Virus record (IMG/VR): IMGVR_UViG_3300030329_005371
Span: 1 to 64,000 of that record
Reading direction: 5' to 3' (one strand)
Length of the DNA stretch: 64,000 nt
DNA from: a virus
Shown here: positions 1 through 64,000 of the stretch, piece after piece
Numbering within the stretch: the stretch's first letter is position 1
Layout of the letters: every line of letters starts with the position of its first letter
Position numbers and translations under genes: made by a program
The notes under the pieces: model-generated
Seen by the model: only the letters and a program-made list of their open reading frames with translations
Database searches by the model: none
What the model was told of the DNA's origin: nothing

Positions 1-4
1 CTCT

Positions 5-58
5 GAGACATTTAATGACAAGTCTCCTCTTGTAATGAGGGGAGGCTTCGTGTATACT
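5..58 (+). promoter_or_regulatory. Phased-box sigma70-type promoter, copy 1
   Basis: Degenerate boxes GAGACA (5-10) and ATGACA (15-20) lie 10 nt apart. TTGTAA (30-35) begins 15 nt after the start of the second box, and TATACT (53-58) follows a 17-nt spacer. The same spacings recur exactly in four other promoters of this block. It should drive the small gene starting at 83. Confidence 0.7.
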
Positions 59-82
59 TGTGAAGTAATCAAGGAGGATTCA

Positions 83-223
83 ATGTCCTATCTCGTCACT
101 GGCCCCATCGCATCCGTTCACGTGAGTGATCGCGTCATCCAGATCTGGAGCGACGATCAGCTTCGTGAGGTCTGCGATTACTTTGATTCAATCGGCGTTT
201 CCTACGACCTCGTAATCGTGTGA
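83..223 (+). CDS. Small hypothetical protein (46 aa)
   Basis: Unknown 46-residue protein starting MSYLVTG. The start at 83 is chosen because a strong Shine-Dalgarno AAGGAGGA lies 71-78 and the promoter -10 at 53-58 puts transcription start near 65. The longer reading from 35 would begin upstream of the transcript. It is acidic with alternating hydrophobic and polar residues and has no recognisable motif. As the first gene behind a phased-box promoter it is probably an early-expressed accessory protein (inference). Confidence 0.65.
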   Translation: MSYLVTGPIASVHVSDRVIQIWSDDQLREVCDYFDSIGVSYDLVIV

Positions 224-273
224 CATTTCGTGACATAATAATCCTTGCGCTTTAAGCGCTCCTATGATATATT
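220..273 (+). promoter_or_regulatory. Phased-box sigma70-type promoter, copy 2
   Basis: GTGACA at 220-225 and 230-235, TTGCGC (245-250), a 17-nt spacer and TATATT (268-273). The first box overlaps the stop codon of the preceding small gene. The promoter drives the MoxR-like operon starting at 322. Confidence 0.75.
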
Positions 274-321
274 TACTACATGAGCGAGGGATGAACCCTC
301 GCCTGACCCTGGAGGCCCATC

Positions 322-1404
322 ATGGCTGTAGACTTCGCAACTTTCCTCTCTGTCGTTCCTCACATCCTTGACGCCAAGCTGCCCGTGCTTCTGCGCGGGC
401 GTCACGGCGTCGGCAAGTCTGAGGTAGTCTACCAGACCGCTGCTGTCCGTGGGCTCCCCGTTGTGGAGCGCCGTGCTTCTCAGATGACTGAGGGTGATCT
501 TCTGGGTCTGCCTGACACAGCCGACACTGATATTGACGGGCGCAAGGCTACCACCTGGAACGCTCCAGACTGGCTTGTGACCGCTTGCACTCAGCCCGTC
601 GTCCTGTTCTTGGACGAGGTTGATCGTGCGACGATGGAGGTCCGTCAAGGGCTCTTTGAGTTGACCGACAGCCGCAAGATCAACGGGTGGAAGCTCCACC
701 CTGAGACTCTGATCATCGCTGCCGTCAACGGTGGCGAGCACGGCGCCCAGTATCAGGTGGGCGAGATGGACCCTGCCGAGCTTGACCGCTGGACCGTCTT
801 CGACGTGGAGCCCAGCGCAGAGGATTGGCTCAAGTGGGCCAATGGCAAGGTTGACAGCGTTCTCTGGGACTTTGTTAACATGAACCGCGCCCATATGGAG
901 CACATCGGTGACTTTGAGCCTAACAAGGTTTACCCGTCCCGTCGTAGCTGGAAGCGGTTCAATGATACCGTGGAGCCCTCCGGTGTGTTCGGTGAGGAAG
1001 GCGATCGCGATCTCCTCTTCAACCTCGCCACTGCCTTCGTCGGGTTTGAGGCTGCGGTCGCCCTGCGTGACTTCGTTGAGAAGTACGAGTGGCAGGTGAC
1101 TGTCGAGGACATCCTTGACGCTGGCGACCTCTCCAAGACCGAGCAGTGGGGCATCAATGACCACTCGGCCATGATCGAGAAGTTTGAGGCTGCGGAGGTC
1201 TTCAAGGAGACTCTGACCGAGGAGCAGATCGCCAACCTCGCTGCCTACTTCGTCAGCCTGCCCTCTGAGGTCGCCATGAAGCTCTGGACCGTCTTGGGCG
1301 ACACCGATAACATTGATAATGTTGTCGCGCTCCACAAGGCTGAGACTGCCGATGGCAAGCGTGTGAGCGACCACCTTGTGGAGATCCTTGGCGGAGCGCA
1401 GTAA
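322..1404 (+). CDS. MoxR-type AAA+ ATPase
   Basis: AAA+ ATPase of the MoxR type (360 aa). Walker A is GRHGVGKS (residues 26-33) and Walker B is VVLFLDEVDR (about 93-102). A polar sensor-1-like stretch IIAAVNGG follows, and the C-terminal half looks like a helical lid. MoxR ATPases act with von Willebrand A (VWA) proteins to remodel or activate target complexes. Here the natural partner is the VWA/HExxH protein at 1880, in the same block and behind the same promoter type. Start: GGAGG 10 nt upstream of ATG 322. Its end overlaps the start of the next gene by one base (TAATG). The target of the pair is unknown. Confidence 0.88.
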   Translation: MAVDFATFLSVVPHILDAKLPVLLRGRHGVGKSEVVYQTAAVRGLPVVERRASQMTEGDLLGLPDTADTDIDGRKATTWNAPDWLVTACTQPVVLFLDEVDRATMEVRQGLFELTDSRKINGWKLHPETLIIAAVNGGEHGAQYQVGEMDPAELDRWTVFDVEPSAEDWLKWANGKVDSVLWDFVNMNRAHMEHIGDFEPNKVYPSRRSWKRFNDTVEPSGVFGEEGDRDLLFNLATAFVGFEAAVALRDFVEKYEWQVTVEDILDAGDLSKTEQWGINDHSAMIEKFEAAEVFKETLTEEQIANLAAYFVSLPSEVAMKLWTVLGDTDNIDNVVALHKAETADGKRVSDHLVEILGGAQ

Positions 1405-1613
1405 TGCGCCCGCTCCGGGTCGGTGACCTTGTGTGCCTGCATGAGCCTCGCCCCGAGAAGTGGCGAGAGAAGCATCACGGTGCGGGCATCGTGACCCGCA
1501 TCGAACTGTTTGCGGAAGGCGACAAGTACCCGCACATCACGGTTAAGTGGCTCAAGTCTGACGAGTCGTTTAAGTTCCTGGCTCAAGACCTCAAGGTGCT
1601 CCATGAAGTCTGA
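1404..1613 (+). CDS. Small SH3-like barrel protein
   Basis: A 69-aa protein with the pattern VGDLV near the N-terminus, a central GAGIV, and a beta strand ITVKWL. This is the layout of a small SH3/KOW-like beta barrel, inferred from pattern alone. It is translationally coupled to the MoxR-like gene by a TAATG overlap and overlaps the next gene by 11 nt. Around a dozen proteins of this look occur in the window. Function unknown; such barrels often bind protein or nucleic acid. Confidence 0.7.
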   Translation: MRPLRVGDLVCLHEPRPEKWREKHHGAGIVTRIELFAEGDKYPHITVKWLKSDESFKFLAQDLKVLHEV

Positions 1614-1806
1614 GTTAAAGATAGGGGATCTCCTCATTTCACGCGATACCGGCAAGCCTGGGTTAATCATGGCGATTCGCGAGGGCAGACAGAACGAGTA
1701 CGGGAGTACCACGCGAAAGCGCAAGGTATACCGCGTCTTTGACGATGGCCGCGAATACTGGCTTCACGATATTGAGGTCCGAGCCAAGTTCATCATCAGC
1801 CCGTGA
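1603..1806 (+). CDS. Small SH3-like barrel protein
   Basis: A 67-aa protein starting MKSELKIGDLLI. The start at 1603 overlaps the previous gene and keeps the IGDLL signature near the N-terminus; a longer upstream reading in this frame would run deep through the previous gene. It repeats the pattern GD(L/I)-turn-GLIM-strand-YWL seen in the gene before it, so the two are probably tandem divergent paralogues. The stop codon sits inside the GTGACA box of the next promoter. Confidence 0.65.
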   Translation: MKSELKIGDLLISRDTGKPGLIMAIREGRQNEYGSTTRKRKVYRVFDDGREYWLHDIEVRAKFIISP

Positions 1807-1856
1807 CAAACCGTGACATCTTTTCTATTGACCTTTACCCTCGCAGGGTGTATATT
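1803..1856 (+). promoter_or_regulatory. Phased-box sigma70-type promoter, copy 3
   Basis: GTGACA 1803-1808 and 1813-1818, TTGACC 1828-1833, a 17-nt spacer, TATATT 1851-1856. The stretch from the second box to the -35 is nearly identical to copy 4. Transcribes the VWA gene at 1880. Confidence 0.82.
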
Positions 1857-1879
1857 TACAGGGTAGCCAGGAGTTTTAC

Positions 1880-3172
1880 ATGTCTGACGATACCAAGCCC
1901 ATCCCGTTCAACTTGAACCTTCACGCCGCTCGCCTTCTTATGCGCGAGCCCTTCTTCGCTGCGCTGTCTCGTCGCATCGACAAGACGCCGACGACTTCGA
2001 TCCCGACCGCTGGCGTTCGTGTCAATCCTGAGCGTGCCCAGTTTGAGCTTCTTTACAATCCTGAGTTCATGGGTCAGTTGAAGGACGAGCACAAGCTGGG
2101 CGTCCTGATGCACGAGTTCTATCACATCATCTTCGAGCATGTGACCGGTCGCAAGCCAGCCGATGGCCTCAAGCGCATCGACAATATCGCGATGGACCTC
2201 GCGATCAACGGTCTGCCCGAGATGAAGGGCAAGCTGCCCTGCGAGTCCGATCCTGGCCCGATGATGCCGAATGGCGAGCCCATGAAGGGCTGTCTGCCCG
2301 GTGAAGGCCCATTTGCCGAGCTTCCCGCTGGTAAGACCTACGAGTGGTATCTGGAAGCCCTTAAAGATATGGCCCAGGAGCAGGAAGAGGGCGACGGTGG
2401 CGAAGGCGAGGGCGAAGGTCAAGGCAGCGGTCAGGGCGATGGCTCTGGTCAGCAAGGTCAAGGCTCTGGCGACCCGTTCGGTGGCGCGGATAGCTTCGAC
2501 TCACATGAGGAGTTCGGTGAGGGCGAGAGCACAACCACCGAGATCGCCAAGGAGCGGCTCAAGGACTCGATCAAGAAGGCAGCAGAGGAGGCCGAGAAGT
2601 CCCGTAACTGGGGCTCTGTGTCCTCTCAGATGCGTCAGGACATCCTTGAGCGCATCCAGACCAAGATCGACTGGCGCAAGGTGCTCCGCTATTTCGTGAA
2701 GACCTCACAGCGCAGCGACAAGCGTTCCACGCCTCGACGCCTTAACAAGCGTTTCCCCAAGGTCCACCCTGGCAAGCGTGTGACCCGTCACGCCAAGATC
2801 GCGATCAGCATCGACCAGAGCGGATCGGTGGATGATCGTATGCTCTCGATGTTCTTCTCCGAGCTTAACAAGCTCGCAGAGATCGCAGAGTTCACGGTGA
2901 TCCCGTTCGACTCGTCCGTGGGCGTGGATAAGATATATGTATGGAAGAAAGGCCAGAACCGCAAGACCGAGCGCGTTATGTGCGGGGGTACGTGCTTCAA
3001 CGCACCGACCAAGTACGTCAACGATCACGGTTTCGACGGTCACATCATCCTGACGGATCTGATGGCTCCCAAGCCGATCGCGTCCAAGTGTCAGCGTATG
3101 TGGATGACGACTAAGGCATACGCCGCTCGTCCATACTTCCAGACCAATGAGCGCGTGATCGCGGTAGACTGA
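1880..3172 (+). CDS. VWA-domain protein with HExxH metallopeptidase-like N-terminus
   Basis: A 430-aa protein in three parts. The N-terminal domain carries MHEFYH (HExxH at residues 78-82) with a further His nearby, as in VWA-associated putative metallopeptidases (DUF2201-like). A Gly/Gln/Glu-rich low-complexity linker covers about 165-200. The C-terminal VWA domain has a MIDAS-type DQSGS near residue 312. This architecture is the known companion of MoxR ATPases, encoded at 322. It has its own phased-box promoter and an SD (CAGGAG) ahead of ATG 1880. Whether the zinc site is catalytic cannot be told from sequence. The natural target is unknown. Confidence 0.85.
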   Translation: MSDDTKPIPFNLNLHAARLLMREPFFAALSRRIDKTPTTSIPTAGVRVNPERAQFELLYNPEFMGQLKDEHKLGVLMHEFYHIIFEHVTGRKPADGLKRIDNIAMDLAINGLPEMKGKLPCESDPGPMMPNGEPMKGCLPGEGPFAELPAGKTYEWYLEALKDMAQEQEEGDGGEGEGEGQGSGQGDGSGQQGQGSGDPFGGADSFDSHEEFGEGESTTTEIAKERLKDSIKKAAEEAEKSRNWGSVSSQMRQDILERIQTKIDWRKVLRYFVKTSQRSDKRSTPRRLNKRFPKVHPGKRVTRHAKIAISIDQSGSVDDRMLSMFFSELNKLAEIAEFTVIPFDSSVGVDKIYVWKKGQNRKTERVMCGGTCFNAPTKYVNDHGFDGHIILTDLMAPKPIASKCQRMWMTTKAYAARPYFQTNERVIAVD

Positions 3173-3180
3173 GGATAGAC

Positions 3181-3474
3181 ATGAAGTATTACATCAGCAA
3201 AACACACATCGGCTTAGACGCCTCTGGGCGCCTCTCAGGCTATGAGACTGTCCTTACCCGTCCCGACACGCTCAAAGCCGCTACAGAGGCTCTCAGGCGC
3301 TATAAAGCCATAGGAATCACGTCCATCCACCTGTGCGAGCATCCCAAGAACTCGCGAAGGTACGGTAAACTTGATCGAGAGGCTGGCAAGCGTCGAGGGA
3401 AGGCCCGAAAGCTGACCCTGGCCGACGTTGCGGCGGATCTCGCAGAGCTTGAGAAAGAGAGTGACAAGTCGTGA
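3181..3474 (+). CDS. Basic hypothetical protein (97 aa)
   Basis: Unknown basic 97-aa protein. The middle is Arg/Lys-rich (SRRYGKLDREAGKRRGKARK) and the C-terminus is an acidic helix. It follows the VWA gene by 8 nt with a GAGG-type ribosome site, so it is probably co-transcribed. Its end overlaps the next promoter's GTGACA boxes. The basic central segment could bind nucleic acid, but no family is recognised. Confidence 0.65.
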   Translation: MKYYISKTHIGLDASGRLSGYETVLTRPDTLKAATEALRRYKAIGITSIHLCEHPKNSRRYGKLDREAGKRRGKARKLTLADVAADLAELEKESDKS

Positions 3475-3514
3475 CATCTTTTCTATTGATCTCTGCTCTC
3501 GCATCGTGTATACT
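3461..3514 (+). promoter_or_regulatory. Phased-box sigma70-type promoter, copy 4
   Basis: GTGACA 3461-3466 and 3471-3476, TTGATC 3486-3491, a 17-nt spacer, TATACT 3509-3514. Transcribes the gene at 3538, which has a GGAGG site at 3528-3532. Confidence 0.82.
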
Positions 3515-3537
3515 TCTCAAGTAACTCGGAGGTTATT

Positions 3538-4386
3538 ATGGCTCGCTCTACTTATGGAACCCGTCTTGAAGCTCTGATCGCGAATCCCGCGATCTCCTCG
3601 CGTGACAAGACCTTCGCGGAGTCTCTTCTCCGCTTCTACACGTCCAAGCGTCGGCTCACTGCCGGTCGCGCTCGCTGCGTTAAGCAGTTGGAGGACCGCT
3701 ATAGCCCCGAGAAGCTCGCCGCTGCTCTGGAGAAGGGTGCGCCTATGCTTGAGCGGCTCAACGCCGTCTGCGAGCGCACAGAGCCCAAGTCTTGGGGTCG
3801 CGGCTTCGTTAACTCGCTCCAGGGTCAGATCATGGCTGGACGCGAGTTGTCCGAGAAGCAGATCAAGACCCTGGAGAAGATCGAGGCTGAGAACAGCGAC
3901 GAGGCGATCAAGGCTCGCGACACGTGGAAGCTCGACTATATCTATGAGAACGATCCCGCGTGGGTGGGTTCCGAGCATCGGAGCGCACGCCATTACGAGG
4001 TCGCCAAGGTCGCCGCTCGCTATTACAAGGCTGCGGGCTACTTTCAGCGTCTTGTTGACTCGATCCTCAATGACGACGGCTTTGTGCCCACGATCGAGCA
4101 GTATAACAAGATCACTAAGAACAAGTTCGCGGTCAAGGTCTTGACGGCACACTTCGCTGATCCCAAGTTCGCCCCTGGCTCGCTTGTCCAGTTCGGTGCT
4201 GGTGCTTCTGGCGCCCTGCGCCGGATCAAGGTGCCCTGTGTCGTGATCTCCAGCAACGGAGGCCCGATCGTCAGCGCAGCAAAGGGCGCGAAAGTTTACA
4301 GCGTGCTGCCGATGGGTAGCGCGAAAACCCTGCTCTGCGAAGAGCGACATCTCAAGAAGGCCCGAAAGGTCGGAGGTAAGAAATGA
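3538..4386 (+). CDS. Hypothetical protein (282 aa)
   Basis: Unknown 282-aa protein, mostly helical and Lys/Arg/Glu-rich. A C-terminal part with alternating hydrophobic strands (about 215-270) could be another small beta barrel (GSLVQFG followed by KVPCVVI and AKVYSV). Preceded by its own phased-box promoter and a GGAGG ribosome site. It overlaps the next gene by ATGA. The strong GC bias at third positions makes long shadow frames on the opposite strand, but the SD and promoter decide for this strand. Confidence 0.78.
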   Translation: MARSTYGTRLEALIANPAISSRDKTFAESLLRFYTSKRRLTAGRARCVKQLEDRYSPEKLAAALEKGAPMLERLNAVCERTEPKSWGRGFVNSLQGQIMAGRELSEKQIKTLEKIEAENSDEAIKARDTWKLDYIYENDPAWVGSEHRSARHYEVAKVAARYYKAAGYFQRLVDSILNDDGFVPTIEQYNKITKNKFAVKVLTAHFADPKFAPGSLVQFGAGASGALRRIKVPCVVISSNGGPIVSAAKGAKVYSVLPMGSAKTLLCEERHLKKARKVGGKK

Positions 4387-4565
4387 TGACCCAGCAACCC
4401 GAAACACGTCCAGACACCGCTATGGAGGTCGCACAGGCCAACTGTGAAGTGATGATCGCCCAGCTTGCGACCTGGGCGCAGATCAAGAGCGGAAACACCG
4501 AGCAGGCGACCGAGGATCTTATGCTCGTCGTCCTGGCTGGTATGAATATCCCAGCGGAGGCATAG
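4383..4565 (+). CDS. Small acidic hypothetical protein (60 aa)
   Basis: A 60-aa helical protein of unknown function, coupled to the previous gene by an ATGA overlap and followed by the next gene after one base. Two Met codons (4383, 4386) could start it; 4383 gives the classic 4-nt overlap. No motif recognised. Confidence 0.6.
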   Translation: MMTQQPETRPDTAMEVAQANCEVMIAQLATWAQIKSGNTEQATEDLMLVVLAGMNIPAEA

Positions 4566-4566
4566 G

Positions 4567-4881
4567 ATGGTCGTAACCGTTCCGCCTTGTCTCGCTGATC
4601 TGCCCAGTGGTCGCTATGCGGTCGCTGGGTCTACTTGGATCCGTGTGCCCGACGATACGAAGTTTGAGGATCTCGACAAGTATATGACCTATGAGCGTAA
4701 ACGCCCTGAGAGCCCTTCTGACGCCTCTGAGCGCGTCTGGGCTGTCGTGGGTAGTAAAGGCGCACGCTACAGCGTGAGAGCCAACCAGGGGCGTTATACT
4801 TGCTCCTGTCCCGGTTTCGGCTGGCGTCGGAAGTGTAAGCACATCGAGCAGGTTAAGAAAGAAAACTGTGACAAGTCGTGA
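4567..4881 (+). CDS. SWIM zinc-finger protein
   Basis: A 104-aa protein ending in a SWIM-type zinc-binding motif, CSCPGFGWRRKCKH (about residues 79-92), the CxC...CxH signature. SWIM fingers mediate DNA or protein binding. The N-terminal half is a short unassigned domain. It closes the 3538-4881 operon, and its last codons overlap the GTGACA boxes of the next promoter. It contains the peptide PESPSD, encoded by a 19-nt sequence that is repeated in the gene at 5196. Confidence 0.8.
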   Translation: MVVTVPPCLADLPSGRYAVAGSTWIRVPDDTKFEDLDKYMTYERKRPESPSDASERVWAVVGSKGARYSVRANQGRYTCSCPGFGWRRKCKHIEQVKKENCDKS

Positions 4882-4921
4882 CACAGATCCGCTTGTAATC
4901 CTCGCCCGCCTATGCTATATT
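4868..4921 (+). promoter_or_regulatory. Phased-box sigma70-type promoter, copy 5
   Basis: GTGACA 4868-4873 and 4878-4883, TTGTAA 4893-4898, a 17-nt spacer, TATATT 4916-4921. Upstream of the genes at 4947 and 5196. Confidence 0.82.
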
Positions 4922-4946
4922 GTCTGAGTAGCCCAAGGAGCACACT

Positions 4947-5165
4947 ATGAGAGACATTTCTGACCCCATCCTTTTCGATCGCGCCTGTGAGCAGTTTGAA
5001 GCTGACATCCTGCCTATGGTTCAGGAAGTCTATGAGCAGGACGGGATCCCTGACTGGCCAGCGCGTTCCGAGGCTTGGCTCGCCTGGACCGATTCACTTT
5101 GTAAGGATGGACTGATTTCTGACTGGCAATACGACAACTGGACTCACCCGCGTTGTTGCGGTTGA
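4947..5165 (+). CDS. Small acidic Trp-rich hypothetical protein (72 aa)
   Basis: Unknown 72-aa acidic protein with six Trp residues and a C-terminal Cys pair (RCCG). A good ribosome site (AAGGAG) precedes ATG 4947, directly downstream of the fifth phased-box promoter. No family recognised. Confidence 0.68.
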   Translation: MRDISDPILFDRACEQFEADILPMVQEVYEQDGIPDWPARSEAWLAWTDSLCKDGLISDWQYDNWTHPRCCG

Positions 5166-5195
5166 TCCGAGATCACATCTACAGGAGATAGACAT

Positions 5196-5741
5196 ATGAA
5201 TACTGAAACTTTGAAAAGCTATAAGCTCACTCAGAACGAATGGCACGTTCTCGCCGCTATTGCTGCTGGTCACTACGCTGCCACGAACTGGCTGAAGGAG
5301 TCACTGACCCTTGACCTTGACGTGCTGGTGCTGGCTGGCCTTGTCGAGCGTGGCGAAGACCGTCCCGTGCTTACGAGCGAAGGCCACGAAGCTGCGGCTG
5401 CGATCGATATGATCTTTGATTGGGATGAGTTCGCTTTCGCAGAATCGCCTGAGAGCCCTTCTGACGGCGAGGAGATGGTTTTCCTTAACGGTGAGCCTAT
5501 CAAGCGTAGCGAAGCCCTGGAGATGGTTGCGGAGCGCCCTAAGCCGCTCTCTGTCGGCTCGCTGGTGCGTCACGTTCCAACCGGTGGCGTGGGGCTCATC
5601 ACGAAGCATACGATGTATGACGCGAACTGGGGCGGGTTCTATGTGGATTTTGTTAAGCCTGTTGACAATGTTATTGATGGTCGCGTTACCAATCAGTTGA
5701 CGCGGATCTTCGATCGTGGTGATAAGTTTGAGAGGATATAG
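5196..5741 (+). CDS. Winged-helix-like N-terminus fused to an SH3-like C-terminus
   Basis: A 181-aa protein. Residues 10-70 (LTQNEWHVLAAIAAG ... LVLAGLVERG ... LTSEGHEAA) read like a MarR-type winged helix. After an acidic linker with the PESPSD peptide, the C-terminus (VGSLVRHVP ... GVGLITK ... FYVDFV) has the SH3-like pattern of the window's small barrel family. A DNA-binding regulator with a barrel appendage is a reasonable guess but is inference. SD CAGGAG precedes ATG 5196. It is the last gene of the GC-rich block. Confidence 0.68.
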   Translation: MNTETLKSYKLTQNEWHVLAAIAAGHYAATNWLKESLTLDLDVLVLAGLVERGEDRPVLTSEGHEAAAAIDMIFDWDEFAFAESPESPSDGEEMVFLNGEPIKRSEALEMVAERPKPLSVGSLVRHVPTGGVGLITKHTMYDANWGGFYVDFVKPVDNVIDGRVTNQLTRIFDRGDKFERI

Positions 5742-5745
5742 AGAA

Positions 5746-5850
5746 ATGGATAATAGAGTTAAATACATCGTTATCGCAATGGATGTATTATGTTGGGGCA
5801 CGTTAGCTTTGCTGGCGGTCCACCACTTCAACTGCCCGCTATCCTTCTAA
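5746..5850 (+). CDS. Small membrane protein (34 aa)
   Basis: A 34-codon frame, ATG 5746 to TAA 5850, preceded by GAGGATATAGAGA. It encodes a short hydrophobic segment (VIAMDVLCWGTLALLAV) fit to cross a membrane. It lies 4 nt after the gene at 5196 and is probably coupled to it. Composition shifts from GC-rich to AT-rich here. Confidence 0.5.
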   Translation: MDNRVKYIVIAMDVLCWGTLALLAVHHFNCPLSF

Positions 5851-5889
5851 AGGTGGCGGGTAACCTGCGTTTACAAGAAGGAGTCGAGA

Positions 5890-6021
5890 GTGCTTAAAAA
5901 GATAATAATAGTATTGGGTGTTATTATAGTATGGGAACAAAGAGATAGTATAGTTCCAGTAGTAGAATCAGTGGTAACCTACGTTATAGCTACTGGATCC
6001 AGTTTTATGGAATCAGTTTAG
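5890..6021 (+). CDS. Small hydrophobic protein (43 aa), GTG start
   Basis: GTG at 5890 with AAGGAG (5878-5883) upstream; stop at 6021. The N-terminus KKIIIVLGVIIVW is a short membrane or signal-anchor segment, followed by a mild amphipathic tail. Unknown function. Confidence 0.45.
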   Translation: MLKKIIIVLGVIIVWEQRDSIVPVVESVVTYVIATGSSFMESV

Positions 6022-6076
6022 TTTATCAGGTATGTAGTGTATAGTTTTATCAAAAGTGTTAGGAAGTGGTGATATT

Positions 6077-6175
6077 GTGTTAGAAAGTGTTATTTTGTGT
6101 GCGATAGTTGTGTATTGTTTTGTGTTTTCATGCGCTTACAGTGTTAGTCTTAGTATGTATATAGACGACATGTAG
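6077..6175 (+). CDS. Possible small membrane peptide (32 aa)
   Basis: A short GTG-started frame (6077-6175) with AGGAAG upstream, encoding a hydrophobic core (VILCAIVVYCFVFSCAYSV). The composition is compatible with a membrane peptide, but the frame is short and the GTG start is weakly supported. Confidence 0.3.
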   Translation: MLESVILCAIVVYCFVFSCAYSVSLSMYIDDM

Positions 6176-6395
6176 ACAGCATGTCCGTAACATGAGTGTT
6201 ACTGCGATGTTACGTGCTTGTGTAACATGAGTGTTATCAACAACTTAGTTTAGGTTCGCCTTATAGCGAATGAAACTGTACGTGACACCTGCGTTCTGCG
6301 CGGCTGTCGCGTGCTGTCGCATTTGTATACAGCATGTTGTTGACATGTGACCGCGCCCCGCAGCATGATCGCGAGGGTAATACAAAAGATATATA
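6176..6395. promoter_or_regulatory. Non-coding stretch with two GTAACA-N4-TGTTAC palindromes
   Basis: No convincing gene in these 220 nt. GTAACATGAGTGTTAC (6187-6202) is a perfect inverted repeat, and GTAACATGAGTGTTAT (6222-6237) is a near copy 35 nt later. GTTAC...GTAAC between them could form another hairpin. This looks like an operator region upstream of the promoter at 6396. Confidence 0.5.
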
Positions 6396-6424
6396 TTGAT
6401 CTTGGATTGGTTATGTGTTATACT
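6396..6424 (+). promoter_or_regulatory. Sigma70-type promoter without GTGACA boxes
   Basis: TTGATC (6396-6401), a 17-nt spacer, TATACT (6419-6424). No GTGACA pair at the spacing seen in the GC-rich block. Sits 18 nt before the small gene at 6442. Confidence 0.65.
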
Positions 6425-6441
6425 ATAGAGGGAGCGATAAC

Positions 6442-6585
6442 ATGCGTGAGCGAACCGATGACAGAATATGGTCGAGAGTAAACAAAAAGAATATACTATT
6501 ATGGTTAGGTTGGTCAGTGTTTAATGTTACATTGTATGTATACATGTTAAATAACCTTAGACACCAACGAAAAGGTCGTCAGTGA
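6442..6585 (+). CDS. Small single-pass membrane protein (47 aa)
   Basis: A 47-aa protein: basic N-terminus with an acidic pair, one transmembrane segment (ILLWLGWSVFNVTLYVYML), then a basic tail RHQRKGRQ. ATG 6442 has GGGAG upstream (6430-6434) and lies just behind a good promoter. Function unknown; small phage membrane proteins of this kind often act in superinfection exclusion or lysis control (inference). Confidence 0.6.
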   Translation: MRERTDDRIWSRVNKKNILLWLGWSVFNVTLYVYMLNNLRHQRKGRQ

Positions 6586-6602
6586 TTGTTGGCTTGTAAC
6601 CT

Positions 6603-6959
6603 TTGTTACCACGTATGGGTACCCCCCTCCCCCCCTACCCGGAATGTGGATCTCCGTACATGTGGGCTATGCTGGCCTGTGCTAAGCCTGTGTTCGATAT
6701 CGCTACCAAATTTTCTGAAACTTTCCGTTTCAAAAAATTGCCCCAAAAAATTTCTGAGATAATTAAAGAGATGACAAGAGATAGAATAATTCAGATATAT
6801 GACGCAGCTAGCAACGGCATAATGAGACCGGAGCAAGCCGCAATATTGCTCTCAGAGGTATGTGAGACCGCCTTGGAGCTATTTAAAATTGTTGAGCAAC
6901 AGAACCTTCGCCTAAAAATTTGTCAGGAAACACATGACCAATCCACGAAAACCACTTGA
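6603..6959 (+). CDS. Helical hypothetical protein (up to 118 aa)
   Basis: Unknown protein whose C-terminal two-thirds is helical (KISEIIKEMTRDRIIQIYD ... QAAILLSEVCETALELF). The frame opens with TTG 6603; ATG 6615 or ATG 6660 are alternative starts, and none has a strong ribosome site. The proline-rich first 20 residues are doubtful. It overlaps the next gene by 26 nt. Confidence 0.5.
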   Translation: MLPRMGTPLPPYPECGSPYMWAMLACAKPVFDIATKFSETFRFKKLPQKISEIIKEMTRDRIIQIYDAASNGIMRPEQAAILLSEVCETALELFKIVEQQNLRLKICQETHDQSTKTT

Positions 6960-7224
6960 CTTTGTAGTAGGGGATTTGGTATACTTTGTAGGGTATGAAG
7001 GACCCAGTGATAGAAACCGGTTGGGAGTAGTCGTCGATGTGAAGACAGGACAGTCACATTTTCCGCTCTATGTGGTACATTGGATTAAGGATAAACTCCA
7101 GTCAACGCACACCGCAAATCATATCGATTTGCTTTATACAACAGACATAATTGATGACGAAGTTAGTCCCAAGTCGCTACTCCATTTAAAAGACAGAGTA
7201 AATGATCGCGGTGAAGGCGATTAA
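6934..7224 (+). CDS. Small SH3-like barrel protein
   Basis: A 96-aa protein with VGDLVYFV, then LGVVVDV, then LYVVHWI: the recurrent barrel pattern of this phage, followed by an acidic tail. Start ATG 6934 overlaps the previous gene. First member of an AT-rich run of such genes. Role unknown. Confidence 0.65.
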   Translation: MTNPRKPLDFVVGDLVYFVGYEGPSDRNRLGVVVDVKTGQSHFPLYVVHWIKDKLQSTHTANHIDLLYTTDIIDDEVSPKSLLHLKDRVNDRGEGD

Positions 7225-7246
7225 TCAAAAAATTAACTAATTACAG

Positions 7247-7519
7247 ATGATGAAAATTACAAAACAATACGTGAAAGAGCTTATTCTTGAAGAGCTAACG
7301 AAAACCGACGTTAAAAAGCTTATCGATGATGCTATCGAAAAGAAAGAGAAAGAATTGCGTCGGGAGCTACCCAAGGAACTCAAGAAGGAACTTGAAGATA
7401 TGCTTAAGTCGAAGGATATTAAAACCGACATTGGCGAAATCGCCAAGAAGGTGATTAAAAAGCTTTATAAGGACTTGTCCTTTCATCATCCGTATATTAT
7501 CGATAGAATTAAGGTGTAG
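7247..7519 (+). CDS. Lys/Glu-rich coiled-coil protein (90 aa)
   Basis: Begins MMKITKQYVKELILEEL and continues as a long charged helix (residues 15-60) suited to coiled-coil formation. No enzyme motif. Start at ATG 7247 or 7250. It sits between two SH3-like genes and may assemble with virion or other phage proteins (inference). Confidence 0.6.
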   Translation: MMKITKQYVKELILEELTKTDVKKLIDDAIEKKEKELRRELPKELKKELEDMLKSKDIKTDIGEIAKKVIKKLYKDLSFHHPYIIDRIKV

Positions 7520-7524
7520 ACAAA

Positions 7525-7710
7525 TTGTTTAGTATGTTTTCCAAAGCCAAAGAAGGCGATTTCATTAAAGACCTAGGCGCGCGAAAGCGTTCATTAGGAC
7601 TAGTTATGGACATTGATAAAAAGACCAATATGATGCGCGTAAAGTTTCCAAAAGTTGGAAAGATACACTGGGTCATGTGGAGCAACCATGGTCATTATAA
7701 GGTAGTGTAA
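7525..7710 (+). CDS. Small SH3-like barrel protein
   Basis: A 61-aa protein with EGDFIKDLG, LGLVMDI and MRVKFPK...WVMW, matching the barrel pattern. The frame opens with TTG 7525; ATG 7534 is the alternative. It ends one base before the next gene. Function unknown. Confidence 0.6.
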   Translation: MFSMFSKAKEGDFIKDLGARKRSLGLVMDIDKKTNMMRVKFPKVGKIHWVMWSNHGHYKVV

Positions 7711-7711
7711 A

Positions 7712-7975
7712 ATGAAGTATATTGTAGGCGCCGGAATTGGTGGCTTGTTTGGAATTAGTGTACCGTTTATGATAGACGTACATGAAGCACAAGACAACGA
7801 AGTTCCGAGAGAAGAAGATTCCCAGCTTGTGGAAGAGAAGTTACCCAGTCCTATCGACGGAGCGCTTATTCTTCCCGATAATTATTGCGGGTATATCGAT
7901 TACAAAACTAAAGAAGTGAAAGAGCAAGCTAAAGAGTGTTTAAATAATCCTATGCTTGCTGTCCCTGCTATATAG
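7712..7975 (+). CDS. Hypothetical protein with N-terminal membrane segment (87 aa)
   Basis: The N-terminus MKYIVGAGIGGLFGISVPFM is a Gly-rich hydrophobic segment (signal anchor or single-pass). The rest is acidic and Pro-rich with two Cys, compatible with an extracytoplasmic domain. Function unknown. One base separates it from the preceding gene. Confidence 0.55.
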   Translation: MKYIVGAGIGGLFGISVPFMIDVHEAQDNEVPREEDSQLVEEKLPSPIDGALILPDNYCGYIDYKTKEVKEQAKECLNNPMLAVPAI

Positions 7976-7978
7976 TAT

Positions 7979-8251
7979 GTGGACATTATTCATTTAGAAC
8001 CCGGCGGGGTTATTATCGATCACAAGACCGGCGATGTTGGATTGCTTGTGCGTCGATATGATATTGTCGAGCATATACCTTTGTCACTGGATATGGTATA
8101 TGACCATGAGGAAGGCTTATGGGCATGGGAGATCCTTTGGAGCGGAAAAGACGCCGATAAAAACAATCGATATTTTCCCTATACTGAAACAGGATTGCTC
8201 AATATGATTCGGGTTGGAACTTTTGAGTATATTGCGTGCCAACAAAAGTAG
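7979..8251 (+). CDS. SH3-like protein, tandem paralogue A
   Basis: A 90-aa GTG-started protein (PGGVIIDHKTGDVGLLVRR ... WAWEILWSG ... GTFEYI). It aligns by eye with the next protein over most of its length (IID-turn-G-LV+R, then W-I+W, then a C-terminal V-G-EY/EW strand), so the two are a tandem duplication. Function unknown. Confidence 0.6.
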   Translation: MDIIHLEPGGVIIDHKTGDVGLLVRRYDIVEHIPLSLDMVYDHEEGLWAWEILWSGKDADKNNRYFPYTETGLLNMIRVGTFEYIACQQK

Positions 8252-8258
8252 TTATTGC

Positions 8259-8561
8259 ATGCATTATGACTTGCAAGAAAGGCTAGAAAGTGTTACACTT
8301 AGTGTTGGCGATATAATCATTGATACGTTTTCTGGTTATACCGGCATGCTTGTAAAACGTGAACGCCGCATTGATATGATGGATGATGATATGTACTTTT
8401 GGCAAATTAAGTGGATGACCAACGTTGAGCGCAATGATTTAAAACCTAATCATGCGCGTATTCGTCTGAGTGATTGGCTTGAGGAAGAAGGCATTAAGCT
8501 TTCAATTGTGGTGGGAGCGATGGAATGGCACTCAATTAATGGAGGAACTTTTGAGTTATAA
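8259..8561 (+). CDS. SH3-like protein, tandem paralogue B
   Basis: About 100 aa: VGDIIIDTFSGYTGMLVKR, then YFWQIKWM, then VGAMEWHSI. It is a clear relative of the protein just upstream. ATG 8259 is used; a TTG at 8214 would add 15 residues and overlap the previous gene. No strong ribosome site for either. Confidence 0.58.
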   Translation: MHYDLQERLESVTLSVGDIIIDTFSGYTGMLVKRERRIDMMDDDMYFWQIKWMTNVERNDLKPNHARIRLSDWLEEEGIKLSIVVGAMEWHSINGGTFEL

Positions 8562-9009
8562 TTGGAACGTATACAAACTATTTAGCAATGGCAATCGTGC
8601 GAAAGCACCGTTTGCTGTGGTGGAGGGAGAAGATTGTGAGAGTGAGAGCTTTATGTCTAAAGTGAAAAAAAATTTAGAAGAAAAATTTGGCGCTAAGGCT
8701 GCGCTTACAAAATACAAAATCATGCGCGCTGATCTGCCCCAAGAGGAGCGCGCGGATGTTGAAAAGGAAAAAAATTTGGTTTTGAGAAATCGTGTGCTTT
8801 CAACTAAAATAAAGGCGCTGGGACTTAACCTTCAAAATAAAAGAACGACGGGCGCCCTGGTTATGTCCAAAGATACAAATTGGAAATGGCAATGGTGTGT
8901 ATTGCGAATGTCTTCAAATCAATTTATTGCCGGGCTGTCGCCGAAATTTGATACAACGGAGAGTGCACAAGAGTGGATGAACAACGAAGTGAAAAATATA
9001 ACAAAGTAA
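8551..9009 (+). CDS. Hypothetical protein (about 152 aa)
   Basis: Unknown protein starting around SYNWNVYKLFSNG. GGAGG at 8541-8545 lies 5 nt before TTG 8551; ATG 8539 is another in-frame option. The middle is a charged helix (KVKKNLEEKFGAKAALTKYK). The C-terminal half (WKWQWCVLRMSSNQFIAGL ... TTESAQEWMNNE) resembles the small fold that places Trp-rich strands before a helix. The frame extends upstream through the previous gene, but that part is unlikely to be translated. Confidence 0.58.
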   Translation: MSYNWNVYKLFSNGNRAKAPFAVVEGEDCESESFMSKVKKNLEEKFGAKAALTKYKIMRADLPQEERADVEKEKNLVLRNRVLSTKIKALGLNLQNKRTTGALVMSKDTNWKWQWCVLRMSSNQFIAGLSPKFDTTESAQEWMNNEVKNITK

Positions 9010-9227
9010 TATGGGATATTTTTGAGGGTGATTTAGTCCAGGTTAAAAGATATACGTTAGATGGAGATATCTATTATGATTCTGGCATTGTTGTATCAGA
9101 TAAGGTAAATGATCAAATCTTATTATTTCCTTATGTTAATGTTTATGTCTTCAAATCGGGGATAGTAGAACGTCATCTTCCCAATACAGTTGAAATAATT
9201 TCTTCGAAAACAATTGTAGCCCCATAG
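8973..9227 (+). CDS. Small SH3-like barrel protein
   Basis: An 84-aa protein with EGDLVQVKRY, SGIVVSD and a following strand (ILLFPYVNVYVF), again the barrel pattern. It overlaps the previous gene by 37 nt from ATG 8973. Function unknown. Confidence 0.58.
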   Translation: MDEQRSEKYNKVIWDIFEGDLVQVKRYTLDGDIYYDSGIVVSDKVNDQILLFPYVNVYVFKSGIVERHLPNTVEIISSKTIVAP

Positions 9228-9247
9228 TTAAAAATGAGGGCGACATT

Positions 9248-9409
9248 TTGTTACATAAGTTTTTGGAATGGTCTGCGATCATAGGAATCCCAGTAAACAT
9301 TGGTTTGCTGGGATTTGGTGTATGGCATGATAGCACCTACTTTCAAGTTCTGTCTTTAGTGAATATTTTGCTCCTTGGGGTGATTTTTATACATAAGAAA
9401 GATAATTAA
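9248..9409 (+). CDS. Small two-pass membrane protein (53 aa), TTG start
   Basis: TTG 9248 with GAGGG about 8 nt upstream; TAA at 9407-9409. Two hydrophobic segments (WSAIIGIPVNIGLLGFGVW and VLSLVNILLLGVIFI) with a basic tail HKKDN, so it is probably a hairpin membrane protein. It lies just ahead of the secreted protease gene. Confidence 0.5.
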   Translation: MLHKFLEWSAIIGIPVNIGLLGFGVWHDSTYFQVLSLVNILLLGVIFIHKKDN

Positions 9410-9424
9410 AAAAGGAGTAAGATT

Positions 9425-10150
9425 ATGAGAAAGTTATTTGCTTTATTGATGGGATTGATGGTTTCGACTACGGCATTGGCGAATCCTCCCGGAGACTTCC
9501 AAACAGTATCTATTGAGGAAGGCTTAAATAAAAACGAGAAAAAGGTAAGAGAAGCCGCTGTCAAGATTACTGACGGATATGGTCATGGTTCCGGCAGCAT
9601 TATAAAATACTATGATATGCAATTGGTCTTAACCGCGCAACACGTAGCAAGTGGGCGCATAGGAAGCGAGTATCTTGTTATCAACGGCAATACCTTAGAC
9701 AAAGCCATATTGGTATACGCAGATCCGTTAAATGACATTGCTGTATTGTGGATGCGGCCCGGCAATCAATTAGAAGGAAGAGGTCTTAAATATAGCCCAA
9801 GAGAAGAGCTAGCTCCCATCGGCGCGGCAATTACTTACTCTGGGCACCCATCGTGGCACAGTTTAATGACATATCGTGGCTACGTAGCGGGCGTGGAGAC
9901 TCTTCCTGGCGCAGGGCCACAGCTTATGCTTAATACTTATGGATGGTTCGGCTGCAGTGGTTCTGTTATTTATGATACAAGTGGGAATATTGTTGGTATA
10001 CTATGGGGAGTCGATATAGAAACACGACCAGACCTTCAAGTTCAGGAAAATATGATTTGGGTCTCCCCAATTCAAAACTTAAACATGAAGCTTGCTATCA
10101 AAGAATTATGTATTGCTCTCGAAGATGAGCCTAAAGCATGTAGAAAATGA
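9425..10150 (+). CDS. Secreted trypsin-like serine protease
   Basis: A 241-aa protein with a clear signal peptide (MRKLFALLMGLMVSTTALAN, cleavage after about residue 19) and a chymotrypsin/HtrA-type catalytic triad: His73 in TAQHVA, Asp104 in LNDIAVL, Ser178 in GCSGS. It lacks a PDZ domain. It is predicted to act in the periplasm, for example on envelope proteins during infection. SD AAGGAG sits 9413-9418. It overlaps the Nudix gene by ATGA, so both are translated together although one is exported and the other is cytosolic or virion-bound. The GCSGS nucleophile loop differs from the usual G(N/D)SGG. Confidence 0.85.
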   Translation: MRKLFALLMGLMVSTTALANPPGDFQTVSIEEGLNKNEKKVREAAVKITDGYGHGSGSIIKYYDMQLVLTAQHVASGRIGSEYLVINGNTLDKAILVYADPLNDIAVLWMRPGNQLEGRGLKYSPREELAPIGAAITYSGHPSWHSLMTYRGYVAGVETLPGAGPQLMLNTYGWFGCSGSVIYDTSGNIVGILWGVDIETRPDLQVQENMIWVSPIQNLNMKLAIKELCIALEDEPKACRK

Positions 10151-10596
10151 CCAAATGGGGCAAATTTCTCACCGAAGGTGAGTTAAAAACAGTAGGAGTT
10201 GTTGTTTGTCTTAACGATAAGCAACAATTTCTTGTTATTAGGCGTTCTGATATTGATGACCGAGAGGGTCAATGGACTATACCCGGAGGCCATATTGATG
10301 AAAAAGATAGTTCTATTGAAGCAGGGGCTGTTAGGGAACTCAAAGAAGAGACAAATTTAGTCTGTAAAACGTCTGATTTAACATATTTAGGCGAACCTAA
10401 GAAAGAAAAGTTCTATTTTTTGACTCAAAAATGGTCGGGGGACGTAAAAGTGGACAAGCCCAATCCAGAAACTGGAGAAATTGAGCACGATGACTGGAAA
10501 TGGCTTACAATTGAAGAGATAAAAGAGATAGAGAATAGTGAAATTCCGATCTATTTATTGGAGAAAGCGCTTGAGATCTCCAAAAATGATGACTGA
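10147..10596 (+). CDS. Nudix hydrolase with capsid-targeting-like N-terminus
   Basis: A 149-aa Nudix protein. The Nudix box runs from GGHIDEKDSS (about 47) to RELKEETNL (63-71), with the metal-binding RExxEE intact; the first Glu of the consensus is displaced. Nudix enzymes cleave nucleoside-diphosphate-linked substrates (NDP-sugars, NADH, ADP-ribose, capped RNA); the substrate here is unknown. The N-terminus MTKWGKFLTE is a short variant of the W-x-K-(F/Y)-L-x-E leader found on the following genes, so it may be packaged and cleaved after Glu10. Coupled by ATGA to the protease gene. Confidence 0.85.
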   Translation: MTKWGKFLTEGELKTVGVVVCLNDKQQFLVIRRSDIDDREGQWTIPGGHIDEKDSSIEAGAVRELKEETNLVCKTSDLTYLGEPKKEKFYFLTQKWSGDVKVDKPNPETGEIEHDDWKWLTIEEIKEIENSEIPIYLLEKALEISKNDD

Positions 10597-13255
10597 CGAA
10601 GAAATTTTACAAAAAGCAACACTTTTACTTGAAAAAATGAGCAAAAAATCGCCAAAAAAACGCGGTTTTGGCCAAGGAACGCCTCCGAAAGGCGAATTTT
10701 ATAAAAAACAAGACATTTATCTTGAAGAAGATATCCTTCGTGAAATTTCGGACACCGAATTTAGAGGTGTTGAAGCAATTTTACAAAAAATTGCCGATAA
10801 CCCAGAGGGAGTTTTGGCTTTTGACAAACTTTTTGGCGATAAAACGCGCATTGTCATACCATTTCCCGTAAAAGATAACTCCTCGGACCTGGGCCAATGG
10901 GTTTATGAACTTGAGCAAAACTTAGAAGTTCAACCTGACTACGAAAAAGGCATGCTTTCAATAGATAGAGAGTGGGAAGACCACGATCGACCAATCGATG
11001 ACGATATGGACCGCTTGTGGGGCTCTGGAAAGCGGCCAAAAAAGATAAAAAAGAAGCTTCAAATGAAAATTGGTAGATATTTTACCAAATTAGACGAATT
11101 AGTAAAAGAATATCACGCCTTAAGAACAAAAATTGTTGAACGATCCGATGATTATATAATAGATGATATTGTAGATGTACCAGGGATGAGAATTACCACC
11201 GGAGAAGAAGAAGAACACTTAGATAAACAAGAATTAAAGAAACTTAACAAACTTCGCAATAGTTTAGAGTTGTATATGGGAGGGGCTTCCTCTGGAGGGG
11301 TGGCAAAATACATTTTAACCCCTCAACAGAAGGCGGAATGGGCAGATAATGAACAAATACGTCGAGATAGACAAGATAAAGAAGACGCGCGCCGCGGAAG
11401 ACCGGTGCGCAAAAGAAAACCAATAGTTACTCCTGATACTGGCTTTAAGATAATGGGTAATTATTGGGTAGATAACGCAAAATATGTCAAAGAAAACATA
11501 AATGATCTGGAAAATGACAAATATTCTATTATTTTAACGCGCCACCCCGTTGATGTTATGAGAATGTCAGATTTTGACAAAATAACATCTTGTCATACAC
11601 CTCCAAGTCGTACTGGAGGAGAACAAAGCTACTATAAATGCGCAGTTGCTGAAGCTCAGGGCCATGGAGCGATCGCTTATGTGGTAGAAACTGAAGAATT
11701 GCTCTCGCAAACAAACACAGGCAACATCGAAAGTGCTGAACAAGAACTTGAAGAGTACGATGAGATTTTTTCAGAGCAAAATCGCTATCTTCACGGTACT
11801 AACTTAGATTTAGACCCAGTTGCTCGAACAAGATTAAGACAACTTCGTTATTTTCGTGATTTTGACGGAAAAGAGGAGCCATATGGCAAAGAACTCGCAG
11901 TTCCCGAAAAGTTTACCTATGGTTTAGACATTCCTGGTCTTGTGAGCACAGTAACAAGATGGGCGAGAGAAAAACAAGAGAATTTGTTCGACAAACTACC
12001 AAGAAAGGATGGGAAAATTAATTTAGATAATTTCGAAATCTATGGAGGCTCTTATGAGGACACTTCTGGTGTTACTGGTCGAAAAGAGTTGATGATGAAT
12101 TTGACAAAGTTTATGAGCAGTGATTTTATAGGAGCAGTTAAACAAAACCTTGAAACCGAAAATGATATGCCTCCTGAATGGGTCGGAGACATTGGTGCGC
12201 TTCTTAAGCGTGAGTGCTCAGTGGTTACAGAAGAGTGGAATCCTAAATACGCTAATTGTAAAGTAGATTTTTATGTCAAAAATAACGGTAACAATGATTG
12301 GTATATTTATCCAGAAGGCAAGTTGATGCTTACATGGGATGTGTCAGAATGGAAGCAACTTCCTAATGTAATAGCTGGTCAAGACATTGCCGATTATTTA
12401 AACCAATCTTATTTTGACCCAGAAAATGCTTCGGGTGATCTGTTCGATGACGACAAAGGAGCAATTTATCGCGGTGGAACAGAAGAGCATCCAGAAATTG
12501 TTTGGCGTTGTGAATTTAACAACAAATTAGTGCCCGGGATGGGCGGCGAAGAGATAGTTTATGATGCAGACGGATTTAAGCATTTTTGTAAAGGCGTCGA
12601 TCAGTTGGACGACAAACGAGACACATTCCAGGCGATTGTAGAACAATTTGCCAAATCGCAAGGCTGGCTCGAAGGTCACGCTTATATGAGCTTAGCGCAG
12701 AAAATCGAGAATAACGAGATTGGCGCCTATGAATGGGATGTAGAATACGACAAAGAGCATTATACTGAGTCATACGAAGCATGGGCTACAATATCTTATG
12801 ATTTTGATCCCGAAGAATTGGGAATTGAGCCAAGGATTTTGTTTGATCTCGTAGATCGTAGAGAGTTTGCGCTTCGTCTTAGGGGATACTTAACTGCGCA
12901 GGCTAGAGAAGACACAGGCGGCGAATATTGGCTCTCTATACGCGATAAGAGCGCAGTAGAAGTTGGAGGCGAAGTTCGCTATAGTATAACTTTTAAAGTA
13001 GACGCAGACACCCCTGATGACCTTGTGGCGCAGTTTTATGAACTGGTTACGGGAGAGATGGATGATGAAGACGAAATTGCGAAGGCATTTATGGGCGCTT
13101 TACGAGAAGAAGCAGCAAAAAATGGCGTTAAACTTAGCAGGTCGAGTCCGGGGTCCGAAAAAGCTCGCGACTTTGATGCGCTTCAAGATCTAGGCGAGAA
13201 CAAACAATACAATGCTGACTATTTAGTTAAAACGTGGAAGAGGTTTATTCTATGA
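10586..13255 (+). CDS. Large hypothetical protein (about 890 aa)
   Basis: A very large acidic protein starting MMTDEEILQKATLLLEKM at 10586 or 10589, inside the Nudix gene end. It has Lys-rich N-terminal segments, a Cys/His-containing motif (ITSCHTPPSR ... YYKCAVAEAQGHGAIAYVV, near residues 335-370) and several alpha/beta stretches towards the C-terminus. I do not recognise the family. Size and position among capsid-targeted genes suggest a virion protein (inference). The C-terminus ends ...YLVKTWKRFIL, a match to the W-(R/K)-x-(F/Y)-L leader seen at the N-termini of its neighbours. It overlaps the next gene by ATGA. Confidence 0.75.
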   Translation: MMTDEEILQKATLLLEKMSKKSPKKRGFGQGTPPKGEFYKKQDIYLEEDILREISDTEFRGVEAILQKIADNPEGVLAFDKLFGDKTRIVIPFPVKDNSSDLGQWVYELEQNLEVQPDYEKGMLSIDREWEDHDRPIDDDMDRLWGSGKRPKKIKKKLQMKIGRYFTKLDELVKEYHALRTKIVERSDDYIIDDIVDVPGMRITTGEEEEHLDKQELKKLNKLRNSLELYMGGASSGGVAKYILTPQQKAEWADNEQIRRDRQDKEDARRGRPVRKRKPIVTPDTGFKIMGNYWVDNAKYVKENINDLENDKYSIILTRHPVDVMRMSDFDKITSCHTPPSRTGGEQSYYKCAVAEAQGHGAIAYVVETEELLSQTNTGNIESAEQELEEYDEIFSEQNRYLHGTNLDLDPVARTRLRQLRYFRDFDGKEEPYGKELAVPEKFTYGLDIPGLVSTVTRWAREKQENLFDKLPRKDGKINLDNFEIYGGSYEDTSGVTGRKELMMNLTKFMSSDFIGAVKQNLETENDMPPEWVGDIGALLKRECSVVTEEWNPKYANCKVDFYVKNNGNNDWYIYPEGKLMLTWDVSEWKQLPNVIAGQDIADYLNQSYFDPENASGDLFDDDKGAIYRGGTEEHPEIVWRCEFNNKLVPGMGGEEIVYDADGFKHFCKGVDQLDDKRDTFQAIVEQFAKSQGWLEGHAYMSLAQKIENNEIGAYEWDVEYDKEHYTESYEAWATISYDFDPEELGIEPRILFDLVDRREFALRLRGYLTAQAREDTGGEYWLSIRDKSAVEVGGEVRYSITFKVDADTPDDLVAQFYELVTGEMDDEDEIAKAFMGALREEAAKNGVKLSRSSPGSEKARDFDALQDLGENKQYNADYLVKTWKRFIL

Positions 13256-14001
13256 GTGATAAGATGTTAATGGAAAATTGGCGGAAGTATTTGCTGGAAA
13301 GTCCGAGATACGGGGAGGCTTCTGTAGTCGACATTTCACCAGAGGCGCGCCGTCAGGCTTTTCAGCGACAGCAAGCGGGCGCAGATGTTCAGTCTTTTAG
13401 CGATGCTTTGGCATCAATTTATGGTGATGAAGAACCATCAGATCCGTGGTCTGATCGTGAGGATTATGAAGCAGGCGACACAGAACTCGCAGAGCGGACG
13501 ACCGGCCCAACTGTTGCAGAATTTCTACAATTTTTACGAAATACAACTCAGCGAGAGAAAGCAAAAGGAATATCGTCTGACTTATTGGATTTTGCGACAG
13601 GTGTTATAACTGGTGGTTATGAAAAGTTTATTCAGGCTGCTGCTAAAGCTGCGCATGATGATAAATCTATTTTAAAAGGTGATTATAAAGATAATCCTTA
13701 TTTAGCCTATATTGATTTTGATCCAAAGTATGAACAGATACTAAGGCCACAAATTTTTGATAATTTTCTAGAAGATCTTCCAAACGCTTTGGGTGCACTT
13801 TCAAAAAATTCGGTAATGCCCGATCTTGACGAACTATTACGAAGATATGTTCTTGCTAACTATGATATATCCCTTCCGAAAGTAGCTCGTGCATCAGAAG
13901 ACTGGAGCTTAGTAGGATGGGAATATCGCCGTGGAAAATTTAATGAATCCAAATTCCACGACAACTGGCGCAACTTTCTGCTCACCGAGGAAAAGTTATG
14001 A
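13252..14001 (+). CDS. Capsid-targeted-type protein, unknown cargo (249 aa)
   Basis: Starts MSDKMLMENWRKYLLE at 13252 (ATGA overlap), carrying the full leader motif with a possible (L)-x-E cleavage after Glu16. The body is acidic and mostly helical with no enzyme motif. The C-terminus ends HDNWRNFLLTEEKL, a second copy of the leader-like motif including L-x-E. A longer reading from 13234 would add six residues before the leader and is not favoured. Probably a virion-internal protein (inference). Confidence 0.75.
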   Translation: MSDKMLMENWRKYLLESPRYGEASVVDISPEARRQAFQRQQAGADVQSFSDALASIYGDEEPSDPWSDREDYEAGDTELAERTTGPTVAEFLQFLRNTTQREKAKGISSDLLDFATGVITGGYEKFIQAAAKAAHDDKSILKGDYKDNPYLAYIDFDPKYEQILRPQIFDNFLEDLPNALGALSKNSVMPDLDELLRRYVLANYDISLPKVARASEDWSLVGWEYRRGKFNESKFHDNWRNFLLTEEKL

Positions 14002-14744
14002 AGCTCCTAATAGAGGGCTGGCGCAAATTCTTAAAAGAAGAAAAGCTTATTAAGGAAGACATGGGCGATTACTACGACACGCTTTCTGAAGATGACCTTT
14101 ACGATCTTGACATTGAAGAATTGTTGGACCTGAGAGATTTTATCGAAGACTTTGGTGGGCCCGGGCCACAGAGCGACCCAAAGGATTTATACCCTACTAT
14201 TATGGCTCGCATTGAAGCGATTGAGGACGAAGAAGATCATGCGCCTCCACCAGACCGCAAAATCGAAGGTCTTTATGACGGTGAGTTTGCTATGAGGCTG
14301 CTGAAGGCATTTTTCTCCAGTGCCAACTCGGGCATTGAACTCGCATCGATGATACCCGGAGCAGAAAGTCTGTCAGAAGAGTTTAGTCGTATCCGAGGTC
14401 ATGTCGTAAGATTGGTTGAATATGCAGAAGACGGTAATGACTATCCATGGTTGACTATTGATGAAACTGAGGAGCACCCAGATGTGTTGACCAACGATGT
14501 ACGAATGCTGCTTATACAGATGATAGGCACTGCGTTTGAGGGAGAGATGGACGAGGAACAAAAAGAAGTTATATCCGGGTATCACAATTGGATTGATTCT
14601 ATGCACAATCTTAAGGACTATGCTTCTTATGACCTACACGGGAAAAAAAAGGCTGGGTATCCTCCGTCGCGCGCGGCTTCTGGAATGTATAAGAGATACG
14701 AATATGCTTACGAATTTCTTAAAGATTGGGTAGGTGGCGAATGA
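13998..14744 (+). CDS. Capsid-targeted-type protein, unknown cargo (248 aa)
   Basis: Leader MKLLIEGWRKFLKE (cleavage possible after Glu14), then a very acidic body rich in Asp/Glu with helical segments and a hydrophobic helix near 95-125 (LLKAFFSSANSGIELASMI). No enzymatic motif seen. ATGA overlaps on both sides show tight translational coupling in the cargo operon. Confidence 0.75.
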   Translation: MKLLIEGWRKFLKEEKLIKEDMGDYYDTLSEDDLYDLDIEELLDLRDFIEDFGGPGPQSDPKDLYPTIMARIEAIEDEEDHAPPPDRKIEGLYDGEFAMRLLKAFFSSANSGIELASMIPGAESLSEEFSRIRGHVVRLVEYAEDGNDYPWLTIDETEEHPDVLTNDVRMLLIQMIGTAFEGEMDEEQKEVISGYHNWIDSMHNLKDYASYDLHGKKKAGYPPSRAASGMYKRYEYAYEFLKDWVGGE

Positions 14745-15379
14745 AACTCTTAATGGAAAATTGGCGGAAGTTCATCTCAGAGGGCATGAAAACTGTCGAT
14801 GATCTTGTGAGCTTTGTGGATGAAGAATATCCAGAATATCAAACCGACTTATATGTTCGCATCCGCAAGGAGGATGACGGCCCCGGTATTGACTTTACTT
14901 ATGCTTTTATTGATGAAAGCGGAGAAGTTCTTGATCTCGGCTGGAATGATGCTTTTGATGGTAAAGTTACAATCGTGCCGGCGTGGGAGCTTCCTGACGA
15001 TGGTCCTTGCGCAGGAGCATATCAAGTCAAATGGGCCTCTGCGAAACGTGGGTGGGGACCATTGCTTTATGATGTGGCAATGGAATATGCTACAATGCAC
15101 GGAAATGGTCTTATTGCGGATCGTGAAGAAGTTTCAGATCAAGCGCGACCGATCTGGGATTATTATTTAAGCAATCGCGGAGATGTTAAAAGTCACCAGC
15201 TTGATGACAAACACAATACACTAACGCCAGATGTAGAAAAGGACAATTGTGATCAGTATATTGCTAGTCTTGGAGGCAAATACAACTGGCAAGAAAACGC
15301 TCTAAGTAAAAGATACACAAAAGAGCCTACAACTATGGCCGAACTAGAAAAATTAGGGAGGCTTATGAACGAGACATGA
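14741..15379 (+). CDS. Capsid-targeted GNAT-like acetyltransferase
   Basis: Leader MKLLMENWRKFISE, then an alpha/beta domain of about 190 aa. The segment KRGWGPLLYDVAMEYATMHG followed by GLIADREEVSDQARPIWDYY resembles the acetyl-CoA-binding loop-helix and following strand-helix of GNAT-type N-acetyltransferases. If injected it could modify a host protein or small molecule early in infection (inference). The start at 14741 is set by the leader and the ATGA overlap; an upstream reading from 14726 is not favoured. Confidence 0.7.
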   Translation: MKLLMENWRKFISEGMKTVDDLVSFVDEEYPEYQTDLYVRIRKEDDGPGIDFTYAFIDESGEVLDLGWNDAFDGKVTIVPAWELPDDGPCAGAYQVKWASAKRGWGPLLYDVAMEYATMHGNGLIADREEVSDQARPIWDYYLSNRGDVKSHQLDDKHNTLTPDVEKDNCDQYIASLGGKYNWQENALSKRYTKEPTTMAELEKLGRLMNET

Positions 15380-16392
15380 AACTCTTAATGGAAAATTGGC
15401 GGAAGTATTTGACGGAAGATATTACTGTCGATCTAGAAGGCCCTACCGGCGCCATGCCGCCGCATCTGCTTCGCAAGCAAAAACGACAAAAAGACGCGCA
15501 AGATCTATTAAAATCTATGGGATTTTCTGTTCACAGAGAACTTGGTAGAGGCGCCTTTGGTGTAGTATATGAAGTTGAGAATAGCACAACAGGCGAGCGC
15601 TCGGCGGCTAAAGTTGTGTCAGATGAAAGTACGCGCGAGATAGAAAACTACAAGTTTGCTATGGAAGAAAAAGCTTTTATGCCAGAAAAATACGCTAAGT
15701 ATCTTCCCAATGTTAAACAGCTTATAACTGGTGGCGGAAGCACTATAATTTTAATGGAATTGCTTGAACCACTTGATCCGCAAACAGCGCAAGAGCTTTT
15801 CGCAGCACAAGATGCCCCCACTGTATCGAAAAAAACAGAAAGAATCTTAAAAAATCCCGAAGCAGTAGCCGAGATAGTCGAGAAAGCCATAGAACACAAT
15901 ACAATTTTAGATCAAATAAGATTAACTCCAGAACAATATTCAGAAATTACGAGTGTTGCCGTAAACGCGGCGACTCAATCACCACATTCAGATGCTGACG
16001 AGCTAATAAATACGATCTATGGTGCCGTAGTAGGAACGTCTACTTTTCAAAGCGTTGTGGGGAAGGCATTCGTCCCTGCGACCTCTATAGCTTTTGAGAA
16101 GGCGTTAAAAGATACTATTCTATATTATTTTGATAAACAAATTGTTCCCGTTCACCAGCCAAAGCCCGGTGACGAAGAGTCTGATCGCGGATACTGGACT
16201 GGACCCTCTCTTGAAAAAGTAGAAGGCATGTTTCCAGAAGCAGAAGGCTTAATGAGTGCGATGAAATATTTTATGCAAGATAAAGGGTGGCGGCCGAAAG
16301 ATGTACATATAAAGAATGTTATGCGTAGACCAGATACTAAAGATTTCGTTATTGTAGATCTCGGACTATTTAAAAGAGGTATATACCAATAA
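15376..16392 (+). CDS. Capsid-targeted protein-kinase-like protein
   Basis: Leader MKLLMENWRKYLTE, then a kinase-like fold. The glycine-rich loop is LGRGAFGVVYEV (56-67) with Lys79 in AAKVV and an ILMELL hinge-like strand. Near the C-terminus are a catalytic-loop equivalent, DVHIKN (Asp309, Asn314, spaced as in kinases), and a metal-binding DLG at 328-330. About 130 helical residues sit between hinge and catalytic loop, and the chain stops 8 residues after DLG, so the usual C-lobe after the activation loop is absent. The key ATP- and metal-binding residues are present, so activity is plausible. Cargo of the packaged set; targets unknown. Confidence 0.8.
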   Translation: MKLLMENWRKYLTEDITVDLEGPTGAMPPHLLRKQKRQKDAQDLLKSMGFSVHRELGRGAFGVVYEVENSTTGERSAAKVVSDESTREIENYKFAMEEKAFMPEKYAKYLPNVKQLITGGGSTIILMELLEPLDPQTAQELFAAQDAPTVSKKTERILKNPEAVAEIVEKAIEHNTILDQIRLTPEQYSEITSVAVNAATQSPHSDADELINTIYGAVVGTSTFQSVVGKAFVPATSIAFEKALKDTILYYFDKQIVPVHQPKPGDEESDRGYWTGPSLEKVEGMFPEAEGLMSAMKYFMQDKGWRPKDVHIKNVMRRPDTKDFVIVDLGLFKRGIYQ

Positions 16393-16409
16393 TAATGGGA
16401 GACAAATAA

Positions 16410-18530
16410 ATGGCATATAATACCTCCGAGGGCCCTAGAGAAATTGGCGACCTTAAGAATGAAGAGGATACCGATACTCAAATCGACTGGTCTCAAGACA
16501 AAATCTCTTTTTTAACAAATAACATTGTTCGTTTTGTTATTGATAATAGTGGAATCTCAATCCCTACTGGAATGGTATTTTCAGGGCCAGCAGCCAACCT
16601 AGTTACAAGTGGCTATCTTAAAGTTTCCGGCAGCTCTACATTAGGTACAGATGGGGCTGATATTATTAATGTGGTGGGAGAATTAACCGCATCTAAGGGC
16701 GGCTATTTTGGTGGGAATATTAAGGCCGTGACCGGAGGAAGCACACTTGTGCTTGATGTGGATACATCATATAAGGCTAATCCTGGATTGTGGGCTGATG
16801 GCACTCATCTTGTCTTGGGAAGCGTGGCTAACAACGATCTGTTAATTTATCTTAATAATACAGAAACACTACAAATCACTAAAGGCACAAACGTTGTATC
16901 TTATACATCTCATGGTGGCACCGGTGATCACAAATTTGTCGGCAATGTTGGTATTGGTGTATCCGATCCGGATGAAAAACTAGAAGTTAGTGGCGCCATT
17001 CATATTTCAGCAGAATTAGGAGGAAGCGATATTCCAAGCACCCCAGCTGCTAATGATGGCGGCGTGCTTTACGGTAAAGAAGATGGAAAGCTTTACTATA
17101 AATCCGATACAGTTTCCGAAACTGATTTAACGGCTGCTGGTAGTGGTATTTCCTTTAACGGCTCAACAGCCAATGGTATTGTCACATATGGTGGTGCTAC
17201 TACAGCAGATGTAGAATCTAATTTAACTTTTAATGGTTCTCTTTTATCTGTGACCGGTGATATTTTTCTAGCGAACGATAACGATGTTATCGGACGAGAT
17301 GATGGCTCTACTCGATATGGAAACTTTCAGTTTAATAGTACCGAGACAAGATTTCGATGGGGAGGTACCGACCGTGTAACATTCCTTGCTGGCGGAAACG
17401 TTGGAATTGGTGTCACCGATCCTGACACATCATTAGAAATTAGTGGAGCTATTCATATTTCGGCAGAGCTAGGAGGAGGTGATGTGCCAAGCACTCCAGC
17501 TGCTAATGATGGTGGTGTGTTATATGGTAAAGAAGATGGTAAAATCTATTGGAAATCTAATACAGTTGCTGAAACCGATTTAACAGCCGGCGGGAGTGGT
17601 GGCACACCAGCTGGTTCTGACACACAAGTTCAGTTCAACGATGGCGGCTCATTTGGAGCTAGCTCTAACTTAACTTGGGATGATACAACATTAACGGCGA
17701 CCGGATTAGATTGTACCGGAAACACTACTCTTGGTGATGCGTCTGGTGATAGCGTTACTATTAACGCAGCAACAATTAATATAGCAAATGTGGCGGCCGG
17801 CACCGATAATACTGTTTTAGTCTACAATGGCAGCACAATTGTTCATGATGAAATTGATTCTCGTGTTTGGGGTTCTACATTAGTAGATGCGACGGGAACA
17901 CCAGCAGATGATCAGATAGCAGTTTGGACAGATGCGAATACAGCAGAAGGTACTTCCAATCTAACCTTCGGTGGTTCAATATTAAAAGTTGTAGGAAACC
18001 TTTCAGCTTCAGGCAATGCGAATTTCGTGGGTCACATTACGGGCTCGGGCGATTTACGAGTTAGCGGAAGTATTCGCGGTAAACAAATACATGTAACCGA
18101 GCATGCTTTTCAAATTCCGGGTACAGCAGAATACATTATTCCATTTTACAATGCTACCCAAACTACAACATCGAACGCAGATATGAAAAATCAATGGGTA
18201 GTTCCTTTTAATGGCGCCTTGAAAAGAGCCTATTTTAGAGGACATACCGGTATCACCGGTGATGTCAAATTAAGACTTCTTACCGCATCTATAGCTCCAG
18301 GAGGTGCTGGGAACGTTGGAGTTGGTGAGTTAGATAACCCAGGCGTGAGATGCGCCGAAAACCAGACAAAAGGCATTCCTGCTCAAAATTATAATACAGT
18401 AGTTTATCCCTTTACGGGCTCTCAACACTTTCAAGCTGGAGAGATTGTAGGTATGACCGTTCAAGCTGCCAGCAGTATTGGAGATACTAACTTAACTCTA
18501 GTGTGGGAGCTAGATGTATTTGGCATTTAG
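16410..18530 (+). CDS. Tail-fibre-like structural protein with repeats
   Basis: A 706-aa Gly/Thr/Ser/Asn-rich protein typical of fibre or spike shafts. Two near-identical units of about 70 residues (from GNVGIGVSDPD near 178 and GNVGIGVTDPD near 329) both continue with EVSGAIHISAEL-type and NDGGVLYGKEDGK-type stretches. SGSLNVSGN-like beta repeats occur elsewhere, and a globular C-terminal domain (about 560-706) could be the receptor or trimerisation end. GGGAG precedes ATG 16410. It lacks the capsid leader, unlike its neighbours. Probably a tail-fibre or virion-decorating protein; the exact part is not determined. Confidence 0.78.
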   Translation: MAYNTSEGPREIGDLKNEEDTDTQIDWSQDKISFLTNNIVRFVIDNSGISIPTGMVFSGPAANLVTSGYLKVSGSSTLGTDGADIINVVGELTASKGGYFGGNIKAVTGGSTLVLDVDTSYKANPGLWADGTHLVLGSVANNDLLIYLNNTETLQITKGTNVVSYTSHGGTGDHKFVGNVGIGVSDPDEKLEVSGAIHISAELGGSDIPSTPAANDGGVLYGKEDGKLYYKSDTVSETDLTAAGSGISFNGSTANGIVTYGGATTADVESNLTFNGSLLSVTGDIFLANDNDVIGRDDGSTRYGNFQFNSTETRFRWGGTDRVTFLAGGNVGIGVTDPDTSLEISGAIHISAELGGGDVPSTPAANDGGVLYGKEDGKIYWKSNTVAETDLTAGGSGGTPAGSDTQVQFNDGGSFGASSNLTWDDTTLTATGLDCTGNTTLGDASGDSVTINAATINIANVAAGTDNTVLVYNGSTIVHDEIDSRVWGSTLVDATGTPADDQIAVWTDANTAEGTSNLTFGGSILKVVGNLSASGNANFVGHITGSGDLRVSGSIRGKQIHVTEHAFQIPGTAEYIIPFYNATQTTTSNADMKNQWVVPFNGALKRAYFRGHTGITGDVKLRLLTASIAPGGAGNVGVGELDNPGVRCAENQTKGIPAQNYNTVVYPFTGSQHFQAGEIVGMTVQAASSIGDTNLTLVWELDVFGI

Positions 18531-18537
18531 TAATTAA

Positions 18538-18951
18538 ATGGAACTTATCTCGACCCATTTTTGTAAAGCCGCTAATGTTGGCTATCATGGAAATTTATTT
18601 GGCGGGACGATGTTATCGTGGCTAGATGAGGCGGGAGCTATCTTTGCTTGCCAAGCTTGCGATACTCCACGAATGGTAACTAAAAAAATATCAGAAGTAG
18701 TTTTTAATAAACCTGTAAGGCCCGGGCAGATTATTAAGATTTATGGTGAAGTTAAATCTGTGGGGAATCGTTCTATAATAGTTCGTCTAGAGGCTCGCAG
18801 GCATAGTGTCTATAATGGCTCTCAGCGAACTGTACTTACAACAGACATGACGTTTGTTCGTATTGATGGAGATGGAGAAGCAATTCCCATTAGCGATAAA
18901 GTAAAAACAAAATATAACCTTGCGGGAGAACACAATGAAACTACTACTTGA
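18538..18951 (+). CDS. Hotdog-fold acyl-CoA thioesterase
   Basis: A 137-aa protein of the YciA/ACOT-type hotdog thioesterases: HGNLFGGTMLSWLDEAGAIFA holds the conserved N-x-x-G-G-x-x-(hydrophobic)-x-W-x-D signature with the catalytic Asp, followed by the long beta strands of the fold. It hydrolyses acyl-CoA thioesters in the cytoplasm; the chain-length preference cannot be read. It sits between the fibre gene and a packaged-type gene and overlaps the latter by 17 nt. No capsid leader. Confidence 0.82.
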   Translation: MELISTHFCKAANVGYHGNLFGGTMLSWLDEAGAIFACQACDTPRMVTKKISEVVFNKPVRPGQIIKIYGEVKSVGNRSIIVRLEARRHSVYNGSQRTVLTTDMTFVRIDGDGEAIPISDKVKTKYNLAGEHNETTT

Positions 18952-19387
18952 AAATTGGCGAAAGTATATAAATGAAGTTGCTATGGGTCATGACATGGCA
19001 AAGTCCATTGAGTATACGGGATTTGTTTTAGACGAAGTTTCGCATCAAAAACTAGCACAGCTAGCGCCCGAAGGTTGGAAAGTTTTTGCGCATCACATGA
19101 CAATGATCCCGCCGACAGAACAAAAACAACGTTTGCCCTCCGATCAGTTTTATGAAGGGTGTTTAACTGTCACCGGAATCGCTCAAAACGACCGCGTTGT
19201 TGCTGTAAGGGTTGACAGCGAGAGCCAAAACCTGTATAATAAGATTGAAGGCCTTCCACATGTTACTATTGCTACAAACCCGGAAGCCGGCGGAAAACCC
19301 GCAATGTCTAATGAATTTTCAGAGCAAGACTTTCAGCCCATTGATCCTATTGAGATTTGTGGAATAGTGGAAGAAGTCTTAAGATGA
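18935..19387 (+). CDS. Capsid-targeted 2H-phosphoesterase-like protein
   Basis: Leader MKLLLENWRKYINE, then about 135 residues with two HxT motifs, HMT (54-56) and HVT (109-111), the hallmark pair of the 2H phosphoesterase superfamily that acts on 2'-3'-cyclic, 2'-5' and cyclic-oligonucleotide phosphodiesters. The opening strand YTGFVLDEVSHQKL fits the family's first strand-helix. T4 gp57B (Acb1), an anti-CBASS nuclease, belongs to this superfamily, so signal degradation is an attractive guess, but only the motif pair supports it here. ATG 18935 is chosen because it opens the leader; it overlaps the thioesterase end. Confidence 0.7.
   Translation: MKLLLENWRKYINEVAMGHDMAKSIEYTGFVLDEVSHQKLAQLAPEGWKVFAHHMTMIPPTEQKQRLPSDQFYEGCLTVTGIAQNDRVVAVRVDSESQNLYNKIEGLPHVTIATNPEAGGKPAMSNEFSEQDFQPIDPIEICGIVEEVLR
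19212..19240 (+). promoter_or_regulatory. Consensus sigma70-type promoter inside a coding region
   Basis: TTGACA (19212-19217), a 17-nt spacer, TATAAT (19235-19240): a perfect consensus located within the 2H-like gene. It could give separate expression of the genes from 19384 onward. A chance match is possible because the bases also encode conserved protein. Confidence 0.45.
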
Positions 19388-19596
19388 AGCTCCTACTAGA
19401 AAATTGGCGCCAGTTCTTAACGGAATCAACAATTCAAAATGCCTTGTTGGCTTTTATGTTAAATATGAGAGATCATGAAAAAAAGAGACCCGCGGATGTT
19501 AAAGCATTGAACGATAAAGAATTATTGCGATATATTAAAACTCACAATCATATGATAGACAATAATGAGTTATTTAATTTTATAAGAAGTTTATAA
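19384..19596 (+). CDS. Small capsid-targeted-type protein (70 aa)
   Basis: Leader MKLLLENWRQFLTE, then only about 56 residues: a basic, helical mini-domain (AFMLNMRDHEKKRPADVKAL ... ELFNFIRSL). The start codon overlaps the previous stop by ATGA; the last base of its stop is the first base of the next start (TAATG). Function unknown. A short cargo like this resembles the small T4 internal proteins. Confidence 0.72.
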   Translation: MKLLLENWRQFLTESTIQNALLAFMLNMRDHEKKRPADVKALNDKELLRYIKTHNHMIDNNELFNFIRSL

Positions 19597-20183
19597 TGAA
19601 ACTCCTACTTGAAAATTGGCGGAAGTATCTTAAAGAACAAGAAGGGCAATACCAAATCTATTGTGACATGGATGGAGTGCTCGTTGATTTTGTTGCGGGA
19701 ACTGTAGAGCATATCACTAAACAACTACAAGCAGGCGAGGCCGAAGAGTTAAAGGAAAGGATCGGCAGAGATTATGTAACCGAAGAAGACATTCATTACA
19801 GCAATCCAAATAAAAATAAGCACATTCGAGCTTACATGTTTGAAGAACTTGAACATCACGCAGAGTTTTGGGAGAATCTCCCATGGATGCCAGGAGGAAA
19901 GGAATTGTGGAATTTTATTTCTCAATTTAATCCTTATATTCTGACGGCGCCCATGGGATATGGTTCCGAAATAGGAAAACAAGCTTGGATTGATAAAAAT
20001 TTACAACCACCACCTTCGAAGGTTTTTATGTCGCACGATAAGTTTAAATGGGCGGCACCAAATCATATTTTAATTGATGACTTCACAAAAAACACAGTTC
20101 CGTGGGAAAAAGAAGGAGGAATAGCGATTCTTCATACCGATGTTGGGGTTACGATTAAAAAGCTTGAAGAGCTTGGGCTTTAA
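19596..20183 (+). CDS. Capsid-targeted HAD-family phosphatase (5'-nucleotidase-like)
   Basis: Leader MKLLLENWRKYLKE, then a HAD hydrolase. Motif I is CDMDGVLVDF (catalytic Asp24 and Asp26), motif II is in YILTAPMGYG, and motif IV is HILIDDF. The arrangement resembles small 5'(3')-deoxyribonucleotidase-like HADs, which dephosphorylate nucleotides. About 181 residues remain after predicted cleavage. Packaging would put the enzyme in the cell at the moment of DNA entry. Substrate not determinable from sequence. Confidence 0.8.
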   Translation: MKLLLENWRKYLKEQEGQYQIYCDMDGVLVDFVAGTVEHITKQLQAGEAEELKERIGRDYVTEEDIHYSNPNKNKHIRAYMFEELEHHAEFWENLPWMPGGKELWNFISQFNPYILTAPMGYGSEIGKQAWIDKNLQPPPSKVFMSHDKFKWAAPNHILIDDFTKNTVPWEKEGGIAILHTDVGVTIKKLEELGL

Positions 20184-20206
20184 GCCTACTTATAAGTAGG
20201 AGGCTT
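20182..20206 (+). promoter_or_regulatory. Hairpin that covers a ribosome-binding site
   Basis: AAGCCTACTTA pairs with TAAGTAGG and GGCTT immediately after the HAD gene. The stem contains the AGGAGG that would serve the gene at 20211, so the structure could act as a weak terminator or hide the ribosome site. Only three T residues follow, so a strong terminator is unlikely. Confidence 0.45.
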
Positions 20207-20210
20207 TATC

Positions 20211-20531
20211 ATGCCAAATGATCAAGGATGGGAAACATACTCTAAGTTAGTGATACAACAGTTAGAAACTCTTAGTGCTGGTATTGAGAGCATGCGAGTA
20301 GAATTACAGCTCGTAAAAGAGCAGATTACAAAAATTAAAGCGAAAGAGGATCGCTTAGAAGAGTTAAAAGCCTGGAAGGATAAAATAGACGAGGTTGCCT
20401 CCCCATCACAAATGAAATATGCGTTAAGGGAATTAGAAAACTTAAGAACATTTAAGACAAAAGCTGTTACAATATTCGCAGTAGTTCAGTTTGCGATGGG
20501 AATTTCTTTAGCTATAATTGGTTTGTTATAA
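20211..20531 (+). CDS. Coiled-coil protein with C-terminal membrane anchor (106 aa)
   Basis: Residues 10-80 form a long charged helix with heptad character, and residues 84-106 are a transmembrane tail (VTIFAVVQFAMGISLAIIGLL). A tail-anchored coiled coil facing the cytoplasm. Function unknown; the AGGAGG site is inside the preceding hairpin. Confidence 0.65.
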   Translation: MPNDQGWETYSKLVIQQLETLSAGIESMRVELQLVKEQITKIKAKEDRLEELKAWKDKIDEVASPSQMKYALRELENLRTFKTKAVTIFAVVQFAMGISLAIIGLL

Positions 20532-20548
20532 ACTGCCTATTTACTTTG

Positions 20549-20839
20549 ATGGCGCAAAAAACTAATCCTACAACTGATCTGGTAAAAAGAATAATGAAGC
20601 AAATCTCCGGTAATTTAACCGAAGAAGATGAGCTGATTCCAGAAGTTGCTATTGATGGCTCGGGAGAAATATGGTGTTGGGATCCAACAAATCGATGTCA
20701 TCGTAAATTATATCGCGGTGTAAAAGCTTTTATTTTATATGAAAATTATGATAATTTTGGAAGAACTTTAATTTATACACACGCCGGCGATATGATATGT
20801 ATCGACCCAGAGGAATTATTACACACAGGATATGATTGA
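20549..20839 (+). CDS. Hypothetical protein (96 aa)
   Basis: Starts MAQKTNPTTDLVKRIMKQI at ATG 20549 (a TTG three bases earlier is less likely). The C-terminal half has several aromatic beta strands (EIWCWDP ... AFILYENYDNFGRTLIYTHAG). No family recognised. Its stop overlaps the next start (TGATG). Confidence 0.55.
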   Translation: MAQKTNPTTDLVKRIMKQISGNLTEEDELIPEVAIDGSGEIWCWDPTNRCHRKLYRGVKAFILYENYDNFGRTLIYTHAGDMICIDPEELLHTGYD

Positions 20840-20976
20840 TGTTATTTAAATTTGGCAAGTTTTGGCAAACAGCCGCTCTCGTTTTGGGAGCTTGGATTTT
20901 TTATGGTATTTGGGACTTTGAATTTACAGTTATTACACTTTTAGCATGGATTCTCGCACTTAAGCTATATGATTAA
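20839..20976 (+). CDS. Small two-pass membrane protein (45 aa)
   Basis: ATG 20839 to TAA 20976. Two hydrophobic segments (TAALVLGAWIFYGIW and FTVITLLAWILALKL) separated by an acidic turn, with a short basic N-terminus, so an N-in hairpin is likely. Coupled to the previous gene by a TGATG overlap. Too short for most gene finders; unknown role. Confidence 0.5.
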   Translation: MLFKFGKFWQTAALVLGAWIFYGIWDFEFTVITLLAWILALKLYD

Positions 20977-21175
20977 TAAAATGACGAGAAAAAAGAAAAA
21001 AATAGTTCAACGAATTAACGAAGTAGAAATCATTAATCGACGGACACGCAAATATAGAAAAATTAACCTGAAAGAAAAGGAAATTATTGTCTTTAATGAG
21101 GATCTTAAGGAATTTCAGCTATTACCACCCCTTAGTGCTAGTTATGAGGAAACCAGTGAGCCTTGCAATGGATGA
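20969..21175 (+). CDS. Very basic small protein (68 aa)
   Basis: A Lys/Arg-rich N-terminal half (MTRKKKKIVQRI ... RRTRKYRK) and a mixed C-terminal part. Could bind nucleic acid (inference). The start is ambiguous between 20969 and 20981. It overlaps both neighbours by 8 nt. Confidence 0.45.
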   Translation: MINKMTRKKKKIVQRINEVEIINRRTRKYRKINLKEKEIIVFNEDLKEFQLLPPLSASYEETSEPCNG

Positions 21176-21434
21176 AAAAAACACTTTTGGTGAGCTTATA
21201 GCGAAAACCTTCGATATTGGAGATATTGTTGAGTGGTCGACATGGAATAGAGAGAATAATGATTGGGATTCACATTATGGAATTGTTGTGGAAATAAAAA
21301 ACGAATTCCGCTCCAGTAGATTGGTATCAATTTCTACTGTGAAGCCTGTAAATGACGCGTCAATAGAAATAGATTTCTTTACTGCTAGTTTAAAGCTTGT
21401 TTCTAAGTCAAATTCAACGGATAAAATACAATGA
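21168..21434 (+). CDS. Small SH3-like barrel protein
   Basis: An 88-aa protein with IGDIVEWSTW, then YGIVVEI, then strands (RLVSISTVKPV): the recurrent barrel pattern. ATG 21168 is chosen; the frame opens further upstream in the previous gene. It overlaps the VOC gene start. Confidence 0.55.
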   Translation: MDEKNTFGELIAKTFDIGDIVEWSTWNRENNDWDSHYGIVVEIKNEFRSSRLVSISTVKPVNDASIEIDFFTASLKLVSKSNSTDKIQ

Positions 21435-21772
21435 TGTCAGTTATTGACCACATTGCCATACTTGTAGACGATTTAGAGGTCGCAGAAGAGTGGTATACCG
21501 GAAAATTAGCCGGAAAAGTGACTTTTCGCGACTCAAAGTATATTAGAATGACTGTTTCGAACACAAATATCGCTTTAATTGATAAAAATCACTATCCATA
21601 CGCACATTTTGGTATTTTAGTCGAAAAAAAGGAAGATTTGCCGTTAGAAATGGGCGAAGTGGTCTATCATCGCGATGGAACGACTGGGGTTTACGTAAAA
21701 GACCCATTTGGAAACTATTTAGAGTATATTTGCTACTGCGATGAAGAAAAAGAGGTATTTTTAAGTGATTGA
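21431..21772 (+). CDS. VOC (glyoxalase/dioxygenase-fold) protein
   Basis: A 113-aa single vicinal-oxygen-chelate domain: VIDHIAILVDDLEVAEEWY at the start, HFGILVEKK in the middle and VYVKDPFGNYLEYICY at the end, the classic beta-alpha-beta-beta-beta halves. VOC proteins include glyoxalases, dioxygenases and antibiotic-resistance (fosfomycin, bleomycin) proteins. His7, His59 and Glu102 could form a metal site. Substrate unknown. Start ATG 21431 or 21434; it overlaps the next gene by 8 nt. Confidence 0.8.
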   Translation: MMSVIDHIAILVDDLEVAEEWYTGKLAGKVTFRDSKYIRMTVSNTNIALIDKNHYPYAHFGILVEKKEDLPLEMGEVVYHRDGTTGVYVKDPFGNYLEYICYCDEEKEVFLSD

Positions 21773-22781
21773 CGTTTTAAAAGGCTTAATTAGACAATTT
21801 ATGCCGTTTGCGCAAGAAAAAATGGGCTTTGATCGACCTCCTAAGCTATTTTTGCGTGATGATCCGCAAAATGCGGCAAATCCGCTTGGAAAAACCGGTT
21901 TTTATGACCCAGAAGCCGAATCTGTCACTTTATACACTACTGGACGTCACCCAAAGGACATTATGCGCTCTTTGGCGCACGAATTGATGCATCATACGCA
22001 AAAATGTAATGGAGACTTTGACAATGTGACAACTATGGGCGAAGAAGGCTATGCGCAGAGCGATCCGCACATGAGAACGATGGAAATTCAAGCATACCAA
22101 GCATCTATTGTGTTTAGAGATTGGGAAGACAGTACAAAAGGTACTATTTACTACGAACATTTACAAAAAGGAGATAAAAGTTCAATGTCTACAAAAAATT
22201 GGAAAAACGGGGAATTAAAAAGTCTCCTGAGTGAAGCCTGGGGTTTTAAGATGGATCTCAGTAATTTTGGAAAGCTGGAGGAATATTCTGCTTCAGGCGT
22301 TGATCGCGGGCCCGGCGATGATCCAGAGGAAGAGAAAGAAGCCAAGCAAGAAACTGAAGGTGAAGAAACAAGCAAGCGCGAAGAAGAGGGGCTTGATGAA
22401 GCACATGATAAAGATTGGGGCATGGGTAAAGACGAAGATTCTCGTACCCGTCCCGGAGAGAAGGATTATACTGGGCACAAAGGTGATGAGTCTCACACCC
22501 ATCCCGGCGAAGAAGATTATGAAGGTGGCGCTGAGCGTCCTGAAGATCTCGCGCAAGAGTTAATGGACTTAGCGCAACGAATGAGTGATGCTGTAGGCGC
22601 TTCAGATGAAGTTGAAGAACTTGAAGAGGGAGAAGGCGATCGAGGAGATAAAGATCGCGAGCAAGGTAGGGACGCAGGAAGAGAGCACCGTGCTGATTCT
22701 AGCGGCAAAGGCGTAAGCGAAGCACAAGTCCGTCGCATCATTGCCAAGGTTCTTAAAGAAAGACGCAAGAAAGGAAAATAA
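21765..22781 (+). CDS. Zinc metallopeptidase fused to a scaffold-like acidic domain
   Basis: GTG-started 338-aa protein. Residues 1-135 form a compact domain with AHELMHH (HExxH at 72-76), a downstream EIQAY Glu candidate for the third ligand, and DPEAESVTLY before it: a metallopeptidase layout. Residues 141-338 are quite different, being acidic, charged and disordered-to-helical and ending KVLKERRKKGK, like a prohead core protein. Between them lies AAGGAG (22168-22173) followed by an in-frame ATG at 22185, so the second half may also be made separately. A protease with an overlapping scaffold would parallel lambda C/Nu3 (inference). Confidence 0.72.
   Translation: MIDVLKGLIRQFMPFAQEKMGFDRPPKLFLRDDPQNAANPLGKTGFYDPEAESVTLYTTGRHPKDIMRSLAHELMHHTQKCNGDFDNVTTMGEEGYAQSDPHMRTMEIQAYQASIVFRDWEDSTKGTIYYEHLQKGDKSSMSTKNWKNGELKSLLSEAWGFKMDLSNFGKLEEYSASGVDRGPGDDPEEEKEAKQETEGEETSKREEEGLDEAHDKDWGMGKDEDSRTRPGEKDYTGHKGDESHTHPGEEDYEGGAERPEDLAQELMDLAQRMSDAVGASDEVEELEEGEGDRGDKDREQGRDAGREHRADSSGKGVSEAQVRRIIAKVLKERRKKGK
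22168..22187 (+). promoter_or_regulatory. Internal ribosome site and in-frame ATG
   Basis: AAGGAG at 22168-22173, an 11-nt spacer and ATG at 22185, in frame within the metallopeptidase gene (codon 141). The product would begin MSTKNWKNGELKSLLSE and be about 198 aa, acidic and helical. The spacing is slightly long for an SD. Confidence 0.45.
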
Positions 22782-22784
22782 ATC

Positions 22785-24842
22785 ATGGGTGGTGCCGCTG
22801 GGCATATGAATCACCCATTCGATTTAGATTGGGTTAAAAGCGGTTCTGACCTCTTAGATTTTTTCAATCGAGCCAAAGCCTTTGTTGAAGAAGCAAGAGG
22901 AGGGAGCGTCAAGATTGACGGCGTAAACGTGTCTTTTAAGGTGGTAGAGACGCCTAATGGGCATGAGTTTGCTGTCGACCGTGGCTCTATGAAAGAAATT
23001 GACATTAGCGGAATTACCGTTGATAGATTTGCTGAAAGATTTCCGCCTGGACACGGTATGCGCAGATTTGTTGCGCAACTTTTAACCATTCTTAATGCTG
23101 CTCTCGGCGATGTAGAGCCAGAACTTAAAGCTCTGGGTATGTGGGATGATCCATCCATGTTCCTTAACACTGAATATGTTGAAGGTAAAACTAACGTAAC
23201 TCAATACGATGAGAACTTTCTTGCTATTCATGGTTTAAATCAATTCTATCAACGCGTAGCAAAGTCAGGCGCCAGTAAAGGAAATGTTCGGCCCGGCGCG
23301 GAGCGTCCAACAATGGTCAATCCTAAAAACGGCAAAGAAGTCCCTATTAAAGATCCTAGCCGAGAAGTTTCCTATGACCCAGCAGTCATGGCTCGTTTGA
23401 TTGAAAAATTGCGCCCTTACGGAGAAGAATATGGATTTCAGATTTATGGTGATGTTCCGACAGAAACTATGGCAGACGTAGATTATACCGGTGCTTTATC
23501 GGAGCCTTTATCTATTAAAATCTCCGATGATCGAACAATTAAAAAATCTCTAGGCGAGTGGCTCCAAGAAGCACAAAATCCTGGCTATAGAACCTTGAAA
23601 GTCCGCATACAAGACGGTGACTCGGAACGAATGATGAGTTGGCACCCTCTCCACAAAGATCTTTATAAAGCACTTTCTAGCGGAGAACATGCGGTTGTTG
23701 ATATGGTAGACGAACAAGACGCCGCAGATGCCATTTATGGCACCGTATTTATGCACGCCGCACGAATGCTTGGAAATGAAATGTTAAGGGCCTTAACCAG
23801 CCCTATGGGTGATGTAATCAACCACGAAGGAGTTGTGCTCCGAGACGAGGAAACATTCGGTACCACCAAACCTGTTAAAATTACAGGCGAGTTTATTGTC
23901 GGCGGAACGGCATCCGATTTTCAGAAAGCGAGTGGGGCCCCAGTTATTATGAAAGAGCAAGAAGAAGACGAAGATCCCGTTGTTGATATCGAATTTGAAG
24001 ATGAGCCAGTACAAGGCGAAACAGTCGCGATTGTTCCTGGCGCTTTCAAGCCCCCGCATATGGGACATCTAGATATGGTTGAAAGATATACTCAAGACGC
24101 CGATCGAGTTGTCGTTTTGATCTCTGCTCCTACTAAAAGTGGTAGAAAGTTACCAAATGGTCGGGAAATTACAGCAGAAGATTCAGAAAAGATTTGGAAT
24201 CTATTTGTAGGTTCCAATCCAAAAGTAGAAGTTTATAAATCCTCTCATGCTTCCCCGATTAATGCTGCCTATGAGATAATTGGCAAAAGTGGTTTGCGCG
24301 AAAAGGTTGCTGAAAATATGGGCATGGATCCGATCAGCGCGGGAGACACAGTTATTTTAGGCGCCAGCAATAAAGGCGGCGATGCTGCCAGATGGACAGG
24401 TGCTGAAAAATACGTGGGAGAAGATTTGAATCTGGTTCCACCGATGGAGAGCGCTGTTGAGCCTTTAAACCGCCCTAACGGAGAGCCATTTAGCGCCACA
24501 GATATGAGAAATCTTTTAGGAGATATTCTCGCCAACAAAGAAGCATTACAAGATTTCGCTGGTGACAACGTTGATGGTGTTTTACAAATTTTAGGCGTAC
24601 AAGGCCTAGAAGAAATGTCAAGTGCCGGCGGCTCTGGAGGACGCTCCAGTTCAGTCCAGGGCGCCGTGGCGTCAGGGGGCGGACCATGGCAACATAGTAA
24701 TATTAAAAAAGATAACGAAGAAGAAAAAGAGCGCTCTAGACTTGTCACAAGAGGTCCATTATCTCCGAAAAAAGAAAATATTGATTTAAGCACGGTTGAT
24801 GAAGTTATGAGACTAATTATGGAAAGAGGCATTCTACAATGA
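22785..24842 (+). CDS. Ligase-type nucleotidyltransferase fused to HxGH nucleotidylyltransferase
   Basis: A 685-aa protein in two enzyme-like halves. The N-terminal half has VKIDGVN (KxDG at 43-46; Lys43 would be the AMP/GMP-carrying residue), then HEGVVLRD (motif IV-like, about 347-354) and PVKITGEFI (motif V-like), the order seen in polynucleotide ligases and capping enzymes. After an acidic linker (about 385-410) comes VPGAFKPPHMGH (HxGH, about 416-427) with an FSATDMR element further on (ISSTxxR equivalent), as in NMN/phosphopantetheine/CTP-type adenylyl- or cytidylyltransferases. Neither substrate can be read from sequence. It sits between the scaffold-like gene and another helical protein, overlapping the next gene by ATGA. 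Confidence 0.72.
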   Translation: MGGAAGHMNHPFDLDWVKSGSDLLDFFNRAKAFVEEARGGSVKIDGVNVSFKVVETPNGHEFAVDRGSMKEIDISGITVDRFAERFPPGHGMRRFVAQLLTILNAALGDVEPELKALGMWDDPSMFLNTEYVEGKTNVTQYDENFLAIHGLNQFYQRVAKSGASKGNVRPGAERPTMVNPKNGKEVPIKDPSREVSYDPAVMARLIEKLRPYGEEYGFQIYGDVPTETMADVDYTGALSEPLSIKISDDRTIKKSLGEWLQEAQNPGYRTLKVRIQDGDSERMMSWHPLHKDLYKALSSGEHAVVDMVDEQDAADAIYGTVFMHAARMLGNEMLRALTSPMGDVINHEGVVLRDEETFGTTKPVKITGEFIVGGTASDFQKASGAPVIMKEQEEDEDPVVDIEFEDEPVQGETVAIVPGAFKPPHMGHLDMVERYTQDADRVVVLISAPTKSGRKLPNGREITAEDSEKIWNLFVGSNPKVEVYKSSHASPINAAYEIIGKSGLREKVAENMGMDPISAGDTVILGASNKGGDAARWTGAEKYVGEDLNLVPPMESAVEPLNRPNGEPFSATDMRNLLGDILANKEALQDFAGDNVDGVLQILGVQGLEEMSSAGGSGGRSSSVQGAVASGGGPWQHSNIKKDNEEEKERSRLVTRGPLSPKKENIDLSTVDEVMRLIMERGILQ

Positions 24843-25630
24843 ATAAAGATGAACGAATCTTAAGAGAAAATATACGCCAATTAATTCGGCATGTCAAGCA
24901 AAAAAGAATAGATGAAGAACAACAGATTCGCGAATCGTTGAAAAAACTAATGAGGCTTGAGCTTCAAGCAATGTTAAATGAAGCAGATGTCCCTGATGTC
25001 GATCCTACCCCTAACAAATCTACAGGAATTAATGTTTTAGAGCAGTTGCTGAAAAAAATTGTTCCTGTGTTACAAACTGATTATAAATCTCTCACAACTT
25101 CTGAAGAGCAAAGACGATCTTTTAGAGCACATATTGTTAATGCGTGCATCAACACTCTTACGCCGGCTAAAGTTAACAACCAAGCAGGAGAAGAAGAGGC
25201 AGAGTCTCTAGATGAAGAAATTGATGTTGAAATCGGAGGAGGCGATGACGACAAGTTTATTGATATTCGTACTGATGCCGAAAAGAAAGCCGAAGAAGAA
25301 GAACAAGCGCCAGATGAGCGTGAAGAGTTTGGTTCTGGGGTAGATGGCGATGAAACCGGCCGCAATATGGCTTACGAAAGTTTCAAAAAGATTGAATCAA
25401 GTGTAATCGATTCTTATGAACTGCTTTCTAACCCCGAAGATCAAGAAGTTTTTTATGATTATCTAATTGCTAATCTCAAGCTTTATTTTGATAAGTTTGA
25501 AAGTGAGTTAGCCGACACTGTTGAAGAGCCCACAAACCAAGCTTATGATACGGCGAAAGAAGAAGAACCTGCTGAAGAAGGTGGGGGCCTTGATTTAGGC
25601 GGAGAAGAAGAGTTAGAAATTGAACTATGA
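24839..25630 (+). CDS. Acidic helical protein, possible prohead core component (263 aa)
   Basis: A charged N-terminal helix (ILRENIRQLIRHVKQKRIDE), a central block of Glu/Asp runs, and a helical region around 175-225 (YESFKKIESSVIDSYELL ... YLIANLKLYFDKFE), then an acidic tail. Low in aromatic residues apart from that helix. Composition and position beside the metallopeptidase/scaffold and capsid-targeted genes suggest a core or scaffold protein (inference). ATGA overlaps on both sides. Confidence 0.65.
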   Translation: MNKDERILRENIRQLIRHVKQKRIDEEQQIRESLKKLMRLELQAMLNEADVPDVDPTPNKSTGINVLEQLLKKIVPVLQTDYKSLTTSEEQRRSFRAHIVNACINTLTPAKVNNQAGEEEAESLDEEIDVEIGGGDDDKFIDIRTDAEKKAEEEEQAPDEREEFGSGVDGDETGRNMAYESFKKIESSVIDSYELLSNPEDQEVFYDYLIANLKLYFDKFESELADTVEEPTNQAYDTAKEEEPAEEGGGLDLGGEEELEIEL

Positions 25631-27099
25631 AGCTCTTAATGGAAAATTGGCGCAAGTTCGTTGCAGAGACCGAACCAACTAAAAACTGCGGCGATTTATA
25701 CCTTTTTGAAAACGATTCTATCCAGAAAGCTTCTTTTTACGATAGATTCTTGACTCTTAATGAAAACGATGACGATTTTGAGCTTTTTCTTGAACAATGG
25801 GAAAAATCTGTTGATTATCAATTAGGTTTATTATCTGAAGGAATTCGAGATGATCGCGGCCGCACATGGACGTCGAAAGACGAAGCAGAGCCGGGGGAAG
25901 CTTTTAGATGGGGCTCCAATGCTGAATGGAAAGGGCGTAAGCTAACACCTGAAGATATGGGTCTCACTCAGCAAGAGGCTGATTATCTAGAAGATTTCAG
26001 AGAGAAATTTCTTGCTGCTAGAGGAACACCTCAACATCCTTATAAAGATCCTGTCGCAGACGAACTTCTTAAAAAATCAAACCAACATATGGCAATGAGT
26101 AGCCTTATACCGTTTTTTACCCAAGGCTACATGCTATTGCAGCGTGGAGGACAAGCAGTTGGCAAAGTTTTATCAGTGGCTAACAAATTAAAACAAAATA
26201 TGGAAAAAAAAGGCCTCCTAGGAAAAGTTGGTGCGGTGGCTTTAACGGGGCTTGTTGCTAGCGCCACTTTAATAGGTATTAAGGCTATTATGGATTCGGG
26301 CGGCGATGCTGGAGAAGTGGCTCAAAAAGCTTCAGAGCTAGCAGATGCCGCGGCAGTAGTGGAGCCGGATGTCGGACAAGCGCTTGAACAAGCAACACAA
26401 AATCCTGAATCTGCGGCAGAAGTGTTAGGTAAGCTTGAACAAGCTGCAGAACAAACTACTCAGCAATTAAGTCAGGTAGACAATGAGGCTGTTAAACAAG
26501 TTGCGCAAGAAGCTGAAAAATCTTCGCAGCAATATTCCGGAATAGATGATTTTTCGCAGATGTTTGAGGATTCGTTGCGTCAAGATAGAACCGGATCCGA
26601 CGCAGAAATCGCACAACAAGCAGCAGACTCCACGCAGGCTATGCCGGCTGAAGAAGTTCAAGAATGGATCGACTACTGGGGTACCTATAGAGATGGACGT
26701 CCAACATACATGAATACTGTGGAACAGGGCTGGGCTTATAATTCTGGATTGGAAGATTTTACGTCTTTTCAAGATAGTTACGGGATCGGATTACCAGAAA
26801 ATATGGAATCAGGAAATTTGTCAAAACGAGATATGAGATCTTTAGTGCGTGATTTTATACGTACAGATTATCCTGGTATTATGGAATACCAAGAATCCGA
26901 CCCAAGCGCCAGCTGGATGTTCGATGACTATGTAAATCATTATTTAGGTCTAGGAGAAGAAGAAGCATCAAAGTTTCGCAAGATGTTTAACGATGGCGCT
27001 TGGAGGCGACGACCGTACGGAGGAGGAGGGCTGCGAGGGGGTCGTCCAGGTCCAATTGGACGGGGTACCCCTGTAGATTTTACGTTTGGTGAGTATTGA
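25627..27099 (+). CDS. Large capsid-targeted-type protein with hydrophobic segment (490 aa)
   Basis: Leader MKLLMENWRKFVAE (cleavage candidate after Glu14), then an acidic region, a hydrophobic membrane-capable segment (VGAVALTGLVASATLIGIKAIM, about 198-219), an Ala/Gln-rich coiled region (about 230-315), and a Gly/Arg-rich tail. The combination (packaged leader plus hydrophobic segment plus coiled coil) would fit a protein ejected with DNA that helps form a passage through the envelope, but this is inference. It is the last gene of the cargo run. Confidence 0.72.
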   Translation: MKLLMENWRKFVAETEPTKNCGDLYLFENDSIQKASFYDRFLTLNENDDDFELFLEQWEKSVDYQLGLLSEGIRDDRGRTWTSKDEAEPGEAFRWGSNAEWKGRKLTPEDMGLTQQEADYLEDFREKFLAARGTPQHPYKDPVADELLKKSNQHMAMSSLIPFFTQGYMLLQRGGQAVGKVLSVANKLKQNMEKKGLLGKVGAVALTGLVASATLIGIKAIMDSGGDAGEVAQKASELADAAAVVEPDVGQALEQATQNPESAAEVLGKLEQAAEQTTQQLSQVDNEAVKQVAQEAEKSSQQYSGIDDFSQMFEDSLRQDRTGSDAEIAQQAADSTQAMPAEEVQEWIDYWGTYRDGRPTYMNTVEQGWAYNSGLEDFTSFQDSYGIGLPENMESGNLSKRDMRSLVRDFIRTDYPGIMEYQESDPSASWMFDDYVNHYLGLGEEEASKFRKMFNDGAWRRRPYGGGGLRGGRPGPIGRGTPVDFTFGEY

Positions 27100-27175
27100 A
27101 AACACCTGTGAAAACACTTTTTTTCATAATTGTCACTTGACAAGCTTTCTAAAATCAGTTACCTTTATATATGTG

Positions 27176-27523
27176 ATGGCAAACAAACAAAAGCTTTCAA
27201 CAACAATCAATAAAAGCATTATAACTAAATTAAGAGATCAAAACAAGTTAAATGATAATTTATTAGTGTTAATTTCTAATCTCACTTTAGAAGACCTTAT
27301 AGCTATCAAGTTAGAACTTTCATGTAATCTTATTAATAACAGGTTATATGGTTTTGATATCTGGAGAAACTCTAATAAGATTGTTCAGGAAGCAATTTTA
27401 AAATTTGCTATCTCAACAACTAAATCAAAAAAAGACGCAGCAAGATTCTTAGATCTTACCTATGTAGAATTTAAGAAGTTGCTCAGAAGATATGATATAG
27501 AATCATACTTCAACGATGTTTGA
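27176..27523 (+). CDS. Fis-like helix-turn-helix protein (115 aa)
   Basis: The C-terminal 40 residues (EAILKFAISTTKSKKDAARF then LDLTYVEFKKLLRRY) read as a Fis/NtrC-type helix-turn-helix; the N-terminus is helical and polar. ATG 27176 is used because TTGACA (27137-27142), a probable -35 box, lies upstream and a longer TTG-started reading would pass through it. No ribosome site is visible; with a -10 near 27160 the transcript would be leaderless or nearly so. May be a transcription or genome-organising factor. Confidence 0.6.
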   Translation: MANKQKLSTTINKSIITKLRDQNKLNDNLLVLISNLTLEDLIAIKLELSCNLINNRLYGFDIWRNSNKIVQEAILKFAISTTKSKKDAARFLDLTYVEFKKLLRRYDIESYFNDV

Positions 27524-27529
27524 AAAACT

Positions 27530-27549
27530 TAAACCAACCGTTTAAAAAC
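27530..27549 (+). repeat. Dispersed 20-nt motif, copy 1
   Basis: TAAACCAACCGTTTAAAAAC just after the HTH gene and about 100 nt before the tmRNA. It matches 18 of 20 positions with the copy at 37965 just before PIN-PhoH. Possibly a phage-specific promoter element; function unknown. Confidence 0.45.
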
Positions 27550-27646
27550 TAAATTAAGTTAATATCCGGATGTCTCAATAAGGATATAAAATAATTGGGA
27601 GACTAGCGTGTGGGGAGCAAGAGAACCACAGACGGTTGGCTTTTAT

Positions 27647-27983
27647 GGGAGCGAAATGGCTTCGACAGGGTAAGGATGAAGTCGAGTGCAAGTAGGTAAG
27701 ATACAACCTTAATAGTTCAAAACAATAGTTGCAAATAACAACACACACTTCGAAGCAGCTCGCTTAGCGGCTTAATCGAGGAGGCTGATTAGAGCCTTCT
27801 ATCCAATCTAATCAAAATAACAGACAAGTTATAAAAATCAAACTATTTATCGCAACAGGGTGGTAAGCGATATCTTATAGCCATCTATCTTTGTCAATAG
27901 GTGATAGTAAATTGACTAAGCTTGTGAATGACTTGCCTTTTGAGGTATCGTGGACGCGGGTTCGACTCCCGCCGCTTCCACCA
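27647..27983 (+). ncRNA. ssrA: tmRNA (transfer-messenger RNA), one-piece
   Basis: Complete one-piece tmRNA of about 337 nt. The 5' GGGAGCG (27647-27653) pairs with 3' CGCTTCC (27973-27979), followed by discriminator A and encoded CCA (27981-27983). The T-arm GCGGGTTCGACTCCCGC is canonical and the 5' part carries GAAATGGCTTCGACAGG. The tag frame opens at the resume codon GCA (27731) and reads ANNNTHFEAARLAA then TAA (27773-27775), ending in the LAA degron that ClpXP-type proteases recognise. It would rescue stalled ribosomes and tag nascent chains. No SmpB gene is seen in the window, so host SmpB would be required. Confidence 0.93.
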
Positions 27984-28002
27984 TTTAATCAAGGAGAATA
28001 AA

Positions 28003-28521
28003 ATGATTAAGAAATTACTAGCATGCGTTATTGGATTAACGCTTACAACTACAGCAGTCGCAGACGATCATGCTGTTTCTATGAAAAATAGCGATGATTG
28101 GACCACTCGTAAAGGTTTGCGTTTTGGATATAATTATGTTGCCGGCGGCGAGCGAAGCGATAGAATTATTAGCCCGCATATGTTTGCTATTGGCTTTGAA
28201 GCACAGCAAACAATGAGTGGTGGAGATTGGCTTGATTTGCTTTTTGTACAGAACTTAACTATTAGTGGTCTTGAACAAAGTCTTATTATTCCATCAGCAA
28301 ATGTGCTGGTTGGATTTGAAATCAATGACTCTCTTCAGTTGGCTGTAGGCGCAAACGCAACCATTTATGATCCAGCCGAAGATAACAATTATATTCATCT
28401 TGTCTCAGCAATCGGGTGGACACAGGCCGCAGGACATTTTAGTGTTCCGGTTCATTTAATATATATTCCAGACGTCAATGGATATTGGCGCTTGGCAGCA
28501 ACAACAGGAGTAAATTGGTAA
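28003..28521 (+). CDS. Outer-membrane beta-barrel-like protein with signal peptide
   Basis: A 172-aa protein with a signal peptide (MIKKLLACVIGLTLTTTAVA) and amphipathic strands (GLRFGYNYVAG ... FAIGFEAQQTM ... LQLAVGANATI ... VPVHLIYIP) ending in a terminal Trp, all in keeping with a small outer-membrane barrel. AAGGAG precedes ATG 28003, 20 nt after the tmRNA 3' end. A phage-encoded outer-membrane protein could block superinfection or alter the host surface (inference). Confidence 0.72.
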   Translation: MIKKLLACVIGLTLTTTAVADDHAVSMKNSDDWTTRKGLRFGYNYVAGGERSDRIISPHMFAIGFEAQQTMSGGDWLDLLFVQNLTISGLEQSLIIPSANVLVGFEINDSLQLAVGANATIYDPAEDNNYIHLVSAIGWTQAAGHFSVPVHLIYIPDVNGYWRLAATTGVNW

Positions 28522-28688
28522 TGTTAGATTTTTTTAATTCACGATATGTTAGTTTAGGGTGCTCAGTTATTAATGGCGTATTTGCTGTTACTCTGCTTGT
28601 TGATCAAAGTTGGATCCTCGCAGGTATTTGTGTATTAGCGTCTGGTTACTGTTTTGGAAATTATATTAAGGCTAAAAAAGATGAATAA
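28521..28688 (+). CDS. Small two-pass membrane protein (55 aa)
   Basis: Two hydrophobic segments (VSLGCSVINGVFAVTLLV and WILAGICVLASGYCFG) and a basic-acidic tail KAKKDE. ATG 28521 overlaps the stop of the barrel gene (TAATG), so it is translationally coupled to it. Function unknown. Confidence 0.6.
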   Translation: MLDFFNSRYVSLGCSVINGVFAVTLLVDQSWILAGICVLASGYCFGNYIKAKKDE

Positions 28689-28884
28689 ATTTATACAAAA
28701 TATAAGAAATAAGATACAATACAAACGAGTAGAAAAAACTCACTTCATAGATGACGACTTAGACGGTGAAGTGACAGATGAAATTGAGAAGGCTCTTTGG
28801 GAGCTAAAGGAAGACATGGATCTCCCAACAGAAGAAGTAGAAAAAGCAGTCAAAAGTCGTAAAATAATAAAGGATGAAAAATAA
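28681..28884 (+). CDS. Small charged helical protein (67 aa)
   Basis: Basic N-terminus (MNKFIQNIRNKIQYKR), then an acidic helical stretch (DEIEKALWELKEDMDL) and a basic end. It overlaps the previous gene by 8 nt. Unknown. Confidence 0.55.
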   Translation: MNKFIQNIRNKIQYKRVEKTHFIDDDLDGEVTDEIEKALWELKEDMDLPTEEVEKAVKSRKIIKDEK

Positions 28885-28888
28885 ATAA

Positions 28889-29341
28889 ATGAAAACAGTA
28901 ACAAATGGAAATAATGTAAAATTACATTATGTCGGCACGTTGTCGAACGGGCAGGTGTTTGATAACTCCCGCTCTCGCGGCGATACAATGAGTGTATTAG
29001 TAGGCGAAGGTCGGGTTCTTCCTGGGTTTGAAAAAGCACTTTTGGGCATGGAAGTTGGCCAAACAAAATCGATTTCATTGCCAGTAGAAGAAGCATATGG
29101 GCACCCCAATCCCCAAGCGGTCCAAACTATGCCTAGGAGTTCTTTTCCAGAAGATTATGTTTTTGAAGAAGGCGCCCACGTTCAAGGGACCAATGGTAAT
29201 GGCCAGCCCGTTTTGGCAAAAATTATGTCTTTTACAGACGATGAGGTTACTTTAGACCTTAATCATCCCTTGGCCGGCCAAGATATTAACTTTGAAATTG
29301 AAATAGTCGAAATTGAAGAAACTAGTGAAACAGCTGAATAA
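28889..29341 (+). CDS. FKBP-type peptidyl-prolyl isomerase (SlyD-like)
   Basis: A 150-aa protein with the bacterial SlyD-like FKBP layout: VKLHYVGTLSNGQVFDNS, then GRVLPGFEKALLGMEVGQ (conserved VLPGFE/A-L-M-GE), the VEEAYG element, then an inserted IF domain and the closing LNHPLAG followed by INFEIEIVEIE. It catalyses proline isomerisation and can act as a chaperone in the cytoplasm. It lacks the His-rich metal tail of E. coli SlyD. It lies close to the Hsp20 gene, so both may support folding of virion proteins. Confidence 0.9.
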   Translation: MKTVTNGNNVKLHYVGTLSNGQVFDNSRSRGDTMSVLVGEGRVLPGFEKALLGMEVGQTKSISLPVEEAYGHPNPQAVQTMPRSSFPEDYVFEEGAHVQGTNGNGQPVLAKIMSFTDDEVTLDLNHPLAGQDINFEIEIVEIEETSETAE

Positions 29342-29348
29342 TTAGTAT

Positions 29349-29591
29349 GTGAATGACGATGGATATCAGTTTCGTGTCGGCGATATTGTAAGAGAAAAAG
29401 AGTTTATTACAATAGGTTTCGATGATCAAATGACTGGTATTGTTATCGCGGTTGATTCTACATTTCATACGAATGAAAGAGTTATTCACGATAGACTTAC
29501 TATTATGTGGTTTGAAACCGGCACACAAGAAGAAATGCCAGATGTTCTTGTGGAGTTGGTTTCTTCCGTTTTAAATACAAAAAAAGCTTGA
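29349..29591 (+). CDS. Small SH3-like barrel protein, GTG start
   Basis: An 80-aa protein: VGDIVREK, then TGIVIAV, then LTIMWF, the barrel pattern, with an acidic end. The frame begins with GTG 29349, 7 nt after the FKBP gene. Unknown function. Confidence 0.55.
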   Translation: MNDDGYQFRVGDIVREKEFITIGFDDQMTGIVIAVDSTFHTNERVIHDRLTIMWFETGTQEEMPDVLVELVSSVLNTKKA

Positions 29592-29615
29592 CTACTTATA
29601 ATAAGTGGTTATATT
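29588..29615 (+). promoter_or_regulatory. Sigma70-type promoter ahead of Hsp20
   Basis: TTGACT (29588-29593) overlaps the stop of the preceding gene. TATATT (29610-29615) follows a 16-nt spacer inside GTGGTTATATTATAG, nearly the same -10 surroundings as the promoter at 40290 (GTGGTTATAATATAG). Confidence 0.6.
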
Positions 29616-29679
29616 ATAGACGTTGGTAGATCAATGCGACTGCTAACAAGCTTATACTAAACAGATAAGGAGAAATATT

Positions 29680-30165
29680 ATGACTACAATAGTAAGGCGA
29701 AATAACCTTGCCCCTAGGGCATTTTCGAAGAACGAGTTTTTAACTCCGTTCGATCGACTTTTTGATGATATGCTTGGAAACATGTTTCCGACTGTATCAA
29801 GAGATTTGGGAGAAGATTTCTTTTTTAAAGGATCTTACCCAAAGGTGAATGTCATTAACAATGACGAGAGCGTGTTGATTGAGGCAGCTATTCCTGGTAT
29901 GCGACGAGAGGATGTATCGGTAGAGGTTGCGGAAGGCGTGTTAACTATCCAAGGCACCAGCAATCAACACGATGACATAAAGGACGGACAGTATGTTAAG
30001 CGCGAAATCAAACGATCCGCATTTCAGCGCTCCTTCCGTCTTGGCGACAATTTGGATGAGACAAAGATCAGAGGAAATTATGATAATGGAATTCTTACTT
30101 TGACCATCCCAAAAGTCGTACCAACCGAAGAAGAAAGAACAGTAAGAAAGATAGAAATTTCGTGA
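29680..30165 (+). CDS. Hsp20/alpha-crystallin family small heat-shock protein
   Basis: A 161-aa protein with an N-terminal arm (PFDRLFDDMLGNMFPT), an alpha-crystallin domain (YPKVNVINND ... LIEAAIPGMRREDVSVEV ... FQRSFRLGDNLDETKIRGNYDNGILTLTIP) and a short C-terminal tail. The G-I-L-T-L-T-I-P strand is a family hallmark. Small heat-shock proteins hold unfolded proteins in the cytoplasm. Start ATG 29680 after AAGGAG. Its own promoter and terminator enclose it, making a one-gene unit. Confidence 0.93.
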   Translation: MTTIVRRNNLAPRAFSKNEFLTPFDRLFDDMLGNMFPTVSRDLGEDFFFKGSYPKVNVINNDESVLIEAAIPGMRREDVSVEVAEGVLTIQGTSNQHDDIKDGQYVKREIKRSAFQRSFRLGDNLDETKIRGNYDNGILTLTIPKVVPTEEERTVRKIEIS

Positions 30166-30172
30166 CTTTCTC

Positions 30173-30202
30173 GGGGGGCTTTTCGCCCCCCATTTTTTTT
30201 TA
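30173..30202 (+). terminator. Rho-independent terminator after Hsp20
   Basis: GGGGGGC (30173-30179), loop TTTTC, GCCCCCC (30185-30191), then a run of eight T residues. A textbook strong terminator 7 nt after the stop codon. Confidence 0.92.
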
Positions 30203-30284
30203 TAAAAAACTTAAAATTTTTGGTATGATTAAAAGACGATCTCAATACGTATTAATGGAGGCGTTTATTACGAATCAAGATTAG

Positions 30285-30746
30285 ATGGAAATAAAAGTGG
30301 CATTTTACAAAGGTAGCGGCGATTTATTTAATAAAATCGTTAGATGGTGGACAAAAAGTCCTTACTCTCATGCTGAACTAATTTTGCCTGATGGTGTTAC
30401 TTGGATTCGTATTGGGCCATTTTCTTCTTCAAAGTTGTCGGCAATAAAAAAAGAAAAATGGGAGCCTCAAAATTGGGATTTTGTCACTCTTAAAGTGACC
30501 GAAGAACAAGTTGAAACAATAAAAGAATTTTTTGAACGTACAAAGGGATGTCGTTATGATTGGTGGGGGATGATCCTGTCTCATTTTTTGCCATTTAGAA
30601 TCAAGCAGCGCGGAAAATGGTATTGTAGCGAGTGGATTGCACATGCTTTAAGAGTAAGTCGAGTGGTTGATTGGAGAGTCGCGCGGATATTCGAGAGAGC
30701 AAAAATTTCTCCTGCCACGTTGTATGATATAGTGAGTATTAAATGA
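30285..30746 (+). CDS. Permuted NlpC/P60-like (YiiX-type) papain-fold protein
   Basis: A 153-aa protein with SPYSHAELILP near residues 25-35 and GKWYCSEWIAHAL near 108-120. In circularly permuted NlpC/P60 (YiiX/YaeF-like) proteins a His in an S-H-x-x-L motif precedes the catalytic Cys in a W-x-C-S-E motif, as here. Such enzymes cleave amide or ester bonds in peptidoglycan or lipids. No signal peptide. It overlaps the next gene by 4 nt. Confidence 0.78.
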   Translation: MEIKVAFYKGSGDLFNKIVRWWTKSPYSHAELILPDGVTWIRIGPFSSSKLSAIKKEKWEPQNWDFVTLKVTEEQVETIKEFFERTKGCRYDWWGMILSHFLPFRIKQRGKWYCSEWIAHALRVSRVVDWRVARIFERAKISPATLYDIVSIK

Positions 30747-30931
30747 AATATCAAATTGATCAATGGGTTTATTATGTACAATTCCCAGAAATTACAAATT
30801 TAAAAAATGATAAGAAAAAAGCCGTTATTTTAGAAGTAATGGAAAATAATAGTGTTTATGACTATCGTATCTTTATTGATGTCGAAGGCAAAATAAGAAA
30901 AGTTAAGGAAAAGAACCTTTTTTCGATCTAA
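30743..30931 (+). CDS. Small SH3-like protein (62 aa)
   Basis: QWVYYVQFPE, then KKAVILEV, then DYRIFIDVEGKIRKV: short strands resembling the barrel pattern but with no GD(L/I)V signature. Coupled by ATGA to the previous gene. Function unknown. Confidence 0.5.
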   Translation: MKYQIDQWVYYVQFPEITNLKNDKKKAVILEVMENNSVYDYRIFIDVEGKIRKVKEKNLFSI

Positions 30932-30952
30932 GCCTCCTACGTACTAATAGGG

Positions 30953-31990
30953 ATGGCACATAAATTTTTAAAACAACTGCTCGTATTTGTAGCAGCCGTT
31001 TTAACAGGCTGCACCACCAATATGGATTATTATATTATTGGTAGCGGCACTGAAACCGTCACAGAAGTTGTTCACGAAACTGTTTACGAAGAGATAGAAG
31101 TTCCAGTTTATGTTGAAGTAGAAGTTCCAGCAGATCCCGGTTTAATTTGGATTGATTCTTTTATACAACCTCAATCAGTTGATGGTGTCGATATTCTTTG
31201 GGTTATTGATACTTCAGGTTCGATGAATCGTTATGACGCTGAATTGATGGCGGGCATTGAAGCGATGTTGTTAGCGCTGCCAGAAAGCGGCTGGCGTTTG
31301 GCTATGTTAACTAACGATCCATCATATGCCTCCATTGAATCCCAATTTCCTTTGGTTCCTGGTGATGACATCGCAGATGCTGAAAACATGTATAACAATA
31401 TGGGCCGCGGCCATAGAGAAGAAGGATTTGACGCTTCATATGAATATCTAGTAAATAACGAATATGCTCAAACGTGGCTTCGTTATGACGCTGCTCTGTT
31501 GGTAGTATTTGTATCCGATGAAGAAGAGCAAAGTGATGCGCATTTTCCAAGTGTAGATGGTTTTATCTCGTGGTATCAAGGTCTACGAAGTGGTTCGGTA
31601 TTCTTATCTAGTATTGTTAATATAGATCCTTCTGAATCGCTCTGTAATACTAACGCATATAACAATGGAGACAGATATATTGAAGCTACTGAACATTTTG
31701 GGGGACAAATTGTAGATGTTTGCTCTGAAGATTGGAGCGCTGGAGTTGTAGACGCAGCATCACGTTTAGAGCCATATGAGTATATTCAATTAACTTATGA
31801 ACCAATAGAAGAATCAATTAGAGTCTTTATAAATGGCGCTTTAAATTACGATTGGTATTATTCTGCCACTGATAATACTATTTACTTTACGGTCATACCG
31901 GGTGGGAATGACTTAGTGGAAGTGGGGTATCGTTATTTTCCAGATGAAGGGGGTGACACCGGTGACACCGGATTAGATACTGCTGCGTAA
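30953..31990 (+). CDS. VWA-domain lipoprotein
   Basis: A 345-aa protein with a type II signal peptide (lipobox VLTGC, lipidated Cys about residue 20), a Glu/Val-rich stalk (VPVYVEVEVP), then a VWA domain with a MIDAS motif DTSGSMN near residue 88. A short C-terminal domain ends in a GDTGDTGLDTAA tail, encoded by imperfect DNA repeats. It is predicted to sit in the periplasm or on the outer surface and to bind a partner in a metal-dependent way. Such Asp-Thr-Gly tails are familiar in deltaproteobacterial lipoproteins, suggesting acquisition from such a host (inference). Confidence 0.82.
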   Translation: MAHKFLKQLLVFVAAVLTGCTTNMDYYIIGSGTETVTEVVHETVYEEIEVPVYVEVEVPADPGLIWIDSFIQPQSVDGVDILWVIDTSGSMNRYDAELMAGIEAMLLALPESGWRLAMLTNDPSYASIESQFPLVPGDDIADAENMYNNMGRGHREEGFDASYEYLVNNEYAQTWLRYDAALLVVFVSDEEEQSDAHFPSVDGFISWYQGLRSGSVFLSSIVNIDPSESLCNTNAYNNGDRYIEATEHFGGQIVDVCSEDWSAGVVDAASRLEPYEYIQLTYEPIEESIRVFINGALNYDWYYSATDNTIYFTVIPGGNDLVEVGYRYFPDEGGDTGDTGLDTAA

Positions 31991-31999
31991 GGGGGACAC

Positions 32000-32296
32000 A
32001 TGTTAGAATTTTTATTATTAATCTTGGGCATCAATTGCCTTACTTTTACATATTTTGGTTATAAATTTATACAATTTAGAAAAAACGAAAAATATAGAAC
32101 ACAAGAACTCAATCATAAGGTACAATGTTTATTGGATCAGATGAAACAAGAATATCAATCTGAGAGAGAGGCCGAGTTAAATGAAGAGCCTGTCACAAAT
32201 ATTTTTAGAGAGCACGTAATTGACGAGATATCCAAACAACGACTCATCTACGACGAGGCCACTGGACGATACATCAGATTACGGCAGATCAAATAG
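32000..32296 (+). CDS. Single-pass membrane protein with cytoplasmic helix (98 aa)
   Basis: An N-terminal membrane segment (MLEFLLLILGINCLTFTYFG) followed by a charged helical domain. GGGGG-type SD before ATG 32000. It overlaps the next frame by 77 nt. Unknown. Confidence 0.6.
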   Translation: MLEFLLLILGINCLTFTYFGYKFIQFRKNEKYRTQELNHKVQCLLDQMKQEYQSEREAELNEEPVTNIFREHVIDEISKQRLIYDEATGRYIRLRQIK

Positions 32297-32564
32297 AAGA
32301 CCACCAGAGCCGCCAGATCCTTTTGGTTCATTAGATTTATCTTTTATAGCCAAAGGAATTCTTTACATCTGTATAGCGGTGGTTATAATTGTATTTGTAA
32401 ACTCTTGTCAAGTAGACGAAGAAGTTATTAAACAATGTGAAACATCTTGTAGTTCCAATGGCAATCGTATGGATTCAGTGTCCGTATTTGGTTGTGATTG
32501 CGAACAAAAACAAGATGCCTTGTCGTCACCTTGGGTATTGCCCCCAACACCAGCAGGAGATTGA
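32220..32564 (+). CDS. Cys-rich membrane-anchored protein (up to 114 aa), TTG start
   Basis: A Pro/Arg-rich N-terminus, one membrane segment (GILYICIAVVIIVFVNSC), then a Cys-rich outside domain (CETSCSSNG ... VFGCDC). No ATG lies before the membrane segment, so the TTG at 32220 inside the preceding gene is used; the exact start is uncertain. The Cys after the hydrophobic stretch could alternatively be a lipobox (FVNSC). Unknown function. Confidence 0.5.
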   Translation: MTRYPNNDSSTTRPLDDTSDYGRSNRRPPEPPDPFGSLDLSFIAKGILYICIAVVIIVFVNSCQVDEEVIKQCETSCSSNGNRMDSVSVFGCDCEQKQDALSSPWVLPPTPAGD

Positions 32565-33371
32565 ATGATACAACCCCAACATCTTATATTATTTGATGTA
32601 GACGGCACCTTAACCGAAGCAAGAAAACCAATTCAAAAAGCAATGCTAAAAGCTTTGCGTGAATTATCTCGTTATGCTGAAATTGGCTTTCTTACTGGCT
32701 CTGGTCTCGAATATATCAAAGAACAACTTTGGCCGGCCCTAGCCGATCCTATTATACGTCAGAATTGTCACTTATTGCCTTGTAATGGTACGGAATATGT
32801 GATACCTTACGGTGATGAGGAGATTATTTTTAATCCTATGTCGAAAGAGTACATGATTGATTCGATAGGTAAAGAAGATTTTCAAAAATTAATGAGAGTG
32901 CTTTGTTCTTTTCAAGCGGAAATAGTAGAAGAGAATAATGATTTACCACTAACAGGAAATTTTGTTCAAAATCGAGGCTCGATGATAAACTGGTGTCCTA
33001 TTGGTAGAAACGCACAACAAGAAGATCGAGATGTATTTAAAGCGCTTGACAGTTTGTATGGGATTCGCCGAATGTATCTAGATAAACTTAAAAACTATAT
33101 TTTAACTTCTAAAATGGATATAACTGTAAAACTAGGCGGCAATACTTCTTTTGATATATTTCCTAATGGATGGGATAAAACATTTGCCTTAAATCACTTT
33201 GACGGCCCTAACTGGGTATTTTGGTTTGTAGGCGATCGCTGTAGTCCAACAGGGAATGATTATGAAATATTTTCAGCATTGAAAGAAACCGGCCGCGCCT
33301 TCGAAGTAGGCTCACCAGAAGAAACAGTTGATATTATTGATTTTCATATTTTACGAGATTTAGGAGCATAA
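32565..33371 (+). CDS. Phosphomannomutase-like HAD enzyme (eukaryotic-type PMM fold)
   Basis: A 268-aa HAD-IIB protein: motif I LFDVDGTLTEAR (Asp11, Asp13), LPCNGTE, then GSMINWCPIGRNAQ, which matches the substrate-binding signature of alpha-phosphomannomutases, and GDRCSPTGNDYE as motif IV. PMM interconverts mannose-6-P and mannose-1-P, the entry to GDP-mannose. It could feed the GDP-mannose-type epimerase in the sugar cluster 27 kb downstream (inference). ATG 32565 follows the previous stop directly. Confidence 0.85.
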   Translation: MIQPQHLILFDVDGTLTEARKPIQKAMLKALRELSRYAEIGFLTGSGLEYIKEQLWPALADPIIRQNCHLLPCNGTEYVIPYGDEEIIFNPMSKEYMIDSIGKEDFQKLMRVLCSFQAEIVEENNDLPLTGNFVQNRGSMINWCPIGRNAQQEDRDVFKALDSLYGIRRMYLDKLKNYILTSKMDITVKLGGNTSFDIFPNGWDKTFALNHFDGPNWVFWFVGDRCSPTGNDYEIFSALKETGRAFEVGSPEETVDIIDFHILRDLGA

Positions 33372-33374
33372 AAA

Positions 33375-33566
33375 ATGGAAAAAACACCAAAGAAATGGCA
33401 AAAAGTTAGAATTTTTGATAGTTATGATGATGCCAATGAATTACGAAGCGTATTGTTGGATAACGATGATACGGGACTTTTGGAAGTAAAAATTCGAAGA
33501 TGTGGGCCGGCCGGTTCACAATTTAAAGTAAAGAAATACTTCCCAGAACAAAAGAAAGGAAATTAA
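33375..33566 (+). CDS. Small hypothetical protein (63 aa)
   Basis: A 63-aa basic protein: VRIFDSYDDANELRSVLLDN, then VKIRRCGPAGSQFKVKKYF. The pattern resembles a small ferredoxin-like or ribosome-hibernation-like fold, but no family is assigned. It sits tightly between the PMM and cytidylyltransferase genes. Confidence 0.55.
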   Translation: MEKTPKKWQKVRIFDSYDDANELRSVLLDNDDTGLLEVKIRRCGPAGSQFKVKKYFPEQKKGN

Positions 33567-34067
33567 ATGACAGTCCATCCAGATATGTTTAATGATAAAA
33601 AAGAAAAACCAACTGTAATGGTATCAGGCGGCTTCGATCCCGTCCATGCCGGCCATATTCGAATGATTAGAGATGCTGCTAATTTTGGAGATGTCATTGT
33701 TATAGCTAATTCTGATCAATGGCTTTTTCGGAAGAAAGGGTTTGTATTTATGACTTTTGAGCAGCGAGCAGAAATTCTTAACGCAATTAAAGGTGTTATC
33801 TTGGTAGATTCTGTAGATGATACAGATGGTACAGTCTGCGAAGCAATTCGAAGACTTAAGCCTGATTTTTTTGCAAATGGAGGCGATCGTGGACGCTCTA
33901 ATACGCCAGAACAGTCTGTTTGCGAAGAATTGGGAGTTAAATTATTATGGGGTGTAGGAGGAGATAAAAAACTTGCTAGTTCTTCTGATTTGGTACAGAA
34001 TGTTAGAGATTTTGAACAGTCTTTGGCTCCTCCGGTCCGAACCTCTACAAAACATTCTGATAGATAA
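33567..34067 (+). CDS. Cytidylyltransferase-type nucleotidyltransferase (HldE/RfaE C-terminal-like)
   Basis: A 166-aa protein with VSGGFDPVHAGHIRMIRDA (HxGH, residues 18-36), DVIVIANSD, and a downstream FMTFEQRAEIL segment, as in HldE C-terminal and glycerol-3-phosphate cytidylyltransferases. These make ADP-heptose or CDP-alcohol from sugar phosphate or polyol phosphate and NTP. It likely adds to activated-sugar supply. It shares an operon with the PMM gene; the downstream promoter lies just past its stop. Confidence 0.85.
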   Translation: MTVHPDMFNDKKEKPTVMVSGGFDPVHAGHIRMIRDAANFGDVIVIANSDQWLFRKKGFVFMTFEQRAEILNAIKGVILVDSVDDTDGTVCEAIRRLKPDFFANGGDRGRSNTPEQSVCEELGVKLLWGVGGDKKLASSSDLVQNVRDFEQSLAPPVRTSTKHSDR

Positions 34068-34070
34068 TAC

Positions 34071-34099
34071 TTGACAACTTCTATTGAAGTAGTTATAGT
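34071..34099 (+). promoter_or_regulatory. Consensus sigma70-type promoter
   Basis: TTGACA (34071-34076), a 17-nt spacer, TATAGT (34094-34099), with AGTAGT just before the -10, similar to the Hsp20 and 40290 promoters. Drives the HNH gene; the expected transcription start is only a few nt before ATG 34112. Confidence 0.75.
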
Positions 34100-34111
34100 A
34101 TGGAAGAATCA

Positions 34112-34609
34112 ATGAAAGCATTAAAACTAGACGCATCATATCGACCGGTTGGTGTTATCGATGCTGTAGAAGCTTTAGTGTTGTGTATTGTAGGAAAAGC
34201 TAAGGCTATTGAAACGTACACAAGAGAAATTTGTTCTCCTTCTCGCACATTTAAAATTCCAGCAGTGATTGTTTTAAAAACTATAGTAAAATATCACTTT
34301 AAAGGAATGGCCTGTAATCGTCAAAACATTATTTGGAGAGATCAAAATATTTGTCAGTATTGCGCCAAATCTTTTCCTTCTGAAAAATTGACTGTAGACC
34401 ATTTAATGCCTAAGAGCAGAGGTGGGCCTAAATCTTGGAAGAATTTAGTTGCGGCATGTAAAAGATGTAATCAGAGAAAAGGAAACAAAACTCCACAAGA
34501 ATGTGGTATGATACCAATACGAAAGCCGTATAAGCCTAAAATATCTGCTTTAAAAACTACTGCTAAAAATCAAATAAGTGATTTGTGGAAAATTTATCTA
34601 TGGGAATAA
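34112..34609 (+). CDS. HNH endonuclease
   Basis: About 165 aa. The N-terminus KALKLDASYRPVGVIDAVEAL resembles the IETS-type N-terminal strand seen in stand-alone HNH proteins. The nuclease core has CQYCAKSF, then LTVDHLMPKSRGG, then ACKRCNQRKGNKTP: paired zinc Cys plus the catalytic D-H...N. DNA cleavage function. Start at ATG 34112 because the frame's first ATG (34100) would be upstream of the transcription start. It is free-standing, with no split host gene around it, so not obviously homing. Confidence 0.88.
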   Translation: MKALKLDASYRPVGVIDAVEALVLCIVGKAKAIETYTREICSPSRTFKIPAVIVLKTIVKYHFKGMACNRQNIIWRDQNICQYCAKSFPSEKLTVDHLMPKSRGGPKSWKNLVAACKRCNQRKGNKTPQECGMIPIRKPYKPKISALKTTAKNQISDLWKIYLWE

Positions 34610-34610
34610 A

Positions 34611-34877
34611 ATGTTAATTGATAGAAATACTGTTTGTTATACATCAGAGAGAGGGCATAAAAATTTCTGGTATCCTAGTGACCATAAAGTAATTGTTAAA
34701 GAATCATGTAGCGCGCAGCAAGTATCTTGGATTTCAGGTGGTCCAAAAATTGCCATTCGAATACTTAAAGAAAATCTTGTTCCGCTAGATATATCTCAAG
34801 AAGCTATATTAAATATGTCCCCTCCTGCGAAAAGTGGATATACCATTGTGTGGATCGAGAGATGTTTCAAAAACTAA
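34611..34877 (+). CDS. Hypothetical protein (88 aa)
   Basis: Starts MLIDRNTVCYTSERGHKNFW just after the HNH stop. Mixed alpha/beta with strands SAQQVSWI and YTIVWIERCF. No family recognised. Confidence 0.55.
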   Translation: MLIDRNTVCYTSERGHKNFWYPSDHKVIVKESCSAQQVSWISGGPKIAIRILKENLVPLDISQEAILNMSPPAKSGYTIVWIERCFKN

Positions 34878-34896
34878 AAGAATTTTGTAGAATCAA

Positions 34897-34927
34897 TAAG
34901 GAGAAAAATATGACCACTACAACAAAA
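34897..34927 (+). repeat. Duplicated ribosome-site/start segment, copy 1
   Basis: A 31-nt stretch covering TAAGGAGAAAAATATG and the first codons of a coiled-coil gene, repeated identically at 35841-35871 before its paralogue. Confidence 0.75.
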
Positions 34928-35143
34928 GAGTCCCGTGCGACTTCTAATACTTTAAAGCTTCTTAGCTCAGAATCTGCACACCTTAAGAAAAAATTGGCTA
35001 ACCAATCTGAGACAATGGCAACGTTGCTATCGCGCATGAGTATTCTTTCGGATGAGTTGGCTCTTTTAAAAGGCGAACTTAACGCATTTAAGAAGAATGT
35101 TTCTAACGATGTAAAATATTTGACTGATCGCGTCGATAGTTAG
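34910..35143 (+). CDS. Small coiled-coil protein, paralogue 1 (77 aa)
   Basis: MTTTTKES..., a Thr/Ser-rich start, then a heptad-rich helix (LKKKLANQSETMATLLSRMS ... LALLKGELNAFKKNVSNDVK) ending YLTDRVDS. Paralogue of the gene at 35853, with which it shares the ribosome site, the first codons and the ending. The start is fixed by AAGGAG and the shared MTTTT. Function unknown; likely oligomeric. Confidence 0.7.
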   Translation: MTTTTKESRATSNTLKLLSSESAHLKKKLANQSETMATLLSRMSILSDELALLKGELNAFKKNVSNDVKYLTDRVDS

Positions 35144-35144
35144 G

Positions 35145-35831
35145 ATGAAAAAAGTTAAAATTTTTAGTTCTGGCGGTTGTGGCACCCGCTGGCTCCAAGG
35201 CATAACTAAGTTTTATACGATTCCTGTTGATGTGCCGTCTGATTTTCCCACTCATCTGCCGGCTTCTGTAGTTAAAAAGAATTTTATAGTGGATAGATAT
35301 TTTGATAAAGGTATTCTAATCTATGCCGATCCAAGAGAAGTATTTCTACATATTATTCGCAAGCAGCCGGATAGGCGTATAAAACATTTTCAACATTTAG
35401 GGTGCGAAGCGGAGGAAACAAGTCGTTTGCTTGAAATAGGTAATAAAAATCGTCTTGGCAATATTGAAAAAGAATTACATCAAGTTAAAAGTTTTAAGGG
35501 ATTAGAAAATCATTATGACGATTGGATAAAGACAAAATTTCCTATTGATGTTGCCTTTGTTAAATCCGAATCTTTAGCCATAGAAGCGAATGGAAAAAAA
35601 TTAGGAGAATTTTTAGAATTAGAGGAATCTGAAATCTTCGGCCAAGTTATAGCGGATAGATTTTCTCCTCGACAAACTAAACTATCACAATGTTCACCCT
35701 CCCAGAGAGCCCATCTTAATAATTTGTTTGGGTCGCTGGTGCGAAAGCAAGCATCTAAGCCACCAGTATGGATCAAGAAAAGATTTATGGTACCAGTTCC
35801 TACCGAAAATGGAACAATTACACTTAATTAG
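35145..35831 (+). CDS. Sulfotransferase-like protein
   Basis: A 228-aa protein beginning VKIFSSGGCGTRWLQGI, a P-loop like the 5'-phosphosulfate-binding loop of PAPS sulfotransferases (usually P-K-S-G-T-T-W). ILIYADPREVFLHII stands where the 3'-phosphate-binding R-(N/D)P-R-(D/E) motif is expected. It is a diverged paralogue of the protein at 51744. The end, VPVPTENGTITLN, is shared at the DNA level with the unrelated protein at 36253. Probable substrate: a glycan. Confidence 0.68.
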   Translation: MKKVKIFSSGGCGTRWLQGITKFYTIPVDVPSDFPTHLPASVVKKNFIVDRYFDKGILIYADPREVFLHIIRKQPDRRIKHFQHLGCEAEETSRLLEIGNKNRLGNIEKELHQVKSFKGLENHYDDWIKTKFPIDVAFVKSESLAIEANGKKLGEFLELEESEIFGQVIADRFSPRQTKLSQCSPSQRAHLNNLFGSLVRKQASKPPVWIKKRFMVPVPTENGTITLN

Positions 35832-35838
35832 AGGAGAT
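35797..35838 (+). repeat. 42-nt gene-end repeat, copy 1
   Basis: Encodes VPTENGTITLN and stop plus the following AGAGGAGA. It matches 36691-36732 at 40 of 42 positions; both differences are third-base silent changes in the coding end. Confidence 0.85.
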
Positions 35839-35840
35839 AT

Positions 35841-35871
35841 AAGGAGAAAAATATGACCACTACAACAAAAA
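35841..35871 (+). repeat. Duplicated ribosome-site/start segment, copy 2
   Basis: Identical to 34897-34927, a 31-nt match including AAGGAG and the ATG of the coiled-coil paralogue at 35853. Confidence 0.75.
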
Positions 35872-36065
35872 CAACTACCCGTAGTACGAAAGAGGTAACA
35901 GCGCTTAAGAAGAAGGTAGCAAATCAAGCAGAGGCCATGGCTAATCTCTTAAGTAGAATGAGCGTAATGACAGACGAAATTACTTCACTTAAGAGAGAAA
36001 TACAATCTTTCAAAAAGAATGTAGCCGCAGATGTCAAATATTTGACTGATCGCGTTGATGGCTAA
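35853..36065 (+). CDS. Small coiled-coil protein, paralogue 2 (70 aa)
   Basis: MTTTTKTTTRSTKEV, then a helix (LKKKVANQAEAMANLLSRMS ... KREIQSFKKNVAADVK) ending YLTDRVDG. Clear duplicate of the gene at 34910. Its end overlaps the next gene by 8 nt. Unknown role. Confidence 0.7.
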   Translation: MTTTTKTTTRSTKEVTALKKKVANQAEAMANLLSRMSVMTDEITSLKREIQSFKKNVAADVKYLTDRVDG

Positions 36066-36252
36066 GTTCGGCCGCTTCGCTGTAATATGGTATAGTCAGC
36101 AGTTTGCGATTCCTTTTTGGATTATTGGTCATGTACACTTGCATCTTAATGACTACCATGATATAATAGAGTTATCAAGTTCAGCCATAATGCATTTTAT
36201 GGTTGCGCTTGGTTTTTGGTTTGATTGGCAAGAATATAATAAAGGAGAATAA
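36058..36252 (+). CDS. Small two-pass membrane protein (64 aa)
   Basis: MAKFGRFAVIWYSQQFAIPF with hydrophobic segments (IPFWIIGHVHLHL and AIMHFMVALGFWF), several His residues and an acidic end. ATG 36058 overlaps the preceding gene. Unknown. Confidence 0.55.
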   Translation: MAKFGRFAVIWYSQQFAIPFWIIGHVHLHLNDYHDIIELSSSAIMHFMVALGFWFDWQEYNKGE

Positions 36253-36726
36253 ATGTCATTTACAGAAAAGTTAAAGAGTTTGAGGGTAGCTCCTAACACC
36301 ATGGCTACTCTAACATATAGTGAGGGAACAGATGTGTTTCTCATGAACGAAGATGAAGTAGATACAGCGCTGTCCAACACAGATGTAGTTGAGCAGTTTG
36401 CTGAACTTATCACTACGCGAGGTATTCACGCAAGCAGCATGTATGGAACTAATTACATGGATTCTTTGCGAGACGGCGGGTATCTTGATGATTATGAGCG
36501 CGGAAGCTTTAGCTTCTCGGAGTTCATCGGAGAGACTATCCGGGAGAACTTTTATGATTTGGATTTTATTGAGTCCTCAATTACAAAGTATGATTATAAG
36601 CGAGGATTTTGTACTCTCACGGCAGAAGTCAAGATTCCTGTGGAAGATCTAATTATGGAATCGCCATATACTGGCGGTTGGACGGTATCTGTTCCTACCG
36701 AAAATGGAACAATTACGCTTAACTAG
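36253..36726 (+). CDS. Hypothetical protein (157 aa) with shared C-terminal module
   Basis: An acidic alpha/beta protein (MNEDEVDTALSNTDVVEQF ... GSFSFSEFIGETIRENFYDL ... GFCTLTAEVKIPVEDLI). Its last 11 residues VPTENGTITLN are identical in protein and almost identical in DNA to the end of the sulfotransferase-like protein at 35145, although the rest is unrelated. AAAGGAG precedes ATG 36253. Unknown function. Confidence 0.7.
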   Translation: MSFTEKLKSLRVAPNTMATLTYSEGTDVFLMNEDEVDTALSNTDVVEQFAELITTRGIHASSMYGTNYMDSLRDGGYLDDYERGSFSFSEFIGETIRENFYDLDFIESSITKYDYKRGFCTLTAEVKIPVEDLIMESPYTGGWTVSVPTENGTITLN

Positions 36727-36732
36727 AGGAGA
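36691..36732 (+). repeat. 42-nt gene-end repeat, copy 2
   Basis: Second copy of the VPTENGTITLN-stop-AGAGGAGA segment; the trailing GAGGAG also supplies the ribosome site for the lipoprotein at 36737. Confidence 0.85.
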
Positions 36733-36736
36733 AATT

Positions 36737-36961
36737 ATGAGAGCGATTATTGCGTTGGCTGTATTGGTTGGTTGTGCCGAAACAGAGACAACTGAAACAG
36801 AGACAACTGAGACGGAAACAACCAGCACTGAAACCACCACTACTGATGGTACCAACACAACGGGAACTACCACTGAAGGCACTACGCCTGCAACCCCCGC
36901 AAAGACTACTGATACTACCAACAACAGTAACAGTAGCGAATCCGCTGTATCGTCGGACTAA
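36737..36961 (+). CDS. Thr-rich small lipoprotein (74 aa)
   Basis: A short type II signal peptide (MRAIIALAVLVGC, lipobox LVGC), then a low-complexity Thr/Glu region built from ETETT repeats, then Thr/Pro/Ser/Asn-rich sequence. It should be lipidated and mucin-like, possibly glycosylated (inference). The coding repeat is a tandem 15-nt unit at 36779. The ribosome site comes from the shared repeat just upstream. Confidence 0.75.
   Translation: MRAIIALAVLVGCAETETTETETTETETTSTETTTTDGTNTTGTTTEGTTPATPAKTTDTTNNSNSSESAVSSD
36779..36823 (+). repeat. Tandem 15-nt repeat in lipoprotein gene
   Basis: GAAACAGAGACAACT twice (36779-36793, 36794-36808) followed by a degenerate third unit. It encodes ETETT units and could slip in length. 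Confidence 0.75.
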
Positions 36962-37003
36962 TAACGGTACGTGGCCGCCGAACGTCACGTAGGCGGGGGT
37001 TTT

Positions 37004-37032
37004 CCGGTTTTCCTTGGACGCTAAAAAACCGG
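37004..37032 (+). other. Hairpin just upstream of tRNA-Thr
   Basis: CCGGTTTT (37004-37011) pairs with AAAACCGG (37025-37032), an 8-bp stem with a 13-nt loop ending 8 nt before the tRNA. The T-run lies inside the 5' arm, so it is not a normal terminator. May be a processing or antitermination structure. Confidence 0.45.
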
Positions 37033-37039
37033 TTCTTTC

Positions 37040-37115
37040 GCCACTTTAGCTCAGTTGGTAGAGCAGCTGATTTGTAATCAGCAGGTCGTAGGTTCGACTC
37101 CTATAAGTGGCTCCA
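37040..37115 (+). tRNA. tRNA-Thr (anticodon UGU), CCA encoded
   Basis: Full cloverleaf: acceptor GCCACTT (37040-37046) with AAGTGGC (37105-37111), D-arm AGCTCAGTTGGTAGAGCA-type, anticodon stem GCTGA/TCAGC with loop TTTGTAA (anticodon TGT, decoding ACA), T-arm with GGTTCGACTCC, discriminator T and encoded CCA (37113-37115). ACA is frequent in the AT-rich genes of this phage. Confidence 0.95.
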
Positions 37116-37128
37116 CATTAAGGGCGTT

Positions 37129-37680
37129 ATGAATCCAAAGTTCATCATTTTTACTGGACCAATGTTTGGATCAAAGACCACCCGTTTGTTCGCGGCTTTA
37201 GATCGCTATAAGTACCAGAAACGTAATATTATTGCGTTTAAGCCCGGCATCGATGATCGTTATTGTGAAACTAGTATCGTCACGCATTCAGGAGCATCAA
37301 TGCCCGCACGTGTAGTTAATAGCGGAATGGAAATACATCAATATATAACTCATCATGATGAATATGATGTTATTGCTGTAGATGAGGCTTTTATGATACC
37401 TGGGACGTCCTGGGTGCTGATTGACTTGTTTAAAAAAGGTAAAACGATTGTAGTATCGTCTTTAGATTTATCTGCGACTGGAAAGGCATTTGACGAGATT
37501 GAGGCCATGTTTCCGTGGGCAACACATATCGAAAAGTGTCCTGCTGTCTGTACAGTCTGTGGGCAAGACGCTTATTACACACAAAAAAAAGTAGAAGATA
37601 TTGCTGAGATAACAGTTGGAGGCGCCGAACTTTATGAGCCTCGTTGTTGGAAGCACCATAGTTACTTTAATGAAATATAA
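37129..37680 (+). CDS. tdk: Thymidine kinase
   Basis: A 183-aa type II thymidine kinase: P-loop FTGPMFGSKTTRLF (about 5-18), DVIAVDEAFMI (Walker B-type with catalytic Glu), the lasso region and zinc ribbon CPAVCTVCGQ ... CW, and GGAELYEPRCW near the end. It phosphorylates thymidine with ATP in the salvage pathway. The start at 37129 has only a weak GGG-type ribosome site. It overlaps the next gene by 11 nt, placing a barrel gene behind it. Confidence 0.93.
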   Translation: MNPKFIIFTGPMFGSKTTRLFAALDRYKYQKRNIIAFKPGIDDRYCETSIVTHSGASMPARVVNSGMEIHQYITHHDEYDVIAVDEAFMIPGTSWVLIDLFKKGKTIVVSSLDLSATGKAFDEIEAMFPWATHIEKCPAVCTVCGQDAYYTQKKVEDIAEITVGGAELYEPRCWKHHSYFNEI

Positions 37681-37957
37681 AGTGGGTGATATAGTTCTGG
37701 TTAGATCCAGCGCCGGCGAAGCAATACCTCGATTTCACGTTAAGCTTATTGAGCGTATTGTTAGAAATCCGCCGAAGGATCCTAGTTATGTTATTTGGCG
37801 CGCCCACTTGACACGCCAGCGTGAAGCGACTATACTACGAAAGGAATGGCATATCCCATTTAAATTTCCTGACGAAATTGAAACTTTTGTATTAGAAAAA
37901 AATATAATCAGAAAAGAAAGAAATACTAAGAAAAGAAAGAACAAGAGAAGGACTTAG
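37670..37957 (+). CDS. SH3-like barrel protein with basic tail (95 aa)
   Basis: Starts MKYKVGDIVLVRSSAG with the VGDIV signature, then YVIWRAHL, and ends in a strongly basic tail (RKERNTKKRKNKRR). The basic tail suggests nucleic-acid contact (inference). ATG 37670 chosen to keep the signature at the N-terminus. A promoter lies within its 3' half. Confidence 0.62.
   Translation: MKYKVGDIVLVRSSAGEAIPRFHVKLIERIVRNPPKDPSYVIWRAHLTRQREATILRKEWHIPFKFPDEIETFVLEKNIIRKERNTKKRKNKRRT
37808..37836 (+). promoter_or_regulatory. Consensus sigma70-type promoter within gene
   Basis: TTGACA (37808-37813), a 17-nt spacer, TATACT (37831-37836), about 150 nt before PIN-PhoH. A possible start for separate PhoH expression. 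Confidence 0.5.
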
Positions 37958-37964
37958 TATTATC

Positions 37965-37984
37965 TAAACCAACTATTTAAAAAC
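37965..37984 (+). repeat. Dispersed 20-nt motif, copy 2
   Basis: TAAACCAACTATTTAAAAAC directly before the PIN-PhoH start codon. It matches 18 of 20 positions with 27530-27549. No Shine-Dalgarno is visible between it and ATG 37987. Confidence 0.5.
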
Positions 37985-37986
37985 AG

Positions 37987-39321
37987 ATGGCTAAGAAAAA
38001 TTATTTATTAGACACAAGTGTTTATCTAACGGATGCAGATGCGATATTCCGTTTTGAAAATCATGATATTTTTATTCCCCTTAAAGTACTTGAGGAGATT
38101 GATAAACATAAAAAGCGCCAAGATTCAGTGGGATCTAACGCTCGTCGCATAATTCGAATTCTTGATGATTTAAGAGCATCGGGAGATCTCCAAAAGGGTG
38201 TGCGATTAGGAAAAGGAAAAGGTATTCTTAAAGTAATGTCATATGCTTCTCTTACTGGATCTATATTTCCTCCTGATTTGGATATTAGGGTACCTGATCA
38301 TGTTATTCTTGCTACTGCTAAAGCGGTTCAACAAGAGCAGCCTAACAGAAAGATGATTGTTGTTTCTCGGGATATTAATATGCGCGTAATTTGCGATTCT
38401 ATTGGAATGTTGGCAGAAGATTACATTACAGAAAAAGCTGCCGAATCATCGGATCAACTTTATAGTGGGTTTGTTGAGCACTTGGTAGATGATCAGGTCA
38501 TTGATAGGTTTTATGACGGAGAAGATATTCTTATTGAAGAAGACGAAGTGGAGGAATTGTGGAATCCAAATCAGTTTCTCATGATGGTATCTAATGCCAA
38601 TGAGAAAAAAACCGCATTAGCTCGTTTTAGTAGCCATCATGCGCCCTTAAAAAAGATTATACATGATAGACTTCCTGATTGGAAAATTAATTCTAGAAAC
38701 AAGGAGCAAGCCTTCGCGATGGATTTACTGATGGATCCTAGTGTTAAAATTGTTTCATTAATTGGTAGAGCCGGCTCTGGAAAAACATTAATGGCCATTG
38801 CGGCTGGTTTACAGCAAACTATTGGCTTGCGCTCTGAAAATAATCACTATTCTAGACTTATAGTTTCTAGACCCGTTCAGCCGCTCGGAAAAGATATTGG
38901 TTTTTTACCAGGAACAATGGAAGAAAAGATGCTTCCTTGGCTTATGCCCATTCAAGATAATTTGAAATTTCTTATGGGCGATCGCACATCCTTAGAAATG
39001 TATATGGAGAAGGGTAAAATTGAGATTGAGGCTCTTACATATATTCGCGGCCGCTCGATTGCGAACGCATTTGTTGTAATAGACGAGGCTCAAAATTTAA
39101 CAAAACACGAAATTAAGACTATTATTACTCGTATCGGAGATGGAACGAAGATTATTTTAACAGGAGATATTGAACAAATTGACAATATTTATGTTAATGA
39201 AACTTCAAATGGCTTAGCGCATGCTGTAGAAAATTTTAAACAATATCCCATCGCTGGCCACGTTACGTTTAAGAAAGGAGAGCGCTCTGAATTGGCTACG
39301 CTAGCCTCAAAAGTTTTATAG
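37987..39321 (+). CDS. phoH: PIN-PhoH fusion ATPase/ribonuclease
   Basis: A 444-aa protein. N-terminal PIN RNase domain: NYLLDTSVYL (Asp9), IPLKVLEEIDKHK and an acidic DHVILATAK element, then MIVVSRDINMR. C-terminal PhoH ATPase: LIGRAGSGKTLMAIA (Walker A, near 259), ILTGDIEQI and FVVIDEAQNLT (Walker B). PIN-PhoH (PhoH2-like) proteins unwind and cut RNA and are common in marine phages and their hosts. The gene starts 2 nt after the second 20-nt motif with no clear ribosome site. Confidence 0.93.
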   Translation: MAKKNYLLDTSVYLTDADAIFRFENHDIFIPLKVLEEIDKHKKRQDSVGSNARRIIRILDDLRASGDLQKGVRLGKGKGILKVMSYASLTGSIFPPDLDIRVPDHVILATAKAVQQEQPNRKMIVVSRDINMRVICDSIGMLAEDYITEKAAESSDQLYSGFVEHLVDDQVIDRFYDGEDILIEEDEVEELWNPNQFLMMVSNANEKKTALARFSSHHAPLKKIIHDRLPDWKINSRNKEQAFAMDLLMDPSVKIVSLIGRAGSGKTLMAIAAGLQQTIGLRSENNHYSRLIVSRPVQPLGKDIGFLPGTMEEKMLPWLMPIQDNLKFLMGDRTSLEMYMEKGKIEIEALTYIRGRSIANAFVVIDEAQNLTKHEIKTIITRIGDGTKIILTGDIEQIDNIYVNETSNGLAHAVENFKQYPIAGHVTFKKGERSELATLASKVL

Positions 39322-39354
39322 CCGACAAATATTTATTTAATAAGGAATTAAGAT

Positions 39355-39663
39355 ATGCCCGAAAAAACTACAGAAAAAGTAATCACAGAAGAAGAAGTTC
39401 ACACCAACCCTATGTTAGCAATGCCAGTTGTTCCTGATTCTAAATTAAAAAGCTTTTTGGTTGATTATGTGGGAGAAAAGTTGGCTCCCGACAATGAAGA
39501 AGTAACTGTTAATATGATCGCAGAAGTTTTAGCTACGGATTTCCCAGAGTTTACTTTTGCGTTTGCCGAAGAAAATTTTCTTCGTGGATATCAATTAGGA
39601 CTAGACGATGCTCAAAGCTTACATCCAGCAGAAACAGAGCAAACTGTTGGAACAACAGACTGA
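39355..39663 (+). CDS. Acidic hypothetical protein (102 aa)
   Basis: Acidic, helical C-terminal part (FAFAEENFLRGYQLGLDDAQ) similar in look to a family found in T4-like marine phages; no function is known to me. AAGGAA precedes ATG 39355. Overlaps the next gene by 56 nt. Confidence 0.6.
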   Translation: MPEKTTEKVITEEEVHTNPMLAMPVVPDSKLKSFLVDYVGEKLAPDNEEVTVNMIAEVLATDFPEFTFAFAEENFLRGYQLGLDDAQSLHPAETEQTVGTTD

Positions 39664-40303
39664 TTTTTATACCTCTACAGGTTTACATGTTTTTTTTAAA
39701 GAACCTGTTGAAAATGTAGATGTAGAAAAAGTAATTGCCAAAGTAGAATCAACACTGCCTGCTCATTTAATATCTGAAATTGAGATGATTATATTTGGGT
39801 GGTTTGATGAGTTTGAAGAAAGAAGCTTAAATGCTTTTTATGACGGAGGCACATTATATATCTCCAATATTCAAGATGACGCATCGGACTTATATGACGA
39901 TATAATTCACGAAATATCTCACTCGCTAGAAGAGCCTCATGGCTATTTTCTTTATGGCGATAAAAAGATTGAAAATGAATTCTTAAGAAAACGCAAATAT
40001 GCTCACGATATGCTATGGAAAATGGGATACAAGATTCCTTTATCTGTTTTTATGAATCCGGAATATAATGAAGAATTGGATATGTTTTTATATGAAAAGG
40101 TTGGCTATGACAAATTAGGCCCTATTCTTACTGGTGCTTTTCTCACTCCATATGCGATTACATCTCTGAGAGAATATTTTGCCACCGGATTTACGGAATT
40201 TTATCTTCATCCCGAAGAGCATGATTTTTTTAAAAAGGTGAGCCCCGAACTTTATAAAAAATTAGTTTTACTCCATGATCCAGAAAAACTTGACAACCAG
40301 TAA
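39608..40303 (+). CDS. Putative zinc metallopeptidase (HExxH)
   Basis: A 231-aa protein with DIIHEISHSLEE (HExxH at 101-105) and, about 90 residues on, REYFATGFTEFYLHP, whose Glu is a good third zinc ligand (gluzincin-like layout). No signal peptide, so a cytoplasmic or virion location is likely. Substrate unknown. The start at 39608 lies in the previous gene; a TTG near 39650 is an alternative. Its stop overlaps the next promoter. Confidence 0.72.
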   Translation: MLKAYIQQKQSKLLEQQTDFYTSTGLHVFFKEPVENVDVEKVIAKVESTLPAHLISEIEMIIFGWFDEFEERSLNAFYDGGTLYISNIQDDASDLYDDIIHEISHSLEEPHGYFLYGDKKIENEFLRKRKYAHDMLWKMGYKIPLSVFMNPEYNEELDMFLYEKVGYDKLGPILTGAFLTPYAITSLREYFATGFTEFYLHPEEHDFFKKVSPELYKKLVLLHDPEKLDNQ

Positions 40304-40318
40304 AAAAGTGGTTATAAT
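40290..40318 (+). promoter_or_regulatory. Consensus sigma70-type promoter
   Basis: TTGACA (40290-40295), a 17-nt spacer, TATAAT (40313-40318), inside GTGGTTATAATATAG. It overlaps the end of the metallopeptidase gene and precedes the nuclease at 40341; it may also drive the start of the glycan cluster. Confidence 0.8.
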
Positions 40319-40340
40319 ATAGTATAAATCTGGAGGGATT

Positions 40341-41105
40341 TTGCCACATATTTCATATTCGGAACTCAAAGATTGGGTAACTTGCGCGTTTTATCATAAA
40401 CTTACGCGTATTGATAAGCTCAAGGGATTTAAAGGAAACGAGTTTACCGCATTCGGATCAGCTATTCACGCTGTATGCGAGAAAAAACTATTAAAAGAGG
40501 ACATTGACGATGAAAGATTTTTTGTTCGTAGCTTTAATGATCATATTACTGACCTCGGAGACGATGTGCCTGTGGATAGCGGATTGGTTGATCAAATGGT
40601 GGGACAGGGGAAAGCTTTACTACCAGAAATCGAAGAAGCAGTCGCAGAATACTTCGGAGAATACAACGTCGAAGCAGTAGAATTAAAGCTTTATGAACCA
40701 ATATCAGGCGAAGAAGACTATATGTTCAAAGGCTATATCGATGCGATTGTCTCTACGCCAGATGGAAAGGTTCATATTTTTGATTGGAAGACTTGTTCTT
40801 GGGGCTGGGACTCTCGCCGTCGCAGCGAGAAGATGACAACTTATCAACTTACACTCTATAAGCATTTCTTTGCTCAAAAAATGGAGGTCGATCCAAAGAG
40901 CATCGAAACTCACTTTGCTCTTCTTAAAAGAACAGCAAAGAAAAATAGGGTAGAACTATTTAGGGTGACGAGCGGCCCAAGAAAAACCGAAAACGCTCTT
41001 AAATTATTGCACAAAGCATTATACAATATCAAAAATAAGCGATACATTAAGAACAGGCTCTCATGTGAGCGATGTACGTTTAGGCACACAAAAGAATGTC
41101 CATGA
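40341..41105 (+). CDS. PD-(D/E)XK nuclease with iron-sulfur Cys set (Cas4/AddB-like)
   Basis: A 254-aa protein. The N-terminus has ISYSELKDWVTCAFYHKL (first Cys) and FGSAIHAVCEK. The nuclease core has FKGYIDAIVSTPDGKVHIFDWKT (motif II Asp, motif III D-x-K) followed by a Gln-containing TYQLTLY. The C-terminus has SCERCTFRHTKECP, three Cys that with the first would hold a 4Fe-4S staple, as in Cas4 and AddB. A 5'-3' or 3'-5' ssDNA exonuclease for recombination is likely. TTG start behind GGAGGG at 40333-40338. Confidence 0.87.
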   Translation: MPHISYSELKDWVTCAFYHKLTRIDKLKGFKGNEFTAFGSAIHAVCEKKLLKEDIDDERFFVRSFNDHITDLGDDVPVDSGLVDQMVGQGKALLPEIEEAVAEYFGEYNVEAVELKLYEPISGEEDYMFKGYIDAIVSTPDGKVHIFDWKTCSWGWDSRRRSEKMTTYQLTLYKHFFAQKMEVDPKSIETHFALLKRTAKKNRVELFRVTSGPRKTENALKLLHKALYNIKNKRYIKNRLSCERCTFRHTKECP

Positions 41106-41112
41106 GGAATAA

Positions 41113-42399
41113 ATGACAAAAAAGAAAATAATGGTCATCGCAGACCATCCACTATCGCCTTCCGGCGTTGGTACCCAGACAAGGTACTTTATTGAAGCTC
41201 TCTTAAACACTGATAGATATAAATTTATTTGTTTAGGAGGAGCATTACAGCATCAGGATTATAGACCGCAGAGAGTCGCTCCATTTGAAGATGATTGGGT
41301 AATATATCCAGTCGAAGGATATGGTAATGACGAAATGATTCGCTCTATTCTTCGCAAAGAAAAGCCTGACGTGCTTTGGTTTATGACAGATCCCAGGTTC
41401 TATGGATGGCTGTGGGAAATTGAAAATGAAGTAAGAGTAAATGTCCCCATGATCTATTATCATGTGTGGGATAATTTTCCGGCTCCTTATTATAATGCTC
41501 CATTTTATAATTCTAATGATAAAGTTGTAGCTATTTCAAAAGTCACACACGAAATTGTTAAAACTGTCGCGCCTGATGTGGCGTGTGAATATCTACCACA
41601 CGCAGTTGATCCTCAATATTTTAAGCCTGCGAAAGGTGGCGAAGCCGAAAGAAAAGTCGAAGCTGTAAAGAAAGCATTGCTAGAGAAAAATAGTGCGATT
41701 ACTGCCAATCCCAAAAAGAAGATATTTTTCTGGAACAGCAGAAACGCTCGCAGAAAGCAAAGCGGTACGGTGATTTGGTGGTTTAAGGAATTTCTAGATG
41801 AAGTAGGGCACGATAAAGCATGCTTGTTAATGCATACAGATGCTAGAGATCCTCACGGGCAAGACTTGCCCCATCTTATTGAGCACTTGGGAGTCAATGA
41901 AGGTCAGATATTTTTATCTACCAACAAGGTCCCTGCCGAAGATATGGCGGCTATGTACAACGCATGTGATTATACAATTAATATTTCAGATGCGGAAGGT
42001 TTTGGTCTCTCCGCATTAGAGTCATTAAGTTGTGGTGTGCCTGTTATAGTAACCATGACAGGAGGTCTTCAAGAGCAAGTAACAGATGGCAAAGACTGGT
42101 TTGGCTATGGAATCCAGCCCGCCTCTAGATCAATTATAGGCTCCCTTCAGGTTCCATATATTTATGAAGATCGTATTTCTAAAGAAGATTTTATATCCAC
42201 TCTCAAAAAGGCTCTTAATTTAAGTCCAAAGGCATACAAGAATTTGTCCAAAAAGGGACTTAAACATGTGGAGGAGAATTACAATTTTCAAACTTATAAA
42301 AAGAGATGGATAGAAATTATGGATAATTTAATTGAAGAACATGGCTCTTGGAGCGAAAGAAAAAATTATACTCGCTGGCATTTAATGGAGGTAGCGTGA
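41113..42399 (+). CDS. Glycosyltransferase, GT-B fold (GT4-like)
   Basis: A 428-aa protein: N-terminal GVGTQTRYFIEALL (donor-side glycine loop) and a C-terminal SDAEGFGLSALESLSCGVPVIV segment (E-x7-E motif) typical of GT4. It transfers a sugar from a nucleotide sugar; donor and acceptor not readable. First gene of the glycan cluster, 7 nt after the nuclease. Its last part overlaps the next gene's GTG by ATGA-like coupling. Confidence 0.88.
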   Translation: MTKKKIMVIADHPLSPSGVGTQTRYFIEALLNTDRYKFICLGGALQHQDYRPQRVAPFEDDWVIYPVEGYGNDEMIRSILRKEKPDVLWFMTDPRFYGWLWEIENEVRVNVPMIYYHVWDNFPAPYYNAPFYNSNDKVVAISKVTHEIVKTVAPDVACEYLPHAVDPQYFKPAKGGEAERKVEAVKKALLEKNSAITANPKKKIFFWNSRNARRKQSGTVIWWFKEFLDEVGHDKACLLMHTDARDPHGQDLPHLIEHLGVNEGQIFLSTNKVPAEDMAAMYNACDYTINISDAEGFGLSALESLSCGVPVIVTMTGGLQEQVTDGKDWFGYGIQPASRSIIGSLQVPYIYEDRISKEDFISTLKKALNLSPKAYKNLSKKGLKHVEENYNFQTYKKRWIEIMDNLIEEHGSWSERKNYTRWHLMEVA

Positions 42400-43646
42400 A
42401 AAAGAAAATTTTATTAAAAGGACCCCTTCTGACGCGTTCGGGTTATGGAGAACAAGCGCGCTTTGCGCTTAGAGCGCTCAGAAGTAAGCCAGACTTATTT
42501 GATGTCTATATACAGCCATTAAGATGGGGCGCCACATCTTGGTTATTTGAAGATAACGAAGAACGCGAGTGGATCGATCAAGCAATAGAAAAGACTATCG
42601 GGTTTATTCAGCAGGGGGGCCAATTTGACATCTCTCTCCAGGTTACCATTCCTAATGAATGGGAAAAATTGGCTCCTTACAATGTAGGATATACTGCTGG
42701 TTTGGAGGCCACGCGAGTTCCTCCGGTATGGATAGAAAAGCTTAATTCAATGGATAAGGTGATTACGATCTCTTCTTTTTCAAAAGATATCTTTGAATCA
42801 TCCACCTACGAAGGCACTCACTCTGAAACAGGCCAGCAAGTACAGCTAGTCCCCAACACACCAATTTCAGTAGTAGGCTATCCTGTAAAGACGCATTCTG
42901 CGACACCTCCGTTGGATTTAGATCTAAAGTATGATTTTAATTTTCTCAGTATTGCTCAATTTGCTGTAAGAAAAAACATTGAGCAAACTATAAAATGGTT
43001 TATGCAAGAATTCCGTGATGATGAGGTTGGCTTAGTATTAAAAACTAATCTAGCGAAAAACTGTTTGATGGATCGAGAAGCTACCTTAAACAAGCTTAAG
43101 CAGCTTGTCTCGTCTCTAAGTGACGGCGCCAAATGTAAACTTTATTTATTACACGGAGATATGACCGATGAAGAGATTCATTCACTTTATTGTCATCCTA
43201 AATTAAAGGCTCTGATTGCGTTGCCTCATGGAGAAGGATTCGGGCTTCCTATATTTGAAGCAGCATATTCTGGCATGCCGATTGTTGCCACTGGGTGGTC
43301 TGGCCAGCTAGATTATCTGGTAGACGAAAATAAAAAAGAGCAATTTTACAATGTAAGTTATGATATCCAACCTATTCAAGAAAAAGCTGTCTGGGACGGT
43401 GTGCTCATGAAAGAAGCGATGTGGGCATATGCCAAGGAGTCTTCCGCTAAAACACAGATGAGAAGATGTTACGAGGAAGTAATAGAAAATACTGGCTTAG
43501 CCGCAAAAAGTTGTGCGTATGCTGAACAATTGAAAGAGCGCTTCAGTGAAGAAAAAATGTTTTCATTATTTACCGAAGCAGTACACCGGCAAGATCCTGA
43601 AATTGATGCGTGGTTAGCTAAACTTGAAGCAATTGAAGAGTTATGA
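42396..43646 (+). CDS. Glycosyltransferase, GT-B fold
   Basis: About 416 aa: LKGPLLTRSGYGEQARFALRAL at the N-terminus, a central SIAQFAVRKNIEQTIKWFMQEF, and a C-terminal LPHGEGFGLPIFEAAYSGMPIVATG (E-x7-E). Resembles its neighbour at 41113 in layout but is distant in sequence. GTG 42396 follows GGAGG at 42388-42392. ATGA-type coupling to both neighbours. Confidence 0.87.
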   Translation: MKKKILLKGPLLTRSGYGEQARFALRALRSKPDLFDVYIQPLRWGATSWLFEDNEEREWIDQAIEKTIGFIQQGGQFDISLQVTIPNEWEKLAPYNVGYTAGLEATRVPPVWIEKLNSMDKVITISSFSKDIFESSTYEGTHSETGQQVQLVPNTPISVVGYPVKTHSATPPLDLDLKYDFNFLSIAQFAVRKNIEQTIKWFMQEFRDDEVGLVLKTNLAKNCLMDREATLNKLKQLVSSLSDGAKCKLYLLHGDMTDEEIHSLYCHPKLKALIALPHGEGFGLPIFEAAYSGMPIVATGWSGQLDYLVDENKKEQFYNVSYDIQPIQEKAVWDGVLMKEAMWAYAKESSAKTQMRRCYEEVIENTGLAAKSCAYAEQLKERFSEEKMFSLFTEAVHRQDPEIDAWLAKLEAIEEL

Positions 43647-44338
43647 TAGATTTTTTGCCTTACGTAGAAGAATTTAAAAAAGCAATAACCAGCACATGGC
43701 TTACACCGCGCGGCATTATGTTTAGTGAGGGTTTTGCGTTAGTTAGCTTGATGAAGCATTTTGACATAGATCTGATGATTGAGTCGGGGGTGGCATATGG
43801 AGGATCAACCGAAATGATGGCCCTCGCGACACAGAAACCAATTGTTGGGATTGATACATTTACTTGTTATGATGATTCATATGTATATGCCAAGAATCGA
43901 TTAGCTAAATATAAGAATGTGTTGTTAATAAAAGGCGACAGTTTTGATAAACTTCCTGGGATTTTAAATACTTTTACTGGCAACAAAATTGGAATTTTCA
44001 TTGATGGGCCAAAAGGCGAGATGGCTATAGATATGTCTCGCCAATTGTATGAGGGAGATCATAGAATTAAGTTTATATGTATCCACGATCTTTGCCATGG
44101 AACTCCAGAAGCTGAAAAATGCGCGCGGATTTTTGATGATATAATTTTTACAGATGAGCCTGCTGGCTACTTTGCTGAAGCCCGAGAACAAATTGACTCG
44201 CATATGCTTAAGATAAATAAACAATTATGTGAGGAAAGCAAATCTTCTTTAAATCCGGCTCAGGGATTGGGATATTTACAGACTTCATTAAGAGAGTATC
44301 CTTATGGCTTTGGAATGGCAATTATAGTAAGAACATGA
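43643..44338 (+). CDS. Class I methyltransferase-fold protein (CmcI/hydroxylase-like)
   Basis: A 231-aa protein with LMIESGVAYGGSTEMMALAT (SAM-loop-like), IVGIDTFTCYDD and IFIDGPKGE strands, as in CmcI-type cephalosporin hydroxylase/methyltransferase proteins of sugar clusters. Role: probably modifies a sugar or glycan; the exact reaction is not clear. Coupled by ATGA on both ends. Confidence 0.75.
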   Translation: MIDFLPYVEEFKKAITSTWLTPRGIMFSEGFALVSLMKHFDIDLMIESGVAYGGSTEMMALATQKPIVGIDTFTCYDDSYVYAKNRLAKYKNVLLIKGDSFDKLPGILNTFTGNKIGIFIDGPKGEMAIDMSRQLYEGDHRIKFICIHDLCHGTPEAEKCARIFDDIIFTDEPAGYFAEAREQIDSHMLKINKQLCEESKSSLNPAQGLGYLQTSLREYPYGFGMAIIVRT

Positions 44339-45189
44339 CTAAAAAAGTTATCTTTATTGCTGACGCGTTCGCTCATCAGCACACTGGTGGCGCCGAACTA
44401 CATGATGCTGTTGTGATTGATTTTTTTCAGACGAAGAATATTTTACATGATGTTAAAAACACTTCTCTTATTACTGTAGATTATATTAAGAAAAATACTG
44501 ATAAAATATGGTTTATCTCAAATTTTGTTGCGCTAAAAAATGTGTGTAAAGCGTTATTGGCTAAAGAGTGTGAGTACTATATCTACGAACATGACTATAA
44601 ATTTTCTAAAGTACGAAATCCTATAAACTTTCCAGATTTTTTGTGCCCCAAAAGCGATCTTATGAATCTTAATTTCTACGCTGCTGCAAAAAAAGTAATA
44701 TGTTTAAGCAAGATGCACCGAGAAATTTTTGATAAAAACTTACACCTACCTAATATTGTCAATATTAATTGTAGTATGTGGTCGGATAGTCAGCTCGATC
44801 TGTTTAAGAGGCTTCAAAAGCCGCATAAGAATGGAAAATTTGCCGTCATTAAAACCGGCAACCCCACCAAAAGAATGCCTCAAGCAATTGAATTTTGTAG
44901 GGCCCGGAACATTCCTTTTGATCTGATAGCATCTCAAAACTATGAAGAATTTATTGACATATTGTCAAACTATAGAGGTCTTGCTTTTATGACTGGGCAC
45001 CCCGAACCCACTCCTCGTGTAGCTATTGAGGCCAAAATGCTAAATTGTAAATTTATAGCGCCCAAACACTTGATTAGCGTGGCTCATGAGGATTATTTTC
45101 ACTTACAAGGTCTTCATATGATAGAAGAAGTAAAGAAAATGCGAGATGTTGCATTAAATCGTTTTATGGGCTGGTTTGATGAGACATAA
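44335..45189 (+). CDS. Glycosyltransferase-like protein (GT-B)
   Basis: A 284-aa protein starting VIFIADAFAHQHTGGAELHD, a GT4-type GG-E-x-h loop, with VIKTGNPTKRMPQAIEF and TGHPEPTPRVAIEAKMLN (E-x-x-x-E-like) in the second half. Shorter than usual GT4 enzymes. Presumed sugar transferase in the cluster. Confidence 0.72.
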   Translation: MTKKVIFIADAFAHQHTGGAELHDAVVIDFFQTKNILHDVKNTSLITVDYIKKNTDKIWFISNFVALKNVCKALLAKECEYYIYEHDYKFSKVRNPINFPDFLCPKSDLMNLNFYAAAKKVICLSKMHREIFDKNLHLPNIVNINCSMWSDSQLDLFKRLQKPHKNGKFAVIKTGNPTKRMPQAIEFCRARNIPFDLIASQNYEEFIDILSNYRGLAFMTGHPEPTPRVAIEAKMLNCKFIAPKHLISVAHEDYFHLQGLHMIEEVKKMRDVALNRFMGWFDET

Positions 45190-45883
45190 CATTCTAACTG
45201 TGGCTAATGAAGATTATCGTTCTTTTTTGATATTATTTGTTAATTCTCTTTTTGAATTTGGCAATTTAAGCGAAACTGAAAAGATATATGTATTCGATAC
45301 AGGCCTTAGTCAAGAAACCCGTGATTATCTTTTGTGTTTTCCTAAGATAGAAATTCGAAATGCTGGATTTACAGCTCAATCAGACGCTATACATGATTCT
45401 GGATGGAAGCGCAATACTTATTCTAAGACTAAATTTTTGAAAGATATATTAACAAATACTCAACTTCCTACATTTATGATTGATGCCGATTGTATTTTTA
45501 TTCAAGATTTTTTAGACTTGATAGATGAAAAGTGTGATATAATAGGATGTGAGCGACAACGAGAAGGATTTTCTAAATATATTGGCTCTTTTTTTGGAGC
45601 CATTAATGTTGAGCAATCAATTAAGTTTATAGATTTGTGGATAAAAAATATTCAAATATTACAAGACACCACGGCGCTTAAACATTGTGAAAGCCCTGCT
45701 TTGGCTAAAACTATCGAGGAATATGATTTTAAAGTTCAAGACTTAAAAGAGCAAATAGTATCGGCGGTATTTCCTTCACAAGAATCACGCATAATACATC
45801 TTAAGTCTGATCACTATGCGCTGACAGTACAAGATCGACTAAATCTTCAACATGCGCAAGAATTTGTAAAAAGGTACTTATAA
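45179..45883 (+). CDS. Nucleotide-diphospho-sugar transferase-like protein (GT-A)
   Basis: A 234-aa protein with HNILTVANEDYRSFLILFVNS, YSKTKFLKDIL and TFMIDADCIFIQ (DxD-type metal motif), then GCERQREGF. Layout of a GT8/GT77-like glycosyltransferase. ATG 45179 chosen; the TTG three bases earlier is not needed. Ends one base into the next gene. Confidence 0.75.
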   Translation: MRHNILTVANEDYRSFLILFVNSLFEFGNLSETEKIYVFDTGLSQETRDYLLCFPKIEIRNAGFTAQSDAIHDSGWKRNTYSKTKFLKDILTNTQLPTFMIDADCIFIQDFLDLIDEKCDIIGCERQREGFSKYIGSFFGAINVEQSIKFIDLWIKNIQILQDTTALKHCESPALAKTIEEYDFKVQDLKEQIVSAVFPSQESRIIHLKSDHYALTVQDRLNLQHAQEFVKRYL

Positions 45884-46590
45884 TGTTATTGTCAGTAGTA
45901 ATCTCAACGTATAATAGATCAGATGTACTGAAACAAAATTTAGATCACTTTAAGAATCAGACTGATATGGAATTCGAAATAGTGGTAGGTATTGATGGTT
46001 CGACCGACGATACAATACAAATGTTGAATTCTTATCAGGGCCCATTTAGTTTACGCTGGATCAATACCGGTGAAACTGAAAAATACTGTTTAGCAAAAGT
46101 TCGCAACATGGCTATTGTTGAAACTGTAGGACAAGCCGTTGTTATTTTGGATGATGATAGCTTTCCGACTCCTGAGTTTATAGCAGCGCACAAAAGCTCT
46201 GCGCAAAGAGGAGTTATTACAGGTGGATATAGAAACTCTCACGATCCTAAAGACTCGCTACATCCAAAGATGAAACGTACGCTTTTAAAATATGGAATCA
46301 ATAAACTAAACCCAATCACTGAAAGAATAGTAGAAAATAATGCCTGTATGATGCGGTCAGATTTGATTGGCTGCGGCATGTTTTCTGAAAGATTTGAAGG
46401 ATACGGCGGCTGTGGTCAAGAGTTTATATGGAGATTGGCCTATCAAGGCTACCAATATAAATTTAATCCCGAAGCAATGATCTATCACCACCGCGAATTC
46501 GAGGGAGACAATGGTCTAACAAGAGAGATAAAAGATCAACAGGCCATGGAGATGTCTAAAATGATTTATAAACACTGCGGGAATTTTTAA
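45883..46590 (+). CDS. Family 2 glycosyltransferase
   Basis: A 235-aa GT2: LSVVISTYNRSDVLKQNL, then FEIVVGIDGSTDDT (first Asp motif), then AVVILDDDSFP (DxD) and a C-terminal EFIWRLAYQG (ED-x-x-x-R-like). Inverting transferase on a nucleotide sugar. No membrane segments, so the acceptor is probably a soluble or cytosolic-face lipid-linked sugar. Confidence 0.9.
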   Translation: MLLSVVISTYNRSDVLKQNLDHFKNQTDMEFEIVVGIDGSTDDTIQMLNSYQGPFSLRWINTGETEKYCLAKVRNMAIVETVGQAVVILDDDSFPTPEFIAAHKSSAQRGVITGGYRNSHDPKDSLHPKMKRTLLKYGINKLNPITERIVENNACMMRSDLIGCGMFSERFEGYGGCGQEFIWRLAYQGYQYKFNPEAMIYHHREFEGDNGLTREIKDQQAMEMSKMIYKHCGNF

Positions 46591-47681
46591 TGAACATTCC
46601 ACTACTAGATTTAAAAAGACAATATCAAGCTATAAAAAAGGAGATTGTTCCCCTTGTGAATGAGATCATGGAATCTCAATGGTTTGTTAACGGCCCGCGC
46701 GTTAAAGAATTTGAAGAGAATTTTGCTAATTTCTGCGGAGCATCTCATGCGGTTGGGTGCTCTTCGGGCACAGACGCGTTAATTATGGCACTAACAGCAT
46801 TAGACATTGGCTGTGAGGACGAAGTAATCACAGTGCCATTTACTTTTTTTGCCACTGTCGAAGCAATTATTAGACGAGGCGCCTCTCCTGTATTTGTTGA
46901 TATTGAAGAAGAGACCTTTAATATTGATACTTCACAAATTGAGGCGGCTATTACCCCTAATACTAAAGCTATTATTCCTGTTCACCTTTTTGGACAATGT
47001 TCAAATATGGAGGAGATTAGAAATATAGCAGCCAAGTATGATCTAAAAGTCATAGAAGATTCAGCACAAGCGGTAGGTGCGACATGGAAGTCCGACCGGG
47101 CTGGCTCAATGGGCACATTAGGGTGTTTTAGTTTTTTTCCTTCTAAGAATTTAGGCGCCTTCGGAGATGGAGGCATTGTTACTACTAATGATGAAGAGCT
47201 GTATGAGAAAATGTTGCGTACGCGTCAACACGGCATTGATATGAAAAATCCTTATTATTATGAACACATTGGAGGAAACTTCAGACTTGATGCCTTACAA
47301 GCAGCTGTATTAAACGTAAAACTTAAGTATATTGAACAATGGCAAGCACAGCGCCATCAGAATGCGCTATATTATAACGAACGCCTGAAAGGGGTGATTA
47401 CACCTCCGTCCTATGAATATGCTTATCATGTTTATAATCAGTATGTAATTCGTAGTTCTATGCGCGATAAATTAAAGCAAAAACTACATGATAATAATAT
47501 TGGATGTTCCGTTTATTATCCTTATCCTATACACCTACAGCCTTGCGTGGAGATGCTTGGTTATAAAGCAGGTGATTTTCCTGTAACGGAGAAAGCTTGT
47601 TCTGAAGTATTGGCCCTTCCAATATTTCCCGAGCTAAGTCAAGCGGAATTAGATCGTGTTATCGAGGTGATAAACCAATGA
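46590..47681 (+). CDS. DegT/DnrJ/EryC1 sugar aminotransferase
   Basis: A 363-aa PLP enzyme: IPLLDLKRQYQAI start, GCSSGTDALIMAL, TVPFTFFATVEAI, VIEDSAQAVGA, and FFPSKNLGAFGDGG carrying the Schiff-base Lys (about 186). It makes amino-sugar nucleotides, such as 3-amino or 4-amino sugars, from keto precursors with Glu as donor. It pairs naturally with the Gfo/Idh oxidoreductase that follows, as in 3-amino-sugar pathways. Confidence 0.93.
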   Translation: MNIPLLDLKRQYQAIKKEIVPLVNEIMESQWFVNGPRVKEFEENFANFCGASHAVGCSSGTDALIMALTALDIGCEDEVITVPFTFFATVEAIIRRGASPVFVDIEEETFNIDTSQIEAAITPNTKAIIPVHLFGQCSNMEEIRNIAAKYDLKVIEDSAQAVGATWKSDRAGSMGTLGCFSFFPSKNLGAFGDGGIVTTNDEELYEKMLRTRQHGIDMKNPYYYEHIGGNFRLDALQAAVLNVKLKYIEQWQAQRHQNALYYNERLKGVITPPSYEYAYHVYNQYVIRSSMRDKLKQKLHDNNIGCSVYYPYPIHLQPCVEMLGYKAGDFPVTEKACSEVLALPIFPELSQAELDRVIEVINQ

Positions 47682-48562
47682 GAGTGGTTCTGGTTGGGTG
47701 TGGTTCTATGGGACAAAAGCATCTTAATGTGCTGGACTCTATTGATAATTTAGAAGTAGTGGGAGTTATTGATCCTACTTTTGAAAGAGAAGGTATTAAT
47801 TTCAGCTCCATAGAACAATTTTTAGAAACAGAAGTTCCAGTTGATTTTGCCATCGTGGCAACTCCAACCAGTTATCATCACAAAAGTGCCATATCTCTTA
47901 TTCATAATGGCATTCATGTATTGATTGAGAAACCAATCGCCCCCACTCTTCAAGAGGCAGAAGAGATTAGATACGCAGCTACCAAGCACAATGTTAAAGT
48001 AGCAGTGGGTCATATTGAAAGATTTAATCCGGCAATTGTTGCTTTACGTAACGATTTAAAAGAGCAAAATGTTTTGACCTGTAATATTAAGCGTATCAGC
48101 CCCTATCCTGCTCGTATTCAAGATATAGGGGTAAAGTTAGATTTAGGCATTCATGATGTAGATTTGGTGAGATATATAACCGGCAAAGAGGTTAAGAATT
48201 ATCATTGTACTTCTTCCAAGGTAACACATCCAGATCGAGAAGACACAGCTTTATTTTATTTTCATTTAGGAAATACGTCCGCTACGATTTTAAACAGCTG
48301 GATGTCTCCTTTTCGGGAGAGAAAAATAGATGTCATGACAGAAGAACATTATTATAAAATTGATTTGATGACACAAAGCGTGGCAAAATATTCCATTATG
48401 GAATCGAACAGCTATGGGATTACGGATTTATATATTCAGCGTACAAATGCTCTACAGGACCAAACTATCGCATTTATAAATTTTATTGAAACGAATGATG
48501 CGGGAGATTTAGCGCAATTAGAAGATGCGATGATTGCTTTGGGATATGTTTTAGGAGATTAA
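47678..48562 (+). CDS. Gfo/Idh/MocA-family oxidoreductase
   Basis: A 294-aa NAD(P)-dependent dehydrogenase: VVLVGCGSMGQKHL (Rossmann glycines), then VDFAIVATPTSYH, then VLIEKPIAPTLQEAEE (the E-K-P motif), and GIHDVDLVRYI. It oxidises sugar nucleotides (for example to 3-keto forms). Follows the aminotransferase by an ATGA overlap, suggesting a shared amino-sugar pathway. Confidence 0.9.
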   Translation: MRVVLVGCGSMGQKHLNVLDSIDNLEVVGVIDPTFEREGINFSSIEQFLETEVPVDFAIVATPTSYHHKSAISLIHNGIHVLIEKPIAPTLQEAEEIRYAATKHNVKVAVGHIERFNPAIVALRNDLKEQNVLTCNIKRISPYPARIQDIGVKLDLGIHDVDLVRYITGKEVKNYHCTSSKVTHPDREDTALFYFHLGNTSATILNSWMSPFRERKIDVMTEEHYYKIDLMTQSVAKYSIMESNSYGITDLYIQRTNALQDQTIAFINFIETNDAGDLAQLEDAMIALGYVLGD

Positions 48563-48563
48563 G

Positions 48564-49454
48564 ATGAAAGCCTGTATAAGTTATATTTCTTCGCGTACAC
48601 GGTGTATTGAGTATAGCCTTAAATCGTTATGGGATAATTTCAATTGTGATTACAATTATCCGGTATATGTAAATTATTTTGATGATATTTATGATAATTT
48701 GGATTTACGCTCTCACATTACAAGACACAATGAGCAAAATGTTATCTTTTGTCAAGTCCCCTATCAAACTCCCTCTTTTTTGAAAGAGGAAGAACTTTTT
48801 TATAATCGTAAAGATTTGTGGTATGCTCGTGAAAGATTTTCAATTGCTCGTAAAGGATATCTTCATATGTGTCATTACACAAGCAATATGTATGGATATC
48901 CTAATACTAATTTACATGAATATGATTATGTGATGACGCATGATGACGAGGCCGGATATACTAAGAAAATGCCCTATAATCCTTTTGAAGTTATGGAAAA
49001 ACAACCTTACTGGATCGGAGCATATGCGGTTAATCAACGCCTTAAAAATGGCCACCCCCATCAGGGACACTTAGATACTCGAACTGGACTGTGGGAGTTC
49101 ACTCGTAATTTTCTTAAGGAAAACGAAATAGTTCCCGAATCTCCCGTTCTACAAGCGCTGCTAAAAGAAACGAAAGCAGAGAACCTATATCATTATATTA
49201 AATGGTGCGATACGTATGTTATTAAAACTGAAATATTCAGATCGGAATTGTGGAATAAGTGGATCACTGCGATTAATAATAATGGTGGCATATACAAATA
49301 TCGATGGGGAGATAATGAGATTGTAACATTATTTGCTTATATGAGCCAAGATAAAATATTTGATTTAAAAACAGTCCCAGAAGGCTACCATGATCAAGGA
49401 ATGTTTAGAAATATTCAAGACTACGCACCTGGAGTTAAAGATGTCGCAAAATAA
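48564..49454 (+). CDS. Glycosyltransferase, possibly GT15-like
   Basis: A 296-aa protein with GYLHMCHYTSNMYGYPNTNL, then YDYVMTHDDEAGY (acidic DDE) and KYRWGDNEIVTLF. The order (HMC-R/Y-F, DYxxRxDD, RWGD) is reminiscent of GT15 alpha-1,2-mannosyltransferases of fungi. I cannot confirm this by eye, but a nucleotide-sugar transferase is likely. It lies beside other GT genes. Overlaps the next gene by 14 nt. Confidence 0.6.
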   Translation: MKACISYISSRTRCIEYSLKSLWDNFNCDYNYPVYVNYFDDIYDNLDLRSHITRHNEQNVIFCQVPYQTPSFLKEEELFYNRKDLWYARERFSIARKGYLHMCHYTSNMYGYPNTNLHEYDYVMTHDDEAGYTKKMPYNPFEVMEKQPYWIGAYAVNQRLKNGHPHQGHLDTRTGLWEFTRNFLKENEIVPESPVLQALLKETKAENLYHYIKWCDTYVIKTEIFRSELWNKWITAINNNGGIYKYRWGDNEIVTLFAYMSQDKIFDLKTVPEGYHDQGMFRNIQDYAPGVKDVAK

Positions 49455-50256
49455 TATTGAGAAAAAACTAAAGCGCGAATTAGAAGACATGCAGAATTTG
49501 TGGCTTAATGGATCTAATCCGTCTTTGTGGGGATGGGAAAAAGCCTTGGAGAATTTCAACAAGAGTCCATATCCCATAGACATAGATTATATCGAACGAA
49601 GATGTATTTTACCATGTATGACTCCCGCGTCCACTGTTTTAGATATCGGCACTAACGGAGGATTTTGGCTTGGCAGGATGAAAAACGCTAAAAGACTTAT
49701 TGGAATAGATGCGCTCCCTGCGGCACATCTTGGATTTTGGAGCCGCATGACTAGAGATCTATCGCCAGAAGAATTAAAAAAGGTAGAATTCCATCAAATA
49801 TCAGACTTTAAGTGTTCGTTCTTGGAGGACAATAGTATAGATTACGTATTTTCATATGATGTATTTTGTCATATCTCATATTCCGGCGCCAAAGCTTATA
49901 TAGAAAATTTAGCACCAAAACTTAAAAAAGGGGCAAATTGCTTTATTATGATTGCAGATTATGATAAATATATCTACAAAGATCGAGCACTTTTTATAGG
50001 TGACGCCGAAGATTCCAATAAATTTATTAACTTAAATGGATTAAATAAGCTAGCTAAAGGCGCCGGATTCGATAGTGTAGATGAATTTGTCGCCGATTAT
50101 GATGGCATTAAGAAACAATCTCCAGGTCGGTGGTATTTTTACAATACCGATCGGTTTGTAGAACTGATTGAGAATAATGACTATGAATTGATAAATCGCG
50201 ATGTGGCAGTAATCGCCGATCCATTAAATCCCATAATTCACTTTAGGAAGCTATAA
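49441..50256 (+). CDS. SAM-dependent methyltransferase
   Basis: About 271 aa. VLDIGTNGGFWLGRMKNAK (SAM loop), LIGIDALPA, and YVFSYDVFCHISYSGAKAYI give a class I methyltransferase fold; the ends are specific to this protein. Start ATG 49441 by overlap logic. Likely methylates a glycan or sugar. Confidence 0.8.
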   Translation: MSQNNIEKKLKRELEDMQNLWLNGSNPSLWGWEKALENFNKSPYPIDIDYIERRCILPCMTPASTVLDIGTNGGFWLGRMKNAKRLIGIDALPAAHLGFWSRMTRDLSPEELKKVEFHQISDFKCSFLEDNSIDYVFSYDVFCHISYSGAKAYIENLAPKLKKGANCFIMIADYDKYIYKDRALFIGDAEDSNKFINLNGLNKLAKGAGFDSVDEFVADYDGIKKQSPGRWYFYNTDRFVELIENNDYELINRDVAVIADPLNPIIHFRKL

Positions 50257-50918
50257 TGAAATCATCACTAAAAGATAGTATTTTGAGAAAATTTATTACC
50301 CCTGACTCTAATGGGAATACATTAATGACGCCGATTGTTATTTCTCGCGAAAAGAAAGTGCTTTATTTTCATATCGCCAAAACAGGAGGATCCTCTATCG
50401 CTCAGCTTCTCCGAAATAACAAAATGGATGATATGGTGTTAGGAAACAAACGAGGCATTCATGAAGAAAAAGTTGCTTACTTTGAGGAAGTCCTGGAGGA
50501 GTGGGAGGAATATTATAAATTTACATTTGTGCGAAACAAGTTTGATCTTTTAATCTCGCTCTACAATTATGACAGACAGTTGAATGGAAAATATAGTCTT
50601 CCTAATCATGTAACTTTTGAAGAGTTTATCACCAACCATGTTGGAGTCCAAGATCCTATTTATACACACTGGATTGACCAATATTATTTGACATACGCTG
50701 ATGGCGAGTGTATGTATGATTTTGTTGGAAGATTCGAGAATTATAATGAAGATTTAAATACAGTCTGTAAACATCTCGGAATTGAAAATACCCAGATTCG
50801 CACAAATATAGGCAACTATGATCGCAGCAAAAAACAAGAATACTACACTGAAGATCTAAAACAAATTGTAAAGGATAGATTTTCTGACGAAATAGAGTGT
50901 TTTAATTGGTGGTATTAA
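50256..50918 (+). CDS. Sulfotransferase (PAPS-type)
   Basis: A 220-aa protein with YFHIAKTGGSSIAQLLR (5'-PSB loop) and FTFVRNKFDLLISLYNY (3'-phosphate-binding RN...S motif), as in carbohydrate sulfotransferases. Transfers sulfate from PAPS to a glycan hydroxyl. No signal or membrane segment. Ends one base before the next gene. Confidence 0.87.
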   Translation: MKSSLKDSILRKFITPDSNGNTLMTPIVISREKKVLYFHIAKTGGSSIAQLLRNNKMDDMVLGNKRGIHEEKVAYFEEVLEEWEEYYKFTFVRNKFDLLISLYNYDRQLNGKYSLPNHVTFEEFITNHVGVQDPIYTHWIDQYYLTYADGECMYDFVGRFENYNEDLNTVCKHLGIENTQIRTNIGNYDRSKKQEYYTEDLKQIVKDRFSDEIECFNWWY

Positions 50919-51737
50919 ATGGGAAAATTTAAGACTTGGAAAGAATTTGATGAATCGCGAGAGCTTGGATCTCCTACGATACACATTAAACCACGCGACT
51001 ACGCATTGAGACTGATGCGATATCAGATGTCCTGCAACCGCCCTAAAAGACCTGACCGGCCTGGAAGACCTCCTAGAAGTGTTGAAAGATTTGCTGCCCA
51101 TGGTGAGGATGGTATACTAGAAGAGATATTTTTAAATCGCTTGAACATTCAAAAAGGAATAGCATGCGAATTCGGTGCTTGGGACGGTATAGCATATAGT
51201 AATACTTTTAATCTTGTAAAAAATTATGGTTGGAAATGCCACATGATCGAGGCCGATCCGCAAAAAGCAAAAGAACTGCGAAAAACCGCATCAAGACCAG
51301 GATTAGATATTATTCCATATGAATATCTTATTGATTATAAATCAAGATTTATTGGAGATGATAAAACAAATCCATGTGAATCTGTTGCCAAACAAACTAT
51401 CACCTTAGAATCATTTTTAGACGAAATTAACATGCCTCACGATTTTGATCTTTTAAGTATTGATGTTGATGGGCCTGATTATCAAATATGGCAGTCTTTA
51501 GAAAATTATCATCCTAAAATTGTAATAATCGAAGCAAATAATAATGATTTAGATATAATCTACAAAGAAGGCGCAGATCATAGAATACATATGGAGGGGA
51601 GCACATCTTTTGGCCCTATGAAAAAACTTGGAGAGGCAAAAGGATATACTCTTTTGGTCTATACGGGGAATTTGATTTTTGCTAGAAATGATATTTATGA
51701 AATTTTAAAGCAATTTAAATCTGTGAGCTTGGATTGA
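50919..51737 (+). CDS. FkbM-family methyltransferase
   Basis: A 272-aa protein with FAAHGEDGILEEIF, then GIACEFGAWDGIAYSNTF, MIEADPQK, ITLESFLDE and LLSIDVDGPDYQIW, the FkbM signature set. Probably O-methylates a sugar. First of three FkbM-type genes in the cluster; this and the one at 55355 are alike (GAWDG motif). Confidence 0.87.
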   Translation: MGKFKTWKEFDESRELGSPTIHIKPRDYALRLMRYQMSCNRPKRPDRPGRPPRSVERFAAHGEDGILEEIFLNRLNIQKGIACEFGAWDGIAYSNTFNLVKNYGWKCHMIEADPQKAKELRKTASRPGLDIIPYEYLIDYKSRFIGDDKTNPCESVAKQTITLESFLDEINMPHDFDLLSIDVDGPDYQIWQSLENYHPKIVIIEANNNDLDIIYKEGADHRIHMEGSTSFGPMKKLGEAKGYTLLVYTGNLIFARNDIYEILKQFKSVSLD

Positions 51738-51743
51738 GATAAC

Positions 51744-52547
51744 ATGGAACAAAAGAAGATTAAAATTTTTAGTCCTGGCGCCTGTGGAACTAGATTTTTA
51801 ACTGGTATTTTTTCGTATACCCATGGACAAGAGAGCCCAACAATTCAGGAAGAAATTCTAGAAGATATTTGTAATAAATTTAAATTTCGTTCCGCGGGCC
51901 CCACACACTCTCCTTACCACAAGATAGAAAGTAAAGATCTGAACACCTTACGAAAAATAATTTTTCTTTATGGAGATCCTCGAAATACTTTTTTATCCAT
52001 TTGTAATAAACACGTTGATAGGAGGCATCGTCATTTGCTACATTTAGGCTATTTGGGCGATCGAAGCGAACTGGCAACATCTTTGAAGGACTTAGATACT
52101 ATGCATCGAACGCACATTCCCACAAGATCGATTCAATCATCGCGCGAAGCCATGACATTTCAGCGCATATCCCTTGGAGCCCCTAGGGTTACGGTCACTA
52201 CCGGTTGTCCGGACTATCTGGAGGCTGTAGCTATTATCATCGAGCAAATTAAATCTTTTTCTGGCCTAGAAGATCACTTCAATTCGTGGCTTCATGCCGA
52301 TTGTCCAATTCCTATAGCATTTGTAAAATATGAATATTTGTTGGAAGTTTTTGATCAGCTTCTAGACTTTGTTGAAATTTATGAATCGCGAAGTTTAATA
52401 AAGGCGTATGCTAATGCTGAGTGGAAACCAAGAAGATCAAAACACGAAGAACACACACATTCGGATAAATTAAATAAATTGTTCGACTCTCTTTTGTCGA
52501 TACAATCACAATTACCTCCATTTTGGATTAAGGAGCCAACAAAATGA
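51744..52547 (+). CDS. Sulfotransferase-like protein
   Basis: A 267-aa protein starting IKIFSPGACGTRFLTGIF with IIFLYGDPRNTFLSICNKHVDR and HRHLLHLGYLGD, the same frame of motifs as the protein at 35145 (IFSSGGCGTRWLQ ... YADPREVFLHII ... HFQHLG). A PAPS-type fold is likely, with the substrate a glycan. Confidence 0.7.
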   Translation: MEQKKIKIFSPGACGTRFLTGIFSYTHGQESPTIQEEILEDICNKFKFRSAGPTHSPYHKIESKDLNTLRKIIFLYGDPRNTFLSICNKHVDRRHRHLLHLGYLGDRSELATSLKDLDTMHRTHIPTRSIQSSREAMTFQRISLGAPRVTVTTGCPDYLEAVAIIIEQIKSFSGLEDHFNSWLHADCPIPIAFVKYEYLLEVFDQLLDFVEIYESRSLIKAYANAEWKPRRSKHEEHTHSDKLNKLFDSLLSIQSQLPPFWIKEPTK

Positions 52548-53521
52548 AGATATTATTTATAGATCCAGCCGTCCATAGCGCGAAGTCAGCGACATACCAC
52601 CATTATAATTATCTTTACGATCGATTAAAGATGAGGCATTATCACGAAGTTTTTCTTTATAATAAAACTTCCTTTAATAACATTGGAGATGTTTTAATGG
52701 AGTGTCATCTAAACAATTTTAAGCCCGATATTATTTTCTTTGGAATGGGATGGTTCGCACTAAAGCCTCCACACTTTTCAAAAAATCTACATTTAGACAA
52801 AGTAGATATACCAGCCGTAGGATTTTTATTTAAGCCCCAGAACTTTTTAGAAGAAAAAATAAAATTTTTAAAGAATAATAATTTTGATTTGATTATAAGC
52901 TCTGTTCCTCAATGCGATGAATACCAAGAAAAATCCGGAATTGAGTGTAAATTATTGTCCCAAGCCGGCGATCCGAGGACCTTTTATGATCGTAAAATTG
53001 ACAAAATTTATGATATTGGCTTTAGCGGAGCATTACACGACAACCATATCTATGTAGACGGCGCTTTCAAGACCTTCAACATACGCTCACGCGCTCAAGA
53101 TTTGTTGCGCGAACAAGAAGGCATCTCTGCTTTTTTAAATGGTAGCGACGATGTAGCGGCCCGCATACCAAGTTATGAGGAGTATGCCAAAAAGATAAGC
53201 CAATGTAAGATGTGGATAGCAACCCCCGCGCCCTTCGAGGAAATTACAGGTAGATATTATGAAATTGGAATGGCTAAGACGCTACTTTTTTGTAGTGAAG
53301 TGCCAGAAATTTACAAAGATGTGTTGCGTGATGGTGAAAATTGTGTTATATTCTCTAATGATTTAAGTGATTTCTTAGATAAATTTTATTATTATCGAGA
53401 TAACTGGGAAATTACGCAGCAAATTATTGAGAATTCCTATAAAGAATTTCACTCAGCCCACACTTGGGAACAGCGTGTAGAATTTTTATTAAGTTATTTT
53501 AAAGAGGTACTGGAAAAATAG
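52544..53521 (+). CDS. Glycosyltransferase (CgeB/DUF3880-like)
   Basis: A 325-aa protein: FIDPAVHSAKSATYHHYNYL, IIFFGMGWFALKPPHF, then IYDIGFSGALHDNHIY and TGRYYEIGMAKTLLF (R-x-x-E-A-like region), as in spore-coat/glycosyltransferase CgeB-type proteins. GT-B fold expected. Coupled by ATGA to the previous gene. Confidence 0.72.
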   Translation: MKILFIDPAVHSAKSATYHHYNYLYDRLKMRHYHEVFLYNKTSFNNIGDVLMECHLNNFKPDIIFFGMGWFALKPPHFSKNLHLDKVDIPAVGFLFKPQNFLEEKIKFLKNNNFDLIISSVPQCDEYQEKSGIECKLLSQAGDPRTFYDRKIDKIYDIGFSGALHDNHIYVDGAFKTFNIRSRAQDLLREQEGISAFLNGSDDVAARIPSYEEYAKKISQCKMWIATPAPFEEITGRYYEIGMAKTLLFCSEVPEIYKDVLRDGENCVIFSNDLSDFLDKFYYYRDNWEITQQIIENSYKEFHSAHTWEQRVEFLLSYFKEVLEK

Positions 53522-53522
53522 A

Positions 53523-54656
53523 ATGGAAAAAATAAGTGTTATAGGCATCGGAAAATTAGGATTATGTTTTGGTTTAAGCTTAGAAGCAGCCGGCTATCAT
53601 GTAGTGGGGGTAGACATCAATGAGTCTTATGTAGAAGCCATCAACAATAAAACATTTAATAGCTCTGAGCCAATGGTAGAAGAAATGCTAAAAAATAGCA
53701 AGCACTTTGAGGCCACCACTAACCTTAAAAAAGCAATACTCCACTCAGATATAATTTTTGTGATTGTAGCCACTCCTTCTTTATCAAATGGGCGTTATGA
53801 CCATAAGCAAATAGAAGATCTTTGTGACAACCTCATGGCCATGGGCCCTCAAGCCGCACCTAAGCATCTTATTATTAATTGTACTACGATGCCTCAATAT
53901 TGCGAAAAGCTTCAAGAGCGAGTAGGGTTAAATAACTGGACTGTTTCTTATAATCCAGAGTTTATAGCCCAAGGAACAATTATAGCCAATCAAGAAAATC
54001 CAGATATGGTATTAATTGGAGAATCCAATGTGGACGTCGGAGATCGATTACAGAAGATATATGAGACGATGACACTAAACACTCCAAAAATTCACAGAAT
54101 GACTCCCACCGAGGCTGAAATTACAAAAATTGCTCTTAATTGTTTTTTAACAACGAAAATTTCTTATACTAATATGATCGGAGATATTGTATCGGCTTCG
54201 GGAGGAAGGCCTCAAGTTGTCCTTAATGCTGTGGGCGCAGACAGCCGCGTTGGCTCTAAGCTCACTCGTTATGGTTTTGGATATGGGGGGCCATGTTTCC
54301 CCCGAGATAATCGAGCCATTGGCATCTATGCTCAAGATATAGGCCTCCCAGCCGATATTAGTGCGGCCACCGACGAAATCAATATTAAACATTTGAGGTT
54401 TCAAATCAATGACTTTATAAGAAAGAATGATAAACATACCAAGATCTCTTTTGGGGATTGTCCGGAACCAGACCGAGTAATATATGAGAACGTAACATAT
54501 AAAAAAGGCTCTACCATGATTGAAGAGTCTCAACAATTAGCTTTTGCGGTGGCGCTAGCAGAGTGTGGATATGAAGTAAGGATTTATGATTGTCGAGAGG
54601 TAATAGAGAGCGTACGCGCCTTACATGGTGAGTTATTTGAATATGTGGAAATATAA
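53523..54656 (+). CDS. UDP-glucose/GDP-mannose dehydrogenase family enzyme (full length)
   Basis: A 377-aa NAD-dependent four-electron dehydrogenase: VIGIGKLGLCFGLSLE (Rossmann), VDINESYVEAIN, VATPS, the YNPEFIAQGT element and the catalytic Cys in YGGPCFPRDNRA, then a C-terminal nucleotide-sugar domain. It turns UDP- or GDP-hexose into the uronate. Its C-terminal domain is complete, unlike that of the relative at 61873. Confidence 0.92.
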   Translation: MEKISVIGIGKLGLCFGLSLEAAGYHVVGVDINESYVEAINNKTFNSSEPMVEEMLKNSKHFEATTNLKKAILHSDIIFVIVATPSLSNGRYDHKQIEDLCDNLMAMGPQAAPKHLIINCTTMPQYCEKLQERVGLNNWTVSYNPEFIAQGTIIANQENPDMVLIGESNVDVGDRLQKIYETMTLNTPKIHRMTPTEAEITKIALNCFLTTKISYTNMIGDIVSASGGRPQVVLNAVGADSRVGSKLTRYGFGYGGPCFPRDNRAIGIYAQDIGLPADISAATDEINIKHLRFQINDFIRKNDKHTKISFGDCPEPDRVIYENVTYKKGSTMIEESQQLAFAVALAECGYEVRIYDCREVIESVRALHGELFEYVEI

Positions 54657-55358
54657 ATGAGTTGGATGAAAAGATATCAAAAGAAGTTTAATATATTTAA
54701 AGTAATCTTAGATAAGAAGGATCCTGTTATTGTGGAAGTAGGCGCACACTATGGAGAAGATAGTGTAAGATTTACTGAAGCTTTTGAGGATTGTACTGTT
54801 TATTGCTTCGAACCGGATCCGCGTAATGTGGCAGTCTTTAAGAAGTATGTCAATAGCTCTAATATTCATCTCTTCGAATGCGCGTTGTCTAACGAAGAAG
54901 GTACCGCAGAATTTTATCAAAGTTTCCAAGATTTTGAAAACGAACAGGTACCAGACAAATATGATTGGATATCTCCAGAAGATTACCGCGACTATAACAT
55001 CAATAGTTCCGGAGCTTCTTCTCTCAAAAAGGGCTATGAGCATGCTCTAGAAAAGACAGTTACGGTAACAACTAAGCGTTTCGATAATTGGATGGTTGAG
55101 AACGATCTTGTTCATGTCGATCTTTTGTGGATAGATGTCCAGGGAGCTGAAGAACAAGTAATTGATGGCGCCTCAACTGAATTAGCCAATGTAGATTTCA
55201 TTTGGATTGAATACGGAGAAACTTTTTACGAAGGTGCTTTGTCCAGGATGCAAACTATAGCTCTTTTATCAGCCAAAGGTTTTAAAGTGTTAAAAGATTA
55301 TCCAAATTCATCGGACACCGGAGATCTTTTATTTTATAACTTAGCGAGAAAGAAATGA
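54657..55358 (+). CDS. FkbM-family methyltransferase
   Basis: A 233-aa protein with VIVEVGAHYGEDSVRFTEAF, VYCFEPDPRNV, FDNWMVENDLVHVDLLWIDVQGAE: canonical FkbM motifs. Likely sugar O-methylation. Ends 4 nt into the next methyltransferase gene. Confidence 0.9.
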   Translation: MSWMKRYQKKFNIFKVILDKKDPVIVEVGAHYGEDSVRFTEAFEDCTVYCFEPDPRNVAVFKKYVNSSNIHLFECALSNEEGTAEFYQSFQDFENEQVPDKYDWISPEDYRDYNINSSGASSLKKGYEHALEKTVTVTTKRFDNWMVENDLVHVDLLWIDVQGAEEQVIDGASTELANVDFIWIEYGETFYEGALSRMQTIALLSAKGFKVLKDYPNSSDTGDLLFYNLARKK

Positions 55359-56227
55359 ATAATTATGAAAATCTTTTAGATTATATTGGATATCACGACA
55401 AATGGCACGGCACCAGACAGTCTCAACGTACTCCATATGTGTATAATCAGAATGAACACTTAACTAAAGAAATTTTAGATAGAATGAATATCGAAGAAGG
55501 TGTTTGTGTGGAATTTGGAGCATGGGACGGCCTTTATAATTCTAATACTAAGAACTTGATTGACAAAGGATGGCAAGCGATTCTAATCGAGCCAGATGAA
55601 CAAAAATATACTGAATTAGTTAGAAATTTTAGTTATAATTCGAGAGTCCGCTGTGTAAAAAGTTTTGTAAATGATACAAATAGTCTTTTGGATGATATTC
55701 TCAGAAGAGAGAATGTAGAAGAAATCGATTTTTGTAGTATCGATATTGATGGTTTAGACCTGGACGTATTTGAGGCGGTCCAAGAATTTTTGCCAAAATT
55801 AGTGTGTATAGAGGGAGGGCAAGTAATTCACCCTCGCGGCAACAGAATATCAACAGATATATCTAAAAATAATATTCAACAGAGCCTTAAAGTAATGGTA
55901 CAGAGCTTTGAATATAAGGGATATAAGTTGCTATGTTCTTATCAGGACGCATTCTTTATTAAAAAAGAGTATTATCATTTATTTAATGTAGATGAAAATT
56001 TGATGAATCAGTATATTAATGGCTTGTTAGCTCTTCCGAGAATTCCATATATTAAGAAACTATTGGATGAAAATAATCTACACAATTCGGTCTTGGAATA
56101 CGCGCTAAAAGATGTACCAGATTCTATTACAGATTACGTTGCCAGAGCTACGAAAAAATACAAAATGAGATGGGTGGATGATTTTTATGCTAATATCCAA
56201 GGGCGCTTAGAGGAGTTACGAGAATAA
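55355..56227 (+). CDS. FkbM-like methyltransferase
   Basis: A 290-aa protein with GVCVEFGAWDGLYNSNTKNL, ILIEPDEQK and IDFCSIDIDGLDLDVF, the same layout as the one at 50919 with an added C-terminal helical part (about 215-290). Likely another glycan methyltransferase. Confidence 0.85.
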   Translation: MNNYENLLDYIGYHDKWHGTRQSQRTPYVYNQNEHLTKEILDRMNIEEGVCVEFGAWDGLYNSNTKNLIDKGWQAILIEPDEQKYTELVRNFSYNSRVRCVKSFVNDTNSLLDDILRRENVEEIDFCSIDIDGLDLDVFEAVQEFLPKLVCIEGGQVIHPRGNRISTDISKNNIQQSLKVMVQSFEYKGYKLLCSYQDAFFIKKEYYHLFNVDENLMNQYINGLLALPRIPYIKKLLDENNLHNSVLEYALKDVPDSITDYVARATKKYKMRWVDDFYANIQGRLEELRE

Positions 56228-56940
56228 TGTATCGCGCTTTATATACTCATGTGCCAAAGACAGGAGGCACAAGCATCAAAGATGCGCTAGAATCTCATAA
56301 AGATAGTTTAGTAATCACAGAAAACAGTAGCGTAATCAAGGAACATCCTAATATGAATATGGAGCATATTCTGGTCCTAAACTTTAGAAAATCCAACTCA
56401 ATGCGCAAAAAAGAAGCGATAGGAGAGAAGACGTGGAACAATCTTTATAAATTTGCTTTTGTGAGAAATCCTTGGGATCGGTACGTATCTAATTGGCAGT
56501 GGCTAGCCCTGAGACTAGGCCAGCGCAATAGCTGGGTTATGAGAGGCTGGCGAGGTATTGATGGTCATGTTTCTTTTACAAGTTTTGTAAAACAAATGGA
56601 AGCATGTTATATCGATTCTCCAAAACTACACCACTATCAACACGACAAGTGGCATATTCGCAATCAACTTCATCATCTTGTCGATTATGAAGGGAATATT
56701 ATGATAGATTATGTCGGACGCTTTGAGAATTTACAGGAAGAGTTTTCTACTATATGTAAGGAGATTGACTTAAAGATAGAGCTTCCTCATTTGAACTATT
56801 TTGGCCATCAAGAAGGTCTTCCTATGCAAAAAGAAAAGCCACATTATTCAACATATTATACGGATGAATTAGTAGAAATTGTTAGACAGCGCTCTCAGGC
56901 TGATATTGAAGCATTTGGTTACGAATTTGAGTGGAAATAA
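56227..56940 (+). CDS. Sulfotransferase (family 2-like)
   Basis: A 237-aa protein with YTHVPKTGGTSIKDAL (5'-PSB) and FAFVRNPWDRYVSNWQW (3'-PB with the catalytic-area R-N-P-W-D-R). Similar to heparan-type carbohydrate sulfotransferases. With the others it implies a sulfated glycan. No signal peptide, so sulfation would be cytosolic unless the glycan is made inside. Confidence 0.9.
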   Translation: MYRALYTHVPKTGGTSIKDALESHKDSLVITENSSVIKEHPNMNMEHILVLNFRKSNSMRKKEAIGEKTWNNLYKFAFVRNPWDRYVSNWQWLALRLGQRNSWVMRGWRGIDGHVSFTSFVKQMEACYIDSPKLHHYQHDKWHIRNQLHHLVDYEGNIMIDYVGRFENLQEEFSTICKEIDLKIELPHLNYFGHQEGLPMQKEKPHYSTYYTDELVEIVRQRSQADIEAFGYEFEWK

Positions 56941-57779
56941 TGAATAATTATGTATTAGTAAATATGACAAATGGTTTTGGAAACAATATTTTCCAATACA
57001 CGGCCGCTCGACTTTTGGCGACTTTTCATAAGAAAGAAGTATATGCCAATCCTCCTTGGGAAGACTACTACGGAATCTCAGATCTGGAAAAATTAGGCAT
57101 TAAGTTCAGTGAACAAAAAGCAAATAATGAGGTATTATATATAAGTGATCAGAACTATCTTCACGCCTTCGATGAAAAATATAGCGATAGAAATTTTATA
57201 CTAACGGGATATTTTGAAGATTATAGATATTATCTCAATCAACGAGAGATGATTAAAAACTGGTTTCCTAACGTACAGGAAAGAAGCAGAGATGATCTGG
57301 TTGTCCACATGCGCACAGGAGATAGACTATTCATGAAGAATGAATTTTATAGTAAGCCCCGCGCAAAGAACTATTTAGAGGCGATTGAGCAATTTGATTT
57401 TAAAAACTTATATATTGTTACAGATATGCCTAAGTGGGACTATGTAACGGCAGATGAATTACAAGGTATGAAATTTCATCTTAATGTACCTGACAACGAG
57501 AGGGTGCCTATCCAAGAGTCCGTGAAGTTTTTTAATGAGTTTGTGGACGGCTTTAAGAAATACAGCCCAATTGTCGAAAGACGTAGTGTTGGAGAGGATT
57601 TTGATTTTATTAGAAGTTTTAAAAACATTTTATTTGAACACGGAACGCTTTCGTGGTGGGCTGCGTTTTTAAGTGACGCAGACAAAGTGGGCGTTTATGG
57701 TCCATGGCGCCCCTTTAAAGGAAATAAAAATAAGAATTTAAGTCAAATACCTCTTGACAATTGGTTTAAATGGGAATAA
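56940..57779 (+). CDS. Glycosyltransferase of the GT11 fucosyltransferase type
   Basis: About 279 aa. NMTNGFGNNIFQYTAARLLA is the GT11 N-terminal motif (G-x-G-N-x-x-F-Q-Y) and VVHMRTGDRLF the H-x-R-x-G-D sugar-nucleotide motif; LSWWAAFL is the C-terminal element. Probably an alpha-1,2-type fucosyl- or L-galactosyltransferase. The L-galactose guess is attractive because a GDP-mannose 3,5-epimerase-like gene lies downstream, but it is only a guess. The start overlaps the previous stop (TAATG). Confidence 0.82.
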   Translation: MNNYVLVNMTNGFGNNIFQYTAARLLATFHKKEVYANPPWEDYYGISDLEKLGIKFSEQKANNEVLYISDQNYLHAFDEKYSDRNFILTGYFEDYRYYLNQREMIKNWFPNVQERSRDDLVVHMRTGDRLFMKNEFYSKPRAKNYLEAIEQFDFKNLYIVTDMPKWDYVTADELQGMKFHLNVPDNERVPIQESVKFFNEFVDGFKKYSPIVERRSVGEDFDFIRSFKNILFEHGTLSWWAAFLSDADKVGVYGPWRPFKGNKNKNLSQIPLDNWFKWE

Positions 57780-57780
57780 T

Positions 57781-58500
57781 ATGAATATTGAAGAACATCT
57801 TAAATTTTGGGAAGATGCCAAACCACACCAGATGAATGCGACAGCAGCAATTCGATGGTTCGGTACTCCGACCCCATGGCACTATCGTATATGTAATATG
57901 ATAGCAAAAAGGCGCCTAACTAATATATTTGATGCTGGCTGCGGAGTAGGACTTATAAGAACACTATTAAAATCAGAATACTCAGACCATAAATTTAATT
58001 ATAAAGGAATCGATATCACTCCTAAATTCGTTAATATTTGTCAAAAGCTTGAAATGGATGTGTCGATAGGAAATATTGAAAATATTGATGAGAGTGATAA
58101 TACCTATGATTTGGCGATGGCGTTGGATGTATTGAATCATCAAATGGATTTTAAAAAGTCCTTAAGCGAGCTTATAAGAATAAGTAATAAAATTGTTTAT
58201 ATATCGTTTTTTAGAGAGTTTAAAGATCCTTCCGAGATAGTTTATAAACACACGGACCCTGTTTTGATTTATCACCATTACAATAAGCAAGATATAATAG
58301 ATTATTTAAATACTTTTGATAACATTGAGATGTTTGAGTTTTTTAACGCTGGTCGTCAAACACACCATAGAGTGGCCCACAGCACCGTAACATTAAAAAA
58401 TACTCCTAATCCCCACAAATGGGGATTCATCTGGGAAAATCATCCGGAACAGCGGCCAACTTTATTACCACATGAAGATCTATTGATCATAAAGGCTTAA
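57781..58500 (+). CDS. SAM-dependent methyltransferase
   Basis: A 239-aa protein: IFDAGCGVGLIRTLLKSEY (SAM loop), YKGIDITPKFV, and YDLAMALDVLNHQMDF. Class I fold; substrate unknown. Follows the GT11 gene after one base. Confidence 0.83.
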   Translation: MNIEEHLKFWEDAKPHQMNATAAIRWFGTPTPWHYRICNMIAKRRLTNIFDAGCGVGLIRTLLKSEYSDHKFNYKGIDITPKFVNICQKLEMDVSIGNIENIDESDNTYDLAMALDVLNHQMDFKKSLSELIRISNKIVYISFFREFKDPSEIVYKHTDPVLIYHHYNKQDIIDYLNTFDNIEMFEFFNAGRQTHHRVAHSTVTLKNTPNPHKWGFIWENHPEQRPTLLPHEDLLIIKA

Positions 58501-58501
58501 G

Positions 58502-59284
58502 ATGAACATTGACGAAAAAAAGAACATAATTATTAATTGGCTAAAGTCCTATTCGCAAGATAGCGATAGAATTTTTGTTGTTGGCGTATCGGGAGGTATT
58601 GATTCTGCTCTCACATCGACTTTGTGCGCCGAAACTGGCATTCGTACGATGGCTGTATCGATGCCTATATATCAGCAATCCTCGCAACTAGACAGGGCCC
58701 ATGCTCATATCGCATGGCTTAAAGAAAACTATGAGAATGTGGAAGATACAGAAATCGATTTAACATTTGCTTTTTATTCATTTAAGAATATGCTCCCTGG
58801 CGAGTTTAAAAGTGAATTAGGGCTGGCAAATACTAGATCTCGCCTTAGAATGCTCACTTTATATCAGGTTGCGTCTTCTATCGGCGGCTTAGTGATAGGA
58901 ACCGGCAACAAGGTAGAAGACTTTGGAGTTGGCTTCTATACAAAATATGGCGATGGTGGTGTAGACTTAAGTCCTATAGCAGATTTAATGAAGTCTGAAG
59001 TGAGAGAGATGGCATCGTTACTAGGAGTTTCACAACATATCATTACGGCGCCCCCCACTGATGGGCTGTGGGAAGATCATAGGACCGATGAAGAGCAAAT
59101 CGGCGCTACGTACGAAGAATTAGAATGGGCTATGAATTATATCGATTCCTATATCAACACTGAAACGCCCCCAGCCCCCACAACGCGCCAACAAGAAGTA
59201 TTAAAGATTTATAATGAATTTCATAGGACAAACTCTCATAAGATGAGACCTATACCAGTTTGTACATTTAAGGAGCAAAAATGA
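58502..59284 (+). CDS. nadE: NAD synthetase
   Basis: A 260-aa ammonia-type NadE: VVGVSGGIDSALTST (PP-loop, Ser30-Ser35), LANTRSRLRMLTLY, GTGNKVEDFGVGFYTKYGDGG (deamido-NAD site) and PTDGLWEDHRTDE. It amidates nicotinic-acid adenine dinucleotide to NAD using ATP and ammonia. No glutaminase domain. In this cluster it may keep NAD available for the several NAD-dependent sugar enzymes, or may counter host NAD depletion (both inference). Confidence 0.93.
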   Translation: MNIDEKKNIIINWLKSYSQDSDRIFVVGVSGGIDSALTSTLCAETGIRTMAVSMPIYQQSSQLDRAHAHIAWLKENYENVEDTEIDLTFAFYSFKNMLPGEFKSELGLANTRSRLRMLTLYQVASSIGGLVIGTGNKVEDFGVGFYTKYGDGGVDLSPIADLMKSEVREMASLLGVSQHIITAPPTDGLWEDHRTDEEQIGATYEELEWAMNYIDSYINTETPPAPTTRQQEVLKIYNEFHRTNSHKMRPIPVCTFKEQK

Positions 59285-60291
59285 AGAAAGCGTTGGTTTG
59301 TGGAGCGGGAGGGTTTATCGGCGGCCACCTCGTAAAGTTTTTAAAAGAGCGCGGATATTGGGTTCGCGGCGTTGATTTGAAATATAATGAATTTCATGCT
59401 GTTCATGAAGCAGCCGATGACTTTGTAGTCGGAGATCTGCGCGATCCTTTGGTAGTCGCATCGGTTGTTGACGATGAAATGGATGAAATCTATCAACTAG
59501 CCGCTGATATGGGAGGCGCCGGGTTTGTATTTACAGGTGAGAATGATGCCGATATTATGCATAACTCTGCGTTAATTAACTTAAATATTGCGCACGAAGC
59601 CTCTAAAAAGAGTGTCGGAAGGGTGTTCTACTCTTCGTCTGCGTGTATGTATCCAGAGCACAATCAGCTCGATCCAGACAACCCTAATTGCGTGGAAGAT
59701 TCCGCATATCCAGCAAATCCCGATTCAGAATATGGATGGGAAAAGCTTTTTTCTGAGCGCATGTTCTTATCTTTCATGAGAAATAAAGGCCTAGAAGTGC
59801 GCATCGCGCGCTATCATAACATCTTCGGACCTTATGGAACGTGGACAGGCGGCAGAGAGAAGGCACCGGCTGCGTTCTGTCGAAAGGTGGCGGTTGCTCC
59901 CGAAGGCGGCTCTGTAGAAATTTGGGGCCCCGGCAATCAAACTCGCTCATTCCTTTATGTAGATGAATGTGTTGAAGCAACATACCGCCTAATGCAATCG
60001 GACTTCACTGGCCCAGTTAATATTGGCTCAGAAGAGATGATCTCGATGAACGATTTTGCTCAAATGGTTATTGGTATATCTGGTAAGGATTTATCCATTT
60101 ATAATATTGATGGCGAAGAATTCGAAGCTAAATATGGCCATCGTTGCCCTGTAGGGGTAAATGGCCGAAATTCAGATAACAACCTTTATCGAGAAAAGAT
60201 TGGCTGGGCAGTTTCTGAGCCTTTGGTAGATGGAATGCGAAAGACTTATGCTTGGATTGAAGAAAGAGCTTCGGAGGCTGTCAATGCATGA
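59281..60291 (+). CDS. GDP-mannose 3,5-epimerase-like SDR enzyme
   Basis: A 336-aa extended SDR: VCGAGGFIGGHLVKFL, LAADMGGAGFVFTGEN, SSSACMYPE and Y-G-W-E-K-L (YxxxK), then YHNIFGPYGTWTGGREKAPA and NQTRSFLYVDECVEA. The ADMGG, GTWTGGREKAP and R-S-F-L-Y stretches are typical of GME, which makes GDP-L-galactose and GDP-L-gulose. Bacterial and plant homologues are known. Substrate GDP-mannose could come from the PMM-like enzyme at 32565 plus a host or distant GDP-mannose pyrophosphorylase. Confidence 0.88.
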   Translation: MKKALVCGAGGFIGGHLVKFLKERGYWVRGVDLKYNEFHAVHEAADDFVVGDLRDPLVVASVVDDEMDEIYQLAADMGGAGFVFTGENDADIMHNSALINLNIAHEASKKSVGRVFYSSSACMYPEHNQLDPDNPNCVEDSAYPANPDSEYGWEKLFSERMFLSFMRNKGLEVRIARYHNIFGPYGTWTGGREKAPAAFCRKVAVAPEGGSVEIWGPGNQTRSFLYVDECVEATYRLMQSDFTGPVNIGSEEMISMNDFAQMVIGISGKDLSIYNIDGEEFEAKYGHRCPVGVNGRNSDNNLYREKIGWAVSEPLVDGMRKTYAWIEERASEAVNA

Positions 60292-60985
60292 ATTAACGGA
60301 GTTAGCCAATAAATATGGATCCGATAAGGGCTCAGTACACGTTTTTACTGAAAAAATTTATGGACCTCTTTTTCAAAGTAAAAAAGAAAAACCTATTAAT
60401 ATTTTAGAAATTGGCGCCGGTAAAGTTGGCGGCTCTCATAAGATGTGGAAAGAATATTTCATAAATGGGGAAGTCTACTGTATGGATCCTTTCTTTTTGC
60501 CAGATCAGGTAGTAACAATTAAAGAGCTTGAAGATTTGGGTATTAATATTATTAGAGGAAATCAGCTAAATAGAGAGGATTTATTAGCCGCCGGCCAAGC
60601 AGCAAAAGGTGGCTACGATATTATCATTGACGATGGGGCTCATATGCCTGATGCTATCCAGCTTTCGGTAGGTCTTTTATTTCCCTATCTCAAGAGTGGC
60701 GGCTATTTTATCATAGAAGATCTCGCGACAGCGCGCCGCCGCGGCGGGAATATAGATGATGTTAATGAAAATCTTCTCAAATTAGATACTAAAAATTTAA
60801 TGAAAGAACGACATGTTCCAGATTATACTTTAGAACAATCTCTCGCACACTATCAATCTGAAGAATGGTTGTCCAATGTTCTACAACACGAAGAAAAACA
60901 ATATTTAGTAGATAATATCCGCGATTGGAAAGTTTTCGATGATGGTGGACGTCTACAGAATATTTGTGTTATAGTAAAGAAATAG
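60284..60985 (+). CDS. SAM-dependent methyltransferase (MycE/CmcI-like)
   Basis: About 233 aa: MHELTELANKYGSDKGSVHVF start, ILEIGAGKVGGSHKMWKEYF, VYCMDPFF, and IIIDDGAHMPDAIQLSVG with a C-terminal YFIIEDL, the pattern of macrocin/mycinose-type O-methyltransferases. Start ATG 60284 overlaps the previous stop by 8 nt. Confidence 0.8.
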   Translation: MHELTELANKYGSDKGSVHVFTEKIYGPLFQSKKEKPINILEIGAGKVGGSHKMWKEYFINGEVYCMDPFFLPDQVVTIKELEDLGINIIRGNQLNREDLLAAGQAAKGGYDIIIDDGAHMPDAIQLSVGLLFPYLKSGGYFIIEDLATARRRGGNIDDVNENLLKLDTKNLMKERHVPDYTLEQSLAHYQSEEWLSNVLQHEEKQYLVDNIRDWKVFDDGGRLQNICVIVKK

Positions 60986-60993
60986 GGAATAAA

Positions 60994-61863
60994 ATGGCAA
61001 GATGCTTAGTTACAGGACACAAAGGTTACATTGGTAGCCGCCTGTATCAAAAATTACAAGAAGATGGTCACGAAGTTATGGGAATTGATTTGAATACGGA
61101 TATTCCTCATGATGTGGTTAAAGTTCTCGACGAAGGTGCTGATGGCAAGTTTCATCCGCATTATTATAATTTTCAGCCTGAATATATTTTTCACTTAGCA
61201 TGTTGGCCTAGAGTTGGCTATAGCATTGAAAAGCCCGTGGATACGATGAAAAATAATGTATTGGCCGGTAGCGTTCTTTTAAATTTTGCGCGCAAGGTAG
61301 GGTCTGTTAAGCGCGTTATATACTCTAGTTCTTCGTCGGTTGTTGGTAATGGCGCCGGTCCAACAAATCCATATGCCTTACAAAAGCTTACAACTGAAAT
61401 GGAAATGGGCATTTATTCTAGAATTTACGGCTTAGACACTGTATCTTTGCGCTATTTTAATGTTTATTCAGAAGATCAAAAGGCAACGGGCCCCTATGCT
61501 ACTGTGGTTGCTCATTGGATGCATTCTATTAGGAACAATATCAGCCCTTTTATAACCGGAGATGGTAGCCAAAGAAGAGATATGGTTTATTTAGATGATG
61601 CTGTATCGGCTAATATATTTGCTATGGAATATAAGGATAGTTTTAAAGGCGCCATTTTCGATGTTGGAACAGGTAACAATATTTCTTTGATGGAATTAAA
61701 AGAAATAGTAGAAGCACACCATAAAGACTTAAATTTCGTATATAAACCAGATCGTCTGGGCGAAGTAAAAGTTACTCGGGCGTTCACAGAGCCACTGCGA
61801 ATGCTTGGTTGGGATGCTTCAATATGTATTGAAGATGGCATGAAAAGGTGTTTTTCGTTTTAA
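60994..61863 (+). CDS. NAD-dependent sugar epimerase/dehydratase (extended SDR)
   Basis: A 289-aa protein with CLVTGHKGYIGSRLYQKL (GxxGxxG), YIFHLACWPRVGYSIEK, SSSSSVVGNGAGPTNPYALQKL (Y-x-x-x-K) and RDMVYLDDAVSANIF. Typical UDP-glucose-4-epimerase or related sugar SDR. Start ATG 60994. Confidence 0.88.
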   Translation: MARCLVTGHKGYIGSRLYQKLQEDGHEVMGIDLNTDIPHDVVKVLDEGADGKFHPHYYNFQPEYIFHLACWPRVGYSIEKPVDTMKNNVLAGSVLLNFARKVGSVKRVIYSSSSSVVGNGAGPTNPYALQKLTTEMEMGIYSRIYGLDTVSLRYFNVYSEDQKATGPYATVVAHWMHSIRNNISPFITGDGSQRRDMVYLDDAVSANIFAMEYKDSFKGAIFDVGTGNNISLMELKEIVEAHHKDLNFVYKPDRLGEVKVTRAFTEPLRMLGWDASICIEDGMKRCFSF

Positions 61864-61872
61864 GGAGGAAAA

Positions 61873-62721
61873 TTGGACACTATTGGAATTATTGGGCAGG
61901 GATTTGTAGGAACTGCTGTTAGAGAAGGTTTTAGAAACCATTTTAATATTGAGACTTATGATAAGTTTAAGAGGGATGTATCTACATGTGATACATTAAC
62001 TGAACTATGCGGCAAAGCAAATGTGATTTTTGTATGTTTGCCTACACCTATGCGCAAAGATGGATCGTGCGATCTTTCAATTGTCCAACAGACTGTAATG
62101 AATATTGATGCTGAAGGCCAAGGCAATGTGGCTGTTATTAAGTCGACAGTGCCCCCTGGGACGACCGGCGCTCTCAACGATAAGTGTAAAAATATTCAGG
62201 TTGTATTTAATCCTGAATTTTTGACGGAGGCCAACTATATTGATGACTTCAAAAATCAAAATCGTATTATTATCGGGGGCCCTCGACCGGCCTCAACTAT
62301 TGTCAAGAATCTTTTTAAGAAAGCTTTTTACACTACACCTATAATTAAGACCGGTTCAAGCACCGCAGAGATGGTTAAGTATTTTATTAATTGTTTTCTT
62401 GCCACTAAAGTAAGTTTTGCTAACGAGCTTAAACAAATTTGCGAGCATACTGATATTGATTATGATAAGGTTGTAGAATATGCGCTTTACGACGAACGCA
62501 TTGGAAAGTCTCATTTTTCTACACCGGGTCCAGACGGCCGCCGAGGATTTGGCGGCTCATGCTTTCCCAAAGATATCAATGCTATGATCACATTTGCTAG
62601 CAGTTTAAATGTCGATCCATTGGTTTTGAGCGCAGCCTGGAATAAAAATTTAGAAGTACGACCTGAAAGAGACTGGGAACAGCTCAAAGGACGTGCCGTA
62701 TCACAAGAGGAAGAACAATGA
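61873..62721 (+). CDS. UDP-glucose/GDP-mannose dehydrogenase family, short form
   Basis: A 282-aa protein: TIGIIGQGFVGTAVREGF (Rossmann), VIFVCLPTPM, VIKSTVPPGTT, FNPEFLTEANYIDDF, and GGSCFPKDINAM (catalytic Cys). It stops soon after the central helix, so the C-terminal nucleotide-sugar domain of the usual 390-450 aa enzymes is absent. It may be inactive or may pair with another subunit. TTG 61873 behind AAGGAGG. Confidence 0.85.
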   Translation: MDTIGIIGQGFVGTAVREGFRNHFNIETYDKFKRDVSTCDTLTELCGKANVIFVCLPTPMRKDGSCDLSIVQQTVMNIDAEGQGNVAVIKSTVPPGTTGALNDKCKNIQVVFNPEFLTEANYIDDFKNQNRIIIGGPRPASTIVKNLFKKAFYTTPIIKTGSSTAEMVKYFINCFLATKVSFANELKQICEHTDIDYDKVVEYALYDERIGKSHFSTPGPDGRRGFGGSCFPKDINAMITFASSLNVDPLVLSAAWNKNLEVRPERDWEQLKGRAVSQEEEQ

Positions 62722-62939
62722 AACAATATAAAACACACAAATTGTCTACACAGGCACTAGGAGCCGTTATGATGGCTTTACAAGAATCGCTATTAAATGA
62801 ATTAGACATCGTACCGATTCTTAAAAACTTTGATCTCGTTGAAACGGATGATGGGCTTGTCGTCAAAAATCCGCCCACTGTAAGATTTAGTGACAACAGT
62901 ACGATTAGCGAACAAGATTTAAAGAATATGGCAGAATAG
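62718..62939 (+). CDS. Small hypothetical protein (73 aa)
   Basis: KLSTQALGAVMMALQESLLNE and a central LDIVPILKNFDLVETDDGL; helix then strand. Overlaps its neighbours by a few bases. First gene after the sugar cluster. This pattern recurs next to late-transcription genes of T4-like marine phages, as far as I can recall; no function known. Confidence 0.6.
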   Translation: MKQYKTHKLSTQALGAVMMALQESLLNELDIVPILKNFDLVETDDGLVVKNPPTVRFSDNSTISEQDLKNMAE

Positions 62940-63193
62940 TGCCTCGGTATCGTTACCATTGTGAAGCGTGCGAAAAAGAGATTGTGATTTTTCACCGCAT
63001 TAACGATATCGTTACAAAGTGCCCCCAGTGTGAGTCAGAGACTATCGAAAAGATGCTCTCTGTTCCGGTAGTTATAAATAAAGATCGCAATCAAAGTTCT
63101 CAAGTTGGCAAACTCACTCATGAATATATTAAAGCCAATAAAGAAATTCTAAAAAATCAAAAGAAGGAAGCAGAAAAACAGAATTATGAGTAG
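62939..63193 (+). CDS. FmdB-type zinc-ribbon protein (84 aa)
   Basis: GTG start; RYRYHCEACEKE and TKCPQCESET form a two-C-x-x-C zinc ribbon like FmdB-type putative regulatory proteins, then a basic helical tail (KANKEILKNQKKEAEK). Next to the late sigma factor, so a transcription role is possible (inference). Confidence 0.78.
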   Translation: MPRYRYHCEACEKEIVIFHRINDIVTKCPQCESETIEKMLSVPVVINKDRNQSSQVGKLTHEYIKANKEILKNQKKEAEKQNYE

Positions 63194-63536
63194 ACTAGAA
63201 ATTATATTATCAGCAGTCTTAACTTTTTCTATTATTTTAAATATAGGATTTTTCCTGTATGCTCGCGCCTCCGTCTTACGTTTATTAGCGGTTGCTGAAG
63301 AGTTGGGAGATCTCCAGCGAATGATGGATGCCTTTGCTAGGCACCTTAAGGCTGTTTATGAGCTTGACTCTTTTTATGGCGATCAGACTTTGGAGTCACT
63401 TCTTAATCACGCAATTTCACTAAACGAACAGATGGAGACGTTTGAATTCATATACTCCCTAATTGAAGAAACAGATAAAATAGATGACGCAGAAAACCCC
63501 CCCGAAAACGAAGAAACGGCGCCAGAAGCGAAATAA
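63186..63536 (+). CDS. Membrane-anchored helical protein (116 aa)
   Basis: An N-terminal membrane segment (LEIILSAVLTFSIILNIGFFLY) followed by a long helical region and an acidic, Pro-rich tail. A family of this form sits beside gp55 in several marine T4-like phages (from general memory, not checked). Overlaps the sigma gene by 53 nt. Confidence 0.62.
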   Translation: MSRLEIILSAVLTFSIILNIGFFLYARASVLRLLAVAEELGDLQRMMDAFARHLKAVYELDSFYGDQTLESLLNHAISLNEQMETFEFIYSLIEETDKIDDAENPPENEETAPEAK

Positions 63537-64000
63537 AAATTATTATTTCACTCAGGTGCATGAAGACGCAATAATACGATATTCTCAAATTACATGTATA
63601 AGAGAGCGTACTGAATTATATGTAAAGTGGATACAGCCAGCATTCAATGAAATGGTTGATAAAATTGTTTTTACTTATAAATTTACTAATCTTCCTAATT
63701 GTGATTCACTGCGAGATGAATGCAAGATTTGGTTAATGACCATATTAGATAAATATGATCCATCTAAGGGCTCGAAGGCCTTTTCTTATTTTTCAGTTAT
63801 AACAAAGAATTGGTTCATACACAAGGTTAAAAGACAGCAGAAACGTAATATTCGCGAGGTAGATTTTGATAATGTTTCTAAGCGCTTTGAGGAAGAGTTT
63901 TTAGCAACCAACGATTCATATTTAACCCAACGAGAAGAAGAGGAATTTTGGCAATTATTCTATACAGAATTGCGTTCATGGGATGTATCGTCTATGAAAG
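63484..64000 (+). CDS. gp55-like late sigma factor (partial, runs off the window)
   Basis: ATG 63484 begins MTQKTPPKTKKRRQKRNKNY, a basic tail, then RYSQITCIRERTELYVKWIQ, LPNCDSLRDECKIWLMTILD, KYDPSKGSKAFSYFSVITKNW and VKRQQKRNIREVDFDNV. The helix order and the SKAFSYFSVITKN segment match the sigma-2-like core of T4 gp55, which directs RNA polymerase to late promoters. At least 172 codons; the 3' end is outside the window. It overlaps the previous gene. Confidence 0.82.
   Translation, partial: MTQKTPPKTKKRRQKRNKNYYFTQVHEDAIIRYSQITCIRERTELYVKWIQPAFNEMVDKIVFTYKFTNLPNCDSLRDECKIWLMTILDKYDPSKGSKAFSYFSVITKNWFIHKVKRQQKRNIREVDFDNVSKRFEEEFLATNDSYLTQREEEEFWQLFYTELRSWDVSSMK

Follow-up and report, generated by a model that had tools for sequence, protein, structure and literature searches.

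Lambda CII, a phage-encoded activator, acts through direct TTGC-N6-TTGC repeats with a 10-bp pitch that straddle the -35 element. Among regulators of the OmpR family, CenR of Rhodobacter sphaeroides is essential and conserved in Alphaproteobacteria, and 28 of 31 CenR sites lie directly upstream of a -35 element, are co-directional with it, and are activating (PMC9275681). RpaB, an OmpR-family regulator of cyanobacteria, recognizes the HLR1 motif KTTACAWW-N2-KTTACAWW, with activating sites at -66 to -45 (PMC13421787, PMC11633204), and cyanophage genes come under control of the host PhoBR system (Zeng and Chisholm 2012, cited in PMC10976474). A search of the literature for GTGACA direct repeats, or for phage early promoters of this kind, found nothing relevant.

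The arrays described here are tandem GTGACA boxes upstream of promoters in a 64,000-nucleotide stretch of a virus record (the window) and in related viruses, where the boxes stand in one of two registers, A or B, relative to the -35. Like sites of OmpR/PhoB-type regulators, they are head-to-tail half-sites with a pitch in the 10- to 11-bp range (a period of 10 is strongly preferred), and both registers are co-directional with and just upstream of the -35, as activating sites of that type are. They resemble CenR sites in having TGAC half-sites in a head-to-tail repeat with the same layout relative to the -35, but they are far less degenerate, occupy two fixed registers, and depart from the CenR consensus, which is TGA-N8-TGA (an 11-nt pitch as written) as opposed to TGA-N7-TGA, or TGACA-N5-TGACA, in the arrays (10 nt) (PMC9275681). 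With HLR1 they share two direct repeats and a 10-nt pitch, and pairs in register A, at about -60 to -45 when the start is taken 7 nt after the -10, fall within the activating zone of RpaB; the HLR1 consensus itself is absent, however, with first boxes reading TGACA almost throughout and TTACA occurring only in some second boxes, and no evidence pointed to a cyanobacterial host. The idea of a cyanophage was discarded, as no photosynthesis family is among the Pfam families listed.

The likeness to the PhoBR case is the use of a host OmpR/PhoB-family response regulator on phage promoters, which for the arrays is a proposal made from sequence. The cyanophage case involves a few genes with variable sites, whereas the boxes described here stand at nearly all promoters of one block, in two phased registers and with another motif; the cyanobacterial Pho box, made of PyTTAAPyPyT/A repeats, is not seen in the arrays, whose boxes lack TTAA. 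Lambda CII sites are similar in their direct repeats, 10-bp pitch, and closeness to the -35, but the TTGC repeats straddle that element and the GTGACA boxes either adjoin it or stand further upstream, so that the arrays are not sites of the CII type.

Five arrays in the window

All five arrays in the window lie on the + strand, and the initial annotation had their coordinates and spacings correct throughout: box starts are 10 nt apart, the second box starts 15 nt before the -35, and the spacer between -35 and -10 is 17 nt. Its description of tandem GTGACA boxes at all five applies in full to four of them, which carry an exact GTGACA-N4-GTGACA at 220, 1803, 3461, and 4868, but the copy at 5 is degenerate. 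This first array (5 to 58) has two mismatches, with GAGACA at 5 to 10, ATGACA at 15 to 20, a -35 of TTGTAA at 30 to 35, and a -10 of TATACT at 53 to 58; the identical 54 bases are present in the related virus G008. It precedes a gene for a 46-amino-acid protein (83 to 223, +). Array 2 (220 to 273), with boxes at 220 to 225 and 230 to 235, TTGCGC at 245 to 250, and TATATT at 268 to 273, leads to a gene for a MoxR-like AAA ATPase (322 to 1404, +; PF07728, 8.6e-10; phrog_1297, 3.6e-46). Array 3 (1803 to 1856; boxes at 1803 to 1808 and 1813 to 1818, TTGACC at 1828 to 1833, TATATT at 1851 to 1856) stands before a gene for a DUF2201 metallopeptidase-like/VWA-like protein (1880 to 3172, +; PF13203, 3.2e-21; PF09967, 7e-10). 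Array 4 (3461 to 3514; boxes at 3461 to 3466 and 3471 to 3476, TTGATC at 3486 to 3491, TATACT at 3509 to 3514) has TCTTTTCTATTGA between boxes and -35 in common with array 3 and is followed by a gene for a 282-amino-acid protein with no assigned function and no match in the phage collection (3538 to 4386, +), which is array-led also in G001, G002, and G005. Array 5 (4868 to 4921; boxes at 4868 to 4873 and 4878 to 4883, TTGTAA at 4893 to 4898, TATATT at 4916 to 4921) precedes a gene for a 72-amino-acid protein with no assigned function (4947 to 5165, +) that is array-led also in G005. The leader of the MoxR gene can form a short hairpin in three viruses (window 278 to 325; G002:4870-4916; G005:9461-9508), with stems that differ (GCGAGGG/CCCTCGC, GGGGG/CCCCC) and z-scores of only -1.3 to -1.9.

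A scan of the whole 102,630-base virus record found four exact pairs on the + strand and none on the - strand, all at these promoters; with TTG required at the -35 position, the count was four in the record and zero in a reversed control. Pairs with up to three mismatches, taken alone, were not above chance (42 found, 33 expected); the signal therefore lies in the exact pair combined with its register at the promoter.

Overlap between boxes and stop codons, reported initially for three boxes, is more extensive than that count: the TGA of the upstream gene lies in all four exact arrays (221 to 223, which ends the 46-amino-acid gene within box 1 of array 2; 1804 to 1806; 3472 to 3474; and 4879 to 4881), and in G008 an upstream-gene stop also falls inside the counterpart of the remaining array. 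Across the viruses, the stop of the upstream open frame lies inside the array in 44 of 52 cases and is nearly always the TGA of a GTGACA box. The overlap thus stands, but the argument drawn from it, that the signal was kept despite coding constraint, is weaker than claimed, because GTGACA contains TGA and the box itself provides the upstream stop at small coding cost. A box that doubles as a gene end reflects compaction and is not strong evidence for constraint.

Two registers at promoters of the block

When spacing was left free, 62 box pairs were counted at a period of 10, compared with 8.6 in shuffles and with 9 to 13 at periods of 8, 9, 11, and 12. Register A, 15 nt before the -35 with a spacer of 17 nt, accounts for 27 of the 62 pairs, and register B, 5 nt before the -35 with a spacer of 16 to 17 nt and typically reading GTGACATTTCGTGAC-TTGAC, for 15; a wider list of arrays has 31 in A and 21 in B. 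No other spacing between box and -35 is populated. The shift from A to B is 10 nt, or one helical turn, so a bound protein would stay on the same face of the helix. Within the boxes, ACA is kept and position 3 varies between G and T; within the -35 elements, TTG is kept and ACA varies.

Promoters were also chosen blind to the boxes, by TTG, a -10 at 16 to 17 nt, and a following gene with a Shine-Dalgarno sequence. A pair in register A or B is present at 39 of 45 such promoters in the array-bearing blocks, compared with 1.3% of random positions, and at none of 29 promoter-like sites outside the blocks in the virus records scanned, a comparison in which block limits were drawn after the array positions had been seen and in which related viruses are not independent. 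The absence of boxes from downstream promoters, proposed initially for the window, holds on this count.

Array-bearing viruses and cellular counterparts

A survey of 2.9 million viral contigs detected the full array (a pair with a -35 at 15 and a -10 after 17) in about ten related uncultivated viruses, namely, G001, G002, G004/G010, G005, G006, G007, G008, G009, and G011, and the more distant G014; the remaining matches to the short pattern mostly have no -10 at 17 and are chance-like. Most of the virus records are fragments. Most arrays lie within a single GC-rich block, about 15 kb long, whose start is upstream of the window: G008 is 93% identical to window positions 1 to 418 and extends further upstream, which places the start of the window inside the block. 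G014 (154,577 bases) joins the pieces, its first 9.6 kb matching mainly G006 to G009 and the rest mainly G000 to G002, and has its array block at 13.9 to 28.1 kb. G005 has 11 arrays within its first 14.2 kb, and G004 and G009 carry a single array each.

The block differs in composition from its surroundings, with a GC3 of 0.70 versus 0.34 in the rest of G000 and of 0.65 versus 0.37 in G014, and GC skew falls to about zero within it (window 1 to 5800 versus 6000 to 64000; also in G005, G008, and G014). We rejected a chimeric assembly as the source of the GC step near 6 kb on finding a like step in contigs G001, G002, G005, and G014. Upstream of the window, the block consists of dense runs of genes for proteins of 45 to 130 amino acids, most without family matches (G008:1-10700; G005:1-8300; locus L172), and these small genes are likely host-takeover genes.

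Elsewhere in these viruses, T4-type portal, prohead protease, terminase, and gp25 families are found in G002, a baseplate wedge protein and PhoH in G000, DnaE-type polymerase in G007 and G008, and GroEL in G008. A DNA comparison of the first 8 kb with 50,697 phage records gave no match, and the proteins tried stay below 60% identity in their best matches to phage records; the attempt to name a host through phage relatives failed, as PhoH, DUF2201, DnaE, GroEL, and MoxR match many phages at that level. The window also holds a tmRNA gene (27647 to 27983; tag ANNNTHFEAARLAA), a tRNA-Thr(TGT) gene (37040 to 37115), and, at 41113 to 62721, about 20 same-strand genes for proteins of 220 to 430 amino acids, the first two of which match glycosyltransferase families.

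In cells the code is rare. The strict pattern occurs in 7 stretches in 84,980 species genomes, which is about the chance level, but two of the 7 are in one assembly of the family Francisellaceae, G018. This genome and a second of the family, G387, have 6 and 12 exact pairs, respectively (controls, 0), and the other 28 have 0 or 1 each. None of 21 sites in G018 and G387 lies within a long open reading frame; TAnnnT is present at the viral -10 offset (48) in 12 of them (P = 7e-14 against a background of 2.9%), and 6 have TTG where the viral -35 would stand. Occurrence of the pair at the viral box-to--10 distance before genes in these two genomes indicates, at the level of sequence, that a cellular factor with the same site and geometry exists, although we do not equate it with the host factor of the viruses. 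The class of G018 has no enrichment, as 2 of its 369 genomes examined contain the pair with TTG, and a general regulon of Pseudomonadota was rejected on finding GTGACATTTNGTGACA in 4 of 398 genomes, near expectation. At the G018 and G387 loci (L189 to L205), several downstream genes start with signal-like hydrophobic stretches, and one protein is VgrG-like by eye. In G387, a response-regulator gene (L194:2667-3440) runs divergently from one site, which is only a lead, as the G018 loci compared contain no close orthologue. The GC3 of 0.70 in the block (0.34 in the rest of G000) suggests a higher-GC host, and G018 (about 33 to 34% GC in the stretches seen) and G387 do not look like the host of such a block.

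A candidate activator and its alternatives

The initial proposal of an activator just upstream of the -35, with boxes one turn apart, gains support from the conservation of the arrays, the register shifted by 10 nt, the split between promoters inside and outside the block, and the cellular box-to--10 distance. We lean, if only slightly, toward reading the arrays as predicted sites of a tandem-binding activator that is most likely a host response regulator of the OmpR/PhoB type. One activator would bind head to tail, one subunit per GTGACA half-site, and would touch RNA polymerase at a sigma70-type promoter, either from the position of register A or, in register B, from about 10 nt closer, adjoining the -35. 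A host-supplied regulator would switch on together, soon after DNA entry, about a dozen transcription units that consist mostly of small, unassigned, takeover-like genes. We infer activation through the site, the protein family, its host origin, and the early timing, the last from the small takeover-like genes and the sigma70-type cores. Most of the -35 and -10 elements are good enough alone, and the boxes may only tune them.

The main alternative, in which the block is turned on by a phage-encoded activator of unrecognized fold that either arrives with the virion or is produced very early, strikes us as somewhat unlikely. It would suit the high specificity of the code for this lineage among the viral contigs and its rarity in cells, as well as the many conserved small proteins without assigned function in the blocks, but genes that enter the cell first depend on a factor already present, and the same geometry occurs in cellular promoters. 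The OmpR-type DNA-binding domain PF00486 was absent from the 11 virus records searched, by which we reject a phage regulator of that type; no helix-turn-helix family is among the Pfam matches of the G014 block or among those listed for the other blocks, where mixed scans listed the best 25 families and a weak match could stand outside these. Improbable, in our judgment, is a repressor, of phage or host, that binds the boxes to silence the block or to turn it off at a later stage. Strong core promoters would profit from shut-off and register B abuts the -35, but register A is entirely upstream of that element, and repression sites of the OmpR type overlap the region of the start. Moreover, polymerase contact needs the fixed helical phase of both registers, but repressors tolerate other positions, and the other spacings are empty.

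That sigma itself reads the boxes as extra -35-like hexamers, without any activator, is very improbable despite the resemblance of GTGACA to TTGACA (5 of 6 bases of the -35 consensus), given that boxes have G rather than T at position 1, that second boxes allow T at position 3 and keep ACA where true -35s keep TTG and vary ACA, and that no -10 is positioned to serve the boxes. Least credible of all is recent duplication of a single promoter, by which the arrays would be alike through descent rather than function. The stretch common to arrays 3 and 4 is what such copying would leave, but spacers, leaders, and flanks vary while boxes and distances stay fixed, in two registers, across diverged viruses, and the code precedes unrelated cellular genes. 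The reversed control, the period count, and the split between block and outside reject a chance origin, and chance or copying fits the array evidence poorly.

If a host activator does bind the arrays, a whole lineage of large phages might have wired its complete early block to one global response regulator of the host through a two-register code, such that host two-component signaling would gate takeover, with a like regulator acting in cells with the same geometry; we offer this broader picture tentatively, as a possibility that we hold rather doubtful. In the known case of phages that use a host response regulator, a few genes are involved, whereas almost all promoters of one block appear here to be linked to a single regulator. 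A fixed, helically phased code names a testable activator and serves as a signature in the search for the host, and it would make the likely early regulon of uncultured viruses readable from their genomes alone.

Follow-up and report, generated by a model that had tools for sequence, protein, structure and literature searches.

The question raised by this locus is why a series of phage proteins with unrelated bodies should begin with nearly the same short sequence. The window, that is the whole stretch of 64,000 nucleotides analysed here, comprises bases 1-64000 of the IMG/VR record IMGVR_UViG_3300030329_005371, a fragment of 102,630 bases whose tail part bears a resemblance to T4-like phages by reading. 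A sequence-only reading had taken the shared start for a capsid-targeting leader cut by a protease of the gp21 type. Our analysis suggests that the leader very probably belongs to a capsid-targeting system of the T4 type with an unusually large and exchangeable cargo.

Leaders and terminal tags in the window

All eight leaders listed in the sequence-only reading, at 13252, 13998, 14741, 15376, 18935, 19384, 19596 and 25627, were found at exactly these starts, on the + strand like the Nudix leader and the C-terminal tags described in this section. The gene at 13252..14001 encodes a 249-aa protein with no convincing family in Pfam or PHROGs, whose leader, MSDKMLMENWRKYLLE, has three extra residues and which ends in a second copy of the tag, KFHDNWRNFLLTEEKL (13951..13998). 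It is followed by the leaders MKLLIEGWRKFLKE (13998..14039; gene 13998-14744, 248 aa, unknown) and MKLLMENWRKFISE (14741..14782; gene 14741-15379, 212 aa); the structure model of the 212-aa protein is of low confidence and has no significant match. The leader MKLLMENWRKYLTE (15376..15417) precedes a protein-kinase-like protein of 338 aa (gene 15376-16392), MKLLLENWRKYINE (18935..18976) a phosphodiesterase-like protein of 150 aa with a tRNA_lig_CPD assignment (gene 18935-19387), and MKLLLENWRQFLTE (19384..19425) a protein of 70 aa (gene 19384-19596) that clusters with the kinase family of 15376, perhaps through chaining. The remaining two leaders are MKLLLENWRKYLKE (19596..19637), in front of an NT5C-type 5'-nucleotidase of 195 aa (gene 19596-20183), and MKLLMENWRKFVAE (25627..25668), in front of a 490-aa protein that is unknown (gene 25627-27099). 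Several leader genes overlap the stop codon of the preceding gene with their start, in an operon-like manner. Late promoters of the T4 type (TATAAATA) were looked for in front of the leader genes; none was found, and the search gave nothing useful.

A Nudix protein beginning MTKWGKFLTE (10147..10176; gene 10147-10596) had also been counted among the leader proteins. Its leader is real and KWxxFLTE is conserved in close homologues, but it represents a shorter variant, K/S/Q-W-x-x-F/Y-L-T/S-E, and not the canonical form; the NUDIX domain begins at residue 15 (E 5e-22).

The tag also occurs at C-termini, a location that the sequence-only reading had overlooked both in the 249-aa protein and in a 905-aa open reading frame ending YLVKTWKRFIL. 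This frame had been listed from GTG 10538; the ATG at 10586, where the homologues begin, is more likely the true start and would give a protein of 889 aa (10586..13255). The protein has no N-terminal leader and carries the C-terminal tag YNADYLVKTWKRFIL (13208..13252) with L-G-E upstream. In an AlphaFold2 model, the body ends at about residue 845 and is followed by a disordered linker and then by a terminal helix, which is the tag. A comparison of the body fold gave no significant match among solved structures, only an unnamed viral prediction, A0A516LC34. Nearly all homologues with an intact end have the C-terminal tag, and some are tagged at both ends.

Other parts of the window hold features of a different kind. 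The genes within bases 1-5000 resemble, by reading, those for a MoxR-type ATPase and a VWA-type protein; the first 4 kb have 57% GC versus about 40% downstream, and DNA homologous to the first 5000 bases is present in contigs L005, L049, L054 and L082. A phage-borne tmRNA gene with the tag ANNNTHFEAARLAA lies at 27647-27983, and homologous DNA (74-85%) was found in the related contigs L015, L024, L070, L097 and L112. Between 41100 and 62700 there is a long series of glycosyltransferase-, sugar epimerase-, methyltransferase- and sulfotransferase-like genes, recognised by reading only.

Spread of the motif and its cleavage register

Using the strict motif W[RK]x[FYW][LIVM]x(1-2)E, with the first 25 residues defined as N-terminal and composition-shuffled proteins as control, we found eight N-terminal, no interior and two C-terminal matches in the 102.6-kb record, against 0.02, 0.17 and 0.045 in the shuffled proteins. 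A C-terminal match at 34100-34609 is probably due to chance. Two large relatives (205 and 203 kb) have 7 and 10 N-terminal and 0 and 1 interior matches, respectively. In the collected loci the N-terminal motif occurs 296 times against 2.7 in shuffled proteins, a biased comparison because these loci were picked for the leader. C-terminal tags, which were not selected for in collecting the loci, number 35 against 2.6 expected from shuffling. A chance origin of the tag, at either terminus, was excluded by these shuffled-protein counts.

The sequence-only reading had proposed a search for the leader in related genomes, and this search enlarged the observation considerably. With a degenerate DNA pattern, no fewer than 119 viral contig stretches were found to contain the leader, and a similar pattern applied to 257 Gb of bacterial and archaeal contigs gave one leader contig. 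A cellular origin was rejected on the basis of this single match, whose contig bears several leader genes and phage-like content. The leader is thus essentially restricted to viral contigs. From the record and related contigs, 278 different leader proteins were gathered, which fall into 104 clusters of bodies unrelated by BLAST, 64 of them singletons, so that the bodies are, as had been claimed, broadly unrelated to one another. Pfam domains were found in a minority of the leader proteins (NUDIX, protein kinase, GNAT, AAA/zeta-toxin-like kinase, HD, exonuclease, HAD and NT5C); most bodies are unknown by Pfam. A 1053-aa kinase-like protein (L119:6575-9736) has two tandem leader-like motifs at its start, WKSFLAE and WKAFLEE.

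No cultured carrier was found by tblastn with a 28-aa double leader against 50,697 phage records, a search in which weak matches would be missed, and the 889-aa protein likewise gave no match in the search for cultured carriers. The isolates with the nearest capsid proteins are Flavobacterium phage immuto, Microcystis phage Mel-JY01 and Rhodothermus phage RM378; the MKLLxENWR form is absent from the examined parts of all three, and immuto has other FLxE starts close to its head genes. No mention of the leader motif was found in the open-licence articles consulted.

When one sequence from each cluster is aligned, W8 and E14 are the sole invariant residues, which is partly a matter of choice since the collecting pattern demanded W and E. 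We describe the cleavage register from a set of 247 leaders that was gathered without requiring Glu and whose members are not all independent, some coming from related phages. In 224 of the 247, Glu lies at W+6 and L, I, V or M at W+4. In 18 others Glu is shifted to W+7, and 16 of these 18 gain L or I at W+5, restoring (L/I)-x-E, versus one of the 224 canonical leaders (p=6e-22). Five leaders have Glu at neither position, and the residue between L/I and E varies freely (N, K, T, A among others). Such a retained register is expected from a protease specific for (L/I)-x-E and not from a plain helix. These sequence data support the view that the leader would be trimmed by a protease of this specificity.

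Among the leader-carrying records, all 11 that reach 130 kb encode a gp21-family (S77) protease, as do 3 of 13 shorter ones. For the large records this goes against a refuting case named in the sequence-only reading, a leader found mainly in genomes without a gp21-type protease. Since the phages are T4-like and the protease would be expected anyway, this co-occurrence is a passed test and not independent proof. Close to their own start the S77 proteins contain the segment L-T-E; W-x-x-T-G-L-L-E-G, LLE and LLRE occur in the N-terminal part of the capsid proteins. These segments fit an L-x-E specificity, and they match the pattern of T4, where gp23, gp24 and gp21 itself are substrates of gp21 (PMC9958956). 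T4 gp23 has LLNKWKPLLEG, a stretch of the capsid protein that the leader may mimic. In addition, the gene directly after the S77 protease begins with the motif in 4 of 13 inspected genomes (G006, G012, G021 and G022), and in G012 and G022 a gene just before the protease does so as well. In the 102,630-base record with the window, a fragment, no S77 protease gene was found and no head genes were seen on reading. The proposal of a capsid-targeting leader cleaved by a gp21-type protease stands as the best explanation on the strength of the register, the viral confinement and the S77 co-occurrence, with the qualification that this record is without the protease gene. At C-termini, (L/I/V)-x-E lies at most 17 residues upstream in 18 of 30 tags, against a background of 26%, and is absent in the other 12, so that a cut on the body side of the C-terminal tag is possible but less sure.

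A second N-terminal sequence, MKITKxxLxxIIxEEL, starts many unrelated genes of these phages (61 within the first 25 residues versus 1.4 in shuffled proteins), with sites at 7247-7519 of the window and in L048, L035, L059 and others. One body family has the W-leader in some phages and the second leader in sisters (L021, L058 and L015 versus L162), and in G008 and G019 the slot after the S77 protease is occupied by the second leader. These findings suggest, rather than prove, that the second tag may do the same job as the W-leader.

Gene exchange at the leader DNA

Codon usage in the leader was analysed in 86 genes, one per unrelated body family. L3 is CTC in 46 of 84 cases (background 10%), L4 is CTA in 48 of 78 (12%), L5 is CTT in 40 of 40 (24%) and E6 is GAA in 84 of 86 (67%), while the codons of L12 and E14 are closer to background. 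This fixation holds alike in low-GC and high-GC contigs. Furthermore, homology between related contigs ends inside leaders at 86 of 503 breakpoints versus 8.3 expected; other gene starts account for 141 of the 503 ends versus 49.4 expected. L013 and L018 differ by the presence or absence of a pair of leader genes (7284-9393), both junctions of which lie within the 42-base leader. In the window, the cassette from one leader to the next (18935..19424) has 80% identity with L078:5144-5633. This shared gene, the breakpoints and the L013-L018 difference together make gene exchange at the leader DNA well supported, and an additional constraint from the mRNA start may also act on the leader DNA. In L024 (2249-2599), compared with the L058 homologue near 2429, the leader is fused into the body and the cleavage site is lost, which looks like a recombination scar left by an apparent deletion between ENWR and EDWR.

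Candidate capsid targeting, its alternatives and known systems

In the T4-type capsid-targeting reading, the leader would form a short amphipathic helix (MKLLxENWRKY) by which each freshly synthesised cargo protein would dock to the core of the prohead. Once the shell is closed, the gp21-family (S77) protease would cut after the Glu of (L/I/V)-x-E and free the body inside the head. The body would then leave the head together with the DNA and be active soon after entry into the next host cell. In a second layout the protein bears the same tag at its C-terminal end, and (L/I/V)-x-E often lies on the side facing the body. The predicted cargo would comprise Nudix, kinase-like, nucleotidase, phosphodiesterase, acetyltransferase and small-molecule-kinase domains as well as many unknowns, and it would be exchangeable because the leader DNA of about 40 nt is nearly constant and the recombination joins fall within it. 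It is docking, packaging, cutting, injection and the effector role that we infer here.

The tag could also recruit proteins into the prohead core and be cleaved there, with bodies that serve as assembly or core proteins and are degraded or kept in the head instead of being injected. The position of leader genes next to the S77 protease, where the core and scaffold genes of T4 lie, agrees with this, as do a conserved leader family of about 84 aa that looks like a small core protein and the fate of T4 gp22, gp67 and gp68, which are degraded and not injected (PMC9958956). However, most bodies are variable and unrelated and some have enzyme domains, unlike conserved core proteins, and T4 injects its internal proteins that carry leaders of this kind (PMC12373910). 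We consider this explanation unlikely.

Because the choice of codons 3-6 in the 86 unrelated genes is far more uniform than codon bias would explain, and breakpoints concentrate in leaders, the conserved unit might be the DNA or the mRNA start, as a recombination joint, a translation start or a regulator site, and the peptide might have no targeting role. Yet the shift of L-x-E with its register is a feature of the protein at a place where the codons are near background, W8 is invariant in the set, and the tag occurs also at C-termini, where a role in translation start is impossible, all of which makes this reading very improbable. Slightly less probable still is that the tag attaches proteins to some other assembly of the phage or host, such as the membrane or a replication or transcription complex, and that L-x-E is coincidental: amphipathic helices can in general bind membranes or other partners, but the L-x-E register survives an insertion and the gp21-type protease is present in every one of the 11 large records.

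Within the capsid-targeting reading, a broader form in which delivery is open-ended is quite possible and is put forward tentatively. Any gene that lands behind the leader cassette of about 40 nt would become virion cargo, the leader would be address tag and swap joint at once, the tag could stand at either end and be cut off on the side of the body, and LxxIIxEEL would be a second, interchangeable type that sister phages use for the same body.

The closest known counterpart is the capsid-targeting sequence of T4 IPI-III and Alt, which is cut by gp21; as here, a short N-terminal leader ending in aromatic-(L/I)-x-E precedes unrelated bodies in a genome with a gp21-family protease. The T4 controls ipII and ipIII start with MKTYQEFIAE and gp24 with MAKINELLRE. 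Only aromatic-(L/I)-x-E is common to the present leader and the T4 sequence, which are otherwise unalignable, so that the leader would work like the T4 signal and is not its sequence homologue. It differs from the T4 signal in its invariant Trp and its C-terminal copies, in the number of cargo families (about a hundred in the clade) and of canonical leader genes (eight in this fragment), and in its DNA, which is conserved at synonymous sites and used as an exchange joint. The T4 internal proteins are variable accessory proteins that are injected (PMC12373910, PMC9958956), which the present proteins would resemble. Taken together, the T-even phages encode ten or more internal proteins that have just the leader in common, and Ip1-3, which have no similarity otherwise, inhibit different GmrSD enzymes (PMC12373910). 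The statement that the present set goes well beyond T4 is thus right in scale, but the principle was already known. The polymorphic ip loci of T-even phages are likewise hypervariable cassettes with a common packaging leader (PMC12373910); unlike them, the cassettes here have recognisable enzyme domains and stand serially in one gene cluster, in many phages.

In phage P1, antirestriction (Dar) proteins are carried in the head, and an N-terminal segment of about 30 residues of DarB suffices to bring a reporter into the capsid; the signal was demonstrated for this one protein, and the part of the source consulted reports no W/L-x-E motif (PMC9024508). In phiKZ-like giant phages such as SPN3US, many head proteins are cut after x-x-E by a prohead protease and ejection proteins lie in the head, but the propeptides are mostly longer than 100 residues and no common short tag is described (PMC5694885). 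New here are the C-terminal version of the tag, the location of leader genes next to the gene for the protease, and leader DNA that is conserved at synonymous sites and marks homology breakpoints.

If the capsid-targeting reading is true, a single short motif would suffice to tell, from the sequence, what a large group of uncultivated T4-like phages carry in their virions. Its rules would be testable, namely a cut after (L/I)-x-E, a tag at either end and cargo swapped at the leader, and new short targeting tags for protein packaging would become available besides the T4 sequence. About a hundred mostly uncharacterised families would then probably be active during the initial minutes of infection, and some of them might counter host defences.

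Follow-up and report, generated by a model that had tools for sequence, protein, structure and literature searches.

Why should a phage join, in one polypeptide, a domain carrying the motifs of a ligase-type covalent nucleotidyltransferase and a nucleotidylyltransferase of the HxGH class, and would such an enzyme travel in the phage head? The question is raised by a 685-residue open reading frame with an ATG start (22785-24842, plus strand) in a 64,000-nucleotide stretch of DNA of a marine T4-like phage, referred to here as the window, which comprises positions 1 to 64,000 of IMG/VR record IMGVR_UViG_3300030329_005371, a 102.6-kb viral contig that is probably a fragment. A sequence-only reading had picked out KIDGVN, HEGVVLRD, VKITG, GAFKPPHMGH and FSATDMR, and the translation confirms all of them in that order within the single reading frame. 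The interval between VKITG and GAFKPP, which had been put at about 65 residues, is actually about 50, which changes nothing, and a further segment that the reading had passed over, FLNTEYVEG, lies at the position of motif III. These motifs are not chance resemblances, since the Pfam CTP_transf_like match passes its cut-off, residues are invariant in 59 relatives, and sequence searches found more than 380 related stretches in viral contigs.

The two domains of the window protein

The layout of the gene is as follows.

22785..24842, plus strand: putative bifunctional gene, with a ligase-like domain, an acidic linker, an HxGH domain and a C-terminal helical tail
22800..22823, plus strand: GHMNHPFD, residues 6-13, N-terminal signature of the ligase-like family, invariant or near-invariant
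22911..22928, plus strand: KIDGVN, residues 43-48, motif I; K43 is the predicted nucleotide-binding nucleophile, and K, D and G are conserved in 59 of 59 relatives
23160..23186, plus strand: FLNTEYVEG, residues 126-134, motif III position (E130); N128, E130, N137, Y141 and H149 are invariant
following FLNTEYVEG, plus strand: NFLAIHGL, residues 144-151, motif IIIa position
23823..23846, plus strand: HEGVVLRD, residues 347-354, motif IV (E348, G349), conserved in 58 of 58
23874..23894, plus strand: VKITGEF, residues 364-370, motif V (K365), conserved in 58 of 58
24015..24605, plus strand: HxGH nucleotidylyltransferase domain, residues 411-607, from Pfam PF01467, VIA Z-scores and the family profile
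24039..24068, plus strand: GAFKPPHMGH, residues 419-428, HxGH motif, from the Pfam match
24489..24509, plus strand: FSATDMR, residues 569-575, NMNAT-type motif [IMLFV]-S-x-x-x-x-R; R575 is invariant
24795..24839, plus strand: C-terminal helix VDEVMRLIMERGILQ, conserved within the clade

Pfam and PHROG scans of residues 1-400 matched no family, and the Pfam RNA_ligase model (PF09414) found nothing in the window record; the control was detected in six genomes. The N-terminal 380 residues were modelled with AlphaFold2 from a 24-sequence alignment (pLDDT 88.9, pTM 0.85), and the KIDG of motif I sits in a strand-turn-strand context in this model. T4 RNA ligase 1 was ranked first by Foldseek against the PDB, at an E-value of only 0.01 with the other matches no better, and aligned in VIA with a Z-score of 8.1 over 176 residues at 4.1 Å, a value of about 8 being graded ambiguous by the tool itself. 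Because such a score is ambiguous when taken alone, the ligase-type assignment relies on the motifs together with the uniformity of the VIA list: all 50 matches listed are covalent nucleotidyltransferases, and they include Naegleria RNA ligase, T4 Rnl2, trypanosome REL1, a fungal tRNA ligase and DNA ligases.

The conservation pattern is in keeping with this assignment. In 59 non-redundant relatives, which span two clades sharing less than 20% identity, the residues K43, D45, G46, N128, E130, N137, Y141, H149, E348, G349, K365, T367, G368 and F370 are invariant, so that the charged residues of the superfamily in motifs III (E130), IV (E348) and V (K365) are all present, and the GHMNHPFD segment is conserved almost as strongly as the nucleophile lysine. 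The second lysine of motif V is replaced by T367 (K-I-T), a threonine found in 58 of 58 sequences, and we have not filed the domain as either Rnl1 or Rnl2 because the KxK of motif V is absent (K365-I-T367). The sequence leaves only 42 residues before K43, and the N-terminal Ia domain of the LigA type, which gives bacterial DNA ligases (LigA) their NAD specificity, is absent. A PDB sequence search with the profile of this domain returned only non-significant matches, among them LigA at motif I, and was set aside. A pattern search of GTDB genome contigs gave 13 matches; none was confirmed as a relative, and hence no cellular homologue was found by pattern. We infer that the domain is an RNA-ligase-type covalent nucleotidyltransferase in which a lysyl-nucleotide would be expected on K43, whose place in the pocket is judged purely from motif order and secondary structure.

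The C-terminal half is clearly an HxGH adenylyltransferase. It matches Pfam PF01467 (CTP_transf_like) above the cut-off, Foldseek also supports the HxGH fold, and the best VIA Z-score, 15.1 over 150 residues at 2.4 Å, is to PPAT structures, with NadD (13.3) and NadM (12.9) slightly below. Evidence from structure and from profiles is split over the substrate. It is improbable, in our estimate, that the enzyme acts on something other than NMN or NaMN (phosphopantetheine, FMN, or a phospho-alcohol with CTP) within a module unrelated to NAD; the superior VIA score of the PPATs speaks for this, as does the fact that the phmmer matches of the domain are mostly PPATs, whereas the family profile finds the NMN adenylyltransferases MJ0541 (8e-11) and NadM (5e-8) ahead of the first PPAT (5e-6). 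PPATs, moreover, have an SSSxxKE motif, in place of which the window protein has the S-x-x-x-x-R of FSATDMR, with an invariant arginine. Since the profile lies nearest to the NMN adenylyltransferases and S-x-x-x-x-R stands where SSSxxKE would be expected, NMN or NaMN is the favoured substrate, without certainty. The predicted structures, the comparison of folds, the conserved residues and, as described below, comparative genomics together support the proposal that a ligase-type KxDG domain is fused here to an HxGH nucleotidylyltransferase.

The window also contains a second, stand-alone HxGH nucleotidylyltransferase gene (33567-34067, plus strand; PF01467, E 4e-12), and a stand-alone HxGH gene occurs near the ligase/HxGH locus in several relatives. 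An NAD synthase-like gene (58502-59284, plus strand; PF02540, E 4e-46) lies within a run of glycosyltransferase- and epimerase-like genes; it was rejected as a conserved pathway partner, being found in 1 of the 16 relatives tested.

Pairing of the domains and the DUF6267 family

To describe the partnership we classified each of 66 distinct ligase-domain reading frames, uncut by contig ends, from the fetched viral contigs. Fusions in the ligase-HxGH order account for 32 and fusions in the HxGH-ligase order for 25, the latter within polyproteins that can reach about 1,500 residues; in a further eight an HxGH gene lies within 200 bp of a separate ligase-domain gene. Stand-alone ligase genes that adjoin HxGH genes include those of contigs L200, L206, L215 and L197. 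A single reading frame has no visible HxGH partner, giving 65 of 66 paired, a figure from which diverged, partnerless ligase domains could be missing, the relatives having been gathered with the window protein and its family as query; even so, a search with the ligase half alone retrieved the majority of the swapped-order cases. The ligase-like and HxGH domains are therefore a near-obligate module of T4-like phages, present as a fusion, a reverse fusion or adjacent genes, and that the pairing persists whichever domain comes first speaks for a common pathway.

Several freshwater polyproteins (L017, L032, L054 and L076, about 770-1500 residues) begin with a tag and the HxGH domain and mostly end with the ligase-like domain. 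They also hold GNAT-, ParB- and zinc-ribbon-like modules together with repeated L/I-x-E motifs, and it is possible that they are packed as polyproteins and cut into many enzymes.

A distant sister of the ligase-like family was found in DUF6267 (PF19782). A Methylophilales phage protein containing KWDGAP matches this Pfam family (E 4e-105), and its gene precedes a tagged HxGH gene, with one small gene (about 390 bp) between them. DUF6267 is present in 462 phage records, mostly of T4-like cyanophages, and the HxGH gene in 533 phage records. In the regions that we opened, DUF6267 is immediately upstream of the HxGH gene in S-CAM9, P-TIM40, S-H9-1, S-RIM14, P-RSM4 and S-SZBM1, and is not directly upstream of it in S-CRM01 and S-SSM7. 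The window domain does not match the PF19782 model at an E-value of 10; hhalign aligns the two families with a score of 34.6 (P 0.0011), where reversed and shuffled controls score 14.6-18.8, and the register places HMNHPFD on HLEHLED and KxDG on KWDG and yields the common signature H-[LM]-x-H-x-x-D. DUF6267 is itself fused to an HxGH domain in contig L167 and in a 728-residue protein of phage metaG-MbCM1; the BFVD structure matches of the ligase domain include a 728-residue metaG-MbCM1 protein, which we connect with this fusion by the identity of phage and length. From these sequence comparisons the window ligase family and DUF6267 appear to be distant sisters, best kept as separate families. 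We considered whether protein 139 of S-SZBM1, a 48-kDa virion protein, might be DUF6267; the gene order rules this out and makes DUF6267 the product of gene 141.

So close a coupling invites the idea of one linked reaction, in which the HxGH domain would make a dinucleotide (NAD or similar) for use by the KxDG domain, either as an adenylyl donor, in which case the partner would recycle the released NMN, or as a group that becomes attached to RNA or protein. Near-obligate coupling, repeated fusion and several arrangements are what a shared intermediate would lead one to expect. On contig L008 (2-2110), furthermore, a DUF6267 domain precedes an HxGH half 78% identical to that of the window, and the pairing is kept there though the ligase-type domain has been swapped; this contig may represent a domain swap or an assembly chimera and, being a single contig of 4.2 kb, is not relied upon. 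We nonetheless regard a linked reaction as unlikely: the 42 residues before K43 leave no room for an Ia domain, and jumbo phages have HxGH genes where DUF6267 went undetected. We gave up the argument from these jumbo phages, since the ligase domain finds a structural match in PA5oct.

Tags, protease sites and the head-cargo setting

The sequence-only reading had also placed the gene in a head or cargo region. In T4, head proteins carry a short N-terminal capsid targeting sequence, after which the protease gp21 cleaves at L/I-X-E (PMC9026906). A comparable pattern is found around the window gene, as follows.

13264..16389, plus strand: run of genes with MKLLxENWRKxLxE at the N-terminus, starting near 13264, 14004, 14747 and 15382
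18941, 19390, 19602 and 25633: further N-terminal copies of MKLLxENWRKxLxE
21765..22781, plus strand: metallopeptidase-like gene upstream of the bifunctional gene (weak Pfam DUF6647; by-eye comparison)

At least eight window genes bear this tag or a close variant, and in seven of the eight copies listed here it is followed by [LI]-x-E; a similar tag is present at the C-terminal ends of two window proteins (at 13220 and about 13970), and the tag recurs in relatives. Judged by these sequences, it resembles a capsid targeting sequence peculiar to this clade, ending in a cleavage site of the T4 type. The tagged window proteins include one that is kinase-like, one that is 5'-deoxynucleotidase-like and others of no assigned kind, and a Nudix hydrolase (10147-10596, plus strand; N-terminus MTKWGKFLTEGE) is another possible tagged cargo enzyme.

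Among the relatives of the bifunctional protein, [L/I]-x-E stands directly before the GG at which the ligase domain starts in 42 of 42 distinct upstream contexts, including L014, L191, L196 and L216 from the architecture class of the window; the only other context consists of a GTG start. The window protein itself begins M-GGAAGH, with neither a head-targeting tag nor an N-terminal L/I-x-E. DUF6267 behaves likewise, untagged copies beginning M-AKNTHLEHLED and some tagged copies reading YLNE-AKNTHLEHLED. An I-M-E inside the C-terminal helix VDEVMRLIMERGILQ is a possible, non-universal protease site. A T4-type prohead protease of the S77 family is encoded by three of the four relatives tested. 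Models for prohead protease, portal and major capsid protein gave no match in the 102.6-kb window record, an uninformative result, as the record is a fragment and the controls were silent too.

The reverse fusion of Microcystis phage Mel-JY01 is encoded no more than about 14 kb away from terminase, prohead protease and capsid genes. Virion proteomics has detected an HxGH homologue in particles of S-CREM2, S-SZBM1 and S-SCSM1 (PMC10665884, PMC9146016, PMC9602691), detections that concern homologues of the HxGH half only; a passage of the S-SCSM1 paper (PMC9602691) cites S-CBWM1 as a further case. The virion proteins listed for S-SZBM1 include its tagged HxGH protein (gene 140) and do not include its untagged DUF6267 protein (gene 141).

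These observations bear on a plainer explanation, that the NMNAT and RNA ligase provide ordinary metabolic support, being made during infection and acting outside the virion. The missing tag of the window protein would fit such a role, as would the cyanophage DUF6267 and HxGH genes, which adjoin replication genes (primase-helicase, MazG). The 42 of 42 protease-type sites in relatives, the tagged neighbours in the window, the head-gene surroundings in Mel-JY01 and the HxGH homologues detected in virions all point the other way, and we think metabolic support of this kind a doubtful account. The ligase/HxGH module is instead probably head cargo of T4-like phages, and the window copy is likely to be so by the company of its tagged neighbours. 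Of the original placement in a head or cargo region, then, the tagged neighbours and the prohead-protease site in most relatives with upstream sequence largely bear out the general setting; the window copy itself is untagged.

Other features of the locus may be recorded here. In Flavobacterium phage immuto, gp88 (L083:7128-9851) joins an HxGH domain to a domain homologous to the window metallopeptidase-like gene (21765-22781). A single reading frame in another contig (L216:4533-7181) runs by eye from a metallopeptidase-like part through LLME-GGAAGH into ligase-like and HxGH domains, an apparent fusion. The window also carries a tmRNA gene (27647-27983, plus strand; tag ANNNTHFEAARLAA), found by ARAGORN and by Rfam RF00023, and the record beyond the window seems rich in tail-like and baseplate-like genes, as read from the ORF list.

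Proposed function and relation to known systems

Our best explanation, held with about even confidence, is that the window protein is a bifunctional enzyme, combining a ligase-type domain that forms a lysyl-nucleotide on K43 with an HxGH domain of the NMN/NaMN type, and that it belongs to a host-takeover module of T4-like phages which is packed in the head and acts early. K43 would take up a nucleotide, most likely from ATP, as there is no room ahead of it for an NAD-specific Ia domain, and the HxGH domain would make an NAD-type dinucleotide from ATP, supplying or restoring NAD. The module would belong to a set of proteins that are packed in the head and enter the host along with the DNA, and both domains would most likely act during the opening minutes of infection, with the ligase domain sealing or modifying RNA ends in the same response; the joint outcome would be that RNA and NAD are kept functional, or that host molecules are modified. 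What the analysis shows is the gene, its predicted folds, the conservation, the coupling, and the tags and protease-type sites of relatives; that either domain is catalytic, on which substrates, that the window copy is packaged and that the two domains serve one role are inferences.

Several results weaken this bifunctional explanation. The Z-score of the ligase domain, 8.1, is ambiguous, its Foldseek E-values are at least 0.01 and the second lysine of motif V is missing; the window protein is untagged and the DUF6267 of S-SZBM1 is absent from the virion list; PPAT structures rank above NMNAT, and an NAD synthase partner is present in only 1 of 16 relatives. The family-wide loss of the motif V lysine could also mean that the KxDG domain is a dead ligase fold, a nucleotide sensor or RNA binder that positions or regulates the HxGH enzyme, a reading to which we give the least credence because the nucleophile lysine and the charged residues of motifs III, IV and V do not vary in either of two very distant clades. 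A speculative extension, which we would not expect to hold, is a self-contained two-step enzyme carried in the head: a dinucleotide made by one domain would serve the other, as donor or as tag, in sealing, capping or marking RNA or protein of host or phage upon injection, and the DUF6267 pairs of hundreds of cyanophages would be its version split into two genes.

The analysis proposes that an unnamed phage family, and by extension DUF6267, consists of ligase-like covalent nucleotidyltransferases, and gives a partner and a virion-cargo setting to the 'cytidyltransferase/NMNAT' that recurs in cyanophage virions without a settled explanation. If the bifunctional reading is correct, T4-like marine phages would inject two enzymes at once, one for RNA ends and one of the NAD type, and one cargo would link two common outcomes of bacterial defence, RNA cleavage and NAD loss. 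The sequence-only reading had allowed that the family might already be characterised in a different role; the sister family DUF6267 is still listed as of unknown function, and the pairing is absent from the papers found. In the open-access full-text literature we found RNA-ligase repair systems, and neither a ligase-like-HxGH module nor any mention of DUF6267.

The closest known parallel is the DUF6267 gene with its adjacent 'cytidyltransferase' in T4-like cyanophages, where, as in the window, a KxDG protein is paired with an HxGH enzyme and often a head-targeting tag; there the two are mostly separate genes, unlike the window fusion, and Pfam gives DUF6267 no function. The N-terminal domain resembles T4 RNA ligases 1 and 2 in its predicted core fold, at a borderline score, and in the order of motifs I, III, IV and V, and differs from them in having one motif V lysine, an additional N-terminal GHMNHPFD, a fused HxGH domain and no PF09414 match. 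NadM, NadR and NadD, including the phage NadM and NadR enzymes, have the HxGH core and S-x-x-x-x-R in common with the window protein, but in the known phage fusions NadM or NadR is joined to a Nudix or a P-loop kinase domain (PMC7824862, PMC9503650), whereas here the partner is ligase-like. The T4 internal head proteins and Alt are targeted by a CTS and injected, and relatives of the window protein are likewise tagged, with L/I-x-E before the mature domain; these are different enzymes, however, and the window copy itself is untagged. Polyvalent proteins (Iyer et al., 2017) are multi-domain, virion-linked effectors, as the freshwater relatives with GNAT-, ParB- and zinc-ribbon-like segments may be, and a search of that paper's text (PMC5512222) turned up no polyvalent protein that includes an HxGH nucleotidylyltransferase or a ligase domain. 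The parts of the window protein are of known kinds; what appears to be new is the ligase-like family, along with its relation to DUF6267 and the pairing of the two enzymes in a cargo module.
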